A DNA stretch of 64,000 nucleotides from the NCBI GenBank assembly GCA_001972305.1, contig BDDD01001764.1, positions 257,626 through 321,625 on the forward strand, written 5' to 3'. Below, piece by piece: positions 1 through 64,000 of this stretch. The notes under the pieces are model-generated. The model was not told where the DNA came from and made no database searches. It saw only the letters and a program-made list of their open reading frames with translations. Made by a program: the position numbers and the translations under genes. Source of the stretch: Cephalotus follicularis. Its lineage: Eukaryota > Streptophyta > Magnoliopsida > Oxalidales > Cephalotaceae. Position 1 is the stretch's first letter. Each line of letters opens with the position of its first letter.

Positions 1-843
1 TTTGGAAGGACTTTGGAATGATATGGACGCTGAATGATAATGGAATTGTGTTGCGATCATATGGATGTGGCTAGTAAATGGTGTCTATGGAAAAAGGGAA
101 TGTTTCTAAATGCTAGTTCTCATAGCATGGTTTATATCGATTGTCATGCATACATCTCTCATATGTCATACTTATCTGCTGCACTCCTATATGTACCTTG
201 CATATGTATATCCTACAAGACCTTCGGGTTGCTGACCCATTGCATTGTATTGTAATGTAATGCATCAGGTTCAGGTCCAGGTTTGGCACAGGATAAACCG
301 TAGGGTGAGGATCTACATCTCCTCTGACCTACTTTGTATAAATGTTGTAATTGTAAATGGATAGATATTGAATATGGATGTGTATATGGTTATTGTATAA
401 GAGAACATCTAAAGATGAAATCAAGATATGTTTTGTTTCTGTATTTGACCTACCGGCTTGTGGCAGTGCTTAAGATTTACATGCATGTTGATGTAAAGGA
501 AAAGGATGGGTCCATATATTTATATTATTACTGATTTTCTCCTACGGGAGTGTGGTTATTGACGGTTGAGCCCATATATGGATTGTGTTTTTCTTTACAG
601 GGGGATATAGTCCGATAAACGAATACTTCATGTCGAAATATCGGGATATTTTAATAGTTAGAATATATTCAATATGATTCTTCCGCTTGTTTAACTTTGA
701 TTTAAAGTCTTATATGTATAGCACTTTGGAATATGATTGATAAATGATATGGAGTATGATTTATATTTGATTGAAGGGACTGAATGAATGGTATCTCACG
801 CGTCGAATCGTGGGGGATTGCCTTCGCGGTTCAGGGCGTGACA
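1..843 (+). repeat. 3' part of the 5' LTR of the F1 element
   Basis: The segment aligns from its first base with 3642-4498, with scattered substitutions and small indels. It ends in GGGCGTGACA, two bases before the primer site. The missing 5' part lies left of the window. Small ORFs inside it are chance frames with no recognisable product. Confidence 0.9.
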
Positions 844-846
844 GCT

Positions 847-858
847 TGGTATCAGAGC
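847..858 (+). other. Primer binding site (initiator tRNA-Met) of the F1 element
   Basis: TGGTATCAGAGC, complementary to the 3' end of plant initiator tRNA-Met, lies just after the LTR end. This fixes the element as plus strand. Confidence 0.92.
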
Positions 859-1377
859 CGGTCCTATGCTGGATACGCAAGGATAGCGTCCTCTGCTAGT
901 GGAATTGAGATTGATTGATTGAGTTAAAGTGCTATAGTTGGAGTTACTTGGAGTAGAGGAATAATAAGTGTTACATCGAATATCTTGGAATTATGGTTAT
1001 GAAAGTTGATAACTGATTGTTGTTTCTTATACAAGGTAGAATATGGAATGTCGACGCGGAAGAACCGCAAGAGGAGATAGAGTTGGGCCAACAACTGGAC
1101 GGGCCCGAGCTAATAGAATTGTCTAAAAGGAAAGTACAGCTCAAGAGGCAGAACATGTTGCTTCGGTTCAAGAAGTGCCTAGAGATTATTTAATGAGAGA
1201 TGCATGGCATGATGACCAAATGAATTGAATGGTGTAGCGACAAACGACTGCGAATTGACGGTAACCAATGTGAGGCTAAGTTTATTGAGAATAGCACCTC
1301 ATATGGAAAGCAAAGAAGATGGATGGCATTGTACCTCAGTTGTTTTAACCTGGGGAATCACGGGACGAGATTTCTCT
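859..1377 (+). pseudogene. Short F1 interior with a possible gag N-terminal remnant
   Basis: About 520 bp lie between the primer site and the polypurine tract. An ATG at 1048 opens a basic peptide (MSTRKNRKRR) that meets a stop at once. An overlapping frame then runs to 1228 with one further stop and reads like the leader of a retrotransposon gag. No zinc knuckle or pol motif follows. I infer a truncated gag start that may be kept only because RNA packaging signals overlap it. It could equally be unrelated filler. Confidence 0.4.
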
Positions 1378-1389
1378 AAGGGGGGAGGA
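1378..1389 (+). other. Polypurine tract of the F1 element
   Basis: AAGGGGGGAGGA directly precedes the TG start of the 3' LTR at 1390, as expected for the plus-strand primer. Confidence 0.88.
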
Positions 1390-4300
1390 TGTAGTGCCCC
1401 GAATATATATATAATAAATAGAAAAAAAAGAAAAGAAAACGCCAGGCACTTTAACGAGTCAAAGAGAGGGAGACGCGAGAGAGAGAACGGGAGACAGGGA
1501 GCGGGAGTGAGAGAGAGACGCCGGAGAAGATGATGATGCCGACGAGCGAACGACGCAGGTCCTCCCCTGCCAACGGTAAGCTCCTTCCTTCTGCTCTCTT
1601 TTCTTTTCTTTCCACTATCGCCCGATGCCCTGCCACTGCCGTGCACTCCACCGTCGGAAACCATCACGGGTAGAGCGGGTTTTGGTTGTGACGACTAGCT
1701 CTGCCCCTTTTGGTGGCTGTTGAGGCATTGTTCGGCCGAAAACGGCCGAGAATGGTTGACTGAGTTAAGCCAGCGAGCTTGACTCGCTACCTACTGTGAC
1801 CGCCGGTTCCTTTGCGAGTCTCGGCGAGTTTAAGGCGGGGATGTGTTAATATGAAGATGGTGTGGTGTTTTTGGGTGGTGGTCGCCGTTGGTTGTGGATG
1901 TGCGATTCACGGCGAGTCACGGCTACCAGTGCATAGATTGGCCAATTTGGAGCCGGTTTATGGCATAGCCGGAGTTTAGATGGGTTGGCCGGAATTTGGC
2001 CGAAACTCCGGTGATGATAATTTGTATTTGCTACCTATGCGTAGATCATAACGGAATGTGATGGTTATTGCAGTGATACAAGAGAAAGAGAATTTTGTTG
2101 ACACAAGATGGAGTTGTGCTCGTAACGACGAGTGAAGCTTAGAGGAGGTAGCGATTCATTGATTCTACTGCAAGTCCTCATGACTCACAAGCTCGACTGT
2201 TAATAGGTAGGTATACATATGCTTCGATGGAACATGCCCAGATGACTAGTGACTTGATCTCATTCGTATACGCCAGTATGGGATGGTAGTATACGAATGG
2301 TTGATCACTAGAGTGCGGTTTTACAGTTTTACTTGCATTCATGCATTTTGAATGGATGGTATGGATTGTTATGCTATTCATTGATGATTGTGTGCTAAGC
2401 GAATTGTTATGGTCATGCATGATTGCTGATTGTATGGCTTAATGAATTATGTACGGGTATAATAGACAAATGACTGATTCAATGAATTGAAAGGGACACG
2501 TGACTGGACCCTAAGTGGGGACACGCGACTTGACCATTAATGTAATTGAGGGACACCTGACCAGACCCTAAGTGGGGACACGCGACTGGACCATTAATGT
2601 AAATGAGGGACATGTGACTGGACCCGAAGTGGGACACGCGATTGGACCATTAATGTAATTGAGGACACAATTGAAAATGGTTTATGGAAATGGTTTTCAA
2701 ATGGTTTTGACGGATGTGGATCCTATGTGATCCTTTATGGTTAGGTCCCTATCTTTTAAATGGACTATGGTTATGGGTACAACATGATTATAGCTATGAT
2801 TATTGATTCTTATTGTTTGAGACTTAATAAGATAACCCATTCACAATCTTCATTTCCGTCATGGGGATTATGAGTGTCAATTCACATCTTATGAAATTAA
2901 CGGAATATGGTATCATAGGCTGGGACACTATGTGAACAAGCCTTATGGTTATGGTAAGGTTTATTGGGATCAAGTGAACAAGCCATCTGGTATGGATCAT
3001 GTGGTTAGTGTTATCTCAACCTCACATGTCTACAACACAGAGTGTGTGTAGACATGAGATGGACCTTATGGATTGTTTGACCAATGGTATGGTTATGGAT
3101 TTTTATGGATTGTCTGCAGGCTTATGGCCTTTGATGTGATCAGGATTAGCTAAGTATACCCCCGCTTATGGACGGTTGGTATATTGAAGCTGTCCGCAAT
3201 TGTCATTCATATACATGACATTCCATCGCATATGGATATATTGTTCACTACATGGCATATGATTTGATGGTTATTTTTGTTACATGCATAGCATACTACT
3301 ACCCATTTGCATGCATGACATATCGTTACATTGTTGCAATACATGGCCTATAGTATAGCCATCCGCCATATGGATACGGTATGAGTAAGGAACGTATAAG
3401 GAATGGTTATGGATCATACGACTGTGGATCGTACGATTATGGTGCGGATTATGATGGTATATGGATATTGATGGTAGCCGTAGCTAGAGAGACCGGTGTT
3501 AGAGAAGTTCCATCTTCTCTTCCCTGTTCTACTTACGAATGCTACTCTAGTCTACCAGTGGAATGATGACCTCTGCCTAGGATGCCAAGGGCGCTTAGTC
3601 TGTTATCTCAGCAAGGAAGGCCGAGAAAAGCTTATATATGCTTTAGAAGGACTTTGAAATGATATGGATGCCGAATGATAATGGAATTGTCTTGGTATCA
3701 TATGGACATGCTTAGTAAATGGTGTTTATGGAAAATGGGCATTTTTCTAAATGCTAGTTCTCATAGGATGGTTTATATCGATTGTCATGCATACAGTCTC
3801 ATATGTCATACTTATCTGCTGCACTCCTATATGTACCTTGCGTATGTATATCCTACACAACCTTCGGGTTGCTGACCCGTTGCATTGTATTGTAATGTAA
3901 TGGGTCAGGTTCAGGTCCAGGTATTGCACAGCAGTGATCAGTCGGGCTAAACCGCAGGGTAAGGATCTACATCTCCTCTGACCTACTTTGTATAAATGTG
4001 GTAATTGTAAATGGACAGATATTGAATATGGATGTGTATATGGTTATTGCATAAGAGGCAAATCTAAAGATGAAATCGAGATATGTTTTATTTCTATATT
4101 TGACCTGTCGGCTTGTGGCTGTGCTTAAGATTTATATATGTGTTGATGTAAAGGACATGGATGGGTCCATATATTGTGATTATTACTGATTTCCTCCTAC
4201 GGTAATGTTGTTATTGGGGGCTGAGCCCATATATCAAATATGTTTTTCTTTACAGGGGGATATAGTCCGATAAGCGAATACTTCATGCCGAAAGTTCAGG

Positions 4301-4498
4301 AGATTTTAAGAGTTAGAATATATTCAATGTGATTCTTCCGCTTGTATGACTTTTATTTAAAGTCTTATATGTATATCACTTTTGAATATGATTGATAAAT
4401 GATATTGAGTATGATTTATATTTTATTGAACGGACTGAATGGATGGTATCTCACGCGTCAGATCGTGGGGGTTTGCCTTCGAGGTTCGGGGCATGACA
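1390..4498 (+). repeat. 3' LTR of the F1 element, 3.1 kb
   Basis: It starts TGTAGTGCCCCG after a polypurine tract and ends in CATGACA. The last 850 bp match the window's opening bases. Blocks such as CTGCAGGCTTATGGCC (near 3115) and the closing GGTATCTCACGCGTC recur in the solo LTR at 41476-44988, which defines the family. No credible ORF is present. A 57-bp tandem repeat lies at 2493-2662. Unlike the F1 solo copy it contains no GTCGAC array. Confidence 0.9.
2493..2662 (+). repeat. 57-bp tandem repeat, three copies, in the F1 LTR
   Basis: Units begin at 2493, 2550 and 2607 (57, 57 and 56 bp). Each contains two related half-motifs of the form GGACACGYGACYGGACC followed by CTAAGTG or CATTAATG. 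A fourth copy starts and fades after 2662. The first half-motif of unit 1 contains the palindrome CACGTG. Confidence 0.93.
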
Positions 4499-5471
4499 CC
4501 AAAAAAGAAATTTTTACATCAATGGAAAGCACATTACTCGTACATTGATCACAACAAAAAAATATATCAAAGTGTGATCCAAGTTGGCTTTCATACCATT
4601 TATTTGTTTCATTACAAAATGGCAACACTTAATCTAACCCAAACAAGAAAACCCTAAAACGTAATGGATTTGCTATAAACAAAACCTAATGCCAAGATCA
4701 CTTTGATCAACACTTTGACATACCAAAAGATAAAACGAAAAAGGAAAGGAGAAAGATAAGTAACTCTTACTATTAAAGTTCTTTAACGCCTTATAAATCT
4801 TTTCAAAACCTATCTTACGTCAATGCTCCTGAATAGCAAAGGATATGCTATCTCCAAGAGGATCCTTACCAAGTGAGAAGCAAGAGTGAGTGTATGATGG
4901 AGGGACTAAAATTTCGGTCACGCTAGTCTTTTACCAAGGTGAGATGCTAGTCCCAAAAGCCTTAGTCAAAAAAGGAATCTTAGAAAAAATGAAATGTTAA
5001 GCCTTAGTCTCATAACACACTTGCTTTATATGGTAAGTAATGGTCAGGACTTGTTACTTTATGACTTTACCAAGTCAAAGGTAAATAAGTGATGAGAATG
5101 GATAACATGATTAATCTCATTAATTACATAGATTATGTCAAAAGCACATTCAATTCAACTAATTACATTAGCATAATTAATTAATTCTTCAATTAATTAT
5201 CTCTCTCGAATTCTCTTGCATTCTCACACTTGTATTGTGTGTGACTCTATCGGTTCATAATTATGCTAGATATAGGATTAATCATAACCCTTGTGATTGT
5301 CCAATTATTCATTCCTAATCGCATTAGAAATTTATAATCAAAATAAAAGAATTAAACCTTGATTTTAATTCCTTATTACAAGTGATTAATAATATTTTCA
5401 TCTCGGTTATCCTAATGATCAACATTGACATCTAGATGCATATTGACCCCCAGGTAATATGAATACAACCT
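4499..5471 (-). repeat. Old Ty1/copia LTR-like sequence, segment 1
   Basis: AT-rich sequence between the F1 element and E1. Together with 24279-24861 and 46092-46320 it forms one continuous minus-strand stretch once the younger insertions are removed, because E1 and E4 each have matching TSDs at the joins. On the minus strand it would start TGTTAGGGAT next to a copia gag remnant. No coding sequence is seen. Confidence 0.5.
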
Positions 5472-5476
5472 TGAAC

Positions 5477-7713
5477 TATAATAACAACAATTTTAATTCG
5501 ATGTATATTGTATAAATAATGAAGAAATATACATTGATTTGAAATTAACGCTTGATTATCTTTTTATTTAAGCTAATTATGGTTATTGAGGGTTCAACTG
5601 AATGAGTTAAGGGGATAAAAGAAAGTAAATTGGAAGTTATGTGAAATAGCCTTAAGAGCTAAAATCTGACGCATAGACGTTGACGCTAACGAATGACGTT
5701 GACGCCCTAAACCTGACATGTGTTTTAACACGGGTTGATCAAAGGAGACCCTTTGAGCGTTGACGCCAAGTTATGATGTCGACTCCATCGAGTGGGAATT
5801 AAAAAGGGATAAATGTTAACGCAATGCACGGAGCCTGTTAGCACTATGAAGGAAGGTCAACGCCAAGAGTTGACTTCGATGCCTAAACTGTTAGTAGAAT
5901 AAGAAAAAGCACTGACAGAAGACGCGTGAAGGACAAGTGAGAAACACTTTATCTCTTCCCTATGCTCTGCACTGACATAAGGGAAGATAGAAGTGACTAA
6001 TGGTTTGCAATATTGCCAGAGAGAAGGAGAGGAAGGACGCATGGCACCTGTATGCGGGTGGAAGGGAGAGAAAAAAGAGAACTCCTCCATAAAGCACACC
6101 CTCACTTGCATCTTCTTCTACCTGCACCGTAAGAAAGAAGTAGAAAGAAAATAGAGAGATAAGAAGGGTTATTCCTCCACTGTTGAGTCGGGAAGAGAAA
6201 CTTGGGAACCGAAGCTTGGAACCTGGACTTGGAGTAACCGGACGAGATCGGGAAGCTTGAAGAAGCTGGTCAATAAAGCCTAAAGAGGTGGACATCGATT
6301 CCAAACTTCGAATCAGAGGTAGGGTTATGACATGTATATGAAGATATAGCATGTATGTTGTGTCATGATAGTTCATCTGTGCTTGCATGTTGATGTTAAT
6401 TGTTGAATCCAAGCTTGCATGAGTTGGTTTTGTATTGCATATCCTGTGGCGTTTGATTTTCGTTGATGCCAATGCGTGCACGTTAACGCTTTATTGAAAT
6501 GATCGACTGTTTGCCTGGTTGTGTTTTATTCTCGTCGACGCCAAGAAAGGATAGTGTTGACGTTTATAGCTACTGGTTTAGAAAATGTCGATGCCAATAT
6601 ATATACGTTGACGCGTAAGGTTCCTACCTTATCGTGTTGTTGCAAAAGAGGAATGTTAACGCTTATGGTTCCTACCTTAACGCGTTTACGTCTATGGGTA
6701 ACGTTGACGCCTATATGCTCATCAATGCCTAGGATACACGTTAACACCTTCAGAACAGTTGATGTTATCCTGTTTGTGCACTGGTTTACGTTAACGCCAA
6801 AAGAGGAAACACGTTGACGCCTATATACACGTCGATGCCTAAAATGCACGTTAACGCCATGCTGGATTAGTGGATATTCGATACTGTTTATGCTTAATCG
6901 TATTGCTTACCGTTGGATCCTTGAACTGTTATTGTTATACTGATATGCAATTACATATTTCTACTTCTACTGTTATAGATAACTTATATCTATTAAGTAT
7001 TTTACACAAATACTACTGTTTCGAGGATTTTAAACTACTGTGTGCTATATGCACAATTAAAGGTTTTCAACTACTATTTGCAAAAGAAAACCTAGTGTTA
7101 CTGTATTTTACTGTTTTCTTCCTATAAGAGGTACTGCCACTGTTACTGTTTATTGTTCACCAAGTGAGAATCACTCTTTCCACTGTAGTAATTTTCCCCC
7201 AATGAGAGGCACTATTACTGACTGTTTACTGTTTTTCAAAAATGAGGTTTTGTAGAACTTTTTTCTGTTTTCTCAAAAGAAAACTACTGTTGTATTACAT
7301 TATATATGTAATATCTATACTGGACTATACTGTTTGTGATTGATAGGTTCTAAGGGTCACGTGATCGAAGTGTGTCACAGACTACGGCGGTGAGCCTAGG
7401 TGCCAAGAGTTGGCTAGAGCTTTACACCAACTTTTCTGCATTGCATATCGTGACTGTTAGCTACTTACTAAATGCCAGCAATACTATTTACCTTTTCTCG
7501 CATCATCGGAGTGCATGGTGTTAGTTAGGTGGTGCGTAGTTGGGCCTAGGAGTTTGCTACATGTGACACCCACTACTGGTCTTCGGACTATTGATTGTTT
7601 GTACCCTTGTGCGGTATTCTTGATAACTGGCTGATTGAAGCCACATAGCATGGTTGCTTATACATGTTGATTGATACATATACTGTTTTAAAATATAAAA
7701 TGTCATGCATGAT

Positions 7714-7753
<40 letters not shown>

Positions 7754-8109
7754 CATTCATGCATATCTCCTGCTTAGCCAAGTGAGGACAACAACTAACA
7801 CCTACAATTATAGATTAACGAAGGCAATTGGACTAGTGCTGTTGAAGCTTCGAGATGAAGGATTTTGTTTTATGGTTGTTGTTAAAACTGAAAGTGTAAT
7901 AAGTCATACTCCGTTATGTTATATTTACATTTCTGATATGTAATATATAACTTGTATTGTACTTGGTAAGCGTGTAGTATGGGCTGCATGCGGATACATT
8001 AAATAATCCAGTATATCGACTGCTTCATCAAAGTTTTAATTTTTTGATTATTTTGATAAATACTGAATGAACTAATAACCATGTGTTAAACTGAAAACGC
8101 GGTGTGGCA
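5477..8109 (+). repeat. 5' LTR of E1 (family F2)
   Basis: The start TATAATAACAACAATTTT matches the TGTAATAACC start seen at 58634 and, reversed, at 11181, with TG mutated to TA. It ends GGTGTGGCA before the primer site. It is 2,633 bp, against about 2,616 bp for the two halves of the 3' LTR. Clusters of GTCGACGCC, GTTGACGCC and GTTAACGCC occur at 5666-5870 and 6485-6860. ORFs inside it are chance frames. Confidence 0.87.
7717..7750 (+). repeat. (AT)17 microsatellite
   Basis: Seventeen AT units. The matching place in the other LTR (near 23906) has about six, so the tract changed length after insertion. Confidence 0.95.
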
Positions 8110-8113
8110 AGCA

Positions 8114-8125
8114 TGGTATCAGAGC
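8114..8125 (+). other. Primer binding site (tRNA-Met) of E1
   Basis: TGGTATCAGAGC lies four bases after the LTR end. Confidence 0.93.
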
Positions 8126-8221
8126 TTATATTAAATTATAAGCTATTGCTGGGATACTATCCTCGGCAACTAAGTAAATTGTTTCCTTGTGATTAATACC
8201 ATTCACCTTATAGGAAACATT

Positions 8222-9526
8222 ATGGCTAGCCGGAGAGGTTGACGGGGAAGGCATAGAGCCGAAGAAGTGGATAATGCCCTGCAAGTGAATGAAGGAGGAA
8301 ATTTTCCCCAGATGAATGAAGAAGGAAATGTCCCATAGATGAATTAAAGAGGAAACATGCCGCAGATGTATGAAGGAGGAAATGCTCCACCAGTACACGA
8401 TGATAGGAGTACTTTTGATGACATGGCTGATCATTTTCAACAAAAGTTACAAGCCAACAAGGCGAATATGGAACAGTTGCAGAAAATGTATGAAGTTAAC
8501 CAAGCATACCAGCGAGCTCCTAAAGTTTATAATGCCGGTGTACTTGCCAGAGACTTGGAGAGGTTCATGAGGCAGAATCCTCCAATGTTCATGGGAGAAC
8601 TTGATGCTACTGTAGTGGAAAAATGGATGAAGGATATGGAGAAAATATTTACTGCACTGGAGTGTACTAATGAGTAGCAGTTGAATTTTGCAATGTACCG
8701 CTTATGGGGAGAGGCTACCCATTGGTGGGAAATGATCGAAGCAAAGTGGGAATCTCTTAATCTTGGCAGGACTTGGGACAGATTCAAGATAGAGTTCTCG
8801 GATGCTTATGTTCCACAGATGGAGCGTGATAGGAGGGAGACTGAACTATTGGAGTTACGTCAAGGAGACATGATTGTAGCTCAATATAAAACCAGATTCA
8901 TTGAACTTGCAAGGCACATGCCCTATCTAGTGGAAGGAGAGTCAAGGAATATAAGGAGGTTTTTGAAGGGCCTTAGACCTAATATCCGATCTAAGCTGGT
9001 GGCAGTATAGCTGACTTCTTTTGTTGACATTACCGGGAGGGCAAGAATTTTCGAGGCTGATGCTAATGAGAGAAGGATGGAAAGATCTCGTGGTTCTCAA
9101 TCAAGACCTGCTTCTTCACAAGGACAGGGAAGTAATAATCCCGAAGGGTCACCAAAGTCTGGCAACAGGGGACAAGGAGGTTCTCGACGAAATACTTCTC
9201 GTTCAAGAACTCCTAACTGAAACAGCCAACAGAGTTCTGAAGTGTGTAGTTTTTGTGGGATTTTGAACCACAATGAAAGTGTATGCTGGAAGAAATTGGG
9301 GAAGTGTTTGAGATGTGGCTTGCAAGAACATCAATTGAAGGATTGTCCAATAGTGAGAGAGCAAATGCATAATCAAGGAAGTGGTGCGGTTGTCCAAGCG
9401 CGAAGGGATACTGGAAAGGGAGTTGTGAAAGGTGGGGTCTATACATCATCTAAGGATGATGTACCAGAGTCTACTATTGTTGTTGGAGGTACCATTTCAT
9501 GTATGGTATATTGGCTCACGTGTTGA
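8222..9526 (+). pseudogene. E1 gag, broken
   Basis: Starts at ATG 8222 (MASRRG) and meets a stop at once. Readable pieces in shifting frames lie at 8357-8677, 8681-9010, 9021-9200 and 9242-9526. They match the E3 gag: a middle region with the alpha-helical Retrotrans_gag pattern (AVYRLWG...WWE), then a basic Ser/Arg/Gln linker. Two CCHC zinc knuckles follow at about 9245-9352 (CSFCGILNHNESVC and CLRCGLQEHQLKDC). Gag forms the virus-like particle and binds the RNA. Several stops and frameshifts make it non-functional. Confidence 0.88.
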
Positions 9527-9894
9527 TTGACCCTGGAGCTACACATTAATTCATTGCATCATATTTTATGTGTAACTTGCATTGTGCGACTGGTTGCTTG
9601 CCTTACGTGTTGGAAGTGAGTACTCCAACCGTAGACAGTTTATAGACTGATACTGTGATAAATGAGTGTGGGATCACAATAGCTGGGGTTCAATTATCAT
9701 CTGATCTGATTGTACTGCCGATTCGAGATTTTGATGTTATCTTGGGATGGACTGGCGTTATGCTCATCTTGCTTTTGTTGACTGTTACAATAAGGTAGTG
9801 ACTTTTCATCTGTCAGATGGAACCGTATTTCTGTTCGTGGGAGAGAACAATGTTTTTGCTCCGATTATTTCTTACACCCGAGAATTTAAATATC
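9527..9894 (+). pseudogene. E1 protease, broken, cut by the inversion
   Basis: The aspartic protease motif VLIDPGATH is followed by a stop where E3 has SF. A downstream LG.DW block (near 9745) marks the end of the fold and contains a frameshift. The sequence breaks at 9894, where the matching E3 reading continues into RT. That continuation is found on the minus strand ending at 22944. It would have processed the gag-pol polyprotein. Confidence 0.8.
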
Positions 9895-11181
9895 ATCAAC
9901 TGTTCTGAAAGCATTAGCGTGTATCCTAGGCGTTGACTAGTATGTAGGCATCAACGTTACCCGTAGATGTCAACACGTTAAGGTAGGAACCTTGAGCGTT
10001 AACATTCCTCTTTAGCATCAACGCGATACGGTAGGAACCTTACGCATCAAGGTATATATATTGCGTCGACGTTTTCTAAATCAGTAGATATAAACGTCAA
10101 CCCTATTCTTCCTTGGCGACGACAAGAATCAAACGTAACCTGGCAAACAGTCGACCATTTTAATAAGGCGTTAACGTGCACGCATTAGCATCGACGAAAA
10201 TCAAACGCCACAGGATATGCAGTACAAAACCAACTCAAGCAATCATGGATTCAACAGTTAACATCAACATGCAAGCACAAATGAACTATCATGACACAAC
10301 ATACATGCTATATCTTCATATAATGTCATAACTCTACCTCTGATTCCAAGTTTTGAATTGGTGTCCACCTCTTTAAGCTTTATTGACCAGCAGCTTCTTC
10401 AAGCTTCCCGATCTGGTCCGGTTACTCCAAGTCCAGGTTCCAAGCTTCGCTTCCTAAGCTTCTCTTCCCGTCTCAACAGTGGAGCAATAACCTCTATTCT
10501 CTCTCTATTTCCTTTCTCCTTTTTTCTTGCGGTGCAGGTAGAAGAAGATGCAAGTGAGGGTGTGTTTTATGGAGGAGTTCTCTTTCTCTCTCCCTTCCAC
10601 CCACATGCAGGAGCCATGCATCCTTCTCCCTCTTTCTCTCTGGCGACATTGACAGCCATCAGTCACTTCTATCTTCCCTTATGTTAGTACAGAGCATGAG
10701 GAAGAGATACAGTGTTTCTCGCTTGTCCTTCACTTGTCTTTTGTCAATGCTTTGTCATATTCTACCGACAGTTTAGGCGTCGATGTCAACTCTTGGCGTT
10801 GACCTTACTTCTTAGCACTAACAGGCTCCGTGCACTACATTAACGCTTATCCCTTTTTAATTCCCACTCGATGGTGTCGACGTCATAGCTTGGCGTCAAT
10901 GCTCAAAGCGTCTCCTTCTATCAACTCATGTTAAAACATCTGTCTGGTTTATGGCAGCGACGTCATTCGTTAGTGTCGATGTCTATGCGTTAGTTTTAGC
11001 TCTTAACGCTATTTCGCATAACTTCCAATTTACTTCAATTTATCCCCTTAACTCATTCAGTTAAATCCTCAATAACCACAATTAGCTTAAATAAAAAGAT
11101 AATCAAGCATTAAATTCAAATCAATGTATATTTATTCATTATTTATGCAACATACATTGAATTAAAATTGTGGTTATTACA
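9895..11181 (-). repeat. First half of the E1 3' LTR, inverted
   Basis: Read on minus, it starts TGTAATAACCACAATT at 11181 after a polypurine tract and matches 5477-6749 of the 5' LTR. It stops at 9895 in the middle of the LTR. The remaining half is at 22945-24273 on plus. Confidence 0.9.
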
Positions 11182-11196
11182 TTCCCCCCTCCTTAT
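11182..11196 (-). other. Polypurine tract of E1
   Basis: On minus the sequence ATAAGGAGGGGGGAA directly precedes the LTR start TGTAATAACC. Confidence 0.88.
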
Positions 11197-11214
11197 ACAA
11201 AATTCGTCCTCAAA

Positions 11215-12273
11215 TTTAGTCCTTTACATTCCGAACATGTGAGGGAATGTTTCTATCATTTCAGCTCACGTTCCCATGTAGCTTCTTTAGCTTCGTGAAA
11301 CTGCCACAGTATCTTCACCATAGGAATAGTTTTTGTGCGTAAGACTTTCTCCTTTCTGTCCAGAATCCTCATTGGCCGTTTAAGAGATATTGTCACTGAT
11401 AAATCACGGATCATAACTCAATACATGAGATGAATCATGTACATATTTCCATACCATTGATACATGAAATACGTTATGTACATTCGATAAGTTGGGTGGT
11501 AGTGCGATCTGATATGCTACTTCCCTAACTCTTTCCAGTATCTCATACGCTCCGATATAGCGTGGAGCTAACTTACCTTTCTGGCCAAATCTAGATATAC
11601 CCTTCGAAGGCAAGATTCAGAGAAAAACATGATCTCCCTTCTCAAACTCCAACTTCCATCTCCTTTTATCGGCATAACACTTTTGCCGACTTTGTGCCGC
11701 AAGTAATCTTTTCCTGAATATCTTGACCATATCAGTAGTTTCCTAAACAAGGTCTGGTCCCAACACTTGCCTTTCACCCACTTCATCCCAGCATATAGGC
11801 GATCTACACTTCCTTCCGTATAAGGCTGCATAAGGAGCCATCCCAATGCTAGAATGATAATTGTTGTTGTAGGAGAATTCAATGAGTGGAATGTGATCCT
11901 CCCAACTTCCATCAAAGTCAATAACACAATCCCAGAGCATATCTTCTGGTGTTTGGATGGTACGCTCGGATTGTTCGTCAGTCTGTGCATGGAATTCAGT
12001 ACTAAAACACAAGGTCGTTCTTATAGCTGCTTGGAACTTCCTCCAAAACCTTGAAGTAAACCTTGCATCACGGTCACAAACGATACTGACCGTCACTCCA
12101 TGTAACCTTACAATCTCCCTGATATATAATCGAGCCAATTTGTCGATGGAATAGGTCATGTTCATCGGAAGAAAGTGAGCAGACTTAGTGAGTCTGTCCA
12201 CGATAACCCACATTCCCTCATGACGATTCTGTGACCTTGGCAATCCCGACACAAACCCCAGGGTCATATTTTC
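11215..12273 (-). pseudogene. E1 integrase: catalytic core to chromodomain-like end, broken
   Basis: Minus-strand frames ending at 12267 give the catalytic core: FVSGLP, then VDRLTKSAHFLP, CDRDARFTSRFW, SERTIQTPEDML and YGRKCRSPICWDE. The GPY-like region and HNVFHVSM follow at about 11404-11613. The last part (about 11260-11400) reads ILDRKEKVLRTKTIP, VKILW and EATWE, the chromodomain-like tail of Tekay/Del elements. The usual first Asp of the DDE triad (MDF in E2) reads LGF here, so that catalytic residue is lost. Several frameshifts and stops occur. The N-terminal part lies beyond E5, at 21043. Confidence 0.9.
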
Positions 12274-13103
12274 TGTAACACCCCCTATTCAGAACCAGGA
12301 TCATTCCCGATTCGGGATCGGTGTGTCACACAAATCTTAACTAAAACATATCAAAGACCTTAATCTTAATCATCATCAATACGTGGTGGTTCTAAAATTC
12401 TGAAAACATGTATAATCATGGAACATAACTGAATCTGAAACATAATCTGAAAACTTTGTCATAAACCAAAATATCACAATACTGTTTAGATAACTGGTCT
12501 ATACATGACCATAACACTGCTAAAACATAACCAGATCAAACTCCTACATGATCCTCTGACAAAGGGTAACTCTCTCATCACACTTGCCCATGATGTCCCT
12601 CAAAACCTGCCGCATGGAAACAAAAACGCGGTTGAGCAAACCTCAGTACGGATATAGAATCATAAAACCGTTTAAGAATAAAACAGTTATGATACGAAAC
12701 AAAACGGTTACGAAACAAAATGGAACAGTTGACGAATCAAAACAGTTTACAAAATAGAACAGAACATTTTACAGAACAAAACAATACTGATAAGACAAAA
12801 TCCTAATAACCGATGAAGCCGAAGGTAGTAACTTTTAAACAATTCTTTTAAAAGTAAACATAAAACATTTTACAGACAGAGTGAAACGAAGTGAATCAGT
12901 TTACGAAATGAAACAATACAAACCTTTTACATAAACAGAACAATTCATAACTAAACCAATTTATGCAAATCAAAAGATTCTCATGTCAAATCATATATAT
13001 ATAGATTCACAATTCAACATAAAGTGAAAATATATATCAAACATATCAGTTTCCAAAACTTTTCTGAATCCATGTCTTATACTGAGATATGCAATATCGA
13101 ATT

Positions 13104-13105
<2 letters not shown>

Positions 13106-13163
<58 letters not shown>
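13106..13163 (+). repeat. (CA)n(TA)n microsatellite
   Basis: About 21 CA units followed by about eight AT units. The sister LTR has only a short AT run at 18790-18812. Confidence 0.95.
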
Positions 13164-14731
13164 GCAAGGGGTTTGCAAAGGCTACATGCTCTGACGGAAA
13201 GACGTGTACGGCACTACACAATCAATCCCATATCTGAATATGAATCTAACAAATAACTAGAGTATACTCATACGCCTCAGTTGGCCATATCCTATCACAA
13301 GATATTAAGAGACGTCGTAGACTAATCACACCGCTACGGAAGTGTCATGTCCCCGTGTCAGGCCCACGACATGGCTATGGTACCTCCATAGGTAGGAAAC
13401 AAATATATTTTCAGTATTTTGAAAATAATGATTTATCAAAAAACATTTCATATATTGGTTTACTCCAAAACCAATTCAAAACATATACATATCATTTCAT
13501 AAAATCAGCATACTTTCGATAGGGAAAGTCATGCCCATTTAACATACTCTCGATAGTGAAAGTCATGCTCGTGCCCAAAAATAAAATCAGTAATCTTTAT
13601 TTTCATTCACAAAGTAATAAAACAGATTTTATTCGAATCATATCGAAACATAATAGTCAAAACGAAGAATCCGTACGAAAAACATATCTGAATTCATTTC
13701 AATAAAATCGGAGGATAATGACCCAAAAACGAAGAAATCCGGACGTTTTCACAATCAAAAATCAACTCATTTTAATTCACCATAAAAGAGATGATTGCAT
13801 AGCATTTCATAAACAAATCATAACTGAGCATATATAAAGTTAGAACATGTAATTTCGCAAAAATGTCAAAACCGACTTCAGTTCCAGAACGTGTCAAAAC
13901 CCGAAACATAACAAAGTTGATAAAATCAAAAGGAACATACTTATAAAATTGGGTTTATTTCAAATAAATTGGATAGCCCAAGAACAATAAAATCCGTACT
14001 TCCAAAATAGTAACTGAATTTATTACGATCAAATCAGAAAGATAGCCAAAGAACGAAAGTATCCGTACAATAACGAAAGATAAATCTGAAATTTATTCTT
14101 TAACAAACCAGTAGGAGGGTATCAAAGAAAGAGTTATCCGTACCTCATGCAGTCACCAAAATAACTCAGGAATATATATATATCGACAATTCTCTATACC
14201 GCTCATCGGTTGTTGCAAACATCTAACAGAAATAAAATCGTTCTCATAAGGACTTGGAATAAAATCAGACCTCAACTCATGGGTCATTGTACACCAATCA
14301 CGACCATATAAGATAACAATAGGTTTAATACGTCCAATTCGTAGAAGTCTCATCTAAACATAATTTCGGATTCACTAAGGTAAGTCCAATTTGTCCAATT
14401 CATCCAATTACGAATCATAATACTAGTTCAGCTCTTAATATCGTAAAACGATTATAGAAATACATAATTCAATCAAAAACAAAATTTAACGGAGTAGGGT
14501 TCAGAGTTTATGAAAAGCAGTCGAAATGAAGCACAGAGCCATAATCACATCGCGGAAACAGAGCAGATCACACCTATGCGGAGAACGGAGTCGGAAACTG
14601 TCCAAAAAAATTGTCGCAGTAGACAGCCGCGTGTGGGCTCACGCGCCGCCACTGGCCGGTGCGTGTCTGTCACTCATCGCCGGTCAGACGCTGAAAGATG
14701 CCGATCTGGAGCGTTTGAGGCCGGTATTCAC

Positions 14732-15446
14732 TGTTAGATTAGGGTGTCCCTGCAAGCCACGAGAAGGCTGCAGACATATGTTCTCAGCATATGACACACT
14801 CTTGAATCGTACATTCTTAGTTCCATTCGTGTTTTATTGTGCATATTTAAATAAAGATTGGCATTTTGCTATATGTATTATCCCATACCGTCTCTACGGA
14901 TCAGTTGATCACCATATCAACAGAATACACATATAGCGCCCTGTCCGTAAAGGGGCCGTTTTCGCCGGGTCGGGTCGACCCGCCGTTTCTCCGCCTCTGC
15001 CAGGCGCGTCGCCGCCGTTCCAGGCCGCTTCCGGCCGTGTCTCCTCCACCAGTGAGCTGAGCATAATTTTTGGAATCCGTTGGTGTCTTGGTTGAAGTTT
15101 TCGTGAACTTGCCGGAAACCGGCAGTGGAGCCGGTAACCGGCAGTTGCTTCCGCAAGCGCGTAGCGGCGAAGTGATGGAGCCGCCAATGTTGGTATGATT
15201 ACTAATCATTTGTTCACTCTTACTTTTATGATTACCGACGTGTGTTCGTTTTATCTTTTTGTGCATGCTTGTTCTTGTTTTTGTTCGCTTGTTAATTAAA
15301 CGGAGATCCTAGGCTTTTCTATTTGGTACTAAGATGTAAGCGTGGACCATGACTTTCAGTCTTGGTGTTTTTTGAAAAATTTTAAAATTATGCACACTTG
15401 CGTCCTAGGACCAAATCGACCGGGAACCCTTGCCAGGTTTCCAACA
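14732..15446 (+). mobile_element. Solo LTR, Ty1/copia-like, 715 bp, nested in the E5 LTR
   Basis: It starts TGTTAGATTAGG and ends TTTCCAACA. It is flanked by perfect TTCAC duplications (14727-14731 and 15447-15451). The sister LTR lacks it and reads straight through at about 20366. No interior, primer site or polypurine tract is present, so it is the product of LTR-LTR recombination. TGTT...AACA ends fit copia. The orientation is assigned only from the TG/CA reading and could be reversed. It contains the palindrome CGGGTCGACCCG near 14970. Confidence 0.88.
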
Positions 15447-16126
15447 TTCACATATCCATGGCGCGTTTGCCACGGCGCCGCCTCCTTTGGCCGGAACGAA
15501 CGCTTTTGACCACGGCTTGACTTTGCGCCGATCTGCTTTTCCGGCGTTGCCAAGGGTCGGGGCTGGTCGGGTTCGCTTCCTCTCGACGCCAGGATGCCGA
15601 ATATGACCTTGGCTTGTCGTGACAATCTCCGGAGATGGAGCTATGGCGTTCGACAGTGGCGAGGAGAGAAGACGTCGTGCACGCCGATTAGGCGGTTGTC
15701 CGGCGCAGAGGTTGGGTCCGGTGGACTCAGGAGGTCGTGGGGGTTCGACCGGTGCCTTCGCCAGCGCCATATCAGCACCGACGCCGACGGAAGAGGGTGA
15801 GAGGGGAGAGAGAATAGAAGAGAGGGAGGTTGGCCGGGAGAGAGAGAGAGAGAGAGAGAGAAACGATTTTTAATGTAAAATTAGGCTTTTTAATTGCTTA
15901 AAAGTGCTGAAAAAGGGTTTTAACAAATAAACAAAAAGTCAAAATTGTTTTATTTATTCATGGACTTATTATCAAAACCCACTAGGCTAAGGCCAAAACC
16001 CGCTTAGCCTAGCTAAAAGCAAAACAAATCGAAAAATGGGCAGTCCACAAACCGAAATAAAATAAACAACCCAAACGAAACATATCAAAAAGCCCAAAAA
16101 TTTTATACGAAAAACGGGATATTACA

Positions 16127-16141
16127 TTTCCACCCCCTTAA
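16127..16141 (-). other. Polypurine tract of E5
   Basis: On minus, TTAAGGGGGTGGAAA precedes TGTAATATCCCG. Upstream lies the ATTTCGGGACGAAATC block typical of this gypsy group and also present before the E4 3' LTR. Confidence 0.88.
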
Positions 16142-17957
16142 AAAGATTTCGTCCCGAAATTTAAACAACTACTAACCTGAAGCAAACAGATTATCCCAAC
16201 GGAACACACCATATCGTATTAGCGGAAACCTCAAACCATATCTAAAAACAGTATGGATAACCATTACAAACCATACTCTTAGGATTTCCCGAAAATCAGC
16301 CATGATGTATTCATTTATCGAACTCCATGCCACCTGATAAACCACAGTTTATATGTTTGGAGATCAACTCTCATATCTCATCACAATCTATATGCTGGGC
16401 TCAACCCGCACCAGACTATATCACCACTAAATCAAAAATACCATTTGCACGCAAAGGACAATCCTCTCATACTCTCAAATATGAGCTTAATCATATCCAA
16501 TAATATCATAAGCATCCAAAAGATAATCATGCCAATGGAATAATCAATTTAGTACATTCTAACTCTTATAATCTCTCGAAAATTGGGCATGTAGTATTCG
16601 TTTATCGGACATATGCCCCCCGTAAAGAAAACATAATTTATATCCACACTCCCGAAGGAGGAACAATCAGTTATAAATAGGCTCAGCCCTCAGTAAACCA
16701 TAATTTAAGTCTGAATCATCATTCCAATCTCTCAAGTATAAACTCATGCATCTGCAATGCATCAACACATATATCTCATAAGCACTGCCACATGTCGGCA
16801 GGTCGATAACTGAATAAACATATCTCTGAAGTTACCTCTTATACATAACAAGTATCATAAATCTATACAGTTTAGTTTATAAACAAAAGGTACTCTTCAC
16901 AAAACACATAAACAAATCCATAGCAATGATCATAAGCAGTGAATCTGTGCAGAGGTGTAGCAAATATATATAATATCGATCATGTAAGATGCATACCTAG
17001 CATAAAAGATGTGAACCATGTCATATCATATCCATATAAGCGATAACACAATCTATCATAAGTAACTCCACCATATGTCATCATCCAAAGCCTTTTATAC
17101 CATATCAATCCATGACCGTGCTATATCTATTACATTTCATATCCGTTTACGGTCCATATCCAATTACAATCCATATCCGTTTGTGTTTCACAGCCATATA
17201 GCACTCCACTAGGAATGTAGAGGTAAACTCCATATGTAGTTGAAGTCGAGGGGTAGACTAAATACATATACTATCCCACACCAGCATATATAAGTAGTTA
17301 ACTGTCACATCGGTTCATTCATAAACTATTTTGATCATCCATGCAATGCCCATCCATTTGATAACAATCCATCCGATCACTAACCATTCAATAACGACCC
17401 ATTCGATCACTATCTGATCAATAACGATCCATTAGATCACTGTCTATTCGATAACGGGTCACACGATCACTATTCGTTTAAAAACGGTCCTTACGACCAG
17501 GATATGTTCAATAACAGTCCTTAACGATACTATGCGATCAATAACAATACACTAGCCATCCATACACCATCCATTCACAATGACCATTCATATTCTATCT
17601 CGATCAACCACTATTCGATACGGAAGCTATTCAGACAACACTTATGCCTTTCGGCCCATTCGATCGATCGCTTAGCATTACGACTCATTCGGTCGGTCTT
17701 TCAATCGGTATACGGTTGGCTCATACCCTGTATCTTCTTATGAAACAGCTCACTCAGCTTCCGGATTAACATTCCTTAGTCGTCCGACTCTTCGTGTCAT
17801 CAAAGAAACAAAACCAAAACGGAGTAAAACAAAGAGAGACAGAAAACTGGAATGCAAAGGACATATCGAAACGACTCTTAAGGAATAGCCCTAACCCAAA
17901 TGTCTACCCATCTCACAGGTCAAACCTAGATAGGTCTTCTAAGGAAAGAAAAACTAT
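16142..17957 (-). other. E5 interior, no pol genes; F1-LTR-like sequence and 30-bp array
   Basis: Nearest the primer site is a leader almost the same as that of E4 (about 29370-29460), then an ATG (minus, at 17800) opening MTRRVGRLRNVNPEAE before a stop, a gag N-terminal remnant. The rest is non-coding. From about 16240 to 17320 it resembles, on minus, the 3' part of the F1 LTR (for example GGGCTGAGCC and the CCGATAAACGAATACT block). A loose duplication of about 286 bp occurs within it, at about 16240-16525 and 16526-16830. A 30-bp tandem array lies at 17360-17539. Confidence 0.7.
17360..17539 (+). repeat. 30-bp tandem array, six copies plus a partial, in the E5 interior
   Basis: Units start at 17360, 17390, 17420, 17450, 17480 and 17510, exactly 30 bp each, and a seventh begins at 17540. 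Shared positions are AATAACGATCC...CGATCACTAT..T.C. Thirty bases is ten codons, and one minus-strand frame gives a ten-residue repeat with two stops or more. It is also three DNA helical turns. A coding remnant or a phased binding array are both possible. Confidence 0.93.
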
Positions 17958-17969
17958 TCTCTGATACCA
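17958..17969 (-). other. Primer binding site (tRNA-Met) of E5
   Basis: The minus strand reads TGGTATCAGAGA, four bases from the end of the right LTR. Confidence 0.92.
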
Positions 17970-17973
17970 TAAC

Positions 17974-20900
17974 TGTAACACCCCCGATTCAGAACAGGGA
18001 TCACTCCCGATTCGGGATCGGTGTGTCACACAAATATGAACTAAAACATTACAAAGACCTTAATCTTAATCATCATCAATACGTGGTGGTTCTAAAAATT
18101 TTAAAACATGTATAATCATGGAACATAACTGAATCTGAAACATTATCTGAAAACTTTGTCATAAACCGAAATATCACAATACTGTTTAGATAACTGGCCT
18201 ATACACGACCATAACACTGCTAAAACATAACGAGATCAAACTCCTAGATGATCCTCTGACATAGGGTAACTCTCTCATCACACTTGCCCATGCTGTCTCT
18301 GAAAACCTGCCGCATGGAAACAAAAATGCGGCTGAGCAAACCTCAGTACGGATATAGAATCATAAAACAGTTTACGAATAAATCAGTTACGATACGAAAC
18401 AAAACGGAACAGTATACGAATCAAAACAGATTACAAAATAGAACAGAACATTTTACAGAACAAAACAATACTGATAAGACGAAATCCTAATAACCGATGA
18501 CGCCGAAGGTAGTAACTTTTAAACAATTCTTGTAAAAGTAAACATAAAACATTTTATAGACAGAGTGAAACGAAGTGAATCAGTTTACGAAACGAAACAA
18601 TGCAAATCTTTTACATAAATAGAACAATTCATAACTAAACCAATTTATGCAAATCAAAAGATGCTCATGTCAAATCATATATATATAGATTCACAATTCA
18701 ACATAAAGTGAAAATATATATCAAACATATCAATTTCCAAAACGTTTCTGAATCCATGTCTTATATTGAGCTATGCAATATCGGATTAAATACATATATA
18801 TATATATATATGCAAAGGGTTTGCAAAGCCCACATGCTCTGACGGAAAGACGTGTTCGGCACTACACAATCAATCCCAAATCTGAATCTGACAAATAACT
18901 AGAGTATACTCATACGCCTCAGTTGGCCATATCCTATCACAAGATATTAAGAGACGCCGTAGACTAATCACACATATACGGAAGTGTCATGTCCCCGTGT
19001 CAGGCCCACGACATGCCTATGGTACCTCCATAGGTAGGAAACAAATATATTCTCAGTATTCCGAAAATAATAATTTATCAAAAATCATTTCATATGTTGG
19101 TTTACTCCAAAACCAATTCAAAATATATACATATCATTTCATAAAATCAGCATACTTTCGATAGGGAAAGTCATGCCTATTTAACATACTCTCGATAGTG
19201 AAAGTCATGCTCGTGCCCAAAAATAAAATCAGTAATCTTTAATTTCATTCCCAAAGTAATAAAACATATTTTATTCGAATCATATCGAAACATAATAGTC
19301 AAAACAAAGAATCCGTACGAAAAACATATCTGAATTCATTTCAATAAAATCGGAGGATAATGACCCAAAAACGAAGAAATCCGGACGTTTTCACAATCAA
19401 AATCAACTCATTTTAATTCACCATAAAAGAGATGATTGCATAGCATTTCATAAACAAATCATAACAGGGCATATATAAAGTCTAAACATTTAATTTCGTA
19501 AAAATGTCAAAACTGACTTTAGTTCCAGAACGTGTCAAAACCCGTAACATAACAAAGTTCATAAAATCCAAAGGAACATACTTATAAAACTGGGTTTATT
19601 TCAAATAAATTGGATAGGTCAAGAACGATAAAATCCGTACTTCCAAAACAGTAACTGAATTTATTACGATCAAATCAGAAAGATAGCCAAAGAATGAAAG
19701 TATCCGTACAATAACGAAAGATAAAGCTTAAATTTATTCTTTAACAAACCAGTAGGAGGCTATCAAAGAAAGAGTTATCCGTACCTCATGCAGTCACCAA
19801 AATAACCTCAGGAATATATATATCGACAATTCTCTATACCGCTCATCGGTTGTTGCAAACATCTAACAGAAATAAAATCGTTCTTATAAGGACTTGAAAT
19901 AAAATCAGACCTCAACTCATGGGACATTGCACACCAATCATGACCATATAAGATAACAGTAGGTTTAATATGTCCAATTCGTAGAAGTCTCATGTAAACA
20001 TAATTTCAGATTCACTAAGGTAAGTCCAATTTGTCCAATTCATCCAATGACGAATCATAATACTAGTTCAGCTCATAATATCGTAAAAGGATTATAGAAA
20101 TACATAATTCAATCGAAAACATAATTTAACGGAGTAGGGTTCAGAGTTGACCAAAAGCAGTCAAAACGTAGCAAAGAGTCATAATCACATCGCGGAAACA
20201 GAGCGGATCACACCTATGCGGAGAACGGAGTCAAAAATTGTCCAAAAAAATTGTCGCCGGAGACAGCCGCGCATGGTCTCACGCGCCGCCGCTGGCCGGC
20301 GTGTGTCAGTCACAGGTCACCGGTCAGAGGCCGAAAGGGGCCGATATGGAGCGTTTGAGGCCGGTGATCACATATCCATGGCGCATTTGCCACAACACCG
20401 CCTCCTTTGGCCGGAACGAACGCTTTTGACCGCGACTTGACTTTGCGCCGATCTGCTTTTCTGGCGTCGCCAAGGGTCGGGGCTTGTCGGGTTCCCTTCC
20501 TCTTGACGCCAGGATGCCGAATATGTCCTTGGCTTGTCGTGACGATCACTGTAGATGGAGCTATGGCGTTCGACAGTGGTAAGGAGAGAAGACGTCGCGC
20601 ACGTCGATTGGGCGGTTGTCCGGCGCAAAGGTTGGGTCCGGTGGACTCAGGAGGTCGTGGGGGTTCGACCGGTGCCTTCGCTGGCGCCATATCGGCACCA
20701 AAGCCGACGACAGAGGGTGAGAGGGGAGAGAGAATGGGAGAGAGGGAGGTTGGCCGGGAGAGAGAGAGAGAGAGAGAAACGATTTTTAATGTAAAATTGG
20801 GGTTTTTAATTGCTTAAAAGTGCTGAAAAAGGGTTTTAACAAATAAACAAAAACCCAAAATTGTTTTATTTATTCATGAAATTAATATCAAAACCCACTA

Positions 20901-21042
20901 GGCTAAGGCCAAAACCCACTTCGCCTAGCCAAAAACAAAACAAATTGAAAAATGGGCAGTCCACAAACCGAAATAAAATAAACAACCCAAACGAAACAGA
21001 TAAAAAATCAAAAAAATTCTATACGGAAAACGGGATATGACA
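17974..21042 (-). repeat. 5' LTR of E5 (family F3)
   Basis: The plus strand runs TGTAACACCCCCG to CGGGATATGACA. It is colinear with 12274-16126 and is the empty-site control for the copia-like solo LTR. It has a GA run near 20759-20777. No credible gene is present. Confidence 0.93.
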
Positions 21043-22944
21043 TGTTCCCACTTCCATTCAACCACTGGTAGGGGCTGTAACAATCCTGCAGGTTTTTGAT
21101 ATTCTACCTTCACTCTCTGGCAAGTCAAACATCTTGCCACATACTCAGCGATATCCTTCTTCATGCCACTCCACCAGTAGTTCCTGTTCATATCGTACCA
21201 CATCTTAGAGCTTCCTGGATGAACACTATACTTTGATTTATGAGTTGTTACAGTAGCTCATCTCTGATGCTCTCATCATCCGGAACACATACTCTCCCTT
21301 GAAACCTCAATATACTGTCAGAACGAATCGAGAATTCATAATCAGGATATAAATTCTCATGGATGTTCCACAACTTCGTGTCACTAAACTATGTATTTAG
21401 AATACGGTCAAGAAGTTCCGGTTGAGCTTTAAGATTCGCGACAATAACTCATTTGGAAACCATGAATGGACTCCATCACTAAAAATCATCCAATAGCTTC
21501 CACTGTGAAACCATCGCACTAGCAATCATTGGTTTGTGACTCACTGCATCCATAACAACATTCGCCTTCCCTGTGTGGTATTGAATATTACAGTTCTAGT
21601 CAATGAAGAATTCACACCACCTTTTCTGTCTCATGTTCAACTCCTTCTGAGAAAACAAGTACTTCAGAATTTTGTGGTCAGTATATATCTCAAATTGAGC
21701 ACCATAGAGATAATGTATCCATTTCTGTAAAGTGAACATTGTGGCAGCCAATTCAAGATCATGTACAGGATAATTCTCCTGGTACGGTTTCGGCTTCCTT
21801 GATGCATTTGCAATCACTTGAACACGTTGCATGAGAACACATCCCAAGCCCTTCCCAAACGCATCACTGTAAACTATAAAATCCTCATTACCCTCAAGTA
21901 ATGCCAACACTGGAGCTCATATCAACCGACTCTTCAACTCTTGAAAGCTTGCTTCACAAACATCATCCCATACAAAACTCGACTTCTTCTGAGTCAACTG
22001 AGTCAAAGATACAACAATCTTTGAGAACCCTTCGATAAACCTTCGATAATAGCCAGACAATCCCAACAAGCTACGAACTTCAATAACATTTTTCGGTTGT
22101 GGCCAATCTACAATGCTCTCGATCTTTGAAGGATCCACCGATAATCCTTCACTCGACACGATGTGACCAAGGAAACTCACACGATCCCGCCAAAATTCAT
22201 ACTTATCGAATTTGGAAAATAACCTTTCCTTCCATAGAGTCTGCAACACAATCCTCAGATGCTGCATATGCTCCTCTATACTCTAAGAATATATCAGAAT
22301 GTCATCTGGAAAGATAACAAGAAACGGATCAAGATAATGCTGGAACACTCTGTTCATCAAACACATGAATGTTGCATGAGCATTTGTCAACCCAAGCGGT
22401 AAGATCAGAAACTCATAATGTCCATATCTAGTTCGAAATGCGGTCCTCTCAATATCACCTTCATGAATCCTTAATTGATGATAACATGTCCTCAAATCAA
22501 GCTTAGAGAACACAGTTGAGCCTTGCAGTTGGTCGAACAATTCCTCAATATGTGGAAGAGGATACTTGTTCTTCACAGTCACTTCATTCAACAGTCTACA
22601 ATCAGTACACAAACACATCGATCCATACTTCTTCCTTACAAACAAGGCCAGTGCTCCCCACAGTGATACACTCAGCCTAATAACCTGCTTGTCAAGATAG
22701 CCTTGCAGTTGAACCTTCCACTCCTTCAATTCAGCAGGAGCCATTCTGTATGGAACTTTAGAAAGATGAGCAGTTCCCTGTAGAAACTCAATATTGAACT
22801 CCATATCTCTCTCCTGTGGAAGTGAAACAAGATCATCTCGAAATACATAAGGAAAATCACAAGCAATAGGAACATGTTCCAGACTAGGTGTATCTTTCGT
22901 ATGATTAATCACATATGCGAAATAACCTTCGCACCCCTTCTCGA
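21043..22944 (-). pseudogene. E1 RT, RNase H and integrase N-terminus, broken and inverted
   Basis: Read on minus from 22944. End of protease/linker, then RT at about 22912-22283 ([45 protein letters not shown]), continuing 22267-21917 (FLGHIVSSEGLSVDPSKIE, GLSGYYRRFI). RNase H at 21910-21596 ([30 protein letters not shown]). The integrase zinc-binding part is near 21200-21047 (CLTCQRVKVEYQKPAG, EWKWE). The catalytic Asp pair of RT is present with Pro before it. Stops between the blocks, including one just after PDDILIYS, make it dead. It is the lost continuation of the gag/protease at 8222-9894. Confidence 0.93.
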
Positions 22945-24273
22945 GATATCCTGTTTGTGCACTGGTTTACGTTAACGTTAAAAGAGGAAACACGTTGACG
23001 CCTATAGACACGTCGACGCCTAAAAGGCACGTTAATGCCACACTGGATCAGTGGATATTCTATATTGTTTATGCTTAATCGTACTATTTACCATTTGATC
23101 CTTGAAGTGTTATTGTTATACTGATATGCAATTACATATTGCTACTACTGCTATTATAGATAACTTATATCTATCAAGTATTTTACACAACTACTACTGT
23201 TTCAAGGATTTTGAACTACGGAGTGCTATATGCATAATTAAAGGTTTTCAACTGCTTTTTGCAAAAGAAAACCTACTGTTACTGTCTTTTACTATTTTCC
23301 TCCTATGAGAGGTACTGCCACTATTACTATTTACTGTTCTCCAAGTGAGAATCACTCTTTCCACTGTATTGATTTTTCCCCAATTAGAGGCATTGTTACT
23401 GACTATTTACTATTTCTCAAAAATGAGATTTTATAGAACTGTTTTCTGTTTCTCAAAAGAAAACTACTGTTGTATTACGATATATATGTAATATCTATAG
23501 TGGACTGTACTATTTGTGATTGATAGTTGCTGATGGTCTTGTGATCGGAGTGTGTCACCAACTACGGCAGTGAGCCTAGGTGCCAGGAGTTTGCTAGAGC
23601 TTATACGCTAACTTATTTGCATTGCATATCGTGACTGTTAGTTGCCCGCTAAATACCGGCAGTGTTGTTTACCTTTTCTTGAATCATCGGAGTGCATGGT
23701 GCATGGTGTTAGTTAGGTGGTGCACTGTTGGGACTAGGAGTTAGTGACATGTGACACCCACTACTGGTCTTCGGACTATTGATTTTTTGTACCCTTGTGC
23801 GATATTCTCGATAACTGACTGATTGTAGCCACTTGGCATAGTTGCTTATACATGTTGATTCATACATAAACCGTCTTAAAATATAAATTTTCATGCATGA
23901 TTACATATATATATTTACATTCATGCGTATCTCCTGCTTAGTCAAGTGAGGACAATAGCTAACACCTACAATTACAGATTGACGAAGGCAATTGGACTAG
24001 TGTTGCTGAAGCTTCCAGCTGAAGGCTTCTGTTTTAAGGTTGTTGTTAAAACTGAAAGTGTAATAAGTCATACTCCATTATGTTATATTTACATTTCTGA
24101 TATGTAAAATATGACTTGTATTTTACTTGGTAAGCATGTAGTATGGGTTGCATGCGGATACATTAAATAATCCAGTATATCGAATGCTTTCGCAAAGTTT
24201 TAAATTTATGATTATTTTGATAAATACTGGATGAACTGATAACCATGTATTAAACTGAAAACAAGGTGTGACA
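22945..24273 (+). repeat. Second half of the E1 3' LTR
   Basis: It matches about 6765-8109 of the 5' LTR and ends GGTGTGACA, followed by TSD copy TGAAT. It begins abruptly in the middle of the LTR at the inversion break. Confidence 0.92.
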
Positions 24274-24278
24274 TGAAT

Positions 24279-24861
24279 GTTGAACTACAGTTACATGCAC
24301 GTATAATCCCTTTACTGACAAAGCTCGAATTAAACCTAGGGCAAGGAATGTGTTAGGCCCCAATAGTTCATTCATTAAAATGATATCTTAGGTAATTAGC
24401 TACGACGATTAAATTAGAAACACTTTCTAATTAACTGATCTTTCATATTGGAATCAACATTCCAATAACTTTTCATCCTAGACATGAAATATTATAGGTA
24501 ATAACCCTAAGCATAAACTCCCTTTACTGGGAGCGGAAGATTCCATCTTCCTCACTCACATATATCTATGCATAATCCACCATACCCAAGACATCTAGTA
24601 GCGCCTCTGGTCTAAGGACCACACACACTACTGCAATACTTGAAGCCCGTTGGACATGTAAGTACAACTCCATTCAGGTCTTCCTACAGCAAGCCACTTC
24701 AATGAACTCATAAAATAATGAGCACCCACTTGTATGCCATATAGTCACTACATGATGATTTATGAGAACAGTCAACCTCTTCAATGAGCTGGCATACAAT
24801 ATTGTAATCTATCTAGATAACATATGTCCAAGTATGTTATCTTACGATGAGGAAGGTTCTA
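24279..24861 (-). repeat. Old Ty1/copia LTR-like sequence, segment 2
   Basis: Single-copy in this window and lying between E1 and E4. It includes the first TSD copy of E4 (TTCTA, 24857-24861). No ORF or motif is recognised. See 4499-5471. Confidence 0.5.
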
Positions 24862-25291
24862 TGAAATATCCCGATTCGTTGCCTATGTGTTTATCGTCAT
24901 AAGTTAGGTTTTTGTCCTATGCTCTATGTTATGTTTCATTGGACCATTTGAATTTGTTTTTTATAAACTCTTACCTTTTATATTCTGGGCATTGAGCGTC
25001 GATGGCTTTGTCATAAGCGTCGATGCCTTAGCGTTGTTATTTATCATTTTTCTTCCAGTAGTAAAAACGTCGCCGGTTTGTTTTGACATCGAAGCTTTTG
25101 TATGAAAAGGTTGAAGTGCCGACACTTTTTCCTGACCGTCAAGGCTTTAAACTATTTTCCATCTCTGTTCATGGTCGGTGCAACCTGTGGATTTGTTAGG
25201 AAGGTAGGATTCTTTTTATAATCCGGTTATCAGATTTCCTTTTGTGTTTTCCACGTTTTCTTCTCATAAGGTAAGTCTCTATCAACACGTT

Positions 25292-27543
25292 TGTCACACC
25301 CCGCTTGCATTAACAACATACAACATGGCAATTTAACAGATATCCAGCTTATACAGAGAACGATAAAATTTAAAACTTTTAAACAGACATCATCTTGCGG
25401 AAGCATTTATATATAAGCTGAAACAAGCGGAACCATGCGTCCCATACCGCATGATTCCCACAACATCTCCATAACAACATGTTAAAAAGCCCACAAGCGG
25501 AGCATGATCCAAAGTTGATACAACAACAATAGCAAAACATTAGTACATAAAACAAGGTACAACATGTTTGCTACACTGCTTAACAAAGCACTTAAGACAT
25601 AAAACTCCGCCACACCACTGTCCATCACAACCATGCTCGGCGACATCCCGATACGCAGCATCAATCTGCAACAGTAGGGGGTCAGCCTTTGTCCTCACTC
25701 GGCCAAAGTCATAAGAACAACACAATATCAATAAAACAAAGCATGAATGCAACATGATGCAGTACATACTTTATCTCGATGCATATATATAAATATAGAT
25801 ATGCATATGCCAAACACAATGTCACGGTATCACCGAAACCACGGTGTCACACTGTCACAATATCACAATGCACGGTCTCAATCAAGTCCAAAGGACTACA
25901 CAATACTCGGTTCACGGTTCACGGTACACGGTAGGTACGAAGAGCGTCACCAACTCCTGGCCCCAACGTCGTACATCCCGACATCGGCCCCACTCCGGAC
26001 GGCACGAAGCAGGTCACAATACAGTAAGTCACCCAGCCAACTCCTGGCCCCTAAGTCGACCAGACCACTAGTCATCGCTGGCATCTCCGCCACGCAACTA
26101 GTACGGCCACAATCAAAAACACAATCAGCAATCACAATAAAATTCAATCACAATCGCAATCATCTCGATGCTCAAAACAGTTTTCCAAGTAAATTTATAA
26201 AACAAAGATACTTGAAAACAAACTCATTTTCACGATGTCACGGTTCACGGTTCTCGATATCATAAAAATCAGTTCACGGTATTTTTGGAAGCCATTTTCA
26301 CGGTTCGAAAGTATATATTTGTCAAAACATATAATTTCGTATAAAGTAATGATTTTTCATTAAACTACAATGCACTTCCAAAAGTATGTTATAACAGTTC
26401 AAACTCAATATCCACAATACTCAAAACAGTTCATAAGGCTTCATGAAGCAAAACATCACAATACAAGATGCATACATGTGTTCACAGGCAAAACAGGCCC
26501 CAACAGTCGGCTACCCACCACTGGCAGTCGGCTGTTCCCCTCAAAATAGTCGGCTGCCAACCCCAGGCAGTCGGCTGTCTGCCAAGACAGTCGGCTGCTC
26601 ACACTCGACAGTCGGCTATCGTCCCTGACAGTCGGCTGTCCACACCCCCACAGTCGGCTGTCGACCTACGACAGTCGACTACACAACTCCTGCACACATT
26701 TTTAGGAAACGAAAGAGGGCAGTCGACTAGTCTCACCAGACAGTCGGCTGGACCCCCAGGCAGTCGACAGCCCACGGTAGGCAGTCGGCTGGATTCTGCA
26801 GCAGATGTAAAAACCAGCTGCTAAAACAGCCTCAATCACACACCCAACAAACCCCAAAATGACATATTTATGCACATACACGTTCCAAGCCCACAATATA
26901 ACATAAACATGCATTTTATTTCATCAAAGACATTTTAAATTGAAATTATGTTGCAAAAACGACTTCCCCTACCTTAGAACTCCAAGTTAGGAGTTGCAAT
27001 CCACCTCTTTAAGCTTAAATCAGAAGCCCTTGCAACCCCAACACGATCAGCCACCTTCAACAAGCCCGAAATCCCGCTGCCAAGCCTCCAAACTTCGGTT
27101 TACTTCACAAACACATCAAAGCTTCAACACACACACACACTTTCACTCTCAAACTCACAAGAAATCTCTTGGAAACACAAAGATGATGGAGAAAGAAGAG
27201 AGAAATGTGGTGTTTTATGGAGCAAACCCCCGGCCCCTCCTCTGCCAAAAGCAAATGAAGCCAAAATACCCCACCTTCCATCACTTAAAGCAGAAAACAC
27301 GTGGGCTATCTGGCGCATGGCAGTCGGCTGCCTCGCCTGGCAGTCGGCTGTTTCTGCCGACACTCCCACCAGTCGGCTGCCTCCTCACGGCAGTCGGCTG
27401 CCCCTGCACAAAAACACACAACAACACACTTTCTTGCAACATTTCAACACGGGAAAGAGGGTAAACACGATTCTCATTAACACATGGTGTAAAATTACAT
27501 TGGAAAGCAATATTACACATAAATGAAAATCCCGGGCGTTACA
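25292..27543 (-). mobile_element. Solo LTR, family F5, 2.25 kb
   Basis: The plus strand reads TGTCACACCCCG to GGGCGTTACA, flanked by perfect ACGTT (25287-25291 and 27544-27548). The other E4 LTR reads through at about 40640 without it. Comparison with other gypsy LTRs (start TGTAAC, end GTGTGACA) indicates the minus strand. No primer site or pol is present. The block near 26970-27200 resembles F2 LTRs (ACCTCTTTAAGCTT and flanks). It carries two arrays of CAGTCGGCTG. Overlapping ORFs there reflect the repeats and not a gene. Confidence 0.9.
26504..26791 (+). repeat. Phased array of 13 CAGTCGRCTG-type decamers
   Basis: Copies start at 26504, 26525, 26547, 26568, 26588, 26609, 26629, 26651, 26672, 26720, 26741, 26761 and 26782. 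Spacing is 20-22 bp with one gap of 48. Only the decamer is conserved and the 10-12 bp between copies vary. Variants CAGTCGACTR are palindromic or nearly so, while CAGTCGGCTG has one change. A second cluster is at 27321, 27341, 27370 and 27391. Confidence 0.96.
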
Positions 27544-29374
27544 ACGTTTTATCATTAAACTCACAATTTTCATCCTTTAAAAACAGTCACCGGCGCCATT
27601 TTTCAAACTAGCAAAAATAACCATTTTTTCTTACACCATTCTCATCGTATTTGCACATCATTTGAAGGTATGATTTTGCTATTGTTGTATATCATTATAC
27701 TATTGAATATAAGTCATTAGATTATTCAAAAATTTGTTGATAATCCATGAAATCTATCTTAAATAATACAATACCAGAAAACATGTTTTAAAGGTCGTTA
27801 TTGCTATATTTAACCCGTAAATTCATACTTGATGCGTTGAAATTGTCATAGATTTAGGTTTAAGAAAACTAGATTTCTGCAACTATTTTAACGTCCTGCT
27901 CGTATTAAAGGGTCAATTGTTTTCGTTTTCTGTTGACGCTTTATTGTGAGCGTCGACGCTTTTGTCATGAATTATCATGTTTTCTTCAGCGCTTTGTCCC
28001 GCGCTTTTGTCGACTTTGTTTTTAAACGTCAACGCTATGCATTAAGTGTCGACTCTTTTGTCCTGAACATTAACGCTTTCTTCTAGCAGTTTGTAATTAG
28101 CGTCTTTTATTTTTTTAATTCGAATCGGTTTGCATGATTAGGGTACCAAAACATCTGTGGTGAAGGTTAGGTTGATCCCCAGTCTACTTTTGTTTCATTC
28201 TTGTGATTGTTTGGGTTTGAACGGCTAAGGTGCGGATGATTCGTTCCTTGATACTCTTATTTATTTTATTTGAGTAAAAACATTATTTTATGAATAATGT
28301 ACTGACATTTCGTTTTGATTTTCATATTCTAATTTATATGAATAAAATACATACTTTACTACCATCATCTCTTTTAATTATTTATGGAATTAAATGGGTA
28401 TGATTTTCAATTATAAAAGTATGTGCACTTTTTATAGTGCAAATATGATAATGATTTCGGACCTGTTCGAAAACACCGTATATGTGTATATGTTTTGAAT
28501 TGGTTTTGGAATAAATCAATATTTTCAATTGATGACATACAGAGTTATACTTACCTATGGGGTCCCATAGGCATGTTCTTTGGCACTGACGACATGACAC
28601 CATCCATGGCGGTGTGATCAGTCTACGGCATCTCTACTGTTTTGATATCCCGTGAATAGGATTATGGATCCGATATATTGTCACCTGTCGGCCCTAGGAA
28701 AAATATGTTCTGTGTCGATATGAGAATTGATTGTCTAGTGCCGTACACGTCGTTCTGACCTGCATGTGGGTGTCGCGAATCCCTTGCTTATATTCATATA
28801 TATATATATATACATAGATGCTCTGTATGAAATTATATGAAGGTATGTAATATGAAATCAACTGAAATTATATGATTTGAAAAGGATGAAATTGTGTTAT
28901 ACGAATATTTTGTTTTACCTTATAAAAGAATATTAAGCCATGTTATGGACGTAATTTCTGATTTTAAAGTTCAGACACTATTCTATCTGTTAAATTAACG
29001 TTTATTATTTTATATTCTATATCCGTACTGAGGTTTGCTCAGTCGTGTTTTGTTTTCCATGCAGCAGGTTATCAGAAGCATTCAGGGAATGTGTGATTAG
29101 AGATGTCACGCTCATGTCAGAGGATCACTTAGGAGTTTGATCCTGTTAAGTGTATTATTGTTTTATTGTCACGTGTAGACCGTTGTCATTAAAAGTATTT
29201 TGATTTTGAAACTTATGTTAAGTATTATATGTGTGTTTTTCAGACTTTTGAACCACCACGTTATTTGAATAATGTTTTATTTATAGTTTGATACATAAAA
29301 TCTAGTTATGTTTTGATAAGTTTTGTAAGTATGTCCTGTGAACACTCCTAACCGTATAGGGGTGTTACAGATTA

Positions 29375-29386
29375 TGGAATCAGAGA
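29375..29386 (+). other. Primer binding site of E4, one base changed
   Basis: TGGAATCAGAGA against the expected TGGTATCAGAGA. The surrounding leader matches that of E5. Confidence 0.85.
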
Positions 29387-30641
29387 ATAGGTTTTCCTTT
29401 CCTTAGAAGACCTATCTAGGTTGGACCTATGAGTTGGGTAGAACTTGGGTTAGGGAAAATTTAATAATAGTTGTTTTGATATGTTATTTGTTTCAGCTTT
29501 CTAATTCTTTTCGTTTCATCATGTCCCAATTTTTGTTTCGTAGATTGCACGAACAGGGAATACCCCCCAGGAACCCAAACCAGCTATGGCATGGGAAGAG
29601 GTACAAAATGAACCTACTGTGGACGAATTGGTGAGACAGGCAGTTGCACAGGCTGTACCACAAGTGGTGAATCGGGTCATTCACACTCTGCATTGGCAAG
29701 ATCCGGGTTGGGATCGTCGTGAACGTGTAGTTGAGGAAAATGCATCGGTTGATGGGGGAGCTGAGGACCGGCCTGACACTCTTGTATATGTCTTGCTTGA
29801 GGGGTTCCACAAGTAGAGGCCCCAGTCCTTCAGTTTAGCACTAACACCTGTAGAGGCTAAACACGCGATTGCTCACAAGGAGAAAATATTTGATGTGCTG
29901 GGGTGTGGTGATGATCAGAAGGTGAAGATGGCTACTTATAAGTTGGAAGGCGATGCTCAAAGATGGTGGAAGACTTTGAGGATAGCTACGGGTGGACGTT
30001 TAATAGATGCTCTATCATGGTCTAGGTTTTCCAATGTCTTTTATCAACAGTATTTTCCCACTTTTGATAAAGAGGCATATGCTTGAGAGTTTGTGACCAC
30101 AAGGCAGAAAGACGGTGAATAAGTCACCGAGTTCCTAGCTTTGTTTACCATACTGGATGGTTTTGCTAGACCTGCGGCGAGGACTGCAGTAGATCATGCT
30201 AAGAAGTTTAAATGGAAGCTGCATTATCAGCTCAGGGGAAAGTTGATAAACTCAAGATTTGCTGACGTATCTGAAGTTATTAATGCTGCCAATAATATTG
30301 AAATGGAAATATTGGATTTTCAGGCAACCGCATAAGAGGGGGAGAGAAAGCGGAACAAAGGTGATTCTAAGTATCAGAATCCTGGACAACCGGATAAGGG
30401 TCAAGGCGGTCAGTGGAATAAAGGTCGTGGTGGTAAGAAGCAAAAGTAAGATCATAATTACCATAGGGACAGAGGCCAACAACGACAGCCGGGTAATGAT
30501 CAGAGGAATGTTTAGGGAGCTGCTGGTGGGGGTAACCCCAATAATGTTCCAATTGCACAGTGTGATATTTGTGGAAGGCGGCATCCTGTCGGAACATGTT
30601 ATAAGGGCACTGGGGATTGCTTTGTGTGTGGTCATATGGGT

Positions 30642-31853
30642 TGTTGACGTTTAAGTCTCAATCCTTGTTTTGATGATAACATATTTGCATCTAACTAAGT
30701 TACTTGATGTGCAAGGAATTACAAGTTGAATATCAAAGTCTAAAAACCAATCTGCAGAAAAAGAAGTCGACTCCTTTCCAAAAGCATCGACGTCTTTTGT
30801 ACAGAATTAACTGCAAAGAAAACATCTACCTCCCAGTATTGGCATCGACGTCCGTACCAAAAGAAGTCGACTACTTCCAGAAGACGTCGACTACATTCAA
30901 GAAGACATCGACTACTTTAGTGAACACATCGACGTGTTTAGACATTTTTGGGACCAGAAGCTACTGTATCAATTTGCACTCAAAGACATCGATCCTCAAC
31001 CAAAAGACATCGACGTCCAAGTAAAAGACATCGACGTCTTTATATAGAGATCGACGACATTTTCATCACACCCAGAAAAAGCATCGACACCAAGTAAAGA
31101 GCTAGATGCGACATTCAACCTGGAGTTTCCCAGAAAAAACATCGACGCCTTTCAAAAAGAAGTCGACGCCTTTTCAAATAGACAACACCCGGGAAAGCTG
31201 GAATGGCTAGTTCAACCACTTCCAACGGCTACCAAATAAAAGACATCGACGCCTTTAAAAAGGAGTCGACGCCTTTTCAAGAGAACAAGAACCGGGAAAG
31301 CTGGAATGGCTAGTTTAACCACCAATAACGGCTACCAACTAAAAGACATCGACGTCTTTGGTAAAGAAGTCGACGTCTTTGTTCCAGCAGAGATAAATTC
31401 AACAAATGCAACTCACATTCTTTAATCAAAAGCTTCCACAAATTAAGCAAAGGCTATAAACCTTTTCAGGCTATAAAAGGAAGCAAGAAACCTCAGAAGA
31501 TGTACAATCAAGAACTACTACAATTCAGAATCATCTACATCAATCACACAACAATCAAGAGAAATCCAATTCAAGCTATCTAGTGTGCCAAAAGCTCAAA
31601 GTGCTCCACATTGTTCAACTAAGCTTCTAAGCTTCTTTATTTGAGTGTATCTGAGTGTTTCTTACAGTGAGCTATATTTATTCACATCAACCTATTCAAG
31701 AGGTTATTGTAAACACTTTTCATATTACTTGTAAAAGAGGAGATTCCTCTAAGGCTTTGAGGTCAAAGTCTTGTGATTGAGGTCAATCACAAAATTGTGA
31801 GGTGTAACGATTTGCTGCCTTAATCAAATCAAGATAGTGGAAACTCAAGGAGC
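30642..31853 (+). repeat. 5' LTR of the SIRE-like element, end lost in the gap
   Basis: Aligns with 35475-36686. The last 165 bp or so and the primer site are missing at the N run. TATAAAAG at 31472-31479 is the likely TATA box. Dense ATCGACGTC / GTCGACGTC motifs lie at 30767-31373. Small ORFs across them are repeat artefacts. Confidence 0.92.
31472..31479 (+). promoter_or_regulatory. TATA box of the SIRE-like 5' LTR
   Basis: TATAAAAG downstream of the motif array. The same site is in the other LTR at 36305-36312. Transcription would start about 30 bp downstream. Confidence 0.6.
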
Positions 31854-31878
31854 NNNNNNNNNNNNNNNNNNNNNNNNN
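31854..31878. other. Assembly gap, 25 N
   Basis: A run of N interrupts the left LTR. The sequence after it does not continue the LTR, so the gap hides a junction of unknown size. Confidence 0.98.
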
Positions 31879-33300
31879 TATAATTACTTGATCAAAATAT
31901 ATTTGTTTAAAATATATATTTTTCCGTTTCACAAGTTGTAATAAGTTACGAAACTTAAAACAATACATTTTTCTATCTTTGGAAATACTTCCCCAATCAT
32001 TTCGAAAATATATATATGCATACATTTTCGCAAATCACATTTGGTTTCATAATTAAACCTTTAAAACATGTCATTGGAAATACTTCCCCATTTATCTCGA
32101 AAATACAAAATATATAATTTCAGATGTTGACCAACATGCTTTTTCGTGTACAAGTGATCAAAATGATCATGCAAGCTTTTCAAAATGGTTAACACTTTTA
32201 AGAAAGCATCCATAATTCAAATCACCGTAACAGTGCAAACATATGCTCAGAATGCATCTAGGTCCGTTCCTAAGGTCGTTTTAGGTCTAACGGGTCCTAT
32301 TCAAGCGAAATTCTACTGTCCAGGGGGAAAGACGTCGATGTCATTTCCAAAGGCGTCGATGTCTTTTAGCCTAAAGCGCCAGTTCTATGCACAAGTGTTC
32401 CCAGGCTTTTCTGAACCAAAGACGTCGATGTCTTCTAAAAAGACGTCGATGTCTTTTTCATACCAGAAAACATCAGTTACGAGTCTTGATTCAAGAGGCT
32501 AAAACTCAACCTTTTAATCCTTTATATAAACAGATCCCACTATATAAACGTGCAAGACATGCTACTGGTCGATAGTAACACAACCATAGCATCAATCCAA
32601 AACCAAACAGGAAATCCCAAGTGGCTATAATGGCCATCCAAAGTAAACATCACAGTTCAATGATTTCCCAGAAAAGGAGTCGACGTCTTCTACAAAGACG
32701 TCGATGTCTTTTCATCCCAGAACGGGGTTTTCACGCACAGATTCATGTAATCTTACATGCAAGATCAACATAGTGTATCACAGTGACACTACAACAAGTC
32801 CAGAATCTCAATTCAATCATTAACATGCAATCCACCATGCTAAACATTAACTTAGAACTTAAAAAGTACATATAAATTCATCACTTTCCCCTACCTTTGA
32901 TTTCAAGTTAGAAATCGAAAGTCCACCTCTTTTAGTACTCCACGTTCTGTCTACCAGCAGCTCCAAGATCCCTTAGCAACTGCTACACACGAGCTCAAAC
33001 CTTCAAGCTCCAAGCAACTCAACAATGGAGGAATACACACTGTCCAATTCTCTCTCTCACTTCTGGTGTTATAAACGAGAGAGAGAGGTGGGGACCGTTG
33101 TGTATTTCTAAAACACATAGACCTCTCCTCAAAATACGTCGACCCTTTTTAAAACGCACCGTTTTTATAGCCAAATTTTAAAATCACAACCACTCCTTTT
33201 CGAAATCACGTCGACCACTATCTCATCAGACACTCGACTTCTCCATAAAAAGTCGACTTTTCATCATTTCTAACTTTCCCTCTCTCTCCTGGTTTTCAAA
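31879..33300 (-). repeat. LTR fragment related to F2/F5 inside the SIRE-like element
   Basis: On plus, CCCCTACCTTTGATTTCAAG and the following ACCTCTT...CAGCAGCT...AAGCTCCAAGC block parallel 26970-27090 (F5) and 10335-10480 (inverted E1 LTR). The left end is in the gap and the right end is unclear, near 33300. Six GACGTCGATGTC-type motifs lie in three pairs spaced 21 bp (32335/32356, 32425/32446, 32680/32701). No gene is seen. Confidence 0.6.
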
Positions 33301-33481
33301 AATTTGCCAATCTGGCAGGTGAGGATTCCTCAAAATCGTTTCTCTATGCTCGAAAACAACTCTCTGGGCATCCCTGGCAATACTACAAACATGCACAACA
33401 CGTCTGTCAAAATCGCACCAGAAAAGGCGTTAGGTCACCCTTTAAACAATTCCCCCTGTGCACACCACCTGCTCTGTCAAA

Positions 33482-34747
33482 ATGCCAAGAACAAAGAAAG
33501 CCATTCGCAAAAAGAAGGCTGTCGACGCCCTCCCTTAGACGTCAAAGAAATTTCCAGTTGCTAAGAAGCAGAGATTAGAGGCTTCCTTACCGAATCAACC
33601 TGTGCATGCCCATGCATTCACGTGTGCCCTAGCTCACAAAGGAGTCGACGTCTTTCCAAAAGACGTCGATGTCTTTTGCCCAATACATTCCTCATCTACA
33701 CCCTTTATCATACACACTCAATTTTGTAGAAAACGGGTAATGGGAGGCAGAAATGTAGATTTTGATTTCTGTTCCTCCGAATTCTCGTTTGTTTCATGGT
33801 TGGATGACCTACATTTACTCCCTCTTGTCCAAATCTCTAACCCTTTTTATATAAAATTGGTTAAAGATTTTTACTCAAATCTCAAAATGGTTTCCGATCA
33901 AAACCAAGAATTCGCTGTCACATCTGTTGTTAAAGGTCAGCGTATGTATCTTGATGCTAGAATTCTAGCTTCAATTCTTCATATTCCACATACCGGCATT
34001 TATGTTTTCGAACATAAAAAATGGCCGGAGGTTGAGGGTTTTCACCCTAACCAAATTCTCTCCGTTTTGTATCCAAATGACCCTAACATCCATCCAAATA
34101 TGGCTTTGACAACCAATCGTCTGTCTGTTGATCATCGCCTCCTCCACCACCTCATCGTGCATCAAATTTTACCCACCGGTGGAGGGTACGCGAAATTGTC
34201 TAGAATGCAAGTGTTTATCATGTGGTGCATTATATCAAAGATCGAATTTTGTTTCCCTCTTTTGATTCTCAAGACTATGGTTCGAGCGTATTCCCAGAAG
34301 AAATCAGTCCTTCCTTATGGATCCCTTCTCACCCTTGTCTTCCTACACTATCACATTCCTCTTGATGGAGAGATTTCTACAAAATTGAAGAAGGAGGATA
34401 CGTACAATAAGAGTACGCTGAACAGAATGGGCTGGAAAAAGGAGCAAGGTATATGGACATATCACCCTAGAGCGGATCAAGCTCCTAGGCTTGCAAGGGA
34501 GGAGCAAGAGGACAACCCCCCTTGGGAACATGATGCCCCTGCACCAGCAGCCTCTGCCCCTGCACAGACAGCTCCCTCATCATCCACTGCTGATTACGAT
34601 CGCATGATGGAATTTATGGAAGCAAAATTTGCTGCCATGGAAGCCTCACTTAAAGAAGTCCACTCACGGCTTAATCGATTGGAAGGTGATCTTAGGACAT
34701 TCATAAGGACTCCCAACTCACTGATGACAACATCTTCTATGACTTAA
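33482..34747 (+). pseudogene. Putative plant transposon protein / envelope-like protein of the SIRE-like element
   Basis: The likely start is ATG 33482 (MPRTKKAIRKKKAVDALP), followed by a TAG at 33536. The frame then stays open from 33539 to 34747. The basic start resembles a nuclear localisation signal. The middle (about 33770-34480) has features I recognise from the 'putative plant transposon protein' family, often annotated as envelope-like in SIRE elements: DFYSNL, a hydrophobic stretch with VFIMWCIISK, LPYGSLLT, and a closing WTYHPR. A coiled coil follows (YDRMMEFMEAKFAAMEASLK). A frameshift near 34715 separates a further helical and acidic Ser/Glu-rich tail that reads to about 34872. 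Its function is unknown. Confidence 0.72.
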
Positions 34748-34872
34748 AGGTCACGAAGAGACGCTTAAAGAGGATGGAGAGAAAGATCGCTCAATCAAAG
34801 ACAATTGATCAAGTTGAAGAAACTTCGGGCGACGAATCCGGATCCGATTCTTCCACTCCTGCTGAGTCTTGA

Positions 34873-35474
34873 TGTTGTTTCTAACTTGTGTTGTTTTTGC
34901 TGTTTTTGATGTTATGAACCTTTTGAGTTCATTTTGTGATTTGGTTGTAATGAACAAAGTTTGTTTTTAATGATATTAATGAAATGTTTATCCAATTGTG
35001 TTTATGATTGTGTTTTATGAATTATGTTTACAATTATATGAATGAATTTGTGATTAAATTGCATTGAATGATTATGTCGTTTCAATTTTTTTCTCTCTTT
35101 GCCGATATTATTTTTTTTAACCCCTGCTATGATTTAGGGGGAGCTAATGTTTTTCTTCCCTTGTAGGATCTTTTTGATGATATACAAAAAAGGGGGAGAA
35201 TGGTATAGATGTTAAGCTCAAAGGAATTTATGTTAGAATTCATATTTGCGGAGAAAAATGAAAGTAATGCTAATTTATGCATTAAGGGGAGAATTGCATT
35301 GCAAATGGGAAATATGTTACTTATGCAGGCTCAATTCTTAACTTCTGCATTCTTATGCTTATTGCAACTTATTTACAATGCTTCATTTTGACATTCATTT
35401 ATAATTCCTTCAATTTCAATTGATATTACTCATCCTTTTGAGCAAATTTTTGTCATCATCAAAAAGGGGGAGAT
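34873..35474 (+). other. 3' untranslated part with two purine tracts
   Basis: Non-coding T-rich sequence. AAAAAAGGGGGAGAATGG near 35185-35202 and AAAAAGGGGGAGAT at 35461-35474 both follow TTTGATGAT or TCATCATC. The second abuts the LTR and is the active type. The first looks like a duplicated or central purine tract. Confidence 0.75.
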
Positions 35475-36851
35475 TGTTGACGTTTAAGTCTCAATCCTTG
35501 TTTTGATGATAACATATTTGCATCTAACTAAGTTACTTGATGTGCAAGGAATTACAAGTTGAATATCAAAGTCTAAAAACCAATCTGCAGAAAAAGAAGT
35601 TGACTCCTTTCCAAAAGCATCGACGTCTTTTGTACAGAATTAACTGCAAAGAAAACATCTACCTCCCAGTATTGGCATCGACGTCCGTACCAAAAGAAGT
35701 CGACTACTTCCAGAAGACGTCGACTACATTCAAGAAGACATCGACTACTTCAGTGAACACATCGACGCGTTTAGACATTTTTGGGACCAGAAGCTACTGT
35801 ATGAATTTGCACTCAAAGACATCGATCCTCAACCAAAAGACATCGATGTCCAAGTAAAAGACATCGACGTCTTTATATAGAGATCGACGACATTTTCATC
35901 ATACCCAGAAAAAGCATCGACACCAAGTAAAGAGATCGATGCGACATTCAACCTGGAGTTTCCCAGAAAAAACATCGACGCCTTTCAAAAAGAAGTCGAC
36001 GCCTTTTCAAATAGACAACACCCGGGAAAGCTGGAACGGCTAGTTCAACCACTTCCAACGGCTACCAAATAAAAGACATCGACGCCTTTAAAAAGAAGTC
36101 GACGCCTTTTCAAGAGAACAAGAATTGGGAAAGCTGGAACGGCTAGTTTAACCACCAATAACGGCTACCAACTAAAAGACATCGACGTCTTTGGTAAAGA
36201 AGTCGACGTCTTTGTTCCAGCAGAGATAAATTCAACAAATGCAACTCACATTCTTTAATCAAAAGCTTCCACAAATTAAGCAAAGGCTATAAACCTTTTC
36301 AGGCTATAAAAGGAAGCAAGAAACCTCAGAAGATGTACAATCAAGAACTACTACAATTCAGAATCATCTACATCAATCACACAACAATCAAGAGAAATCC
36401 AATTCAAGCTATCTAGTGTGCCAAAAGCTCAAAGTGCTCCACATTATTCAACTAAGCTTCTAAGCTTCTTTCTTTGAGTGTATCTGAGTGTTTCTTACTG
36501 TGAGCTATATTTATTCACATCAACCTATTCAAGAGGTTATTGTAAACACTTTTCATATTACTTATAAAAGAGGAGATTCCTCTAAGGCTTTGAGGTCAAA
36601 GTCTTGTGATTGAGGTCAATCACGAAATTGTGAGGTGTAACGATTTGCTGCCTTAATCAAATCGAGATAGTGGAAACTCAAGGAGCTCCCTTGGGAAAAG
36701 TGGATGTAGGCGAGAGTTAGCCGAACCACTCTAAATATCGGAGAAGTTTTTCTTTCCTTGTCTATTTACATTTAAAGTTTTTAAATTTCCGCATTTACTT
36801 CAATATTCAATTCACCACCCCTCTTGTATATTGCAAGAGTGTTTTATTTCA
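35475..36851 (+). repeat. 3' LTR of the SIRE-like element
   Basis: 1,377 bp, TGTTGACG to TTATTTCA. It carries the same TATA box (36305-36312) and the same phased motif array (about 35600-36210) as the left LTR. The two differ by about a dozen or slightly more bases over 1.2 kb, many of them C/T or A/G changes in the motifs. Confidence 0.95.
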
Positions 36852-36960
36852 TGGGTCATCTCTTTAAGGATTGTCCAGATCCTCGTGCAAAGAATAGAAG
36901 AGGAAATGCTGGTGATGCTGGACAACGTAACGTGGGAAGCAGATTTTTCACTATGATGAC

Positions 36961-37330
36961 TATCAGGCTATGGATGCTCCAGGTATAGTTTCGGGTTGTC
37001 TTTATATTGGTAATCATAAGGCTTTTGTATTGTATGATACTGGATCGACTTATTCTGTGATAGCAAGATCTTTCGTTCGGCATCTTGGGGTGCCTTCTCA
37101 GTCTCCTGATTCGGTCTTGGTTCTTTCGACCCCTATGGGGACTCCTGGTCTTATATCTTAGTATTTTTTTTGTTGCCCTGTTACGTTCGACGATAAAATT
37201 TGTGAGGCAGACCTTCTTCTGATGGATATACATAATTTCGATATGATTCTTGGCATGGATTGGTTAGATTGTCATCAAGCTTCGATTGACTGTCAAGCTC
37301 AAAGGGTTTTGTTTGGAAATGTGAGCCCAC
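36961..37330 (+). pseudogene. E4 protease
   Basis: The aspartic protease active site reads VLYDTGSTYSVIA near 37027-37065. ILGMDWLDCHQASIDC near 37246 marks the fold end. A stop lies near 37159 and there is at least one frame problem. It cleaves the polyprotein in intact relatives. Confidence 0.85.
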
Positions 37331-38260
37331 CTGAATTTGTGTATCAGGGCTCACGATCGAAGAAGACGGTTAAGATAATCGCAGTTTTGAAGGCTCAAAA
37401 GTTTGTGGTTAAGGGTGCTGAAGGGTTCTTAGCTGTTGTGAAGGATGTCTCTAAGGATGAACTTTGCCTTGAGGATTATCCTATTGTTAGTGAGTTTTCA
37501 AATGTGTTTCCTAAGGAGTTACCGGGGTTGCCACCACAACGGGAGATTGAGTTTACCATTGAACTAATTTATGGAGCGGGACCTATATCGAAAGCACCCT
37601 ATAGGATGGCACCGCTAAATTTGTAATAATTAAAGGAGCAGTTACAAGAGTTGTTGGATCGGGGTTTCATTCGGCCGAGTGTTTCACCTTGTGGCAATCC
37701 AGTTCTATTTGTTACGAAGAAAGACGGTTTTATGAGATTGTGTATTGACTACAGGTAGTTGAATATTATAAATAAATACCCTTTACCTCATATTGATGAC
37801 CTGTTTGATCAACTCCATGGCGCAAGGTATTTTTCTCATAGTGATCATTGATGATATCTTGGTGTATTCCAAGTCGAGGGAAGAGCATGAAGAACAGCTT
37901 CGTACAATGTTGGGGATTTTGAGGAAAATTCAACTATATGCGAAGTTTTCTAAATGCGAATTCTGGTTAGAACAAAGGGCATTCTTGGGCCACGTGGTAG
38001 CAGCAGAAGGTATCAGTGTGGATCTTGCCAAGGTTGAGGCTATTACCAAATGGCCAAGACCTACTTCTTTGACAGAAGTGATAAGTTTTCTAGGATTGGC
38101 TGGTTACTATAGGCAGTTTGTGGAAGGATTTTCCTCGATAGCCTTCCCATTGATGCAGCTTATGAGAAAGGGGGATAAAGTTGTATGGAATGAGGGCAAG
38201 AGAAAAGCTTTGAAAAGTTGAAGAATGGTCTTGTGTCTACACCAGTTCTTCATTTACCGT
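37331..38260 (+). pseudogene. E4 reverse transcriptase, with an internal deletion
   Basis: Blocks: FPKELPGLPPQREIEFTIEL, YRMAPL, then a stop, [11 protein letters not shown], and [20 protein letters not shown]. The sequence jumps at about 37835 straight to [10 protein letters not shown]. Against E3, roughly 180 bp (the GYHQ to LTNAPA region) is missing. The catalytic DD pair remains. [14 protein letters not shown] and [14 protein letters not shown] follow. The deletion removes part of the palm and shifts the frame. Confidence 0.9.
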
Positions 38261-38650
38261 CCAGGTCAGTTGGAAACCAGATTTACAGTGATGCTTCCAA
38301 GAAAGGTTTGGGATGTGTATTGATGCAGCATGGTCATGTATAGCTTATGCTTCGAGACAGCTTAAGCCTTATGAAATGAACTACCCTACACATAACCTTG
38401 AGTTAGCGGCGGTGGTTTTTTCTTTGAAAATCTGGAGACATTACCTGTACAGAGAAACTTGTGACATTTTTACATATCAAAAGAGTCTTAAGTATATTTT
38501 CACTAAGAAGGAACTGAATATGCGTCAGAGACGGTGGTTGGCGCTTCTCAAAGATTATGATGTTAATATTCAGTATCACCCTGGTAAGGCAAATGTGGTG
38601 GATGGCGTTCTTAGTAGAAAGAGTTCAGGGAGTGTGGCAGCTTTTGTCAC
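38261..38650 (+). pseudogene. E4 RNase H
   Basis: [10 protein letters not shown] near 38284, then after a frame change [36 protein letters not shown] and [16 protein letters not shown]. These are standard RT-RNase H landmarks of gypsy elements. Frames differ between the start and the rest. Confidence 0.88.
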
Positions 38651-40166
38651 ACAACCTCAGTTGATTTTAGATATGGAGTGGATGGAGTTGGATTTTTTTG
38701 TTCAAGGTTCAAGAGGTTTTGTTTCTGGCATTAATGTAGAACATGCTCTTATATCTAGGATAAAAGCAGATCAGAGTGAAGATGGTGAATTGTGGGCTCT
38801 GACCCAAACTATGGATGAGGGTAAACCGTTGGAATTTTTTGTGGATGACCAGGGGTTGGGTAAACGATTATATGTGCCTGCTGATTCTAAAATCAGAGAG
38901 GCCGTTTTGTCTGAGGCACACAGTTCTCCAATCTCTATACATCCTGGTTCTACTAAGATGCACAGAGACTTGAAGAAGAATTTCTAGTGGAATGGGATGG
39001 AGAGGGATGTACTTGAATTTGTTGGGAGATGCTTGATTTGTCAGCAAGTTAAGATTGAACATCAGCCAGGTAGCGGGCTTCTAAAACCTTTGGAAATTCC
39101 TATGTGGAAATGAGAGAGCATTGCTACAGATTTTGTTACAGGCTTGATGAGGACATTCAAGAGGAATATTGCTATATGGGCAGTGGTGGACCGATTAACC
39201 AAATTGGCTCATTTTCTAGATATCCGAGAGGGTTTTTCTATGGATCGGTTAGCATAAGTCTTTTAGAAAGAGATAGTGAGACTTCATGGGACGCCTGTAT
39301 CCATTATATCGGATAGGGATCCCCGTGTCACTTCGAGGTTTTGGAAAGGTTTTCAGAAGGCGTGGGGTACGCGGCTCAATTATAGTACATCTTTCCACCC
39401 ACAGACAAATGGACAGTCAAAGAGGACTATCCAGACTTTAGAGGACATGTTGAGGTCCTGTGCTTTAGAGTGGACTAGAAACTGGGATGAGTATTTTAGT
39501 CTTAGGGAGTTTGCTTACAATAATAGTGGGCATGCTAGCATTCAGATGGCTCCTTTTGAAGCTTTGTATGGGAGGAAGTGTAGAGCTCCGACGTGTTGGG
39601 ATGAGGTAGAAGAAAGAATCATCAAAGGACCGGAGCTAGTCAAGATCACCACTGAGAAAGTGACAATAGCTAGGGAAAGATTGAAAGCAGCTCAATCTCG
39701 ACAAAAGAGTTATGTAGACAAACATAGGAGGGATTTGGAGTTTAAAGCCGGTGAACATGTATTTTTGAAGGTTTCACCTTGGAAAGGAGTCCGTCGGTTT
39801 GGTTTGAAAGGGAAGTTGAGTCCTAGATTTATAGGACCTTCTGAAGTTTTGGAGAAAGTTGGCGCGGTTGCTTATCGGTTAGCTTTGCCTCCACAGTTAG
39901 CTCATGCCCATAATGTGTTCCATGTGTCTATGTCAAGGGGTTATCAGTACTACCCCATTCACGTGGTCCACTACCCTTTTGACAAAATTCGGGAGGATTT
40001 GTCTTGTGAAGAGGTGGTCGAAGATATTCTGGATCGACAATAACGGGTCAAGCGAAGTAAGACCATTCCGTTTGTCAAGGTCTTATGGAAGAATCATCCA
40101 GAGCGGGAAGCTATGTGGGAGTTAGAGGAACATATCCGGGAGGAGTACCCTCGTTTGTTTGAGTAA
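38651..40166 (+). pseudogene. E4 integrase with chromodomain-like tail
   Basis: [13 protein letters not shown] and CLICQQVKIEHQPG give the zinc-binding part. The core follows: [50 protein letters not shown] and [16 protein letters not shown]. The C-terminal part reads [18 protein letters not shown] and HNVFHVSMS, and the tail ILDRQ...SKTIPFVKVLW and EREAMWELEE ends at stop 40164-40166. The third catalytic residue, Glu in SERTIQ, is Lys here. Stops near 38985 and 39111 and frame changes near 39270 and 40040 also break it. Confidence 0.92.
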
Positions 40167-40219
40167 GGTATGTGTTTATCTATTATTTCGGGGAGAAATC
40201 TTTTTTTACAGGGTGTGGA
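40167..40219 (+). other. E4 3' end and degenerate polypurine tract
   Basis: TTTCGGGGAGAAATC followed by CAGGGTGTGGA before the LTR start at 40220. The same layout as in E5, with the purine tract interrupted. Confidence 0.7.
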
Positions 40220-43200
40220 TGTAATATCCCGATTCGTTGCCTATGTGTTTATCGTCATAAGTTACATTTTTATCCTATGCTATATGTTATGTTTCGTTGG
40301 ACTGTTTGATTTTTTTTTTTGATAAACTCTATTATTTTATGTTCTATGCGTTAAGCGTCAACAACTTTGTCTTACGCGTCGACGCCTTAGCGTTGTTATT
40401 TCTCAATTTTCTTCTAGTGGTAAAAACGTCGACACTTTGTTATGACATTGACGCTTTTGTATGAAGAGGGTTTAGCGCTGACGCTTATTCGTGACAGTCA
40501 ACGCTTTAAACCATTTTCCTTATATGTTCAGGGTCGATGCGAGCTGTGGCTTTGTTAGGAAGGTAGGATTCTTTCTCTAATCCAGTTATCAGATTTCCTT
40601 TTGTGTTTGCCGCGTTTTAGGTTCATAAGGTAAGTCTCCATCAACGCGTTTTATCGTTAAACTCACGATTTTCATCCTTTAAAAAAAATCACTTGCACCA
40701 TTTTTCAAACCGGTAGAAACAACCATTTTTCTTACACCATTCTCATCGTATTTGCACATCATCTGAAGGTATGATTTTGCGATTGTCGTATATCATTATA
40801 CCGTTGAATATAAGTCATTACATTGTTCAAAACCTTTCTGTTAATTCATGAAAATTGTCTTAAATAATACAATACCAGAAAAAATGTTTTAAAGGTTGTT
40901 ATTGCTATATTTAACCTGTAAATTCATACTTGATGCATTTAAATTGTTTTACTGGTGTTTTCAAACAGAGAAATAACGTTTTGGTACTTATCTGCTATTG
41001 TTTTATTGATTTATGTTTAAGAAAACTGGATTTCTGCAACTATTTTAATGTCATGTTCGTATTAAAGCGTCGATTGTTTTCGTTTTCTGTCGATGCTTAT
41101 GTCTTAAACGTCGACGCTTTATTGTCAACGTCGAAGCCTTTGTCGCGTATTGTCATGTTTTCTTCACGCTTTGTCCCGCGCTTTTGTCGACGCTTATTTT
41201 TAAACGTCAACTCTATGTGTTAAGCGTCGACGCTTTTGTCCTGAAAGTCGACACTTTCTTCTGGCAGTTTCTAATTAGCGTCTTTTATTTTTTAATTCGG
41301 TTTGGTTTGCACGATTAGGGTACCAAAACATCTGTGGTGAAGGTTAGGTTGATCTCGAGTCCACTTTTGTTTCGTTCTTGTAATTGTTTGGGTTTGAATG
41401 GCCAAGTTACGGATGATTCGTTCCTTGATACCCTTATTTATTTTATTTAAGTAAAAACATTATTTCAGGAATAACTGTAAGCCCCAGAAAAAATTGTAAT
41501 TGTTTATGATAAATGATATTGTGAAGTGGTATTTTACACATATTATATTATTGAATTGTATTGTAATGTTTGGTATGATTCTTTTATGAATTATCGTGAC
41601 CGAGCATCATTAAATAAGTGAGGGAGTAAAAGACACATTGTGGCATGTGGGACCTAACCACTAATAATTGACTAGTAAAAGACAAAGGCGGCATTTCTCC
41701 ATAAAACCCGCCAGGCTGGTGAGGATGGAGAAAGAGAGAAGGCAAAGCACGAGCGGGAGTGCAGAGGAAGAGAAGGAGAAACAGGCGTGACGCGACACCG
41801 AGAAAGGAGAGCTCGCCAGGTGGAGTCTTCATGTCCAACGGTAAGCCCTTTTCCCTCTTCCTTCTCCCTCCTCTTTTCTTCTTTTCTCTGTCGCCCGATG
41901 GTCACTGTCGACCCTGTTGTTGCCGCTGCTGTCACCGTGGTTGGAGCCGGTCCTTGCCTCAGAGATTAGCTCTACTCATGGTGATGACGGTCTGCGCGTT
42001 TTTCTGGCATGAATCATCTGTTTTGTGCTGACTGAGTCAACACGGAGCGTCTATCTCGTTGGTGCCTGTGACATGGCATTTGGCGCTGAGTCACGGTGAG
42101 TTACGATCACCAGTGGGTTGACTGAGGGATTTTAAAGCCAGTTATGGTGTGACCAGAGCTAGGTGAACTGGTTAGAGCTCCGGAAAGGCGTGTTAGCGCC
42201 AATTCTCACAGAGTCTTGGGCAGAGACATGACGAGCGGGCCTCGTGGACGCTTGTTTGTGAAGTGGCCAGAGTTATGGAAGTCCGACGAGTCGACTCAGT
42301 GAGTTGGACTCACTGTCGATTGTGACTGTGCGATTCGCGGTGAGTCACGGCAAGACACCGGTAGTATTGAGTAGATCATCCAATGTGGAACCTGTTTATG
42401 GGTGTCGCCAGAGCTGAGCGAGTGGGCCAGAAACTGCCCGAATCTCCGATGGCGACAATATTGTGATTCTGATGTGTAAAGTGTAACGAAAACGTGTTGT
42501 GTATACAGTGTGAAGATATTGGCCGAGGTTAGGAGGTTCGCTAGCTTAATCGCTATCAGGTAGGTTATACTATTTTCACTGCATTCATGCATTTCGATGA
42601 ATTGTATGAATTTTTATTGTGTTCCAGTTATTGAGCATTGATTGACTATTGTTATACTGTTATTGAAACTGCTACTGTTTACTGGTTATCGCACCGACTG
42701 GGAATTGGGTTTGAATCTATAAACTGTTTTCACTGAGATTGAAATTGATTTCATGGATTTTGAACTTAGTTCCATTGATTTGCGAACTGTCGTTTCTGAT
42801 GAAACCGTCGACACTTTATTGCTTTCAAAACTGACCCGTCGACGCTTTCATGTTTTTAAACTGTGTAGTCAATGTTTTATACTTATGTTTTCTAAAACCG
42901 TCGACTCTTTTGTGTGTTAAACTGGATAGTCGACAGTTTACATTTTTGAACTAAACTAGTCGACGCTTAGTGCCTTGTTTTGCGAAATGGCACTGTTTCT
43001 CGCTGTTTTCAATTCCAAACTGTTTCTTCTTTAAATTGATTCCATAAGAAGCTTCCCTAAGGCCTTGTATCCTATGTGAATCATCTTTTAACACTGTTAA
43101 AGCTTTGACTCAAGCTTTCAAAGTTATTCTTGAAGAAAGTGCAGCAAAAGAGTTTTATACAAACGATTTTCAAGAATGGTTAGGATAGCTCCTTTGGGAC

Positions 43201-46091
43201 CTCTGGATGCGGATGATCTCACTAGACTTCCTGTCCATTGTTTTACAAGCTTCGATAGGGACCAACAACTGTTACTGAACTATTACTGAATACTGTTACT
43301 GAAAACTGTTTTATAACTGTTTTGACGAATGTGGATCTTACATTGATCCTTTAGGTCCCTATCATTTCTACTGTTTACTGTTATTGTTACTAGGTGCGAC
43401 TATTGTATAAGTACTGTTATTAATCGTATTGTTTGAGACTGTACAGGATAACACATTCATAATCTTCATCCCCGTCATGAAGTATTATGGGTGTTTGGCC
43501 ACACATCACTGTCAATCCTACTTTTTTTGTGACCTACGGCAATCACCGCCTAGGGGATGGATCCAGTTACTGTTACTGATACAGTTATTGTTACTGAGAG
43601 CTCTATTGTTGCTGTTATATGCTAGTACCTTTCGGGTCTAGCAATATTGTTACTGGCTGGTACCCTTTGGGTCTAGCACTACTGTTACTGGCTAGTACCT
43701 TCGGGTCTGGCACTACTGTACAATTTTCGTGGCAAGTGTTATCCTATGCCCCACACGGCTATAACATGGGAGGGTTGTGTATAGTCGATGGGGGTACTAT
43801 CTCGGGCCAGAGTGGTAGAGAAGTACTTGACCTTGAAACTGTTTGTTCCCATGTATTGTTAGTGATTGTTTACTAAGTGTCTGCAGGCTTATGGCCTTGG
43901 ATGTGATTAGGACTAGCTAGATATACTCCGCTTAGGGACAGTTGGTATATCGAAGCTATCCACAATTGTACACTGATATACTGCACTGCACTATTACTAC
44001 CACTGTTACTGTACACTGTTACTGTTCATTGAGAACTGTACGGTACTGTTAGTGTATTTTTACTGTCACTGTACTGTACTGTCATAGTACTATTACATTG
44101 TCACACGCTGTATTGATGCATACATTGCATACTGTTATAACTGTTGCATACATAGCACATAATATACCCTACACGACATTATGTCACTGACCTATTTCCC
44201 CTGTGTGTGGAATGGGTTAGGCTCAGGCCCAGGTGATGGATCACAGCGAAATGGATCGATACTTAAGATGGATCTTGGATACTAGTTGTGTTGGGATTGT
44301 GTATTTATTGTATATGGTTTCGTTATGATTATGTTATGGATTTACTTATATGAATTGTATTAAATGAGACAGGCTGAGACGGATGGGTTCTCTATAGCAT
44401 ATTTTGAGTTGCCACATTGTATATGTTCTCACTTATGGTAATGGATATGGGTTTTTTATATGAGTTGTAAAAATGGCCTTGAGTTATAAATGAACTGTAT
44501 GGGTTTATATACCTTCATATGTATAAGAGACACTCAAAAGACATTATAGAGATATGTTTTATTCAGCTATCGACCTGCCGACATGTGGCAGTGGTTATGA
44601 TATATGTGTGTTGATGTATTAAACAGGGACATGCCCATCATTTGAGGCATTATAATGATATGATACTGGTTTAGTTGTGGTTCTGAGGACTGAGCCCATA
44701 TATATACATAACTGTTGATTCCTCCTTCGGGAGTGTGAGATATAAATTGTGTTTTTCTTTACAGGGGGTTTAGTCCAATAAACTAATACTTCATGCCGAA
44801 ATTTTGAGAGATTTTAAGAGTTAATTTTTATTCGATTTGATTATTCCGTTGATGTAATATGACATTGATTTAAAGTTTTATTCATGTTTAGCACTTTTGG
44901 TGTATGAATTTAATGATGAAATGACTGAATGGAAGGTATCTCACGCGTCGGATCGTGGGGGTTTACTCTCGCGGTTCGGGGTGTGACCATAACGTACTTA
45001 TCTTTCATTTTGATTTTCATATTCTGATTTATATGAATAAAATACATACTTTACTACGATCATGTCTTTTAATTATTTGTGGAATTAAATGAGTATGATT
45101 TTCAATTATAAAAGTATGTTGACTTTTTATAGTGCAAATATGATAATGATTTCGGACCTGTTTAGAAACACCGGATATATGTGTATATATTTTGAATTGG
45201 TTTTGGATAAAAATCAATATTTCGAATTAATGACATACAGAGTTAACCTACCTATGGGGTCCCATAGGCATGTTCTTTGGCACGGAGGACATGACACCAT
45301 CCGTGGCTGTGTGATCAGTCTACGGCATCTCTACCTTTTTGATATCCTGTAAATAGGATTATGGATTCGATATATGGTCACCTGTGTGTGATATTACCGA
45401 AAGAGGCGTATGGGTCATCCCTAGGAAAAATATGTTCTGTACTGATATGAGAATTGATTGTCTAGTGCCGTACACGTCATTCAGACCGGCATGTGGGCAT
45501 TTGCGAACCCCTTGCATATATATATATATATACACCGATGCTCTGTATGAAATTATATGAAGTTATATAATATGAAATCGTCTGAAATTATATGATTTGA
45601 GAAGGATGACATTTTTTTATACGAATATTCTGTTTTACCTTATAAAAGAATATTAAACCATGTTATGCATGTAATTTCTGATTTTAAAGTTCAGACACTT
45701 TTCTATCTTTCAAATTAACGTTTGTTGTTTTATATTCTATGTCCGTAGAGAGGTTTGCCCAGCTGTGTTTTGTTTTCCATATCGTTGGTTATCAGGAGCA
45801 TCTAGGGAATGTGTGATGAGAGATGTCACCCTTATGTTAGAGGATCACTTACGAGTTTGATCCTGTTAAGTTTATTATTGTTTTATGGTCATGTGTAGAC
45901 CGTTGTCATTGACAGTATTTTGATATTGAAGCTTATGTTAAGTATTATATGTGTGTGTTTTAGACTTTTGAACCACCACGTTATTTGAATAAAGTTTTTA
46001 TTTATACTTTTATACATAAAAGCTAGTTTATGTTTTGATAAGTTTTGTAAGTATGTCCTGTGAACACTCCTAACCGTATCGGGGTGTTATA
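40220..46091 (+). repeat. 3' LTR of E4 (family F4) with nested F1 solo LTR
   Basis: Colinear with the 5' LTR outside 41476-44988. It contains motif clusters at 40358-40510 and 41060-41260. It ends GGGTGTTATA (CA to TA) before TSD TTCTA. Confidence 0.92.
41476..44988 (+). mobile_element. Solo LTR, family F1, 3.5 kb
   Basis: TGTAAGCCCC to GGTGTGACC, flanked by ATAAC (41471-41475 and 44989-44993). The other E4 LTR reads through at about 28290. It shares the CTGCAGGCTTATGGCC block and the GGTATCTCACGCGTC end with the LTR at 1390-4498. No interior is left. Six GTCGAC-type motifs at 42808-42965 are spaced 29-32 bp. CTGTTACTGTTATTG-type simple sequence is frequent between 42650 and 44120. ORFs are chance. 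Confidence 0.9.
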
Positions 46092-46320
46092 TTCTAGAAT
46101 AAAGCTTACCGATGGGTTAAGTCTCACAGCATGATCTTATCATGGTCTTAATCGCCATACTTTATTCCATGAACATTCATTGATTATATATTTATACAAA
46201 CATAGATAATTGAACAATTGCCATTTATTATAATGAAGAACATCGTTTATTGAAGTATAATGTTTATTACAAACTATTGTTATTAAAAGATAACATACCT
46301 CGTAGGTCTTATCCCTAACA
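46092..46320 (-). repeat. Old Ty1/copia LTR-like start, segment 3
   Basis: On minus it starts TGTTAGGGATAAGACC at 46320, directly after a copia gag zinc-knuckle remnant. It includes the second E4 TSD copy (46092-46096). Confidence 0.5.
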
Positions 46321-47150
46321 AATGGAAGACACGAACTTCTTACAGTTCCTCTTCCAGTGCCCTACTACACTGTAGTAAAAACAAGGGCCCTTAGGTGGGG
46401 ACTCAGCTGAGATAGAGGTTACATCTGTCACCACAGGTGCCACCCGTGGTGCAGGTACAACTGTTGTGGCCTTGAATAAGGCTACACTGCCTTATGCCTT
46501 ACCTACTTGCCCTTTTTCCTTTCTCAAAGGAATTCTTCCCCTTTGTTTTGTTATGGGAAGTATGGGTAAAGTGCATAACAGGTTTGGACTTGGGAAGATG
46601 AGTCTTAGTATCCCTTGACATGCTGAGGAGACTAGAAAGTGTGACCTCAACTTTGTTCATGTTGAAGCTAATGATAAACTTAGAGTAGGAAGGGGCAAGG
46701 TATAGAAGTACAACATCCATGCTCAAATATGCATCTTGGATGAAACCCAAAGATGGAAGCTGCTCAATGCAGCTAATCATTTTCAGACAATGATCGTTGA
46801 CGTATGCTCCTTCTGCCATCTTAGTGCAGAAAAGCTCTTTGGAGAGCTAATACCTAGCAGTCCTACTTTTTTTACTGTACAACTCTTTGTAGCTGAAGCA
46901 AGATAGCTATTGGGTCAGTCTTGTGCTCATGCTGACATTGTATATGATAGGTCATAGCTCCTATCATGCAGCATTGGACAATCTGATTGTCTTTCTTCCA
47001 GGTAAGAAATGTTGCTTTCTCCTCACCACTAGCATCCTTAGCATTACATGGGGGGATGCTAGCCTCAAGTACATAGCCTATCTTATGAAGAGTGAGTATC
47101 AATCACAGGTTTCTAGTCCACAAAGTTTAGACAAGTAAGTTTGTTGGTAT
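46321..47150 (-). pseudogene. Ty1/copia gag, degenerate
   Basis: Minus-strand blocks read LHKIGYVLEASIPPCNAKDA and LTWKKDNQIVQCCMIGAMT (near 47080-46960), then ISCIEQLPSLGFIQDAYLSM, LAPSYSKFIISFNMNKVEVT and LSSLLSM (46780-46600). A KGKNSFEKGKR linker and a damaged zinc knuckle, CFYYSVVGHWKRNCKKF, follow near 46345-46395. These are characteristic of plant copia gag (UBN2/Retrotran_gag type). Stops and frame changes are present and no pol follows. The LTR-like start lies right after the knuckle. Confidence 0.82.
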
Positions 47151-47396
47151 CCAGTATACCAAGGAGCGGGTTTGGTGTTAGAGATGGTGACCTGTCAAGC
47201 CACTGGGTGGCTAGATGTAGCAGTTATTATTTTTTGGTTAAAACACTCTTATTCCTATCATGTGACATGTGCCTATTTTATTTATCCTGGCTAGCCGCAT
47301 GTGTTTTATCACGTCATCAAAGCAGTTTTATCGGCTTACACATATGGTGCCTAATCACATCAAAGGTTGGATGTTGGGCCTGGGGGCTATGAAAAC
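47151..47396 (+). other. Remnant interior of an F1-type element
   Basis: Non-coding sequence ending in GGGCCTGGGGGCTATGAAAA, a weak purine tract, immediately before an F1-type LTR start. The boundary with the copia gag near 47150 is approximate. Confidence 0.45.
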
Positions 47397-47526
47397 TGTA
47401 AGCCCCGAGTTATGTATGTAATTGTTTGTATTATAAGATATTATATGATGGCATGGCATGTATATGATATTATCATATTTTCCTTTTTATGGCTGTTTCT
47501 CGATAGTGCGGGTTCAAGATATTATA
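47397..47526 (+). repeat. First 130 bp of an F1-type LTR, truncated by E2
   Basis: TGTAAGCCCCGAG and the following AT-rich sequence resemble the start of the solo LTR at 41476. It is cut by the E2 LTR at 47527. Confidence 0.7.
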
Positions 47527-50500
47527 TGTAACGTCCCCGACCCGAGCCCACTAATTGCTCAAAGCAAACTACAAGGATTGGTTGTCTTACGCGGGGTGAA
47601 CTGTTACATCCTTTAACACTCTTGTCTAAAGCTAATTTATATCATAAATCTCATACATTTCAACGTAATACATAGCCTTGAATACTAGATTTAAACATTC
47701 TCATCTTATCCAAAGATGTCATCAACCATAGCATTCTTATACATTTACACAGGATCATCACATAATACAGCGGAAGAACATTGTCTTATTACATGTCAAA
47801 GGCTATTATGCAAACACTATTGCATAGTACATTTCCTTCACAAAAACTCCTTCTTAAGAGCTCCCTCTAAAGCTCGCATTGTCCATTTAATTCCTTCTTG
47901 AAAACATCTTATTTGAAAACAAACATCAAAAGGAATGAGCTCAAAATAGCTCAGTAAGGTTTTCATTGTAAAACACATTTCATCATATCACTTTTCTAGT
48001 TAAACTCATAACTAGAACATTTCATAAAACATATCTCTTTTCTAGTCAAAATTTGTAACTAGAACATTTCATAAAAACATAACATAGAAGTCATTAAACC
48101 TTAATGAACCCTTTCACACCTCTTCACCGGGGCATTGTGCACTCCCCGATTACTATCCTTCTATCACATGGATGTCCGTGAGCAATCTTCGCTCCATCAA
48201 CATTAATCCATCTTGGATTCATTCCCCTTGGATCGCAATCCAAGGGTGGTTCATTCATCATCTCATAAAACATTTCCTTAATACTTTGAGTGATCGGCTC
48301 AAAGCATTCATAAACATCATTGTATAGCATTTCTTTCACAATTCATAAACATTTCTCTTCATTTGAGTAATTAACTCAAATGCTTTCATAAAACAGCTTT
48401 GCATAGCATTTCTAAAACTGAAAATTCATATAGAAATAAGCATTTTCTGAGGAAACTTAAAAGTGACTGGTTCCCTGTTTTAGCAGTACAGGAGCAGTAA
48501 AATGAAACATGACTTTTCATCAAGGATTCGACAGAATTTCAAATTTTACGAAACATAACAGTTAAAGTAGACATCTAAAAGTTTCTAAAACATTAAGCCA
48601 TTCGAAAATTCATCAAGAATTGAGCAAGATATGAATAAAACAATCCACTGTAAATTTAAATCAAAACAGGGGAAACTTTCATAAATATGGGTGTTGAATA
48701 TCCTTACGTTAATTTGAATTTCCTTTATTTCTTTCTCTTGTTGAATTCTCCACTTATTCCCATCAGAAAACTCTCCCTTTCCTAAGCCAAAATGGCTGAG
48801 CTCAGCCCTCAATTGCCCATAAATTGGATGATTACTTGGGGAACAAGCTTCTCCCTCTCTCCCATGAGTTATCACACATAGTTGTCCATGTGCCTCAAAT
48901 CCTCCAATGAAATTGTGACACTTGGCATCTAAACATAAAATATCTGGCTTCCTTAAACCCCGACATAACACTTGTCCCATATTTATTGATTTTAACTCAC
49001 AAAAGGATAAAATGTTAGACTTTGGTAACTATTCTGTACCTCAAAGCGTCGGTGCTTCACTTTCAAGCGTCGCCGCTTACGGGCTTGTTCTAAGTTCATC
49101 AACTCCCTCCTCAACTAAAGCACTGTAACACCCTCAATTCGGAACCGGGATCACTCCCGATTCAGGATCGGTGTGTCACACAAAACTGAACTAAAACATA
49201 TCAAGATCTTAATCTTAATCATCATCAATAGGTGGTGGTTCTAAAAATATGAAAACATGTTTAATCATAAAACATAAACTGAATCTGAAACATAATATGA
49301 AAACCGTCATAAATCAAAAATCACAATACTGTTTAGATAACTGGCCTATACACGACCATAACACTACTAAGAACATAACCAGATCAAACTCCTAGATGAT
49401 CCTCTGACATAGGGTAACTCTCTCATCACACTTGCCCATGCTATCCCTGAAAACCTGCCGCATGAAAAACAAAACGTGGCTGAGCAAACCTCAGTACAGA
49501 TATAGAATCATAAAACAGTTTACGAACAGTTTATGAAACAAATCAGTTACGAAACGACATAATTACGAAACAAAACAGATGCGAATCAAAACAGAACGGT
49601 TATAAAACAAAATAGAACAATTACGAATCATAACAGATCAGTTACGAATCATAACAGAACGAAACAAAACTTATCCGAAACAAAGCAGTTTACCAAAACC
49701 AAACGGTATCCGAAACAAAACAATATCATGCTCAATACAGTATCTGAAACAAACATGATGCGATACAAAACATTTCACGAAACGAAACACTCTACGAAAC
49801 AGAATAGAACAATTTACGAAACAAAAGAAAGCAGTTTCTGAACAGTACGAAACAAACAGATTATGGAACTAAACAAAACAGTAAACGATAAATGATAAGC
49901 AGTAAGATTTCAAAAGTTAACTCAAAACAGAAATCTTAAGCAATAAATTAGTTTAAACATTTCTTGAAATCACATATGAACTTTCATAAAAACCAAATCC
50001 ATAACTTTCAAAACGTATGTCAAACCTTTCAAAACATAATTTCCATACTGAGCCACATATCACATATCAGAACACATATGGCAAGGGAGTAGCTAATTCC
50101 ACATGCCCACTAGAATTGAAGTTTACGGCACTACACAGTCAATTCTCACATATCACATATCAGATCAACCATATGATCACATATTTGATCATTCACTAGA
50201 TCACATATCATAAACTAGAATCGATTCATACGCCTCTATCACATAACGGATCCATAAATCCACCTCATGGGATTTATTCGTACACTCAGAGACGTCGTAG
50301 TCTAATCACACCGCTATGGAAGTGTCACACGCCCGTGCCAGGCCCACGACGTGCCTATGGTACGCCCCATAGGTGGGTACAATACTCAGTATTCATTTAA
50401 AAAATATTGATTTATCACAATCAATTTAAAATCGCATAAAATATGCTTTCACAAAACATATCGAAAGCCGCTCACAACGGTATCGTAACATACATTTCAC

Positions 50501-52763
50501 AACATATCACATCATTTCATATCATATGTATAAAGTCGGAATCATTTAAAAATGTCAAACCAACTTTAAATTCAAGACGTATCAAAACCATAAAACATTA
50601 TCGATTTCATAAACGAAGAAGCTTATCAAAACTGTTTCAGTTCGAAATATCAGATAGCCAAGGAACAGAAAATCCGTACATATCCATTAGGCAATAAAAC
50701 GGGTTTTATTCAATCAAAAACTGATCGATGATAACCAAGAAATGGAATCCATAACAAATACAGAATCTGAAATTATCTCAAATAAAATCAGAAGGATATC
50801 AAAGAAAGAAGGACATCCGTACTTCATTTACTAGAACAAAACCGAATTTATCCCAACAATACCGAAGGACATATCAAGGAACGAAACATTCGTACAAAAA
50901 CATAACCGACTTTATTCAAATAAAATCAAACGGAGTATCCAAGAACAAAAGAATAATCCGTACATTAATCATAAAACCGAATTCATTTAAACAAAACAAC
51001 CAGAGAAATCCAAACCAAAGAGAATCCGTACAATAACGAAAGATAAAGCTGAAATTTATTCCTTTACAAACCAGTAGGAGGGTATCAAAGAAAGAGTTAT
51101 TCGTAACTCATGCGATCACCAAAACAACCTCAAGAATATGTATCGAGACTTCTCTAGACCGCTCATTGGTTGTTGCAAATATCTAACAGAAATAAAATCG
51201 TTCTCATAAGGACTTGAAATAAAATCAGACCTTGACTCATGGGTCATTATACACTGATCTTAACCATATAAGATAACAATAGGTTTAATACGTCCAATTC
51301 GCAGAAGTCTCATCTAAACACATTTTTGAATTCACTAAGGTAAGTCCAAGTTGTCCAATTCATCCAATTTCGAATCATAATACTATTTCAGCTCATAATA
51401 TCGTAAAACGATTACATAAATACATAATTCAACCGAAAACAGAATTTAACGGAGTAGGGTTCAGAGTTTAGCGAAAGCAGTCGAAACAGAGCACAAAGCC
51501 ATAATCGCATCGTGGAACTGGAACGGATCACACGTATGCGAAGTGCGGAGTCGGAAAACTGTCCAAAAAAATGCTGCCGGAGATAGCCGAGCGTGGGCTC
51601 ACGTGCCGCCGCCGGCCGGCACGTGTCTGTCACGCGTCACCAATTAGACACAAAAAAGGGCTGATCTGGAGCGTTGGAGGCCGAGGATCACATATCCAGG
51701 GCGCGTTTGCCACAAAGCCGTCGCGTTTGGCCAGAACAGATGCCTTTGAACACAGGTGGACTTTGCGCTAATCTACTTTTCCGGCGTGGCCAAGGGTCGG
51801 GGCTGGTCAGGTTCACTTCCTCTCGACGCCAGGATGCCGAATATGTGATTGTCTTTCCGTGCCGATCACCGGAGCGGGAGAATCAATGCCAAACAGATCC
51901 GGGAGAGAGAAGATGTTGCGCACGCCGGTGGAGACGTTGGCCGGTGCAGGGGTTGGGTCCGGTGGACTCAGTAGGTCATGGGGGTTCAACCGGTGCCGTT
52001 GCCGGTGCCATATCGGTGGCGTCGCCGGTGACAGCAGCTGAAGGAGAGAGAGAGAGGGTGGTCGGGAGAGAGAGAGAGAGAGAGAGTTTGGGAGAGAAAG
52101 TTTATTTCTTTTTTTTTTTTGTAAAAATAGGGTTTCTAACTTATTAAAAATGCTGAAAGGGTTTTAACAATTAAACAAAAAGACAAAAATTATTTTATTT
52201 ATTCATGGACTTAATATCAAAACCCACTAGGCTAAGGCCAAAACCTGCTTAGCCTAGCCAAAAGCAAAACAAATCGAAAAATGGGCAGTCCACAAACCGA
52301 AAAAAAATCGACAGCCCACACGAAACAAATCGAAAAGCCCGAAAAATCTACACGGAAAAACGGGATATTACAAGCACTGATGCTTCATTTTAAAGCATCG
52401 TCGCTTTATGGTCTCATCTAGGTCAACTAAAACACTTGACTTAAAAGCGTCAATGCTTACATTTAGGGCATCATCGATTGCACCAAGCGCTGCCGCTTTC
52501 ATTCAAGCGTCGTCGATTAGAGGAATTTGTCCAAATTGAACAATTACTTGTTTTAACTGTCGTCAAGAGGGCTCTAAGCATCGATGGTTACCTTCAAATC
52601 ATCGCCACTTTAAGTGAAACCGTTGACACTTTAAACATCTTCATCAACTCTTAACATTTGTGATCGACGCTTTGAACATGACGTTCATCCAAAACATATA
52701 GCAAACCTCAGTAATGGCAACCATATTTCCATATAACTTTAACAAAATTTCCCAGTCATTACA
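47527..52763 (-). repeat. 3' LTR of E2 (family F6) with nested F3 solo LTR
   Basis: On minus it starts TGTAATGACTGGG at 52763 and ends GGGACGTTACA at 47527. Without the insertion it is about 1.98 kb. The block at 48120-48160 is the exact reverse complement of part of the solo LTR at 56135-56175, which ties both to one family. Decayed AAGCGTCGACGCTT-type motifs lie at 49049 and 49070 and at 52376-52680. Two minus ORFs near 48.1-49.0 kb have no recognisable domain. Confidence 0.88.
49124..52372 (-). mobile_element. Solo LTR, family F3, 3.25 kb
   Basis: The plus strand runs TGTAACACCCTC to CGGGATATTACA, flanked by perfect AGCAC (49119-49123 and 52373-52377). It matches both E5 LTRs, including the GATCGGTGTGTCACAC end and a GA run near 52066-52087. 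It has no interior. A 157-aa plus ORF at 51674-52147 overlaps the GC-rich part and is antisense. I do not regard it as a gene. Confidence 0.94.
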
Positions 52764-52801
52764 TCCTACACCCCTTACAACAATTTTGCCCTCAAATTTT
52801 G
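52764..52801 (-). other. Polypurine tract region of E2
   Basis: On minus, GTAAGGGGTGTAGGA precedes the LTR start TGTAATGACTGGG. Confidence 0.8.
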
Positions 52802-54010
52802 TCATACATGAGACTTAAAAAGATAAGGGTACTCTTGTCTATTTGTATCCTCCAACTCCCATGTGGCTTCTTCAACTTCATGGTTTTTCCGTAAATATTT
52901 TACTAACGGGATGGTCTTGGTACACAGGACTTGTTCTTCATACACTTGGATCGGTTCAGCTCTTAGAACATGAGATGGGTTGGCCATATACTTCCTGAGT
53001 AGTGATACATGGAATACATTATGTACATGAGATAGACTTGGTGGCAAAGCAAGCCTATACGCAACTTCTCCTATCCTTTCAAAAATCTCATATGGTCCAA
53101 TGTATCGGGAACTACGCTTTCCCCCCTTGCCAAACCGCATCACTTCTTTCCATGGTGATACCTTGAGAAAAATGTGATCTCCCACTTCAAACTATAGCTC
53201 TCTCCGTCTCTTGTCCGCATAGCTCTTCTATCTACTTTGGGCCGTTAAGAGGCGTTTACGAATCAGTTTCACTTTCTTGGTAGCTACTTATACCATTTTT
53301 GGTCCCAATAACTTCCGTTCTCCTACCTCTTCCCAATAGATAGGCGGTCGACATCTCCGTCCATAAAGTGCTTCAACAGGTTCCATCTGTATGCTTGCTT
53401 GGAAACTATTGTTGTAAGCAAACTCGATCAAAGTGACATGTTGTTCCCAATTCCCTTGGAAATATATAACACAAGCACATAGAATGTCTTCCAATATCTG
53501 TATGGTTCGTTCTAATTGCCCGTTGGTTTGCGGATGGTACGCCGTATTGAAATTCAATCTTGTAGCCCAAAGAATTCTGTAGAGTCTTCCAAAAGCGTGA
53601 TGTTAAACGGGGATCTCGATATGAAATGATCGATACTGGTATACCATGTAGTATGATGATCTCTTGTTCATATACCCTTGCCAATCGACACAATGAATGA
53701 CTGTCTTTGATCCATAGAAAATGAGCTGACTTGGTTAAACGATCCACAATTACCCATACAACATTATTCCCTTTAGTTGTCCATGGCAGTCCTATTACAA
53801 AGTCCATGCTGATATGCTCCCACTTCCGTTCTGGTATGGGAAGTGACTGTAAGGTTACTTTCGGCAACTGATGCTTAGCTTTCACTTATTGACAAACAAG
53901 ACATATTGACACAAAGTCTGAAATTTCTCTTTTCATATTATTCCACTAATACAGATCTCGTAGATCTCTATACATCTTTGTACTTCCAGGGTGGACTGAG
54001 AAATTTGAAC
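52802..54010 (-). pseudogene. E2 integrase with chromodomain-like tail
   Basis: Read on minus. CQ-type zinc-binding end near 53890, then SMDFVIGLPWTTKG, VDRLTKSAHFLWIKD, SYRDPRLTSRFW, and in another frame HPQTNGQLERTIQILEDI and YGRRCRPPIYWEE. The C-terminal region has MRFGKGGKRSSRYIGPYE and HNVFHVSLLRKY. The tail TKTIPLVKYLRKNHEVEEAT ends WELED and PYLF at 52802. The second catalytic Asp (SDRD in E4) is Tyr, while the first Asp and Glu are kept. A frameshift near 53550 and a stop near 53190 also inactivate it. The usual ILDRQ start of the chromodomain-like part is missing. Confidence 0.92.
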
Positions 54011-54627
54011 TATGTGCTTCCTTCAATACTTCATCCTTCAATTCGGCATTAGATGGAACGCATAATCTCTTATTAAATCTCAATACGTTGTCAGCTCCCA
54101 AGCTGAAGCGCGATACCTTTCCATTCCTTACTCCCTATGCTATCTCATTGAGTTCCAAATCATCAAACTGACTTTGCTTTATTCTTTCAACTAGAGAAGG
54201 TTGTGCTATGACTTGAAATAGGAAAGCCCCTACTCCTTGTCTTATCACTTCCAAGTTCATCTGTTGGAAATCTCTTATGAACTCTTCCTGTGTGGTGATC
54301 ATCATCGCTACATTCCCTATGCTTTTCTGACTCAGGGCGTCTGCCACAACATTCGCTTTACCCGAATGGTATTGAATGGTGCAATGGTAATCCTTGATAA
54401 GCTCTATCCATCTCCTTTGCCTCATGTTTAAGTCCTTTTATGTGAAAATATGCTTGTGGCTTTTGTGATATGTGAAAATCTCGCACTTCACTCCATAAAG
54501 ATAATGTCTCCAAATCTTTTGCTTGAAGATAATTGCGGCCAATTCCAAATCATGCATAGGATAATCCTATTCATGCACTTTAAGCTGTCTAGAAGCTTAA
54601 CCGATCACTTTTCCTTGTTGAATCAGC
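54011..54627 (-). pseudogene. E2 RNase H, interrupted by a solo LTR
   Basis: Minus frames give MRQRRWIELIKDYHCTIQYH and GKANVVADALSQKS near 54425-54320. Further upstream lie the HDLELAA-like and IWRHYLYG blocks, with stops. It is cut at 54627 within GLGCVL by the solo LTR at 54633. Confidence 0.88.
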
Positions 54628-54874
54628 ACGCATGTAAGGACCCAAATTTCCATGTAAGATATTAATTATGGAAAATGTTTGCTATTGTGTAAATTGGCAA
54701 GTAGTTCAAGGGACCCATAGTATGAACCTACGCTCGGGGTGTTCGGGGGCTCCGCTCCCCGGTAAGCAGACGGGGGGTCCCGCTGCCCGGTCAGCGGGCA
54801 GGGGTTCGGGGGGCAGCGCCGCCGAAAGAAAATTTTATTTGGCTAAGTGATGAGAAGAAAAATGGTCTTAAGCG

Positions 54875-55200
54875 CCGACAGTTGTACTTAAAGCGTCGAC
54901 GCTCGGGTAGTAACAGTCGACGCTTAGACCCCTTCTATCTGCGCTTTAAACCAGTGCAAAGGTAAATTGGATAAAGCCCTCACACAGTCGACGCTTAGGG
55001 ATAAAGAGTCGACGCTTCGGTCAACGATCGACGCTCTAAATGTAAAAGTCGACGCTTTGAAGTCAAGTGTGTTAGTTTACTTGGACAAAGACTTAAAAGC
55101 GGTGACGCTTTGTAAGAAAGCGTCAGCGCTTTAGTCGGGATAGAGGTAAAAAACTAAGGTGAAGCCCGTGATTGTCGATGCTTAAAGAGAAAACGTCGAC
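54875..55200 (+). repeat. Phased array of GTCGAC-core motifs in the F6 LTR
   Basis: TCGA or the equivalent core starts at 54875, 54896, 54917, 54988, 55009, 55028, 55049, about 55103, 55123, 55175 and 55196. Within runs the spacing is 19-21 bp. The best copies read AAAGCGTCGACGCT and AAACGTCGACGCTTT, which are palindromic. Confidence 0.93.
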
Positions 55201-55299
55201 GCTTTGAGTCATTTTTTGACGTTTTGTGCGCCACGAGCAACGAACAGATGCGGTAAAAATAGGCAGAAAACAACAAAAATGGAGGCGGCGTTTTTTACC

Positions 55300-55307
55300 T
55301 ATAAATA
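55300..55307 (+). promoter_or_regulatory. TATA box of the F6 LTR
   Basis: TATAAATA just after the motif array and before a GAGAGAGAG-rich leader. Likely the U3 core promoter, with the start about 30 bp on. Confidence 0.6.
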
Positions 55308-56767
55308 GCAGTAAAATTGACAGGGAGATCAGTAGAAAACAATTGAGAGAGAGTGTTTACTGAGAGAAGGAAGAGAGAAAGAGAAAGAAGAGAAGGAAGA
55401 GAGAAAGAGAGAAACAAGGGAAGAGGAGAAAAGAGAATTTTGTTGGGATTTCAGCATAGTAAGTTCTTCAGTATGGAGAAAAGAGAGAAGGAGATAAAGC
55501 AAGGTAAGGATCCCTAGTCTTCTTTTAAAAGTACTTTATATTAGTAAGGATTTCTGGCCACTTTGTCAATATATTTTATGTTAGTATTTTATGTAAGGAA
55601 TTTCAACGCACTCTCCTAAAGTATATTTTTTGTTTATATTCAACTCAATTTAATTTAACTTTCCCATCGACATGATCGGTACATCCGTCTGACTGAGTGG
55701 AGGAAGTTAATTTTAATTTAATATTTCAATTAAGCAATTTTTATGCTCGATATTTAAATAACTTTTTTTTATATATCTTTTATAATTATTACGTTCCTGT
55801 ATTTTAAATTTCTACCAATATTCATGGTAAATGTCTATATTAAATTTATGTAAATTCTTAAATTCTATGTTGAATTGTTGCCAATTTCTTAACGAAATTA
55901 TATATTACCATTTTAAAATATTCCCATTTGAAATATGAATTCTAGAAAATGTTGTACAAAATTATTTATGAATGCTTTAAGCTGATCACTCAACGTATCA
56001 AGAAATGATTATTTTTACGAAATGAGAAAAGGCAACAAACTGAGATGAACAACGACTGCATTGCGATCCAGGGTCGATTAATCTAGTAAAAGATTAATGT
56101 TAAAGAGTGGAGAGTGCTCTCGGACATGCATGTGATGTAAGGATAGTAATCGGGGAGTGCACAATGCCCCGGTGAAGCAATAGTTCAACAGGGTCAATTA
56201 ATTTTATAAACTCCTCAGTATTTATAAAATATTCGGATTCATGAGATATGATCAGAAAAGAAATGAATGAATGTGAAATGTACTGGTTTTATAAAAAATA
56301 CTAGAAAATGGATTTGAATAATGTTTTATTTCTATAGTTCTTACTGAGCTATTTTGGTGCTCACTCCTTTCAATGTTTTTGTTTTCAACTAAAATTTTCC
56401 AGAAAAAGATTGAACGAGGAAAGTCGAGCTTTGGCAGGAGCTCATAAGTGATAATTTCGAGAAGAAATTATGTTACGAAATATAGTTTTGTGTAATAGTT
56501 TATGACATTATAAACTAATGTTTTCCGCTGTATAATGCCTTTTGATAGATCCTGTGGAGATGTAAGATGTTGACTATAATTGTTATGATGTATGATTATT
56601 TAAATAAGAGTATAAAATTTTAAGGTTTAGTATATCAAGTTATTTATAGATATTAGCAATTAGTAGGATTGTTAAAGGATAATAGGTTTCACCACCATGT
56701 AACGCACCGACTCCCCGAAGTTCGCTTTGAGCATAAAGTAGACTCGGATCTAGGGTGTTACAATGCA

Positions 56768-57889
56768 ACCCAGCCCTTTGTGAGATGCGTCGCTGTAAAC
56801 CACAAAACTCTCAGATTCTGTTAGTAATGCTAGTATCGGGGCATTCATCAGTCTTTCTTTCGACTTCAAGAAACTCTTCTCGAATTGGTCGAACCACTCA
56901 TGCTTTATATTCTTCTGTGTCAACCTTGTGAGTGGGTTCACAATACGAGAGAAATTCTCAACAAATCTTTGGTAGTAGCCTACCAATCCCAAAAAACTTC
57001 GTATCTCGGTCGCTGAAGTAGGTCTCTGCCATTCCTTTATCGCTTTTGTTTTGGCGGAATCCACAGAGATGCCCTCTCGTATGATCACATGTCCCAAGAA
57101 GGATACCTCTTTCATCCAAAATTGGCATTTGCTGAACTTATAGTAGAGCCATTCCTTCCGTAGTATTTGCAGCACATGTGTTAAATGTTCCTCATGCTCC
57201 TCTTGACTCTTTGAGTAAACCAGTATTTCATCGATGATGACTATCATGAACTGATCCAGATATTCACTGAATATTTTGTTAATCAAACTCATAAATACTA
57301 CCCGAGCATTTGTTAATCCAAATGAAATTACAAAAAACTCATCATGTCGATATCTTGTCCGAAAAGCAGTTTTTGGTATATCAACTTTCTTGACCTTCAC
57401 TTGATGGTAGCCCGATCAGAGATCAATCTTGGAGAAGTATCGAGCATTCTTGAGCTGATCAAACAAGTCGTCAATCCTTGGTAGTGGGTTCTTGTTCTTA
57501 ATGGTGACTTGATTCAGCTCTCAGTAGTCTATGCAGAGTCTCATTGTCCAGTCCTTCTTTTTCACAAACAATACCGGTGCACCCCATGGTGATACACTCG
57601 GCCGGATACATCCTTTATCCAAAAGCTCTTGTAATTGATCCTTCAATTCTTTCAATTCAGTTGGCAACATGTGGTAAGGCCTCCTGGAAATAGGAGCTGT
57701 TCCCTGTACCACATCAATAGTAAACTCCACTTCTCGATCCGGTGGCATAGCAGGTAAATCTTCAGGAAAAACATCGGTGAACTCCTTAACAACATGTAAC
57801 TCTTCTATCTTGATCTTCTCTTTATCTGTATCCACCATATAGGCAAGATAACCCTTACACCCACTTCCTAACATTCGCTTCACTTGCAT
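56768..57889 (-). pseudogene. E2 reverse transcriptase
   Basis: Minus from 57889: [55 protein letters not shown], a stop, [13 protein letters not shown], then [67 protein letters not shown] and [11 protein letters not shown] at the RNase H start. The active-site pair DD has become DE, which alone should abolish polymerase activity. Stops at about 57520 and 57405 split it. Confidence 0.92.
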
Positions 57890-58633
57890 CGATGATATGA
57901 TCTTCAGGGGTTCACTAGTTCCTGTGCTTCAGAATATGAACTCGGTTTGATCCAGTATAGAAGATTTAACTTCCTTCTTGAAACAGTTAACACTAGCATG
58001 ATTCGCTGAAAGCCAATCCATGCCTAGTATGACGTCAAACTTTAGGATTTCTAGAGGTACTAGATCTAATAGCATCATCCTATCACATATTCTTTGGTCA
58101 TAAGACTTATGTACTCTGTCTTCCATCAACATACTACAACTTGGGGTTTCCACAGCTAAACCTATCTCAAATTCTTGTGATGGGGTACTTAAACATTGTG
58201 CAAAAGATAAAGATACAAAACAATGCGTTGCTCCTGTATCAAACAATACATGTTCAGATTCAGAGCATACGGGAAAAGTACCTGTCACCACATTGTTAGA
58301 ATTTCCCGCCTCATCAGTTGTTGTGGCATAGGTCCTTGCCGGTGCTCTTTTTTGCTGGGCTCCACTTCCTCCTTGCCCTCCTATCTTTGGTTGGGTGCAT
58401 TGATTCAACATATGCCCTTCCTGTCCACGGTTGTAACATTTAATTGACCTTTGATTTTAAGCTTGATTCTATCCTTGTTGACACTCTCTGGCTTGGTGTC
58501 CTTACTTTCCACACTTAAAGCAAGCCCCCGTCCCATACAATCATTTCCCATGATGTTGTTTCCCACATTCTTGACAAGTCTTAGCGTCAGACTTTGCTTT
58601 CTTATGCTTACTGTTGGAGGAATCATCTACTTT
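57890..58633 (-). pseudogene. E2 protease and gag C-terminus
   Basis: The minus frame 58411-57929 holds the aspartic protease (HVLFDTGATHCFVSLSFAQC) and VILGMDWLSANHASVNCFKK. Upstream lie gag zinc knuckles: CQECGKQHHG near 58575, CFKCGKQGHQAREC near 58520-58480 and CYNRGQEGHMLNQC near 58440-58400, where the second Cys is Arg. A stop and frame change separate the knuckles. The rest of gag is cut by E3 at 58634. Confidence 0.88.
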
Positions 58634-61347
58634 TGTAATAACCGCAATTTCAATCCATGTATATTGTGACCTTGCCGAATAAAATGTGCATTTGCTTGAA
58701 TTTAATGTCCAATTATTATATGGATTGTGGTTGTTAATTTAATTGAGCAAATGGACCTAAAATAACCAAAAGCAACCTTCGACAACCGGCTGCCACAGGG
58801 GAACAGTCGACTGGCTGATGTGTAGTGTGACAGTCGACTGCCTGTTAAAGACAGTTGACTGGAATGGTACAGAACATGTGTCTATCCTTGCATATGAGAC
58901 AGGGAAGAGGCAAGGCCTGATGGACAAGTGTTATGCGAAGCCAGCAGCTGCCATCACATGCAAAAGGAGTGCCTTGCATGTACTCTGCAGACCTGCAACC
59001 TGCAATCACAACTGAGTAGTGAGAAAAAGATAGAAAGAATGAGAGAGGAGTGAACATGTGAGAGAGAGAAAAGAGAAGGCTGAGTTAATGGGAATCTGGC
59101 GAATTCTAAGGCTCCTAAGCCTTTATATCAGTTGTTAGATTAGAGTGTGAGTGTTAGAAAACACTGGGGATAGAGGGGAGCTTGCTGGAGAATTGTTTGA
59201 GATTGCATGTTGAAGGATTAGAGCTCAAAGAAGGAATTGAAGCTTTGATTCCTGGTAAGTTTCCAATTTGGGATTATGGTTGCGGTTGTAGGCTAATAGT
59301 CGTACATACGGTTTACATGTATACTATCCATGATGTCAATTTTAGAAACGGTAATGGAAGGGTTCGAAAATGTGAATGTGAAGCTTAGGGGATTGTTGAT
59401 AACTCTAAATTCGAATTATAGTTGTTGTTATGATTGTCAAAAGGTATATGTATACTCCATTATATAATTATACATCTTCTATCCACACGTTAAGGTCAAT
59501 GAATGTGGAATTAAAATAGATTCGGCAAAGGTTCATAGAGATGTTGTAAAAAGAAAATTTTGAGGCTTAATGAACTATTGATGAACTACTCTTGGAGTAG
59601 TAATTCGTAACTGGATAATTAGTTAAACCTACTAGTTTAATGACTGAACCTTCAAGCATGCATTGTATAGATCATTTCTACTGAGATTGGATGGCTAAGT
59701 TGGTGAAAGAGTCTTGGAAACTTAAAGGGAGAGATCAATCCAAATTGATCTCGGGATATCGTTTAAGGTAGGGGTAATGACATTTTTTGGAAGATATATT
59801 ATGCGTATCATGTATGGTTAATTTCTGTTTGATTGCATGTGTAGTTAAGTTAGTAATTGGACATTGAAATACATAACCTGTTACTGCCTTCATTTTCTGG
59901 GCAAAGCAGTCGACTGTTCTTCATGGCAGTCGACTACTCAATTTATCCAGTCGACTGTTAAGAACAAATAGTCGACTACTCAATCAAAACAGCCGACTGT
60001 TCTTGAGAACAGCCGACTATCCTAGGTTAAAATTCTGATATAGGTCCTGTTTGGGCCTCAATTTAAATGTAAATAACTTGGCCTCCATTTGGATGATTAG
60101 AACAGTCAATCCTGGCCTTATATACAATTACATTTCAGAAACTAAACAAGTATGCACTCCTTGTGAGAGTTGCACATGAATGACTATGGTATACTAGTTA
60201 CCTTACTAGATTCCTCGAATTACTTGTTCACTTCTATTGTGCTGTATATGCTACTGTTATAATTAGTATATACTAGTGAGTGTTCATAAACACTATTGTT
60301 TCCATATTTCAAGGATTAAACCAAACTAAGTGCGATAAGCACCGATATGGATTTTAACTAATGGTTTCAAAATGGAAACTTATTGCCAATGATTTACTCC
60401 TCCTCCTATGAGAGGTACCTACCGTTTTGTTCTCCGACTGGGAACCACTATTGTATTGATATCGTTTTCCTCCTATGAGATGTACGATCAATGAATTGTT
60501 ATATGTTTCTAAAGAAAACAATTTATATTGCATACTATTGATATATGTAATATTACTATTTAATTGATTGAATTGCTTGTCTATGTTATTGCCGTTAGTC
60601 GAGTGATAGGAGACATCACTGGCTACGAAGGTGGTCCTATGTGCCAGGAGTTGGCTAGAGTATCTACCCATACTGTCTGAAATGTAGATCCTGATTGTTA
60701 AACTGCCCGCTAATGCTGGTAGTAACTGACCTGATCTATCATCTCCGGAGTGAAGGGTGATAGATAGGTGGTGCATAGTTGGTGCTAGGAGTTAGCGACA
60801 TGTGACACCCAAACCACTGTACTGATTGTTTGTACCATTCTGCGGTATTCTTGAATTGTATTGTCTATGGCCACTTGGTATGATTTCTTATGTATTGGAA
60901 TACTTATAAATATATTTTCAATATAAAATGTCATACATGTTGCATTCATATATTCCTTAACATGCATTATCTTCCTACTTAGCCAAGTGAGGACAACGGC
61001 TAACCCCCTACAATTTCAGATTAAGCAAGGACGTTCGGAGAGTGCTGCAGAAGCTTGGAGAGCTTCGATTCTTCTTAAGGTTGTTATTTTATGATGATGT
61101 ACTGTATTTGTATTGAATGGTTCACACACCGTGTTATTGTTGTACTATCCTTATGTAAAAGGATTATTGTCGGATTGTACATGCACGTAGTATGGGCTGC
61201 GTACGAATGACTTTTATTTTGTAATCCAGATATGAATGCTTCCGCTTATATTATTTGAATTGTTGAATGAGAATGCTGGATTATATTTATTTCTGATATC
61301 ACCATATATGCTTGTCTTTTAATGGAACTGAAAGGCGGGGTGTGACA
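58634..61347 (+). repeat. 5' LTR of E3 (family F2)
   Basis: TGTAATAACCGCAATTTCAA to GGTGTGACA, 2,714 bp. The last 1.1 kb parallels 6900-8109 of E1 (for example the GCCAGGAGTTGGCTAGAG block). The middle differs: in place of GTCGACGCC motifs it carries CAGTCGACTG arrays at 58783-58861 and 59907-60019. ORFs inside are chance. Confidence 0.92.
59907..60019 (+). repeat. Phased array of six CAGTCGACTG-type decamers
   Basis: Starts at 59907, 59927, 59948, 59969, 59990 and 60010, with spacings 20, 21, 21, 21 and 20 bp. A second cluster is at 58783, 58804, 58831 and 58852. The perfect palindrome CAGTCGACTG occurs at 59907, 59948, 58804 and 58831. Confidence 0.96.
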
Positions 61348-61350
61348 CCA

Positions 61351-61362
61351 TGGTATCAGAGC
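61351..61362 (+). other. Primer binding site (tRNA-Met) of E3
   Basis: TGGTATCAGAGC lies three bases after the LTR end. Confidence 0.94.
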
Positions 61363-61453
61363 ATATTCCATATATGCTAGCTGGGATAAGTTTCTTGAAA
61401 AAATTAAGTGAATTTGTTTCCTAATGATTATGTCATTCCATATAGGAAACCGA

Positions 61454-62169
61454 ATGGACCTATGAAGAGATAGAAGAGGAAAGGGTAGAGCCGACGAAGG
61501 TGTCAATACACCGCCAGTACCTCGAAATGACCCGGCAGTGAATGAAGGAGTGAACGTTCCTCCGGTGCAAGATAAGAAGAGTAACTTTGACCGCATGGCT
61601 GACCTCTTTCAACAACAGATGCAAGCTAATACGGCCAACATCGAACAGGTTCGGCAAATGTACGAGGCTAACCGTGCCTATCAGCAAGCACCTGAAGCTT
61701 GTCATGTTGGTGGTTTTGGCCGAGATCTGGAGCGGTTCATGAGATAGAATCCCTGGACATTCAATGGTGAGCTGAATGCTATTGTGGCCGAGCAGTGGAT
61801 TAGAGACCTGGAGAAAATATTTGCTGCCCTGGAATGTACCGATGAGCATAAACTCAACTTTGCTGTATACCGCTTATGGGGCGACGCTATTTACTGGTGG
61901 GAAAGGACTGAAGCAAAATGGGAATCTCGTGGACTTGACAAGACTTGGGACAGATTTCAGTCTGAGTTTCTGGAGGCCTATGTCCACAGATAGAGCGTGA
62001 CCGATGGGAGACAGAACTGATGGAGTTACATTAAGGAGACATGACGGTAGCTCAGTACCAGACCAGATTTGTGGAGCTAGCAAGACATACACCTTATCTT
62101 CTGGAGGGTGAATCACGGATGATCTGAAGGTTTCTAAAAGGCCTTCAACTTGACATTAAATCTAAACTG
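61454..62169 (+). pseudogene. E3 gag N-terminal and central part, broken
   Basis: A candidate start at ATG 61454 is followed at once by a stop. Open pieces 61538-61747 and 61784-61993 carry FDRMADLFQQQMQANTANIE, DLERFMR, WIRDLEKIFAALECTDEHK and NFAVYRLWGDAIYWWE, the Retrotrans_gag region. Stops at 61745 and near 61992, then several more to 62125, break the frame. Confidence 0.88.
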
Positions 62170-63330
62170 TTGATGTTGCAGCTAACCTCTTTTGTAGATG
62201 TTACTGAGAGGACGATGATTCTGGAAGCAGATGCGAATGAAATGAGATCAGAGCGGTCTCGTACTAATCAATCGAGGGCTGCACAGTCACAGGGACAGGG
62301 AAGTAATAATCCTGCTAAGTCAACAAAGTCTGACAACAGAGGTCAAGGAGGTTCTCAACGCAGAAACTCACGATCAAGGACACCTAGCCAGAACAGTCAA
62401 CAGAATGCAGGTGGATGTGCTTTTTGCGGTCATGAGAATCATGATGAGACTGAATGCTGGAAGATTATGGGAAAGTGCTTAAGGTGTGGTTCACAAGATC
62501 ACATGCTGAATAATTGCCCAGTGATGAGGGATCAAGCAAGCAGCCAACAGGGAAGTGCGGGTGCTAGTGGTAGTGTTGCGGCTGCTCAACCGCGTAAGGA
62601 CACCGGGAAAGGGATTGTGAAAGGTAGGGTCTACACCTTATCTAAAGATGATGTGCCAGAATCAACTACTGTTGTGGGAGGTACTATTTATATATCTGGG
62701 ATACTGGCTCATGTATTGATTGACCCTGGTGCGACGCATTCATTCATTGCATATGAATTTGCTTGCAATTTGCATGGTATTACTTCTAGACTACCTTATG
62801 TATTGGAGGTGAGTACTCCTGCGGGTACTTGTCTTCTATTTGACACCATAATGAAAGATTGTGAGATCATGGTAGCTGGAATCCAATTATCTAATGACTT
62901 GATAGTGTTACCTATCCGGGATTTTGATGTGATCTTGGGGATGGACTGGTTGTATGCTCATCATGCTTGTGTTGATTGCTACAACAAGATGATGACATTT
63001 TACCTTCAGGACGGAACTGAGTGCAAGTTTATCGGGGAGAAGAATGTTTCTGCTCTGATCATTTCATATACTCGAGCACATAAGTATCTCAAGCAAAGAT
63101 GTGAAGGCTATTTGGCGTATGTGATTGACCATACGAAAGGTACACCCAGTATTGAACAAGTGCTTCTTGTATGTGAATTTCCTGATGCCTTTCCACATGA
63201 TCTCACTTTGTTGCCACCGAAGAGGAATATAGAGTTCAGTATTGAGCTGTTTCCTGGAACTGCTCCTATATCCAGAGCACCGTACCGAATGGCTCCTGCT
63301 GAACTGAAGGAGTTGAAGGTTCAATTATAG
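62170..63330 (+). pseudogene. E3 gag C-terminus, protease and start of RT (386-residue open frame)
   Basis: Residues 1-80 are the end of the capsid region and a Ser/Gln/Arg-rich basic linker. Two CCHC knuckles lie at about 83-116 (CAFCGHENHDETEC and CLRCGSQDHMLNNC). The aspartic protease has its active site at about 182-192 (VLIDPGATHSF) and ILGMDWL near 254-260. From about 330 the RT N-terminus begins ([24 protein letters not shown]) and a TAG ends the frame. The protease Asp-x-Gly motif reads DPG, as in E1. Apart from the final stop this portion looks functional. Confidence 0.93.
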
Positions 63331-64000
63331 GATTACCTTGATAAAGGCTTTATCAGACCAAGTGTATCACCGTGTGGAGCACCGGTCCTATTTTTTAAAA
63401 AGAAAGATGGATCGATCCGGCCATGCATCGATTACATGCTGCTAAATCAGGTGACTGTGAAGAACAAGTATCCTCTACCACATATTGAGGAGTTGTTCGA
63501 CCAATTACAAGGTTCTACTGTATTCTCCAAACTTGACCTGAGAACAGGCTACCATCAACTGAGGATCAGGGAAGGTGATGTGGAGAAGACCGCATTTCGA
63601 ACCAGATATGGGCATTACGAATTTCTGATACTGCCGTTTGGTTTGACAAATGCTCCTGCAGCCTTTATGTGTCTGATGAACAAAGTTTTCCAACCTTATC
63701 TTGACCAGTTTGTCATTATATTCCTCGATGACATCCTGATTTATTCAAAGAACATTGAGGAACACATGCAGCACTTGAGAATTGTACTGCAGACATTACG
63801 GAAAGAACAGCTATACGCCAAATTCAGCAAGTGCGAATTTTGGCTGGGTGAATGTGACCTTGAGTTTCCTAGGTCACATTATGTCGAGTGAAGGATTGTT
63901 AGTGGATCCTTCGAAGATTGAGAGTATTGTTGAGTGGCCCCAACAGAGAAACGTTACTGAGGTTCGAAGTTTCTTTGGATTGGCTGGCTACTACCGAAGG
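63331..64000 (+). pseudogene. E3 reverse transcriptase, cut by the window end
   Basis: After the stop at 63328-63330 the RT continues: [69 protein letters not shown] and the intact active site FLDDILIYS (Asp pair at 63727-63732). Near 63855 a frameshift moves the reading to [19 protein letters not shown] and GLAGYYR, which is open to the window end. Confidence 0.93.

Follow-up and report, generated by a model that had tools for sequence, protein, structure and literature searches.

Helically phased palindrome arrays common to LTRs of unrelated retrotransposons in Cephalotus follicularis look like a landing strip for a putative DNA-binding protein

The closest known counterparts of the arrays described here are the palindromic repeated-motif (RM) boxes of Sirevirus LTRs. 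RMs are palindromic, occur in multiple copies and gather in the upper half of the LTR ahead of a TATA box, with diverged sequence around them, and they delimit CpG islands (PMC2829016). They were reported as Sirevirus-specific, being missing from the other Ty1/copia elements studied, and 12 of 13 carry a CGG-CCG core; the Vitis (grape) RM, CGGTCGACCG, includes GTCGAC (PMC2829016). Searching that paper's text by term returned nothing on RM spacing or phase. In maize, Sirevirus palindromes with the motif CACCGGAC...GTCCGGTG form clusters in the LTR regulatory region, fold strongly in prediction and are described as siRNA hotspots (PMC5311732, PMC10760457). A system of another kind is found in VANDALs, Mu-like DNA transposons in which an element-coded protein, VANC, binds dense short motifs in non-coding parts of the element; related targets have a common core but differ outside it, the units of an array co-change, and one target class may occur in an unrelated element (PMC5735166). 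A full-text literature search combining GTCGAC with retrotransposon terms gave no match, and helically phased or gypsy-shared boxes were not reported in the titles and abstract beginnings searched.

We analysed a 64-kb stretch of the genome of Cephalotus follicularis (the window), for which the first-pass annotation had proposed that GTCGAC-centred palindromes recur at helical intervals in several LTR families between 24999 and 60019. The core is indeed common to several LTR arrays, with 59 exact copies in the window vs 6.9 expected from its dinucleotides (50 Markov simulations, mean 6.86, maximum 15), and it ranks first there among palindromic hexamers for over-representation (8.55-fold). It is again the top over-represented palindrome outside the window, with 105 copies vs 19.4 expected in 190,093 bases of the same genome (19 10-kb pieces plus a 93-base piece, from places picked by hand with their sequence unseen). 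An exact triple array with 20–21 bp steps has 29,033 matches in the 1.58-Gb genome, overlapping triples included, compared with 110 for the reversed pattern used as control, confirming that GTCGAC arrays are real and spread genome-wide. The proposed range does hold arrays, but more lie beyond it. The features are as follows.

24862..29369, + strand: 5′ copy of LTR X, Ty3/gypsy-type (called gypsy from the LTR ends only), TGAAATATCCCG...GGGGTGTTACA, with a solo LTR inserted; ends approximate
24998–25123 and 27932–28053: boxes in the LTR X 5′ copy, class AAGCGTCGACGCTT, partly decayed
25292..27543, − strand: solo LTR, TG...CA, 2252 bp, with the 5-bp duplication ACGTT on both sides; class CAGTCGRCTG
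26506..26789, − strand: inner array of the solo LTR, 15 or 16 sites depending on the rule, spacing mostly 20–22 bp
27323..27398, − strand: outer array of the solo LTR, 145–220 bp from its 5′ end
30642..31853, + strand: Ty1/copia Sirevirus 5′ LTR, interrupted by an assembly gap (25 N)
30766–31374: boxes in the Sirevirus 5′ LTR, class AAAGACRTCGACGTCTTT
32334..33257, − strand: more boxes of class AAAGACRTCGACGTCTTT, excluded from the Sirevirus
33482..34869, + strand: Transposase_32-related (PF20167) frame between the assembly gap and the Sirevirus 3′ LTR
35465..35476, + strand: Sirevirus polypurine tract and attachment site, AGGGGGAG-AT/TG (signature following PMC2829016)
35599..36213, + strand: box array of the Sirevirus 3′ LTR, which starts at 35475
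40220..46091, + strand: 3′ copy of LTR X, interrupted at ~41476–44988; ends approximate
40357–40538 and 41069–41252: boxes in the LTR X 3′ copy
42807..42964, + strand: F1 array, five exact boxes with gaps of 31, 62, 29 and 30 bp
54633..55308, + strand: LTR with start TGTAAGGACCC and CTATAAATAG at 55299
54874–55200: boxes of this LTR, mostly GC class
58806..58859, + strand: box array, class CAGTCGACTG, an LTR outer cluster as judged by eye
59909..60017, + strand: box array, class CAGTCGACTG/CAGCCGACTG, six sites 20–21 bp apart
5679–5783, 6502–6612 and 10065–10195: arrays beyond 24999..60019

The F1 array sits within the nested LTR-like insertion at ~41476–44988. The boxes at 32334–33257 were considered as the pre-envelope cluster described for Sireviruses in the literature (boxes upstream of an envelope-like gene) and rejected, since part of this stretch resembles an inverted gypsy LTR (BLAST; 234 bp aligning with the gypsy LTR L005 at 65 % identity). 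Rfam and tRNA scans of the 64-kb window gave no matches. When IMG/VR was scanned with the triple-array pattern, 101 stretches matched.

Measured against RM boxes, the boxed LTR that starts at 35475 is that of a Sirevirus by its AGGGGGAG-AT/TG junction, and its array is likewise palindromic, has at least eight copies and lies shortly before CTATAAAAGG at 36304 (97 bp after the end of the last exact core), many of its boxes being imperfect palindromes. The Cephalotus box classes (GACRTCGACGTC, GCGTCGACGC and CAGTCGRCTG) differ from the published RMs in lacking the CGG-CCG core, in being common to gypsy elements and therefore not Sirevirus-restricted, and in their helical spacing. They are reminiscent of VANC targets in their density, non-coding position and common core, in the concerted change of units within an array and in the occurrence of one class in unrelated elements; however, VANC motifs are described as having a single orientation, the terms 'palindrom' and 'spacing' are absent from the PMC5735166 text, and VANC is element-coded, whereas the binder in Cephalotus is putative. 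A scan of 26 reading frames and one homologous protein for DUF1985 and DUF287, the domains of the element-coded proteins that recognise VANC-type motifs and demethylate them, gave no match.

Recurrence at 20–22 bp is pronounced: counting cores with at most one mismatch, the window holds 33 pairs spaced 21 bp apart (simulated mean 0.26) and 22 spaced 20 bp apart (simulated mean 0.46), with additional peaks at 40–42 and 61–63 bp. Distances of 29–32 bp, assigned by the first-pass annotation to F1 and found there, do not stand out singly in the 64-kb window alone and represent a minor mode, while the sampled loci show peaks at both ~21 and 29–31 bp. The claim of helical spacing held in two sets of loci, each with a best gap period of 10.25–10.35 bp, and the excess of gaps covers not only two, four and six turns but also about three and about five. 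Odd-turn neighbour gaps (28–32, 48–52, 69–73 and 89–93 bp, duplicates removed) made up 53/90 in the discovery set vs 30 expected, with windows chosen on those data, and 21/31 vs 10.3 expected in the second set, with windows preset; the binomial p-values assume independent gaps, an assumption that related families violate. This excess comes from the windows for three and five turns; taken by themselves, those for seven and nine turns are not significant among neighbour gaps (2/4 and 2/4 in the second set). When all 64 palindromic hexamers were compared under one rule, GTCGAC ranked first in the number of two-turn gaps (101) and also in ratio (7.17), where GCCGGC came next (7.09, from 13 gaps). 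Its odd-turn share (61/103 = 0.592) was also the highest among the 40 hexamers with at least 40 gaps, the remaining 39 having a mean of 0.337 and a maximum of 0.442.

Symmetry of the flanks, which had been proposed for every family, stood in part. Across 147 non-redundant sites, each of the first five positions outside the core was more symmetric than in shuffles; counted by 16 similarity groups, this held at positions 1, 3 and 4 (11/16, 15/16 and 14/16 vs 7.7, 9.5 and 9.4), with no excess at positions 2 and 5. Complementarity within a site equals that between neighbouring sites (170 neighbour pairs), so the symmetry belongs to the array, not to the single site, and we dropped site-by-site flank compensation as evidence for DNA over RNA. 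The central CG is missing from 25/256 boxes in phased context vs 320/713 outside. In dead copies, the core diverged more than the rest in 4/4 comparisons (three LTR pairs), although in the young Sirevirus pair the core excess of differences is trivial; this gives no sign of post-insertion selection and is as expected for methylated CpG.

The arrays occur in unrelated elements, as had been claimed; copia and gypsy elements are both represented, but not every F label could be matched to an element. An identical 17-mer, AAGACATCGACGTCTTT, and the same box class are arrayed in the Ty1/copia Sirevirus LTR and in the Ty3/gypsy LTR L005, which is followed by TGGTATCAGAGC, a Ty3 gag and RVP_2. BLAST matches between these two LTRs are confined to the arrays or lie no more than about 55 bp from them; two boxes and their spacer match at 91 % over 44 bp. 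As the LTRs are dissimilar beyond the arrays, the origin of all arrays from a single copied segment is unlikely, in agreement with the first-pass annotation; short arrays may have passed from element to element. Two gypsy LTRs that are related to each other, sharing 63 % identity across 572 bp and similar 5′ ends, have arrays at matching places and differ in flank class.

The arrays occupy the upstream portion of their LTRs, usually beginning 130–270 bp inside, and often recur further in. Using a strict LTR-start pattern in the window and unselected pieces, we detected phased boxes 120–420 bp downstream of 7/18 LTR-start-like sequences vs 7.8 % of random places (5/14 with the window left out). 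A looser scan (26/91 vs a random value of 0.37) was uninformative, its control having included loci chosen for arrays. A blind scan for TATA sequences near arrays found no excess (2/35 vs 1.65 at random), and a general TATA association was dropped. LTR elements are described as weakly preferring palindromes as insertion sites (PMC6911290); the two nested insertions, at 25292 and 41476, have their nearest boxes more than 150 bp away.

From these sequence patterns we infer that the arrays are probably cis-regulatory LTR binding arrays on which a dimeric nuclear protein would assemble cooperatively; the interpretation originally offered is partly supported. Each box would be a dyad of ~12–16 bp holding one dimer, and boxes spaced by whole helical turns would place neighbouring dimers on one face of the DNA, permitting cooperative binding. 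Once bound, the protein would switch on the LTR promoter or relieve its repression, and under this proposal unrelated elements would retain, amplify and re-tune their boxes for that reason. A host origin is the more likely one, with a single factor or a few related ones involved; in the bolder variant, the factor is encoded by the elements.

The arrays can also be read at the level of RNA, in that self-complementary boxes could pair into hairpins in LTR transcripts and feed Dicer, with 21 bp reflecting the processing size and the arrays acting as small-RNA hotspots as proposed for maize (PMC5311732, PMC10760457). Of the two arrays folded, 35590–36220 gave a z of −8.1 against 20 shuffles and 59895–60030 a z of −5.6 against 200, and boxes are as complementary to their neighbours as to themselves. 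Good folding is, however, common to any array of palindromes, inverted repeats would suffice without box-by-box palindromes, and the 28–32 and 48–52 bp gaps and the 10.3-bp period have no obvious RNA reason; we consider this reading unlikely. The arrays could also be functionless products of one origin followed by transposition, template switching into other LTRs and slippage of a 21-bp unit. Their presence in high-copy LTRs, the grouping of 27 of the 38 arrays compared into five similarity groups (11 being single) and the matching box pair of the Sirevirus and L005 would all fit. Yet these LTRs are dissimilar elsewhere, related LTRs carry different flank classes at corresponding positions, the three- and five-turn gaps have no easy source in 21-bp slippage, and the arrays retain the central CG though dead-copy cores decay fast, making this account decidedly unlikely.

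The helical period is compatible with nucleosomal DNA too, and phased CpG boxes might serve as a signal for rotational nucleosome positioning or for (de)methylation with no dedicated dimeric binder. Every exact box contains a CpG, and its retention in phased context would suit such a signal. Rotational positioning relies on short patterns of A/T and G/C dinucleotides rather than on one 12–16 bp word, and the distinct symmetric flank classes imply base-specific reading; we regard a purely chromatin-based signal as very unlikely.

Returning to a protein bound to the arrays, a more speculative version, which we rate as a long shot, has the Transposase_32 protein, encoded immediately before the Sirevirus 3′ LTR, binding the phased boxes of its own LTRs, with gypsy families evolving the same boxes to exploit this binder and flank classes tracking protein variants. 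The protein has 12 K/R in its first 40 residues and a strong heptad stretch at ~339–386, through which it might dimerize; the frame at 33482..34869 is disrupted, with an in-frame stop early on and a frameshift close to 34700. It would then be a transcription or anti-silencing factor with gypsy families as its freeloaders, and, if true, this would constitute a VANC-like system in LTR retrotransposons.

The helical phase would discriminate between DNA-binding arrays and small-RNA sources for the Sirevirus palindromes described in 2010, and the 29,033 triple-array matches would offer a handle for pull-down of the candidate protein. If the binding-array reading is right, many LTR retrotransposon families in one plant would be governed by a single class of DNA site, with unrelated parasites having converged on, or sharing, one control protein, providing a testable case of regulatory convergence between mobile elements.

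The window consists of stacked, nested LTR retrotransposons from a 1.58-Gb genome and contains 59 copies of GTCGAC, against ~7 expected. Outside the window, in 20 places that were hand-picked with the sequence not looked at beforehand (190,093 bases), GTCGAC occurs 105 times against 19.4 expected, an over-representation that no other palindromic hexamer equals there. Genome-wide, a search for exact-core triples stepped at 20 or 21 bp returned 29,033 matches (overlapping triples included), compared with 110 for the reversed pattern CAGCTG, bearing out the proposal of the first-pass annotation that arrays of short palindromic words centred on GTCGAC (boxes) are a recurring feature. The 254 kb made up of the window plus the 10-kb pieces hold 35 arrays, approximately one per 7 kb, and these take in 102 of the 164 exact cores. 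GACGTC, which equals the bZIP C-box, ranks second among over-represented palindromes in the window (28 vs 6.9 expected), probably because the GAC class of boxes contains it. Box-less LTR families are also present in the window; the paired LTR-like repeats at 12273-16131 and 17973-21048 (about 3 kb, 1.8 kb apart), related to 49122-52372, carry no exact GTCGAC array.

Gaps between all pairs of boxes cluster near 21, 30, 42, 50, 63, 71, 83-84 and 91-93 bp, with a best-fitting period of 10.25-10.35 bp. After removal of duplicates, 53 of 90 neighbour gaps in the discovery set fell in odd-turn windows that the same data had suggested (30 expected). These windows were already fixed for a second set (L001, L003 and L126-L140, loci chosen because they hold 20-21 bp triples, and six blind-picked pieces, L141-L146), in which 21 of 31 did so (10.3 expected, duplicates removed); the p-values for gaps are too small, since they presuppose independence between gaps. 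The excess stems from three- and five-turn gaps, and the seven- and nine-turn windows alone were not significant among neighbour gaps. When an identical rule was applied to all 64 palindromic hexamers, GTCGAC came top on two-turn gaps (101 of them, ratio 7.17; runner-up GCCGGC, 7.09, from 13 gaps), and its odd-turn share of 0.592 was the highest among the 40 hexamers with at least 40 gaps (mean of the 39 others 0.337, maximum 0.442). The claimed helical phasing thus held in two gap sets and relative to 63 other palindromic hexamers.

The boxes fall mainly into three classes: CAGTCGRCTG, AAGCGTCGACGCTT and AAAGACRTCGACGTCTTT. Their outer core letters vary commonly in phased arrays, while the central CG is rarely lost there (25/256 boxes vs 320/713 elsewhere). 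Across 147 non-redundant sites, flank symmetry exceeds the column-composition expectation up to five positions per side; when arrays were pooled into 16 similarity groups, positions 1, 3 and 4 kept this excess and positions 2 and 5 did not. Symmetric flanks therefore stand at the level of the class or array at those three positions. A site-by-site reading of the symmetry was not upheld, as the two halves of one box complement each other no better than neighbouring boxes do, indicating that symmetry belongs to the class carried by the array.

Features of the elements that carry boxes include the following, the last two from L020, another sampled locus of this genome:

25292-27543 (25287-27548 with duplication), minus strand: solo LTR lying within an LTR of a different family and bordered by a clean 5-bp target duplication (ACGTT)
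31854-31878: 25-N assembly gap, directly inside the Sirevirus 5′ LTR
33482-34869: frame matching PF20167, broken in this copy, with this gap on one side and the Sirevirus 3′ LTR on the other
L020, ending at 2924: gypsy polyprotein frame with SH3_Tf2-1 and a chromodomain hit that falls short of the curated cut-off
L020, 2974: LTR start; its boxes are GC-class

The element that ends at 35465 shows the junction AGGGGGAG-AT/TG, a Sirevirus signature as defined in PMC2829016, and its boxed LTR is therefore Ty1/copia. In the assembly, the stretch between the LTRs of this element has probably been collapsed, possibly with loss of the gag-pol part. At locus L005, a complete 2.33-kb LTR on the minus strand (TGTAACGCCC...GGGGTGTGACA) is followed by TGGTATCAGAGC, then a Ty3 capsid-type gag and an RVP_2 protease, identifying a Ty3/gypsy element; locus L139 holds a second copy of this LTR start with identical box offsets. 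The Sirevirus and L005 LTRs both have arrays of the AAAGACRTCGACGTCTTT class and share the 17-mer AAGACATCGACGTCTTT letter for letter (at 31025, 31343, 35858 and 36176 in the former, once in the latter), confirming that boxes occur in both copia and gypsy LTRs. With E up to 1 allowed, every BLAST match of L005:2201-6500 to the Sirevirus 3′ LTR lies in an array or at most ~55 bp from one. The solo LTR is related to the L005 LTR (63 % over 572 bp, similar 5′ ends), and both have outer and inner arrays in corresponding places, one carrying the CAG class and its counterpart the GAC class; class can therefore switch as a whole with the layout kept. A second LTR of Sirevirus-type look by its 5′ end (L021:1574-2480), adjoining a diverged PF20167 frame, has drifted cores (e.g. 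GGCGAC, CGCCAG) at an unchanged 21-bp step.

In the window and unselected pieces, 7/18 LTR-start-like sequences have phased boxes 120-420 bp downstream, compared with 7.8 % of random places (5/14 outside the window); these seven have their first box 133 to 267 bp inside the LTR. The solo LTR, the L005 LTR and LTR X (a gypsy-type LTR of the window) have a second, more internal array, which, judged by eye, appears to come after a GTAAG- or GTAGG-type splice donor. The last exact core ends 97 bp upstream of a TATA box in the Sirevirus LTR and 99 bp upstream of one in the LTR starting at 54633; in a blind scan, strict TATA boxes near arrays showed no general excess (2/35).

The likeliest reading of the sequence, and in our judgement a reasonably probable one, is that these are putative cooperative DNA-binding arrays. 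Box symmetry suggests a dimeric binder, helical phase suggests binding on one helix face and the arrays' upstream location within the LTR points to control of its promoter. We know of no plant factor with this GTCGAC-centred site. The arrays might instead form RNA hairpins, with folding z of -8.1 and -5.6 in favour, an explanation we hold unlikely; descent with slippage is less probable again, as three- and five-turn gaps are not derivable from repeats of a 21-bp unit, and a chromatin signal seems very improbable.

For the preferred DNA-binding reading, a candidate binder may be encoded by the element itself. Frame 33539-34747 has 384 protein relatives at E up to 0.001, and the 120 matches listed are all from Cephalotus follicularis (77-98 % identity). 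P0001, an intact relative of the broken 33482-34869 frame, has 12 lysines or arginines among its first 40 residues, followed by a Transposase_32 (PF20167) domain at 82-266, and its heptad pattern is strong at about 339-386. It looks like a nuclear, coiled-coil protein, not an envelope-like one. In L021, the diverged relative shows 25 % identity over 215 columns and matches PF20167 at E 1.2e-7, which does not reach the curated cut-off; a second Sirevirus-like junction lies ~0.9 kb away. In sunflower, an Athila element likewise encodes a protein of the PF20167 type, for which a nuclear signal is predicted (PMC11728184). That a Transposase_32-type protein binds the boxes would be speculation, and is doubtful.

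The nearest kind is the repeated-motif (RM) boxes of Sirevirus LTRs (PMC2829016), which have the same layout; the terms searched in that paper returned no discussion of spacing. However, RM boxes have a CGG-CCG core signature and are stated to be Sirevirus-restricted, whereas the boxes described here lack that core and also occur in gypsy LTRs, making them a variant and not a member. The nearest functional parallel is the targets of VANC, the VANDAL-transposon anti-silencing protein (PMC5735166).

In the young Sirevirus LTR pair, core differences were 2/102 (rest 15/938). Differences are more frequent in the core than in the remainder for the two older pairs (two parts of LTR X, 7/36 and 7/49 vs 45/336 and 62/615; 5479-6768/9890-11179, 20/103 vs 104/1008), which fits CpG decay in dead copies. 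These comparisons of core with rest offered no hint that selection acts once an element has inserted; if boxes are under selection at all, it would be on active elements. The occurrence of boxes in separate lineages suggests that an element gains from having them.
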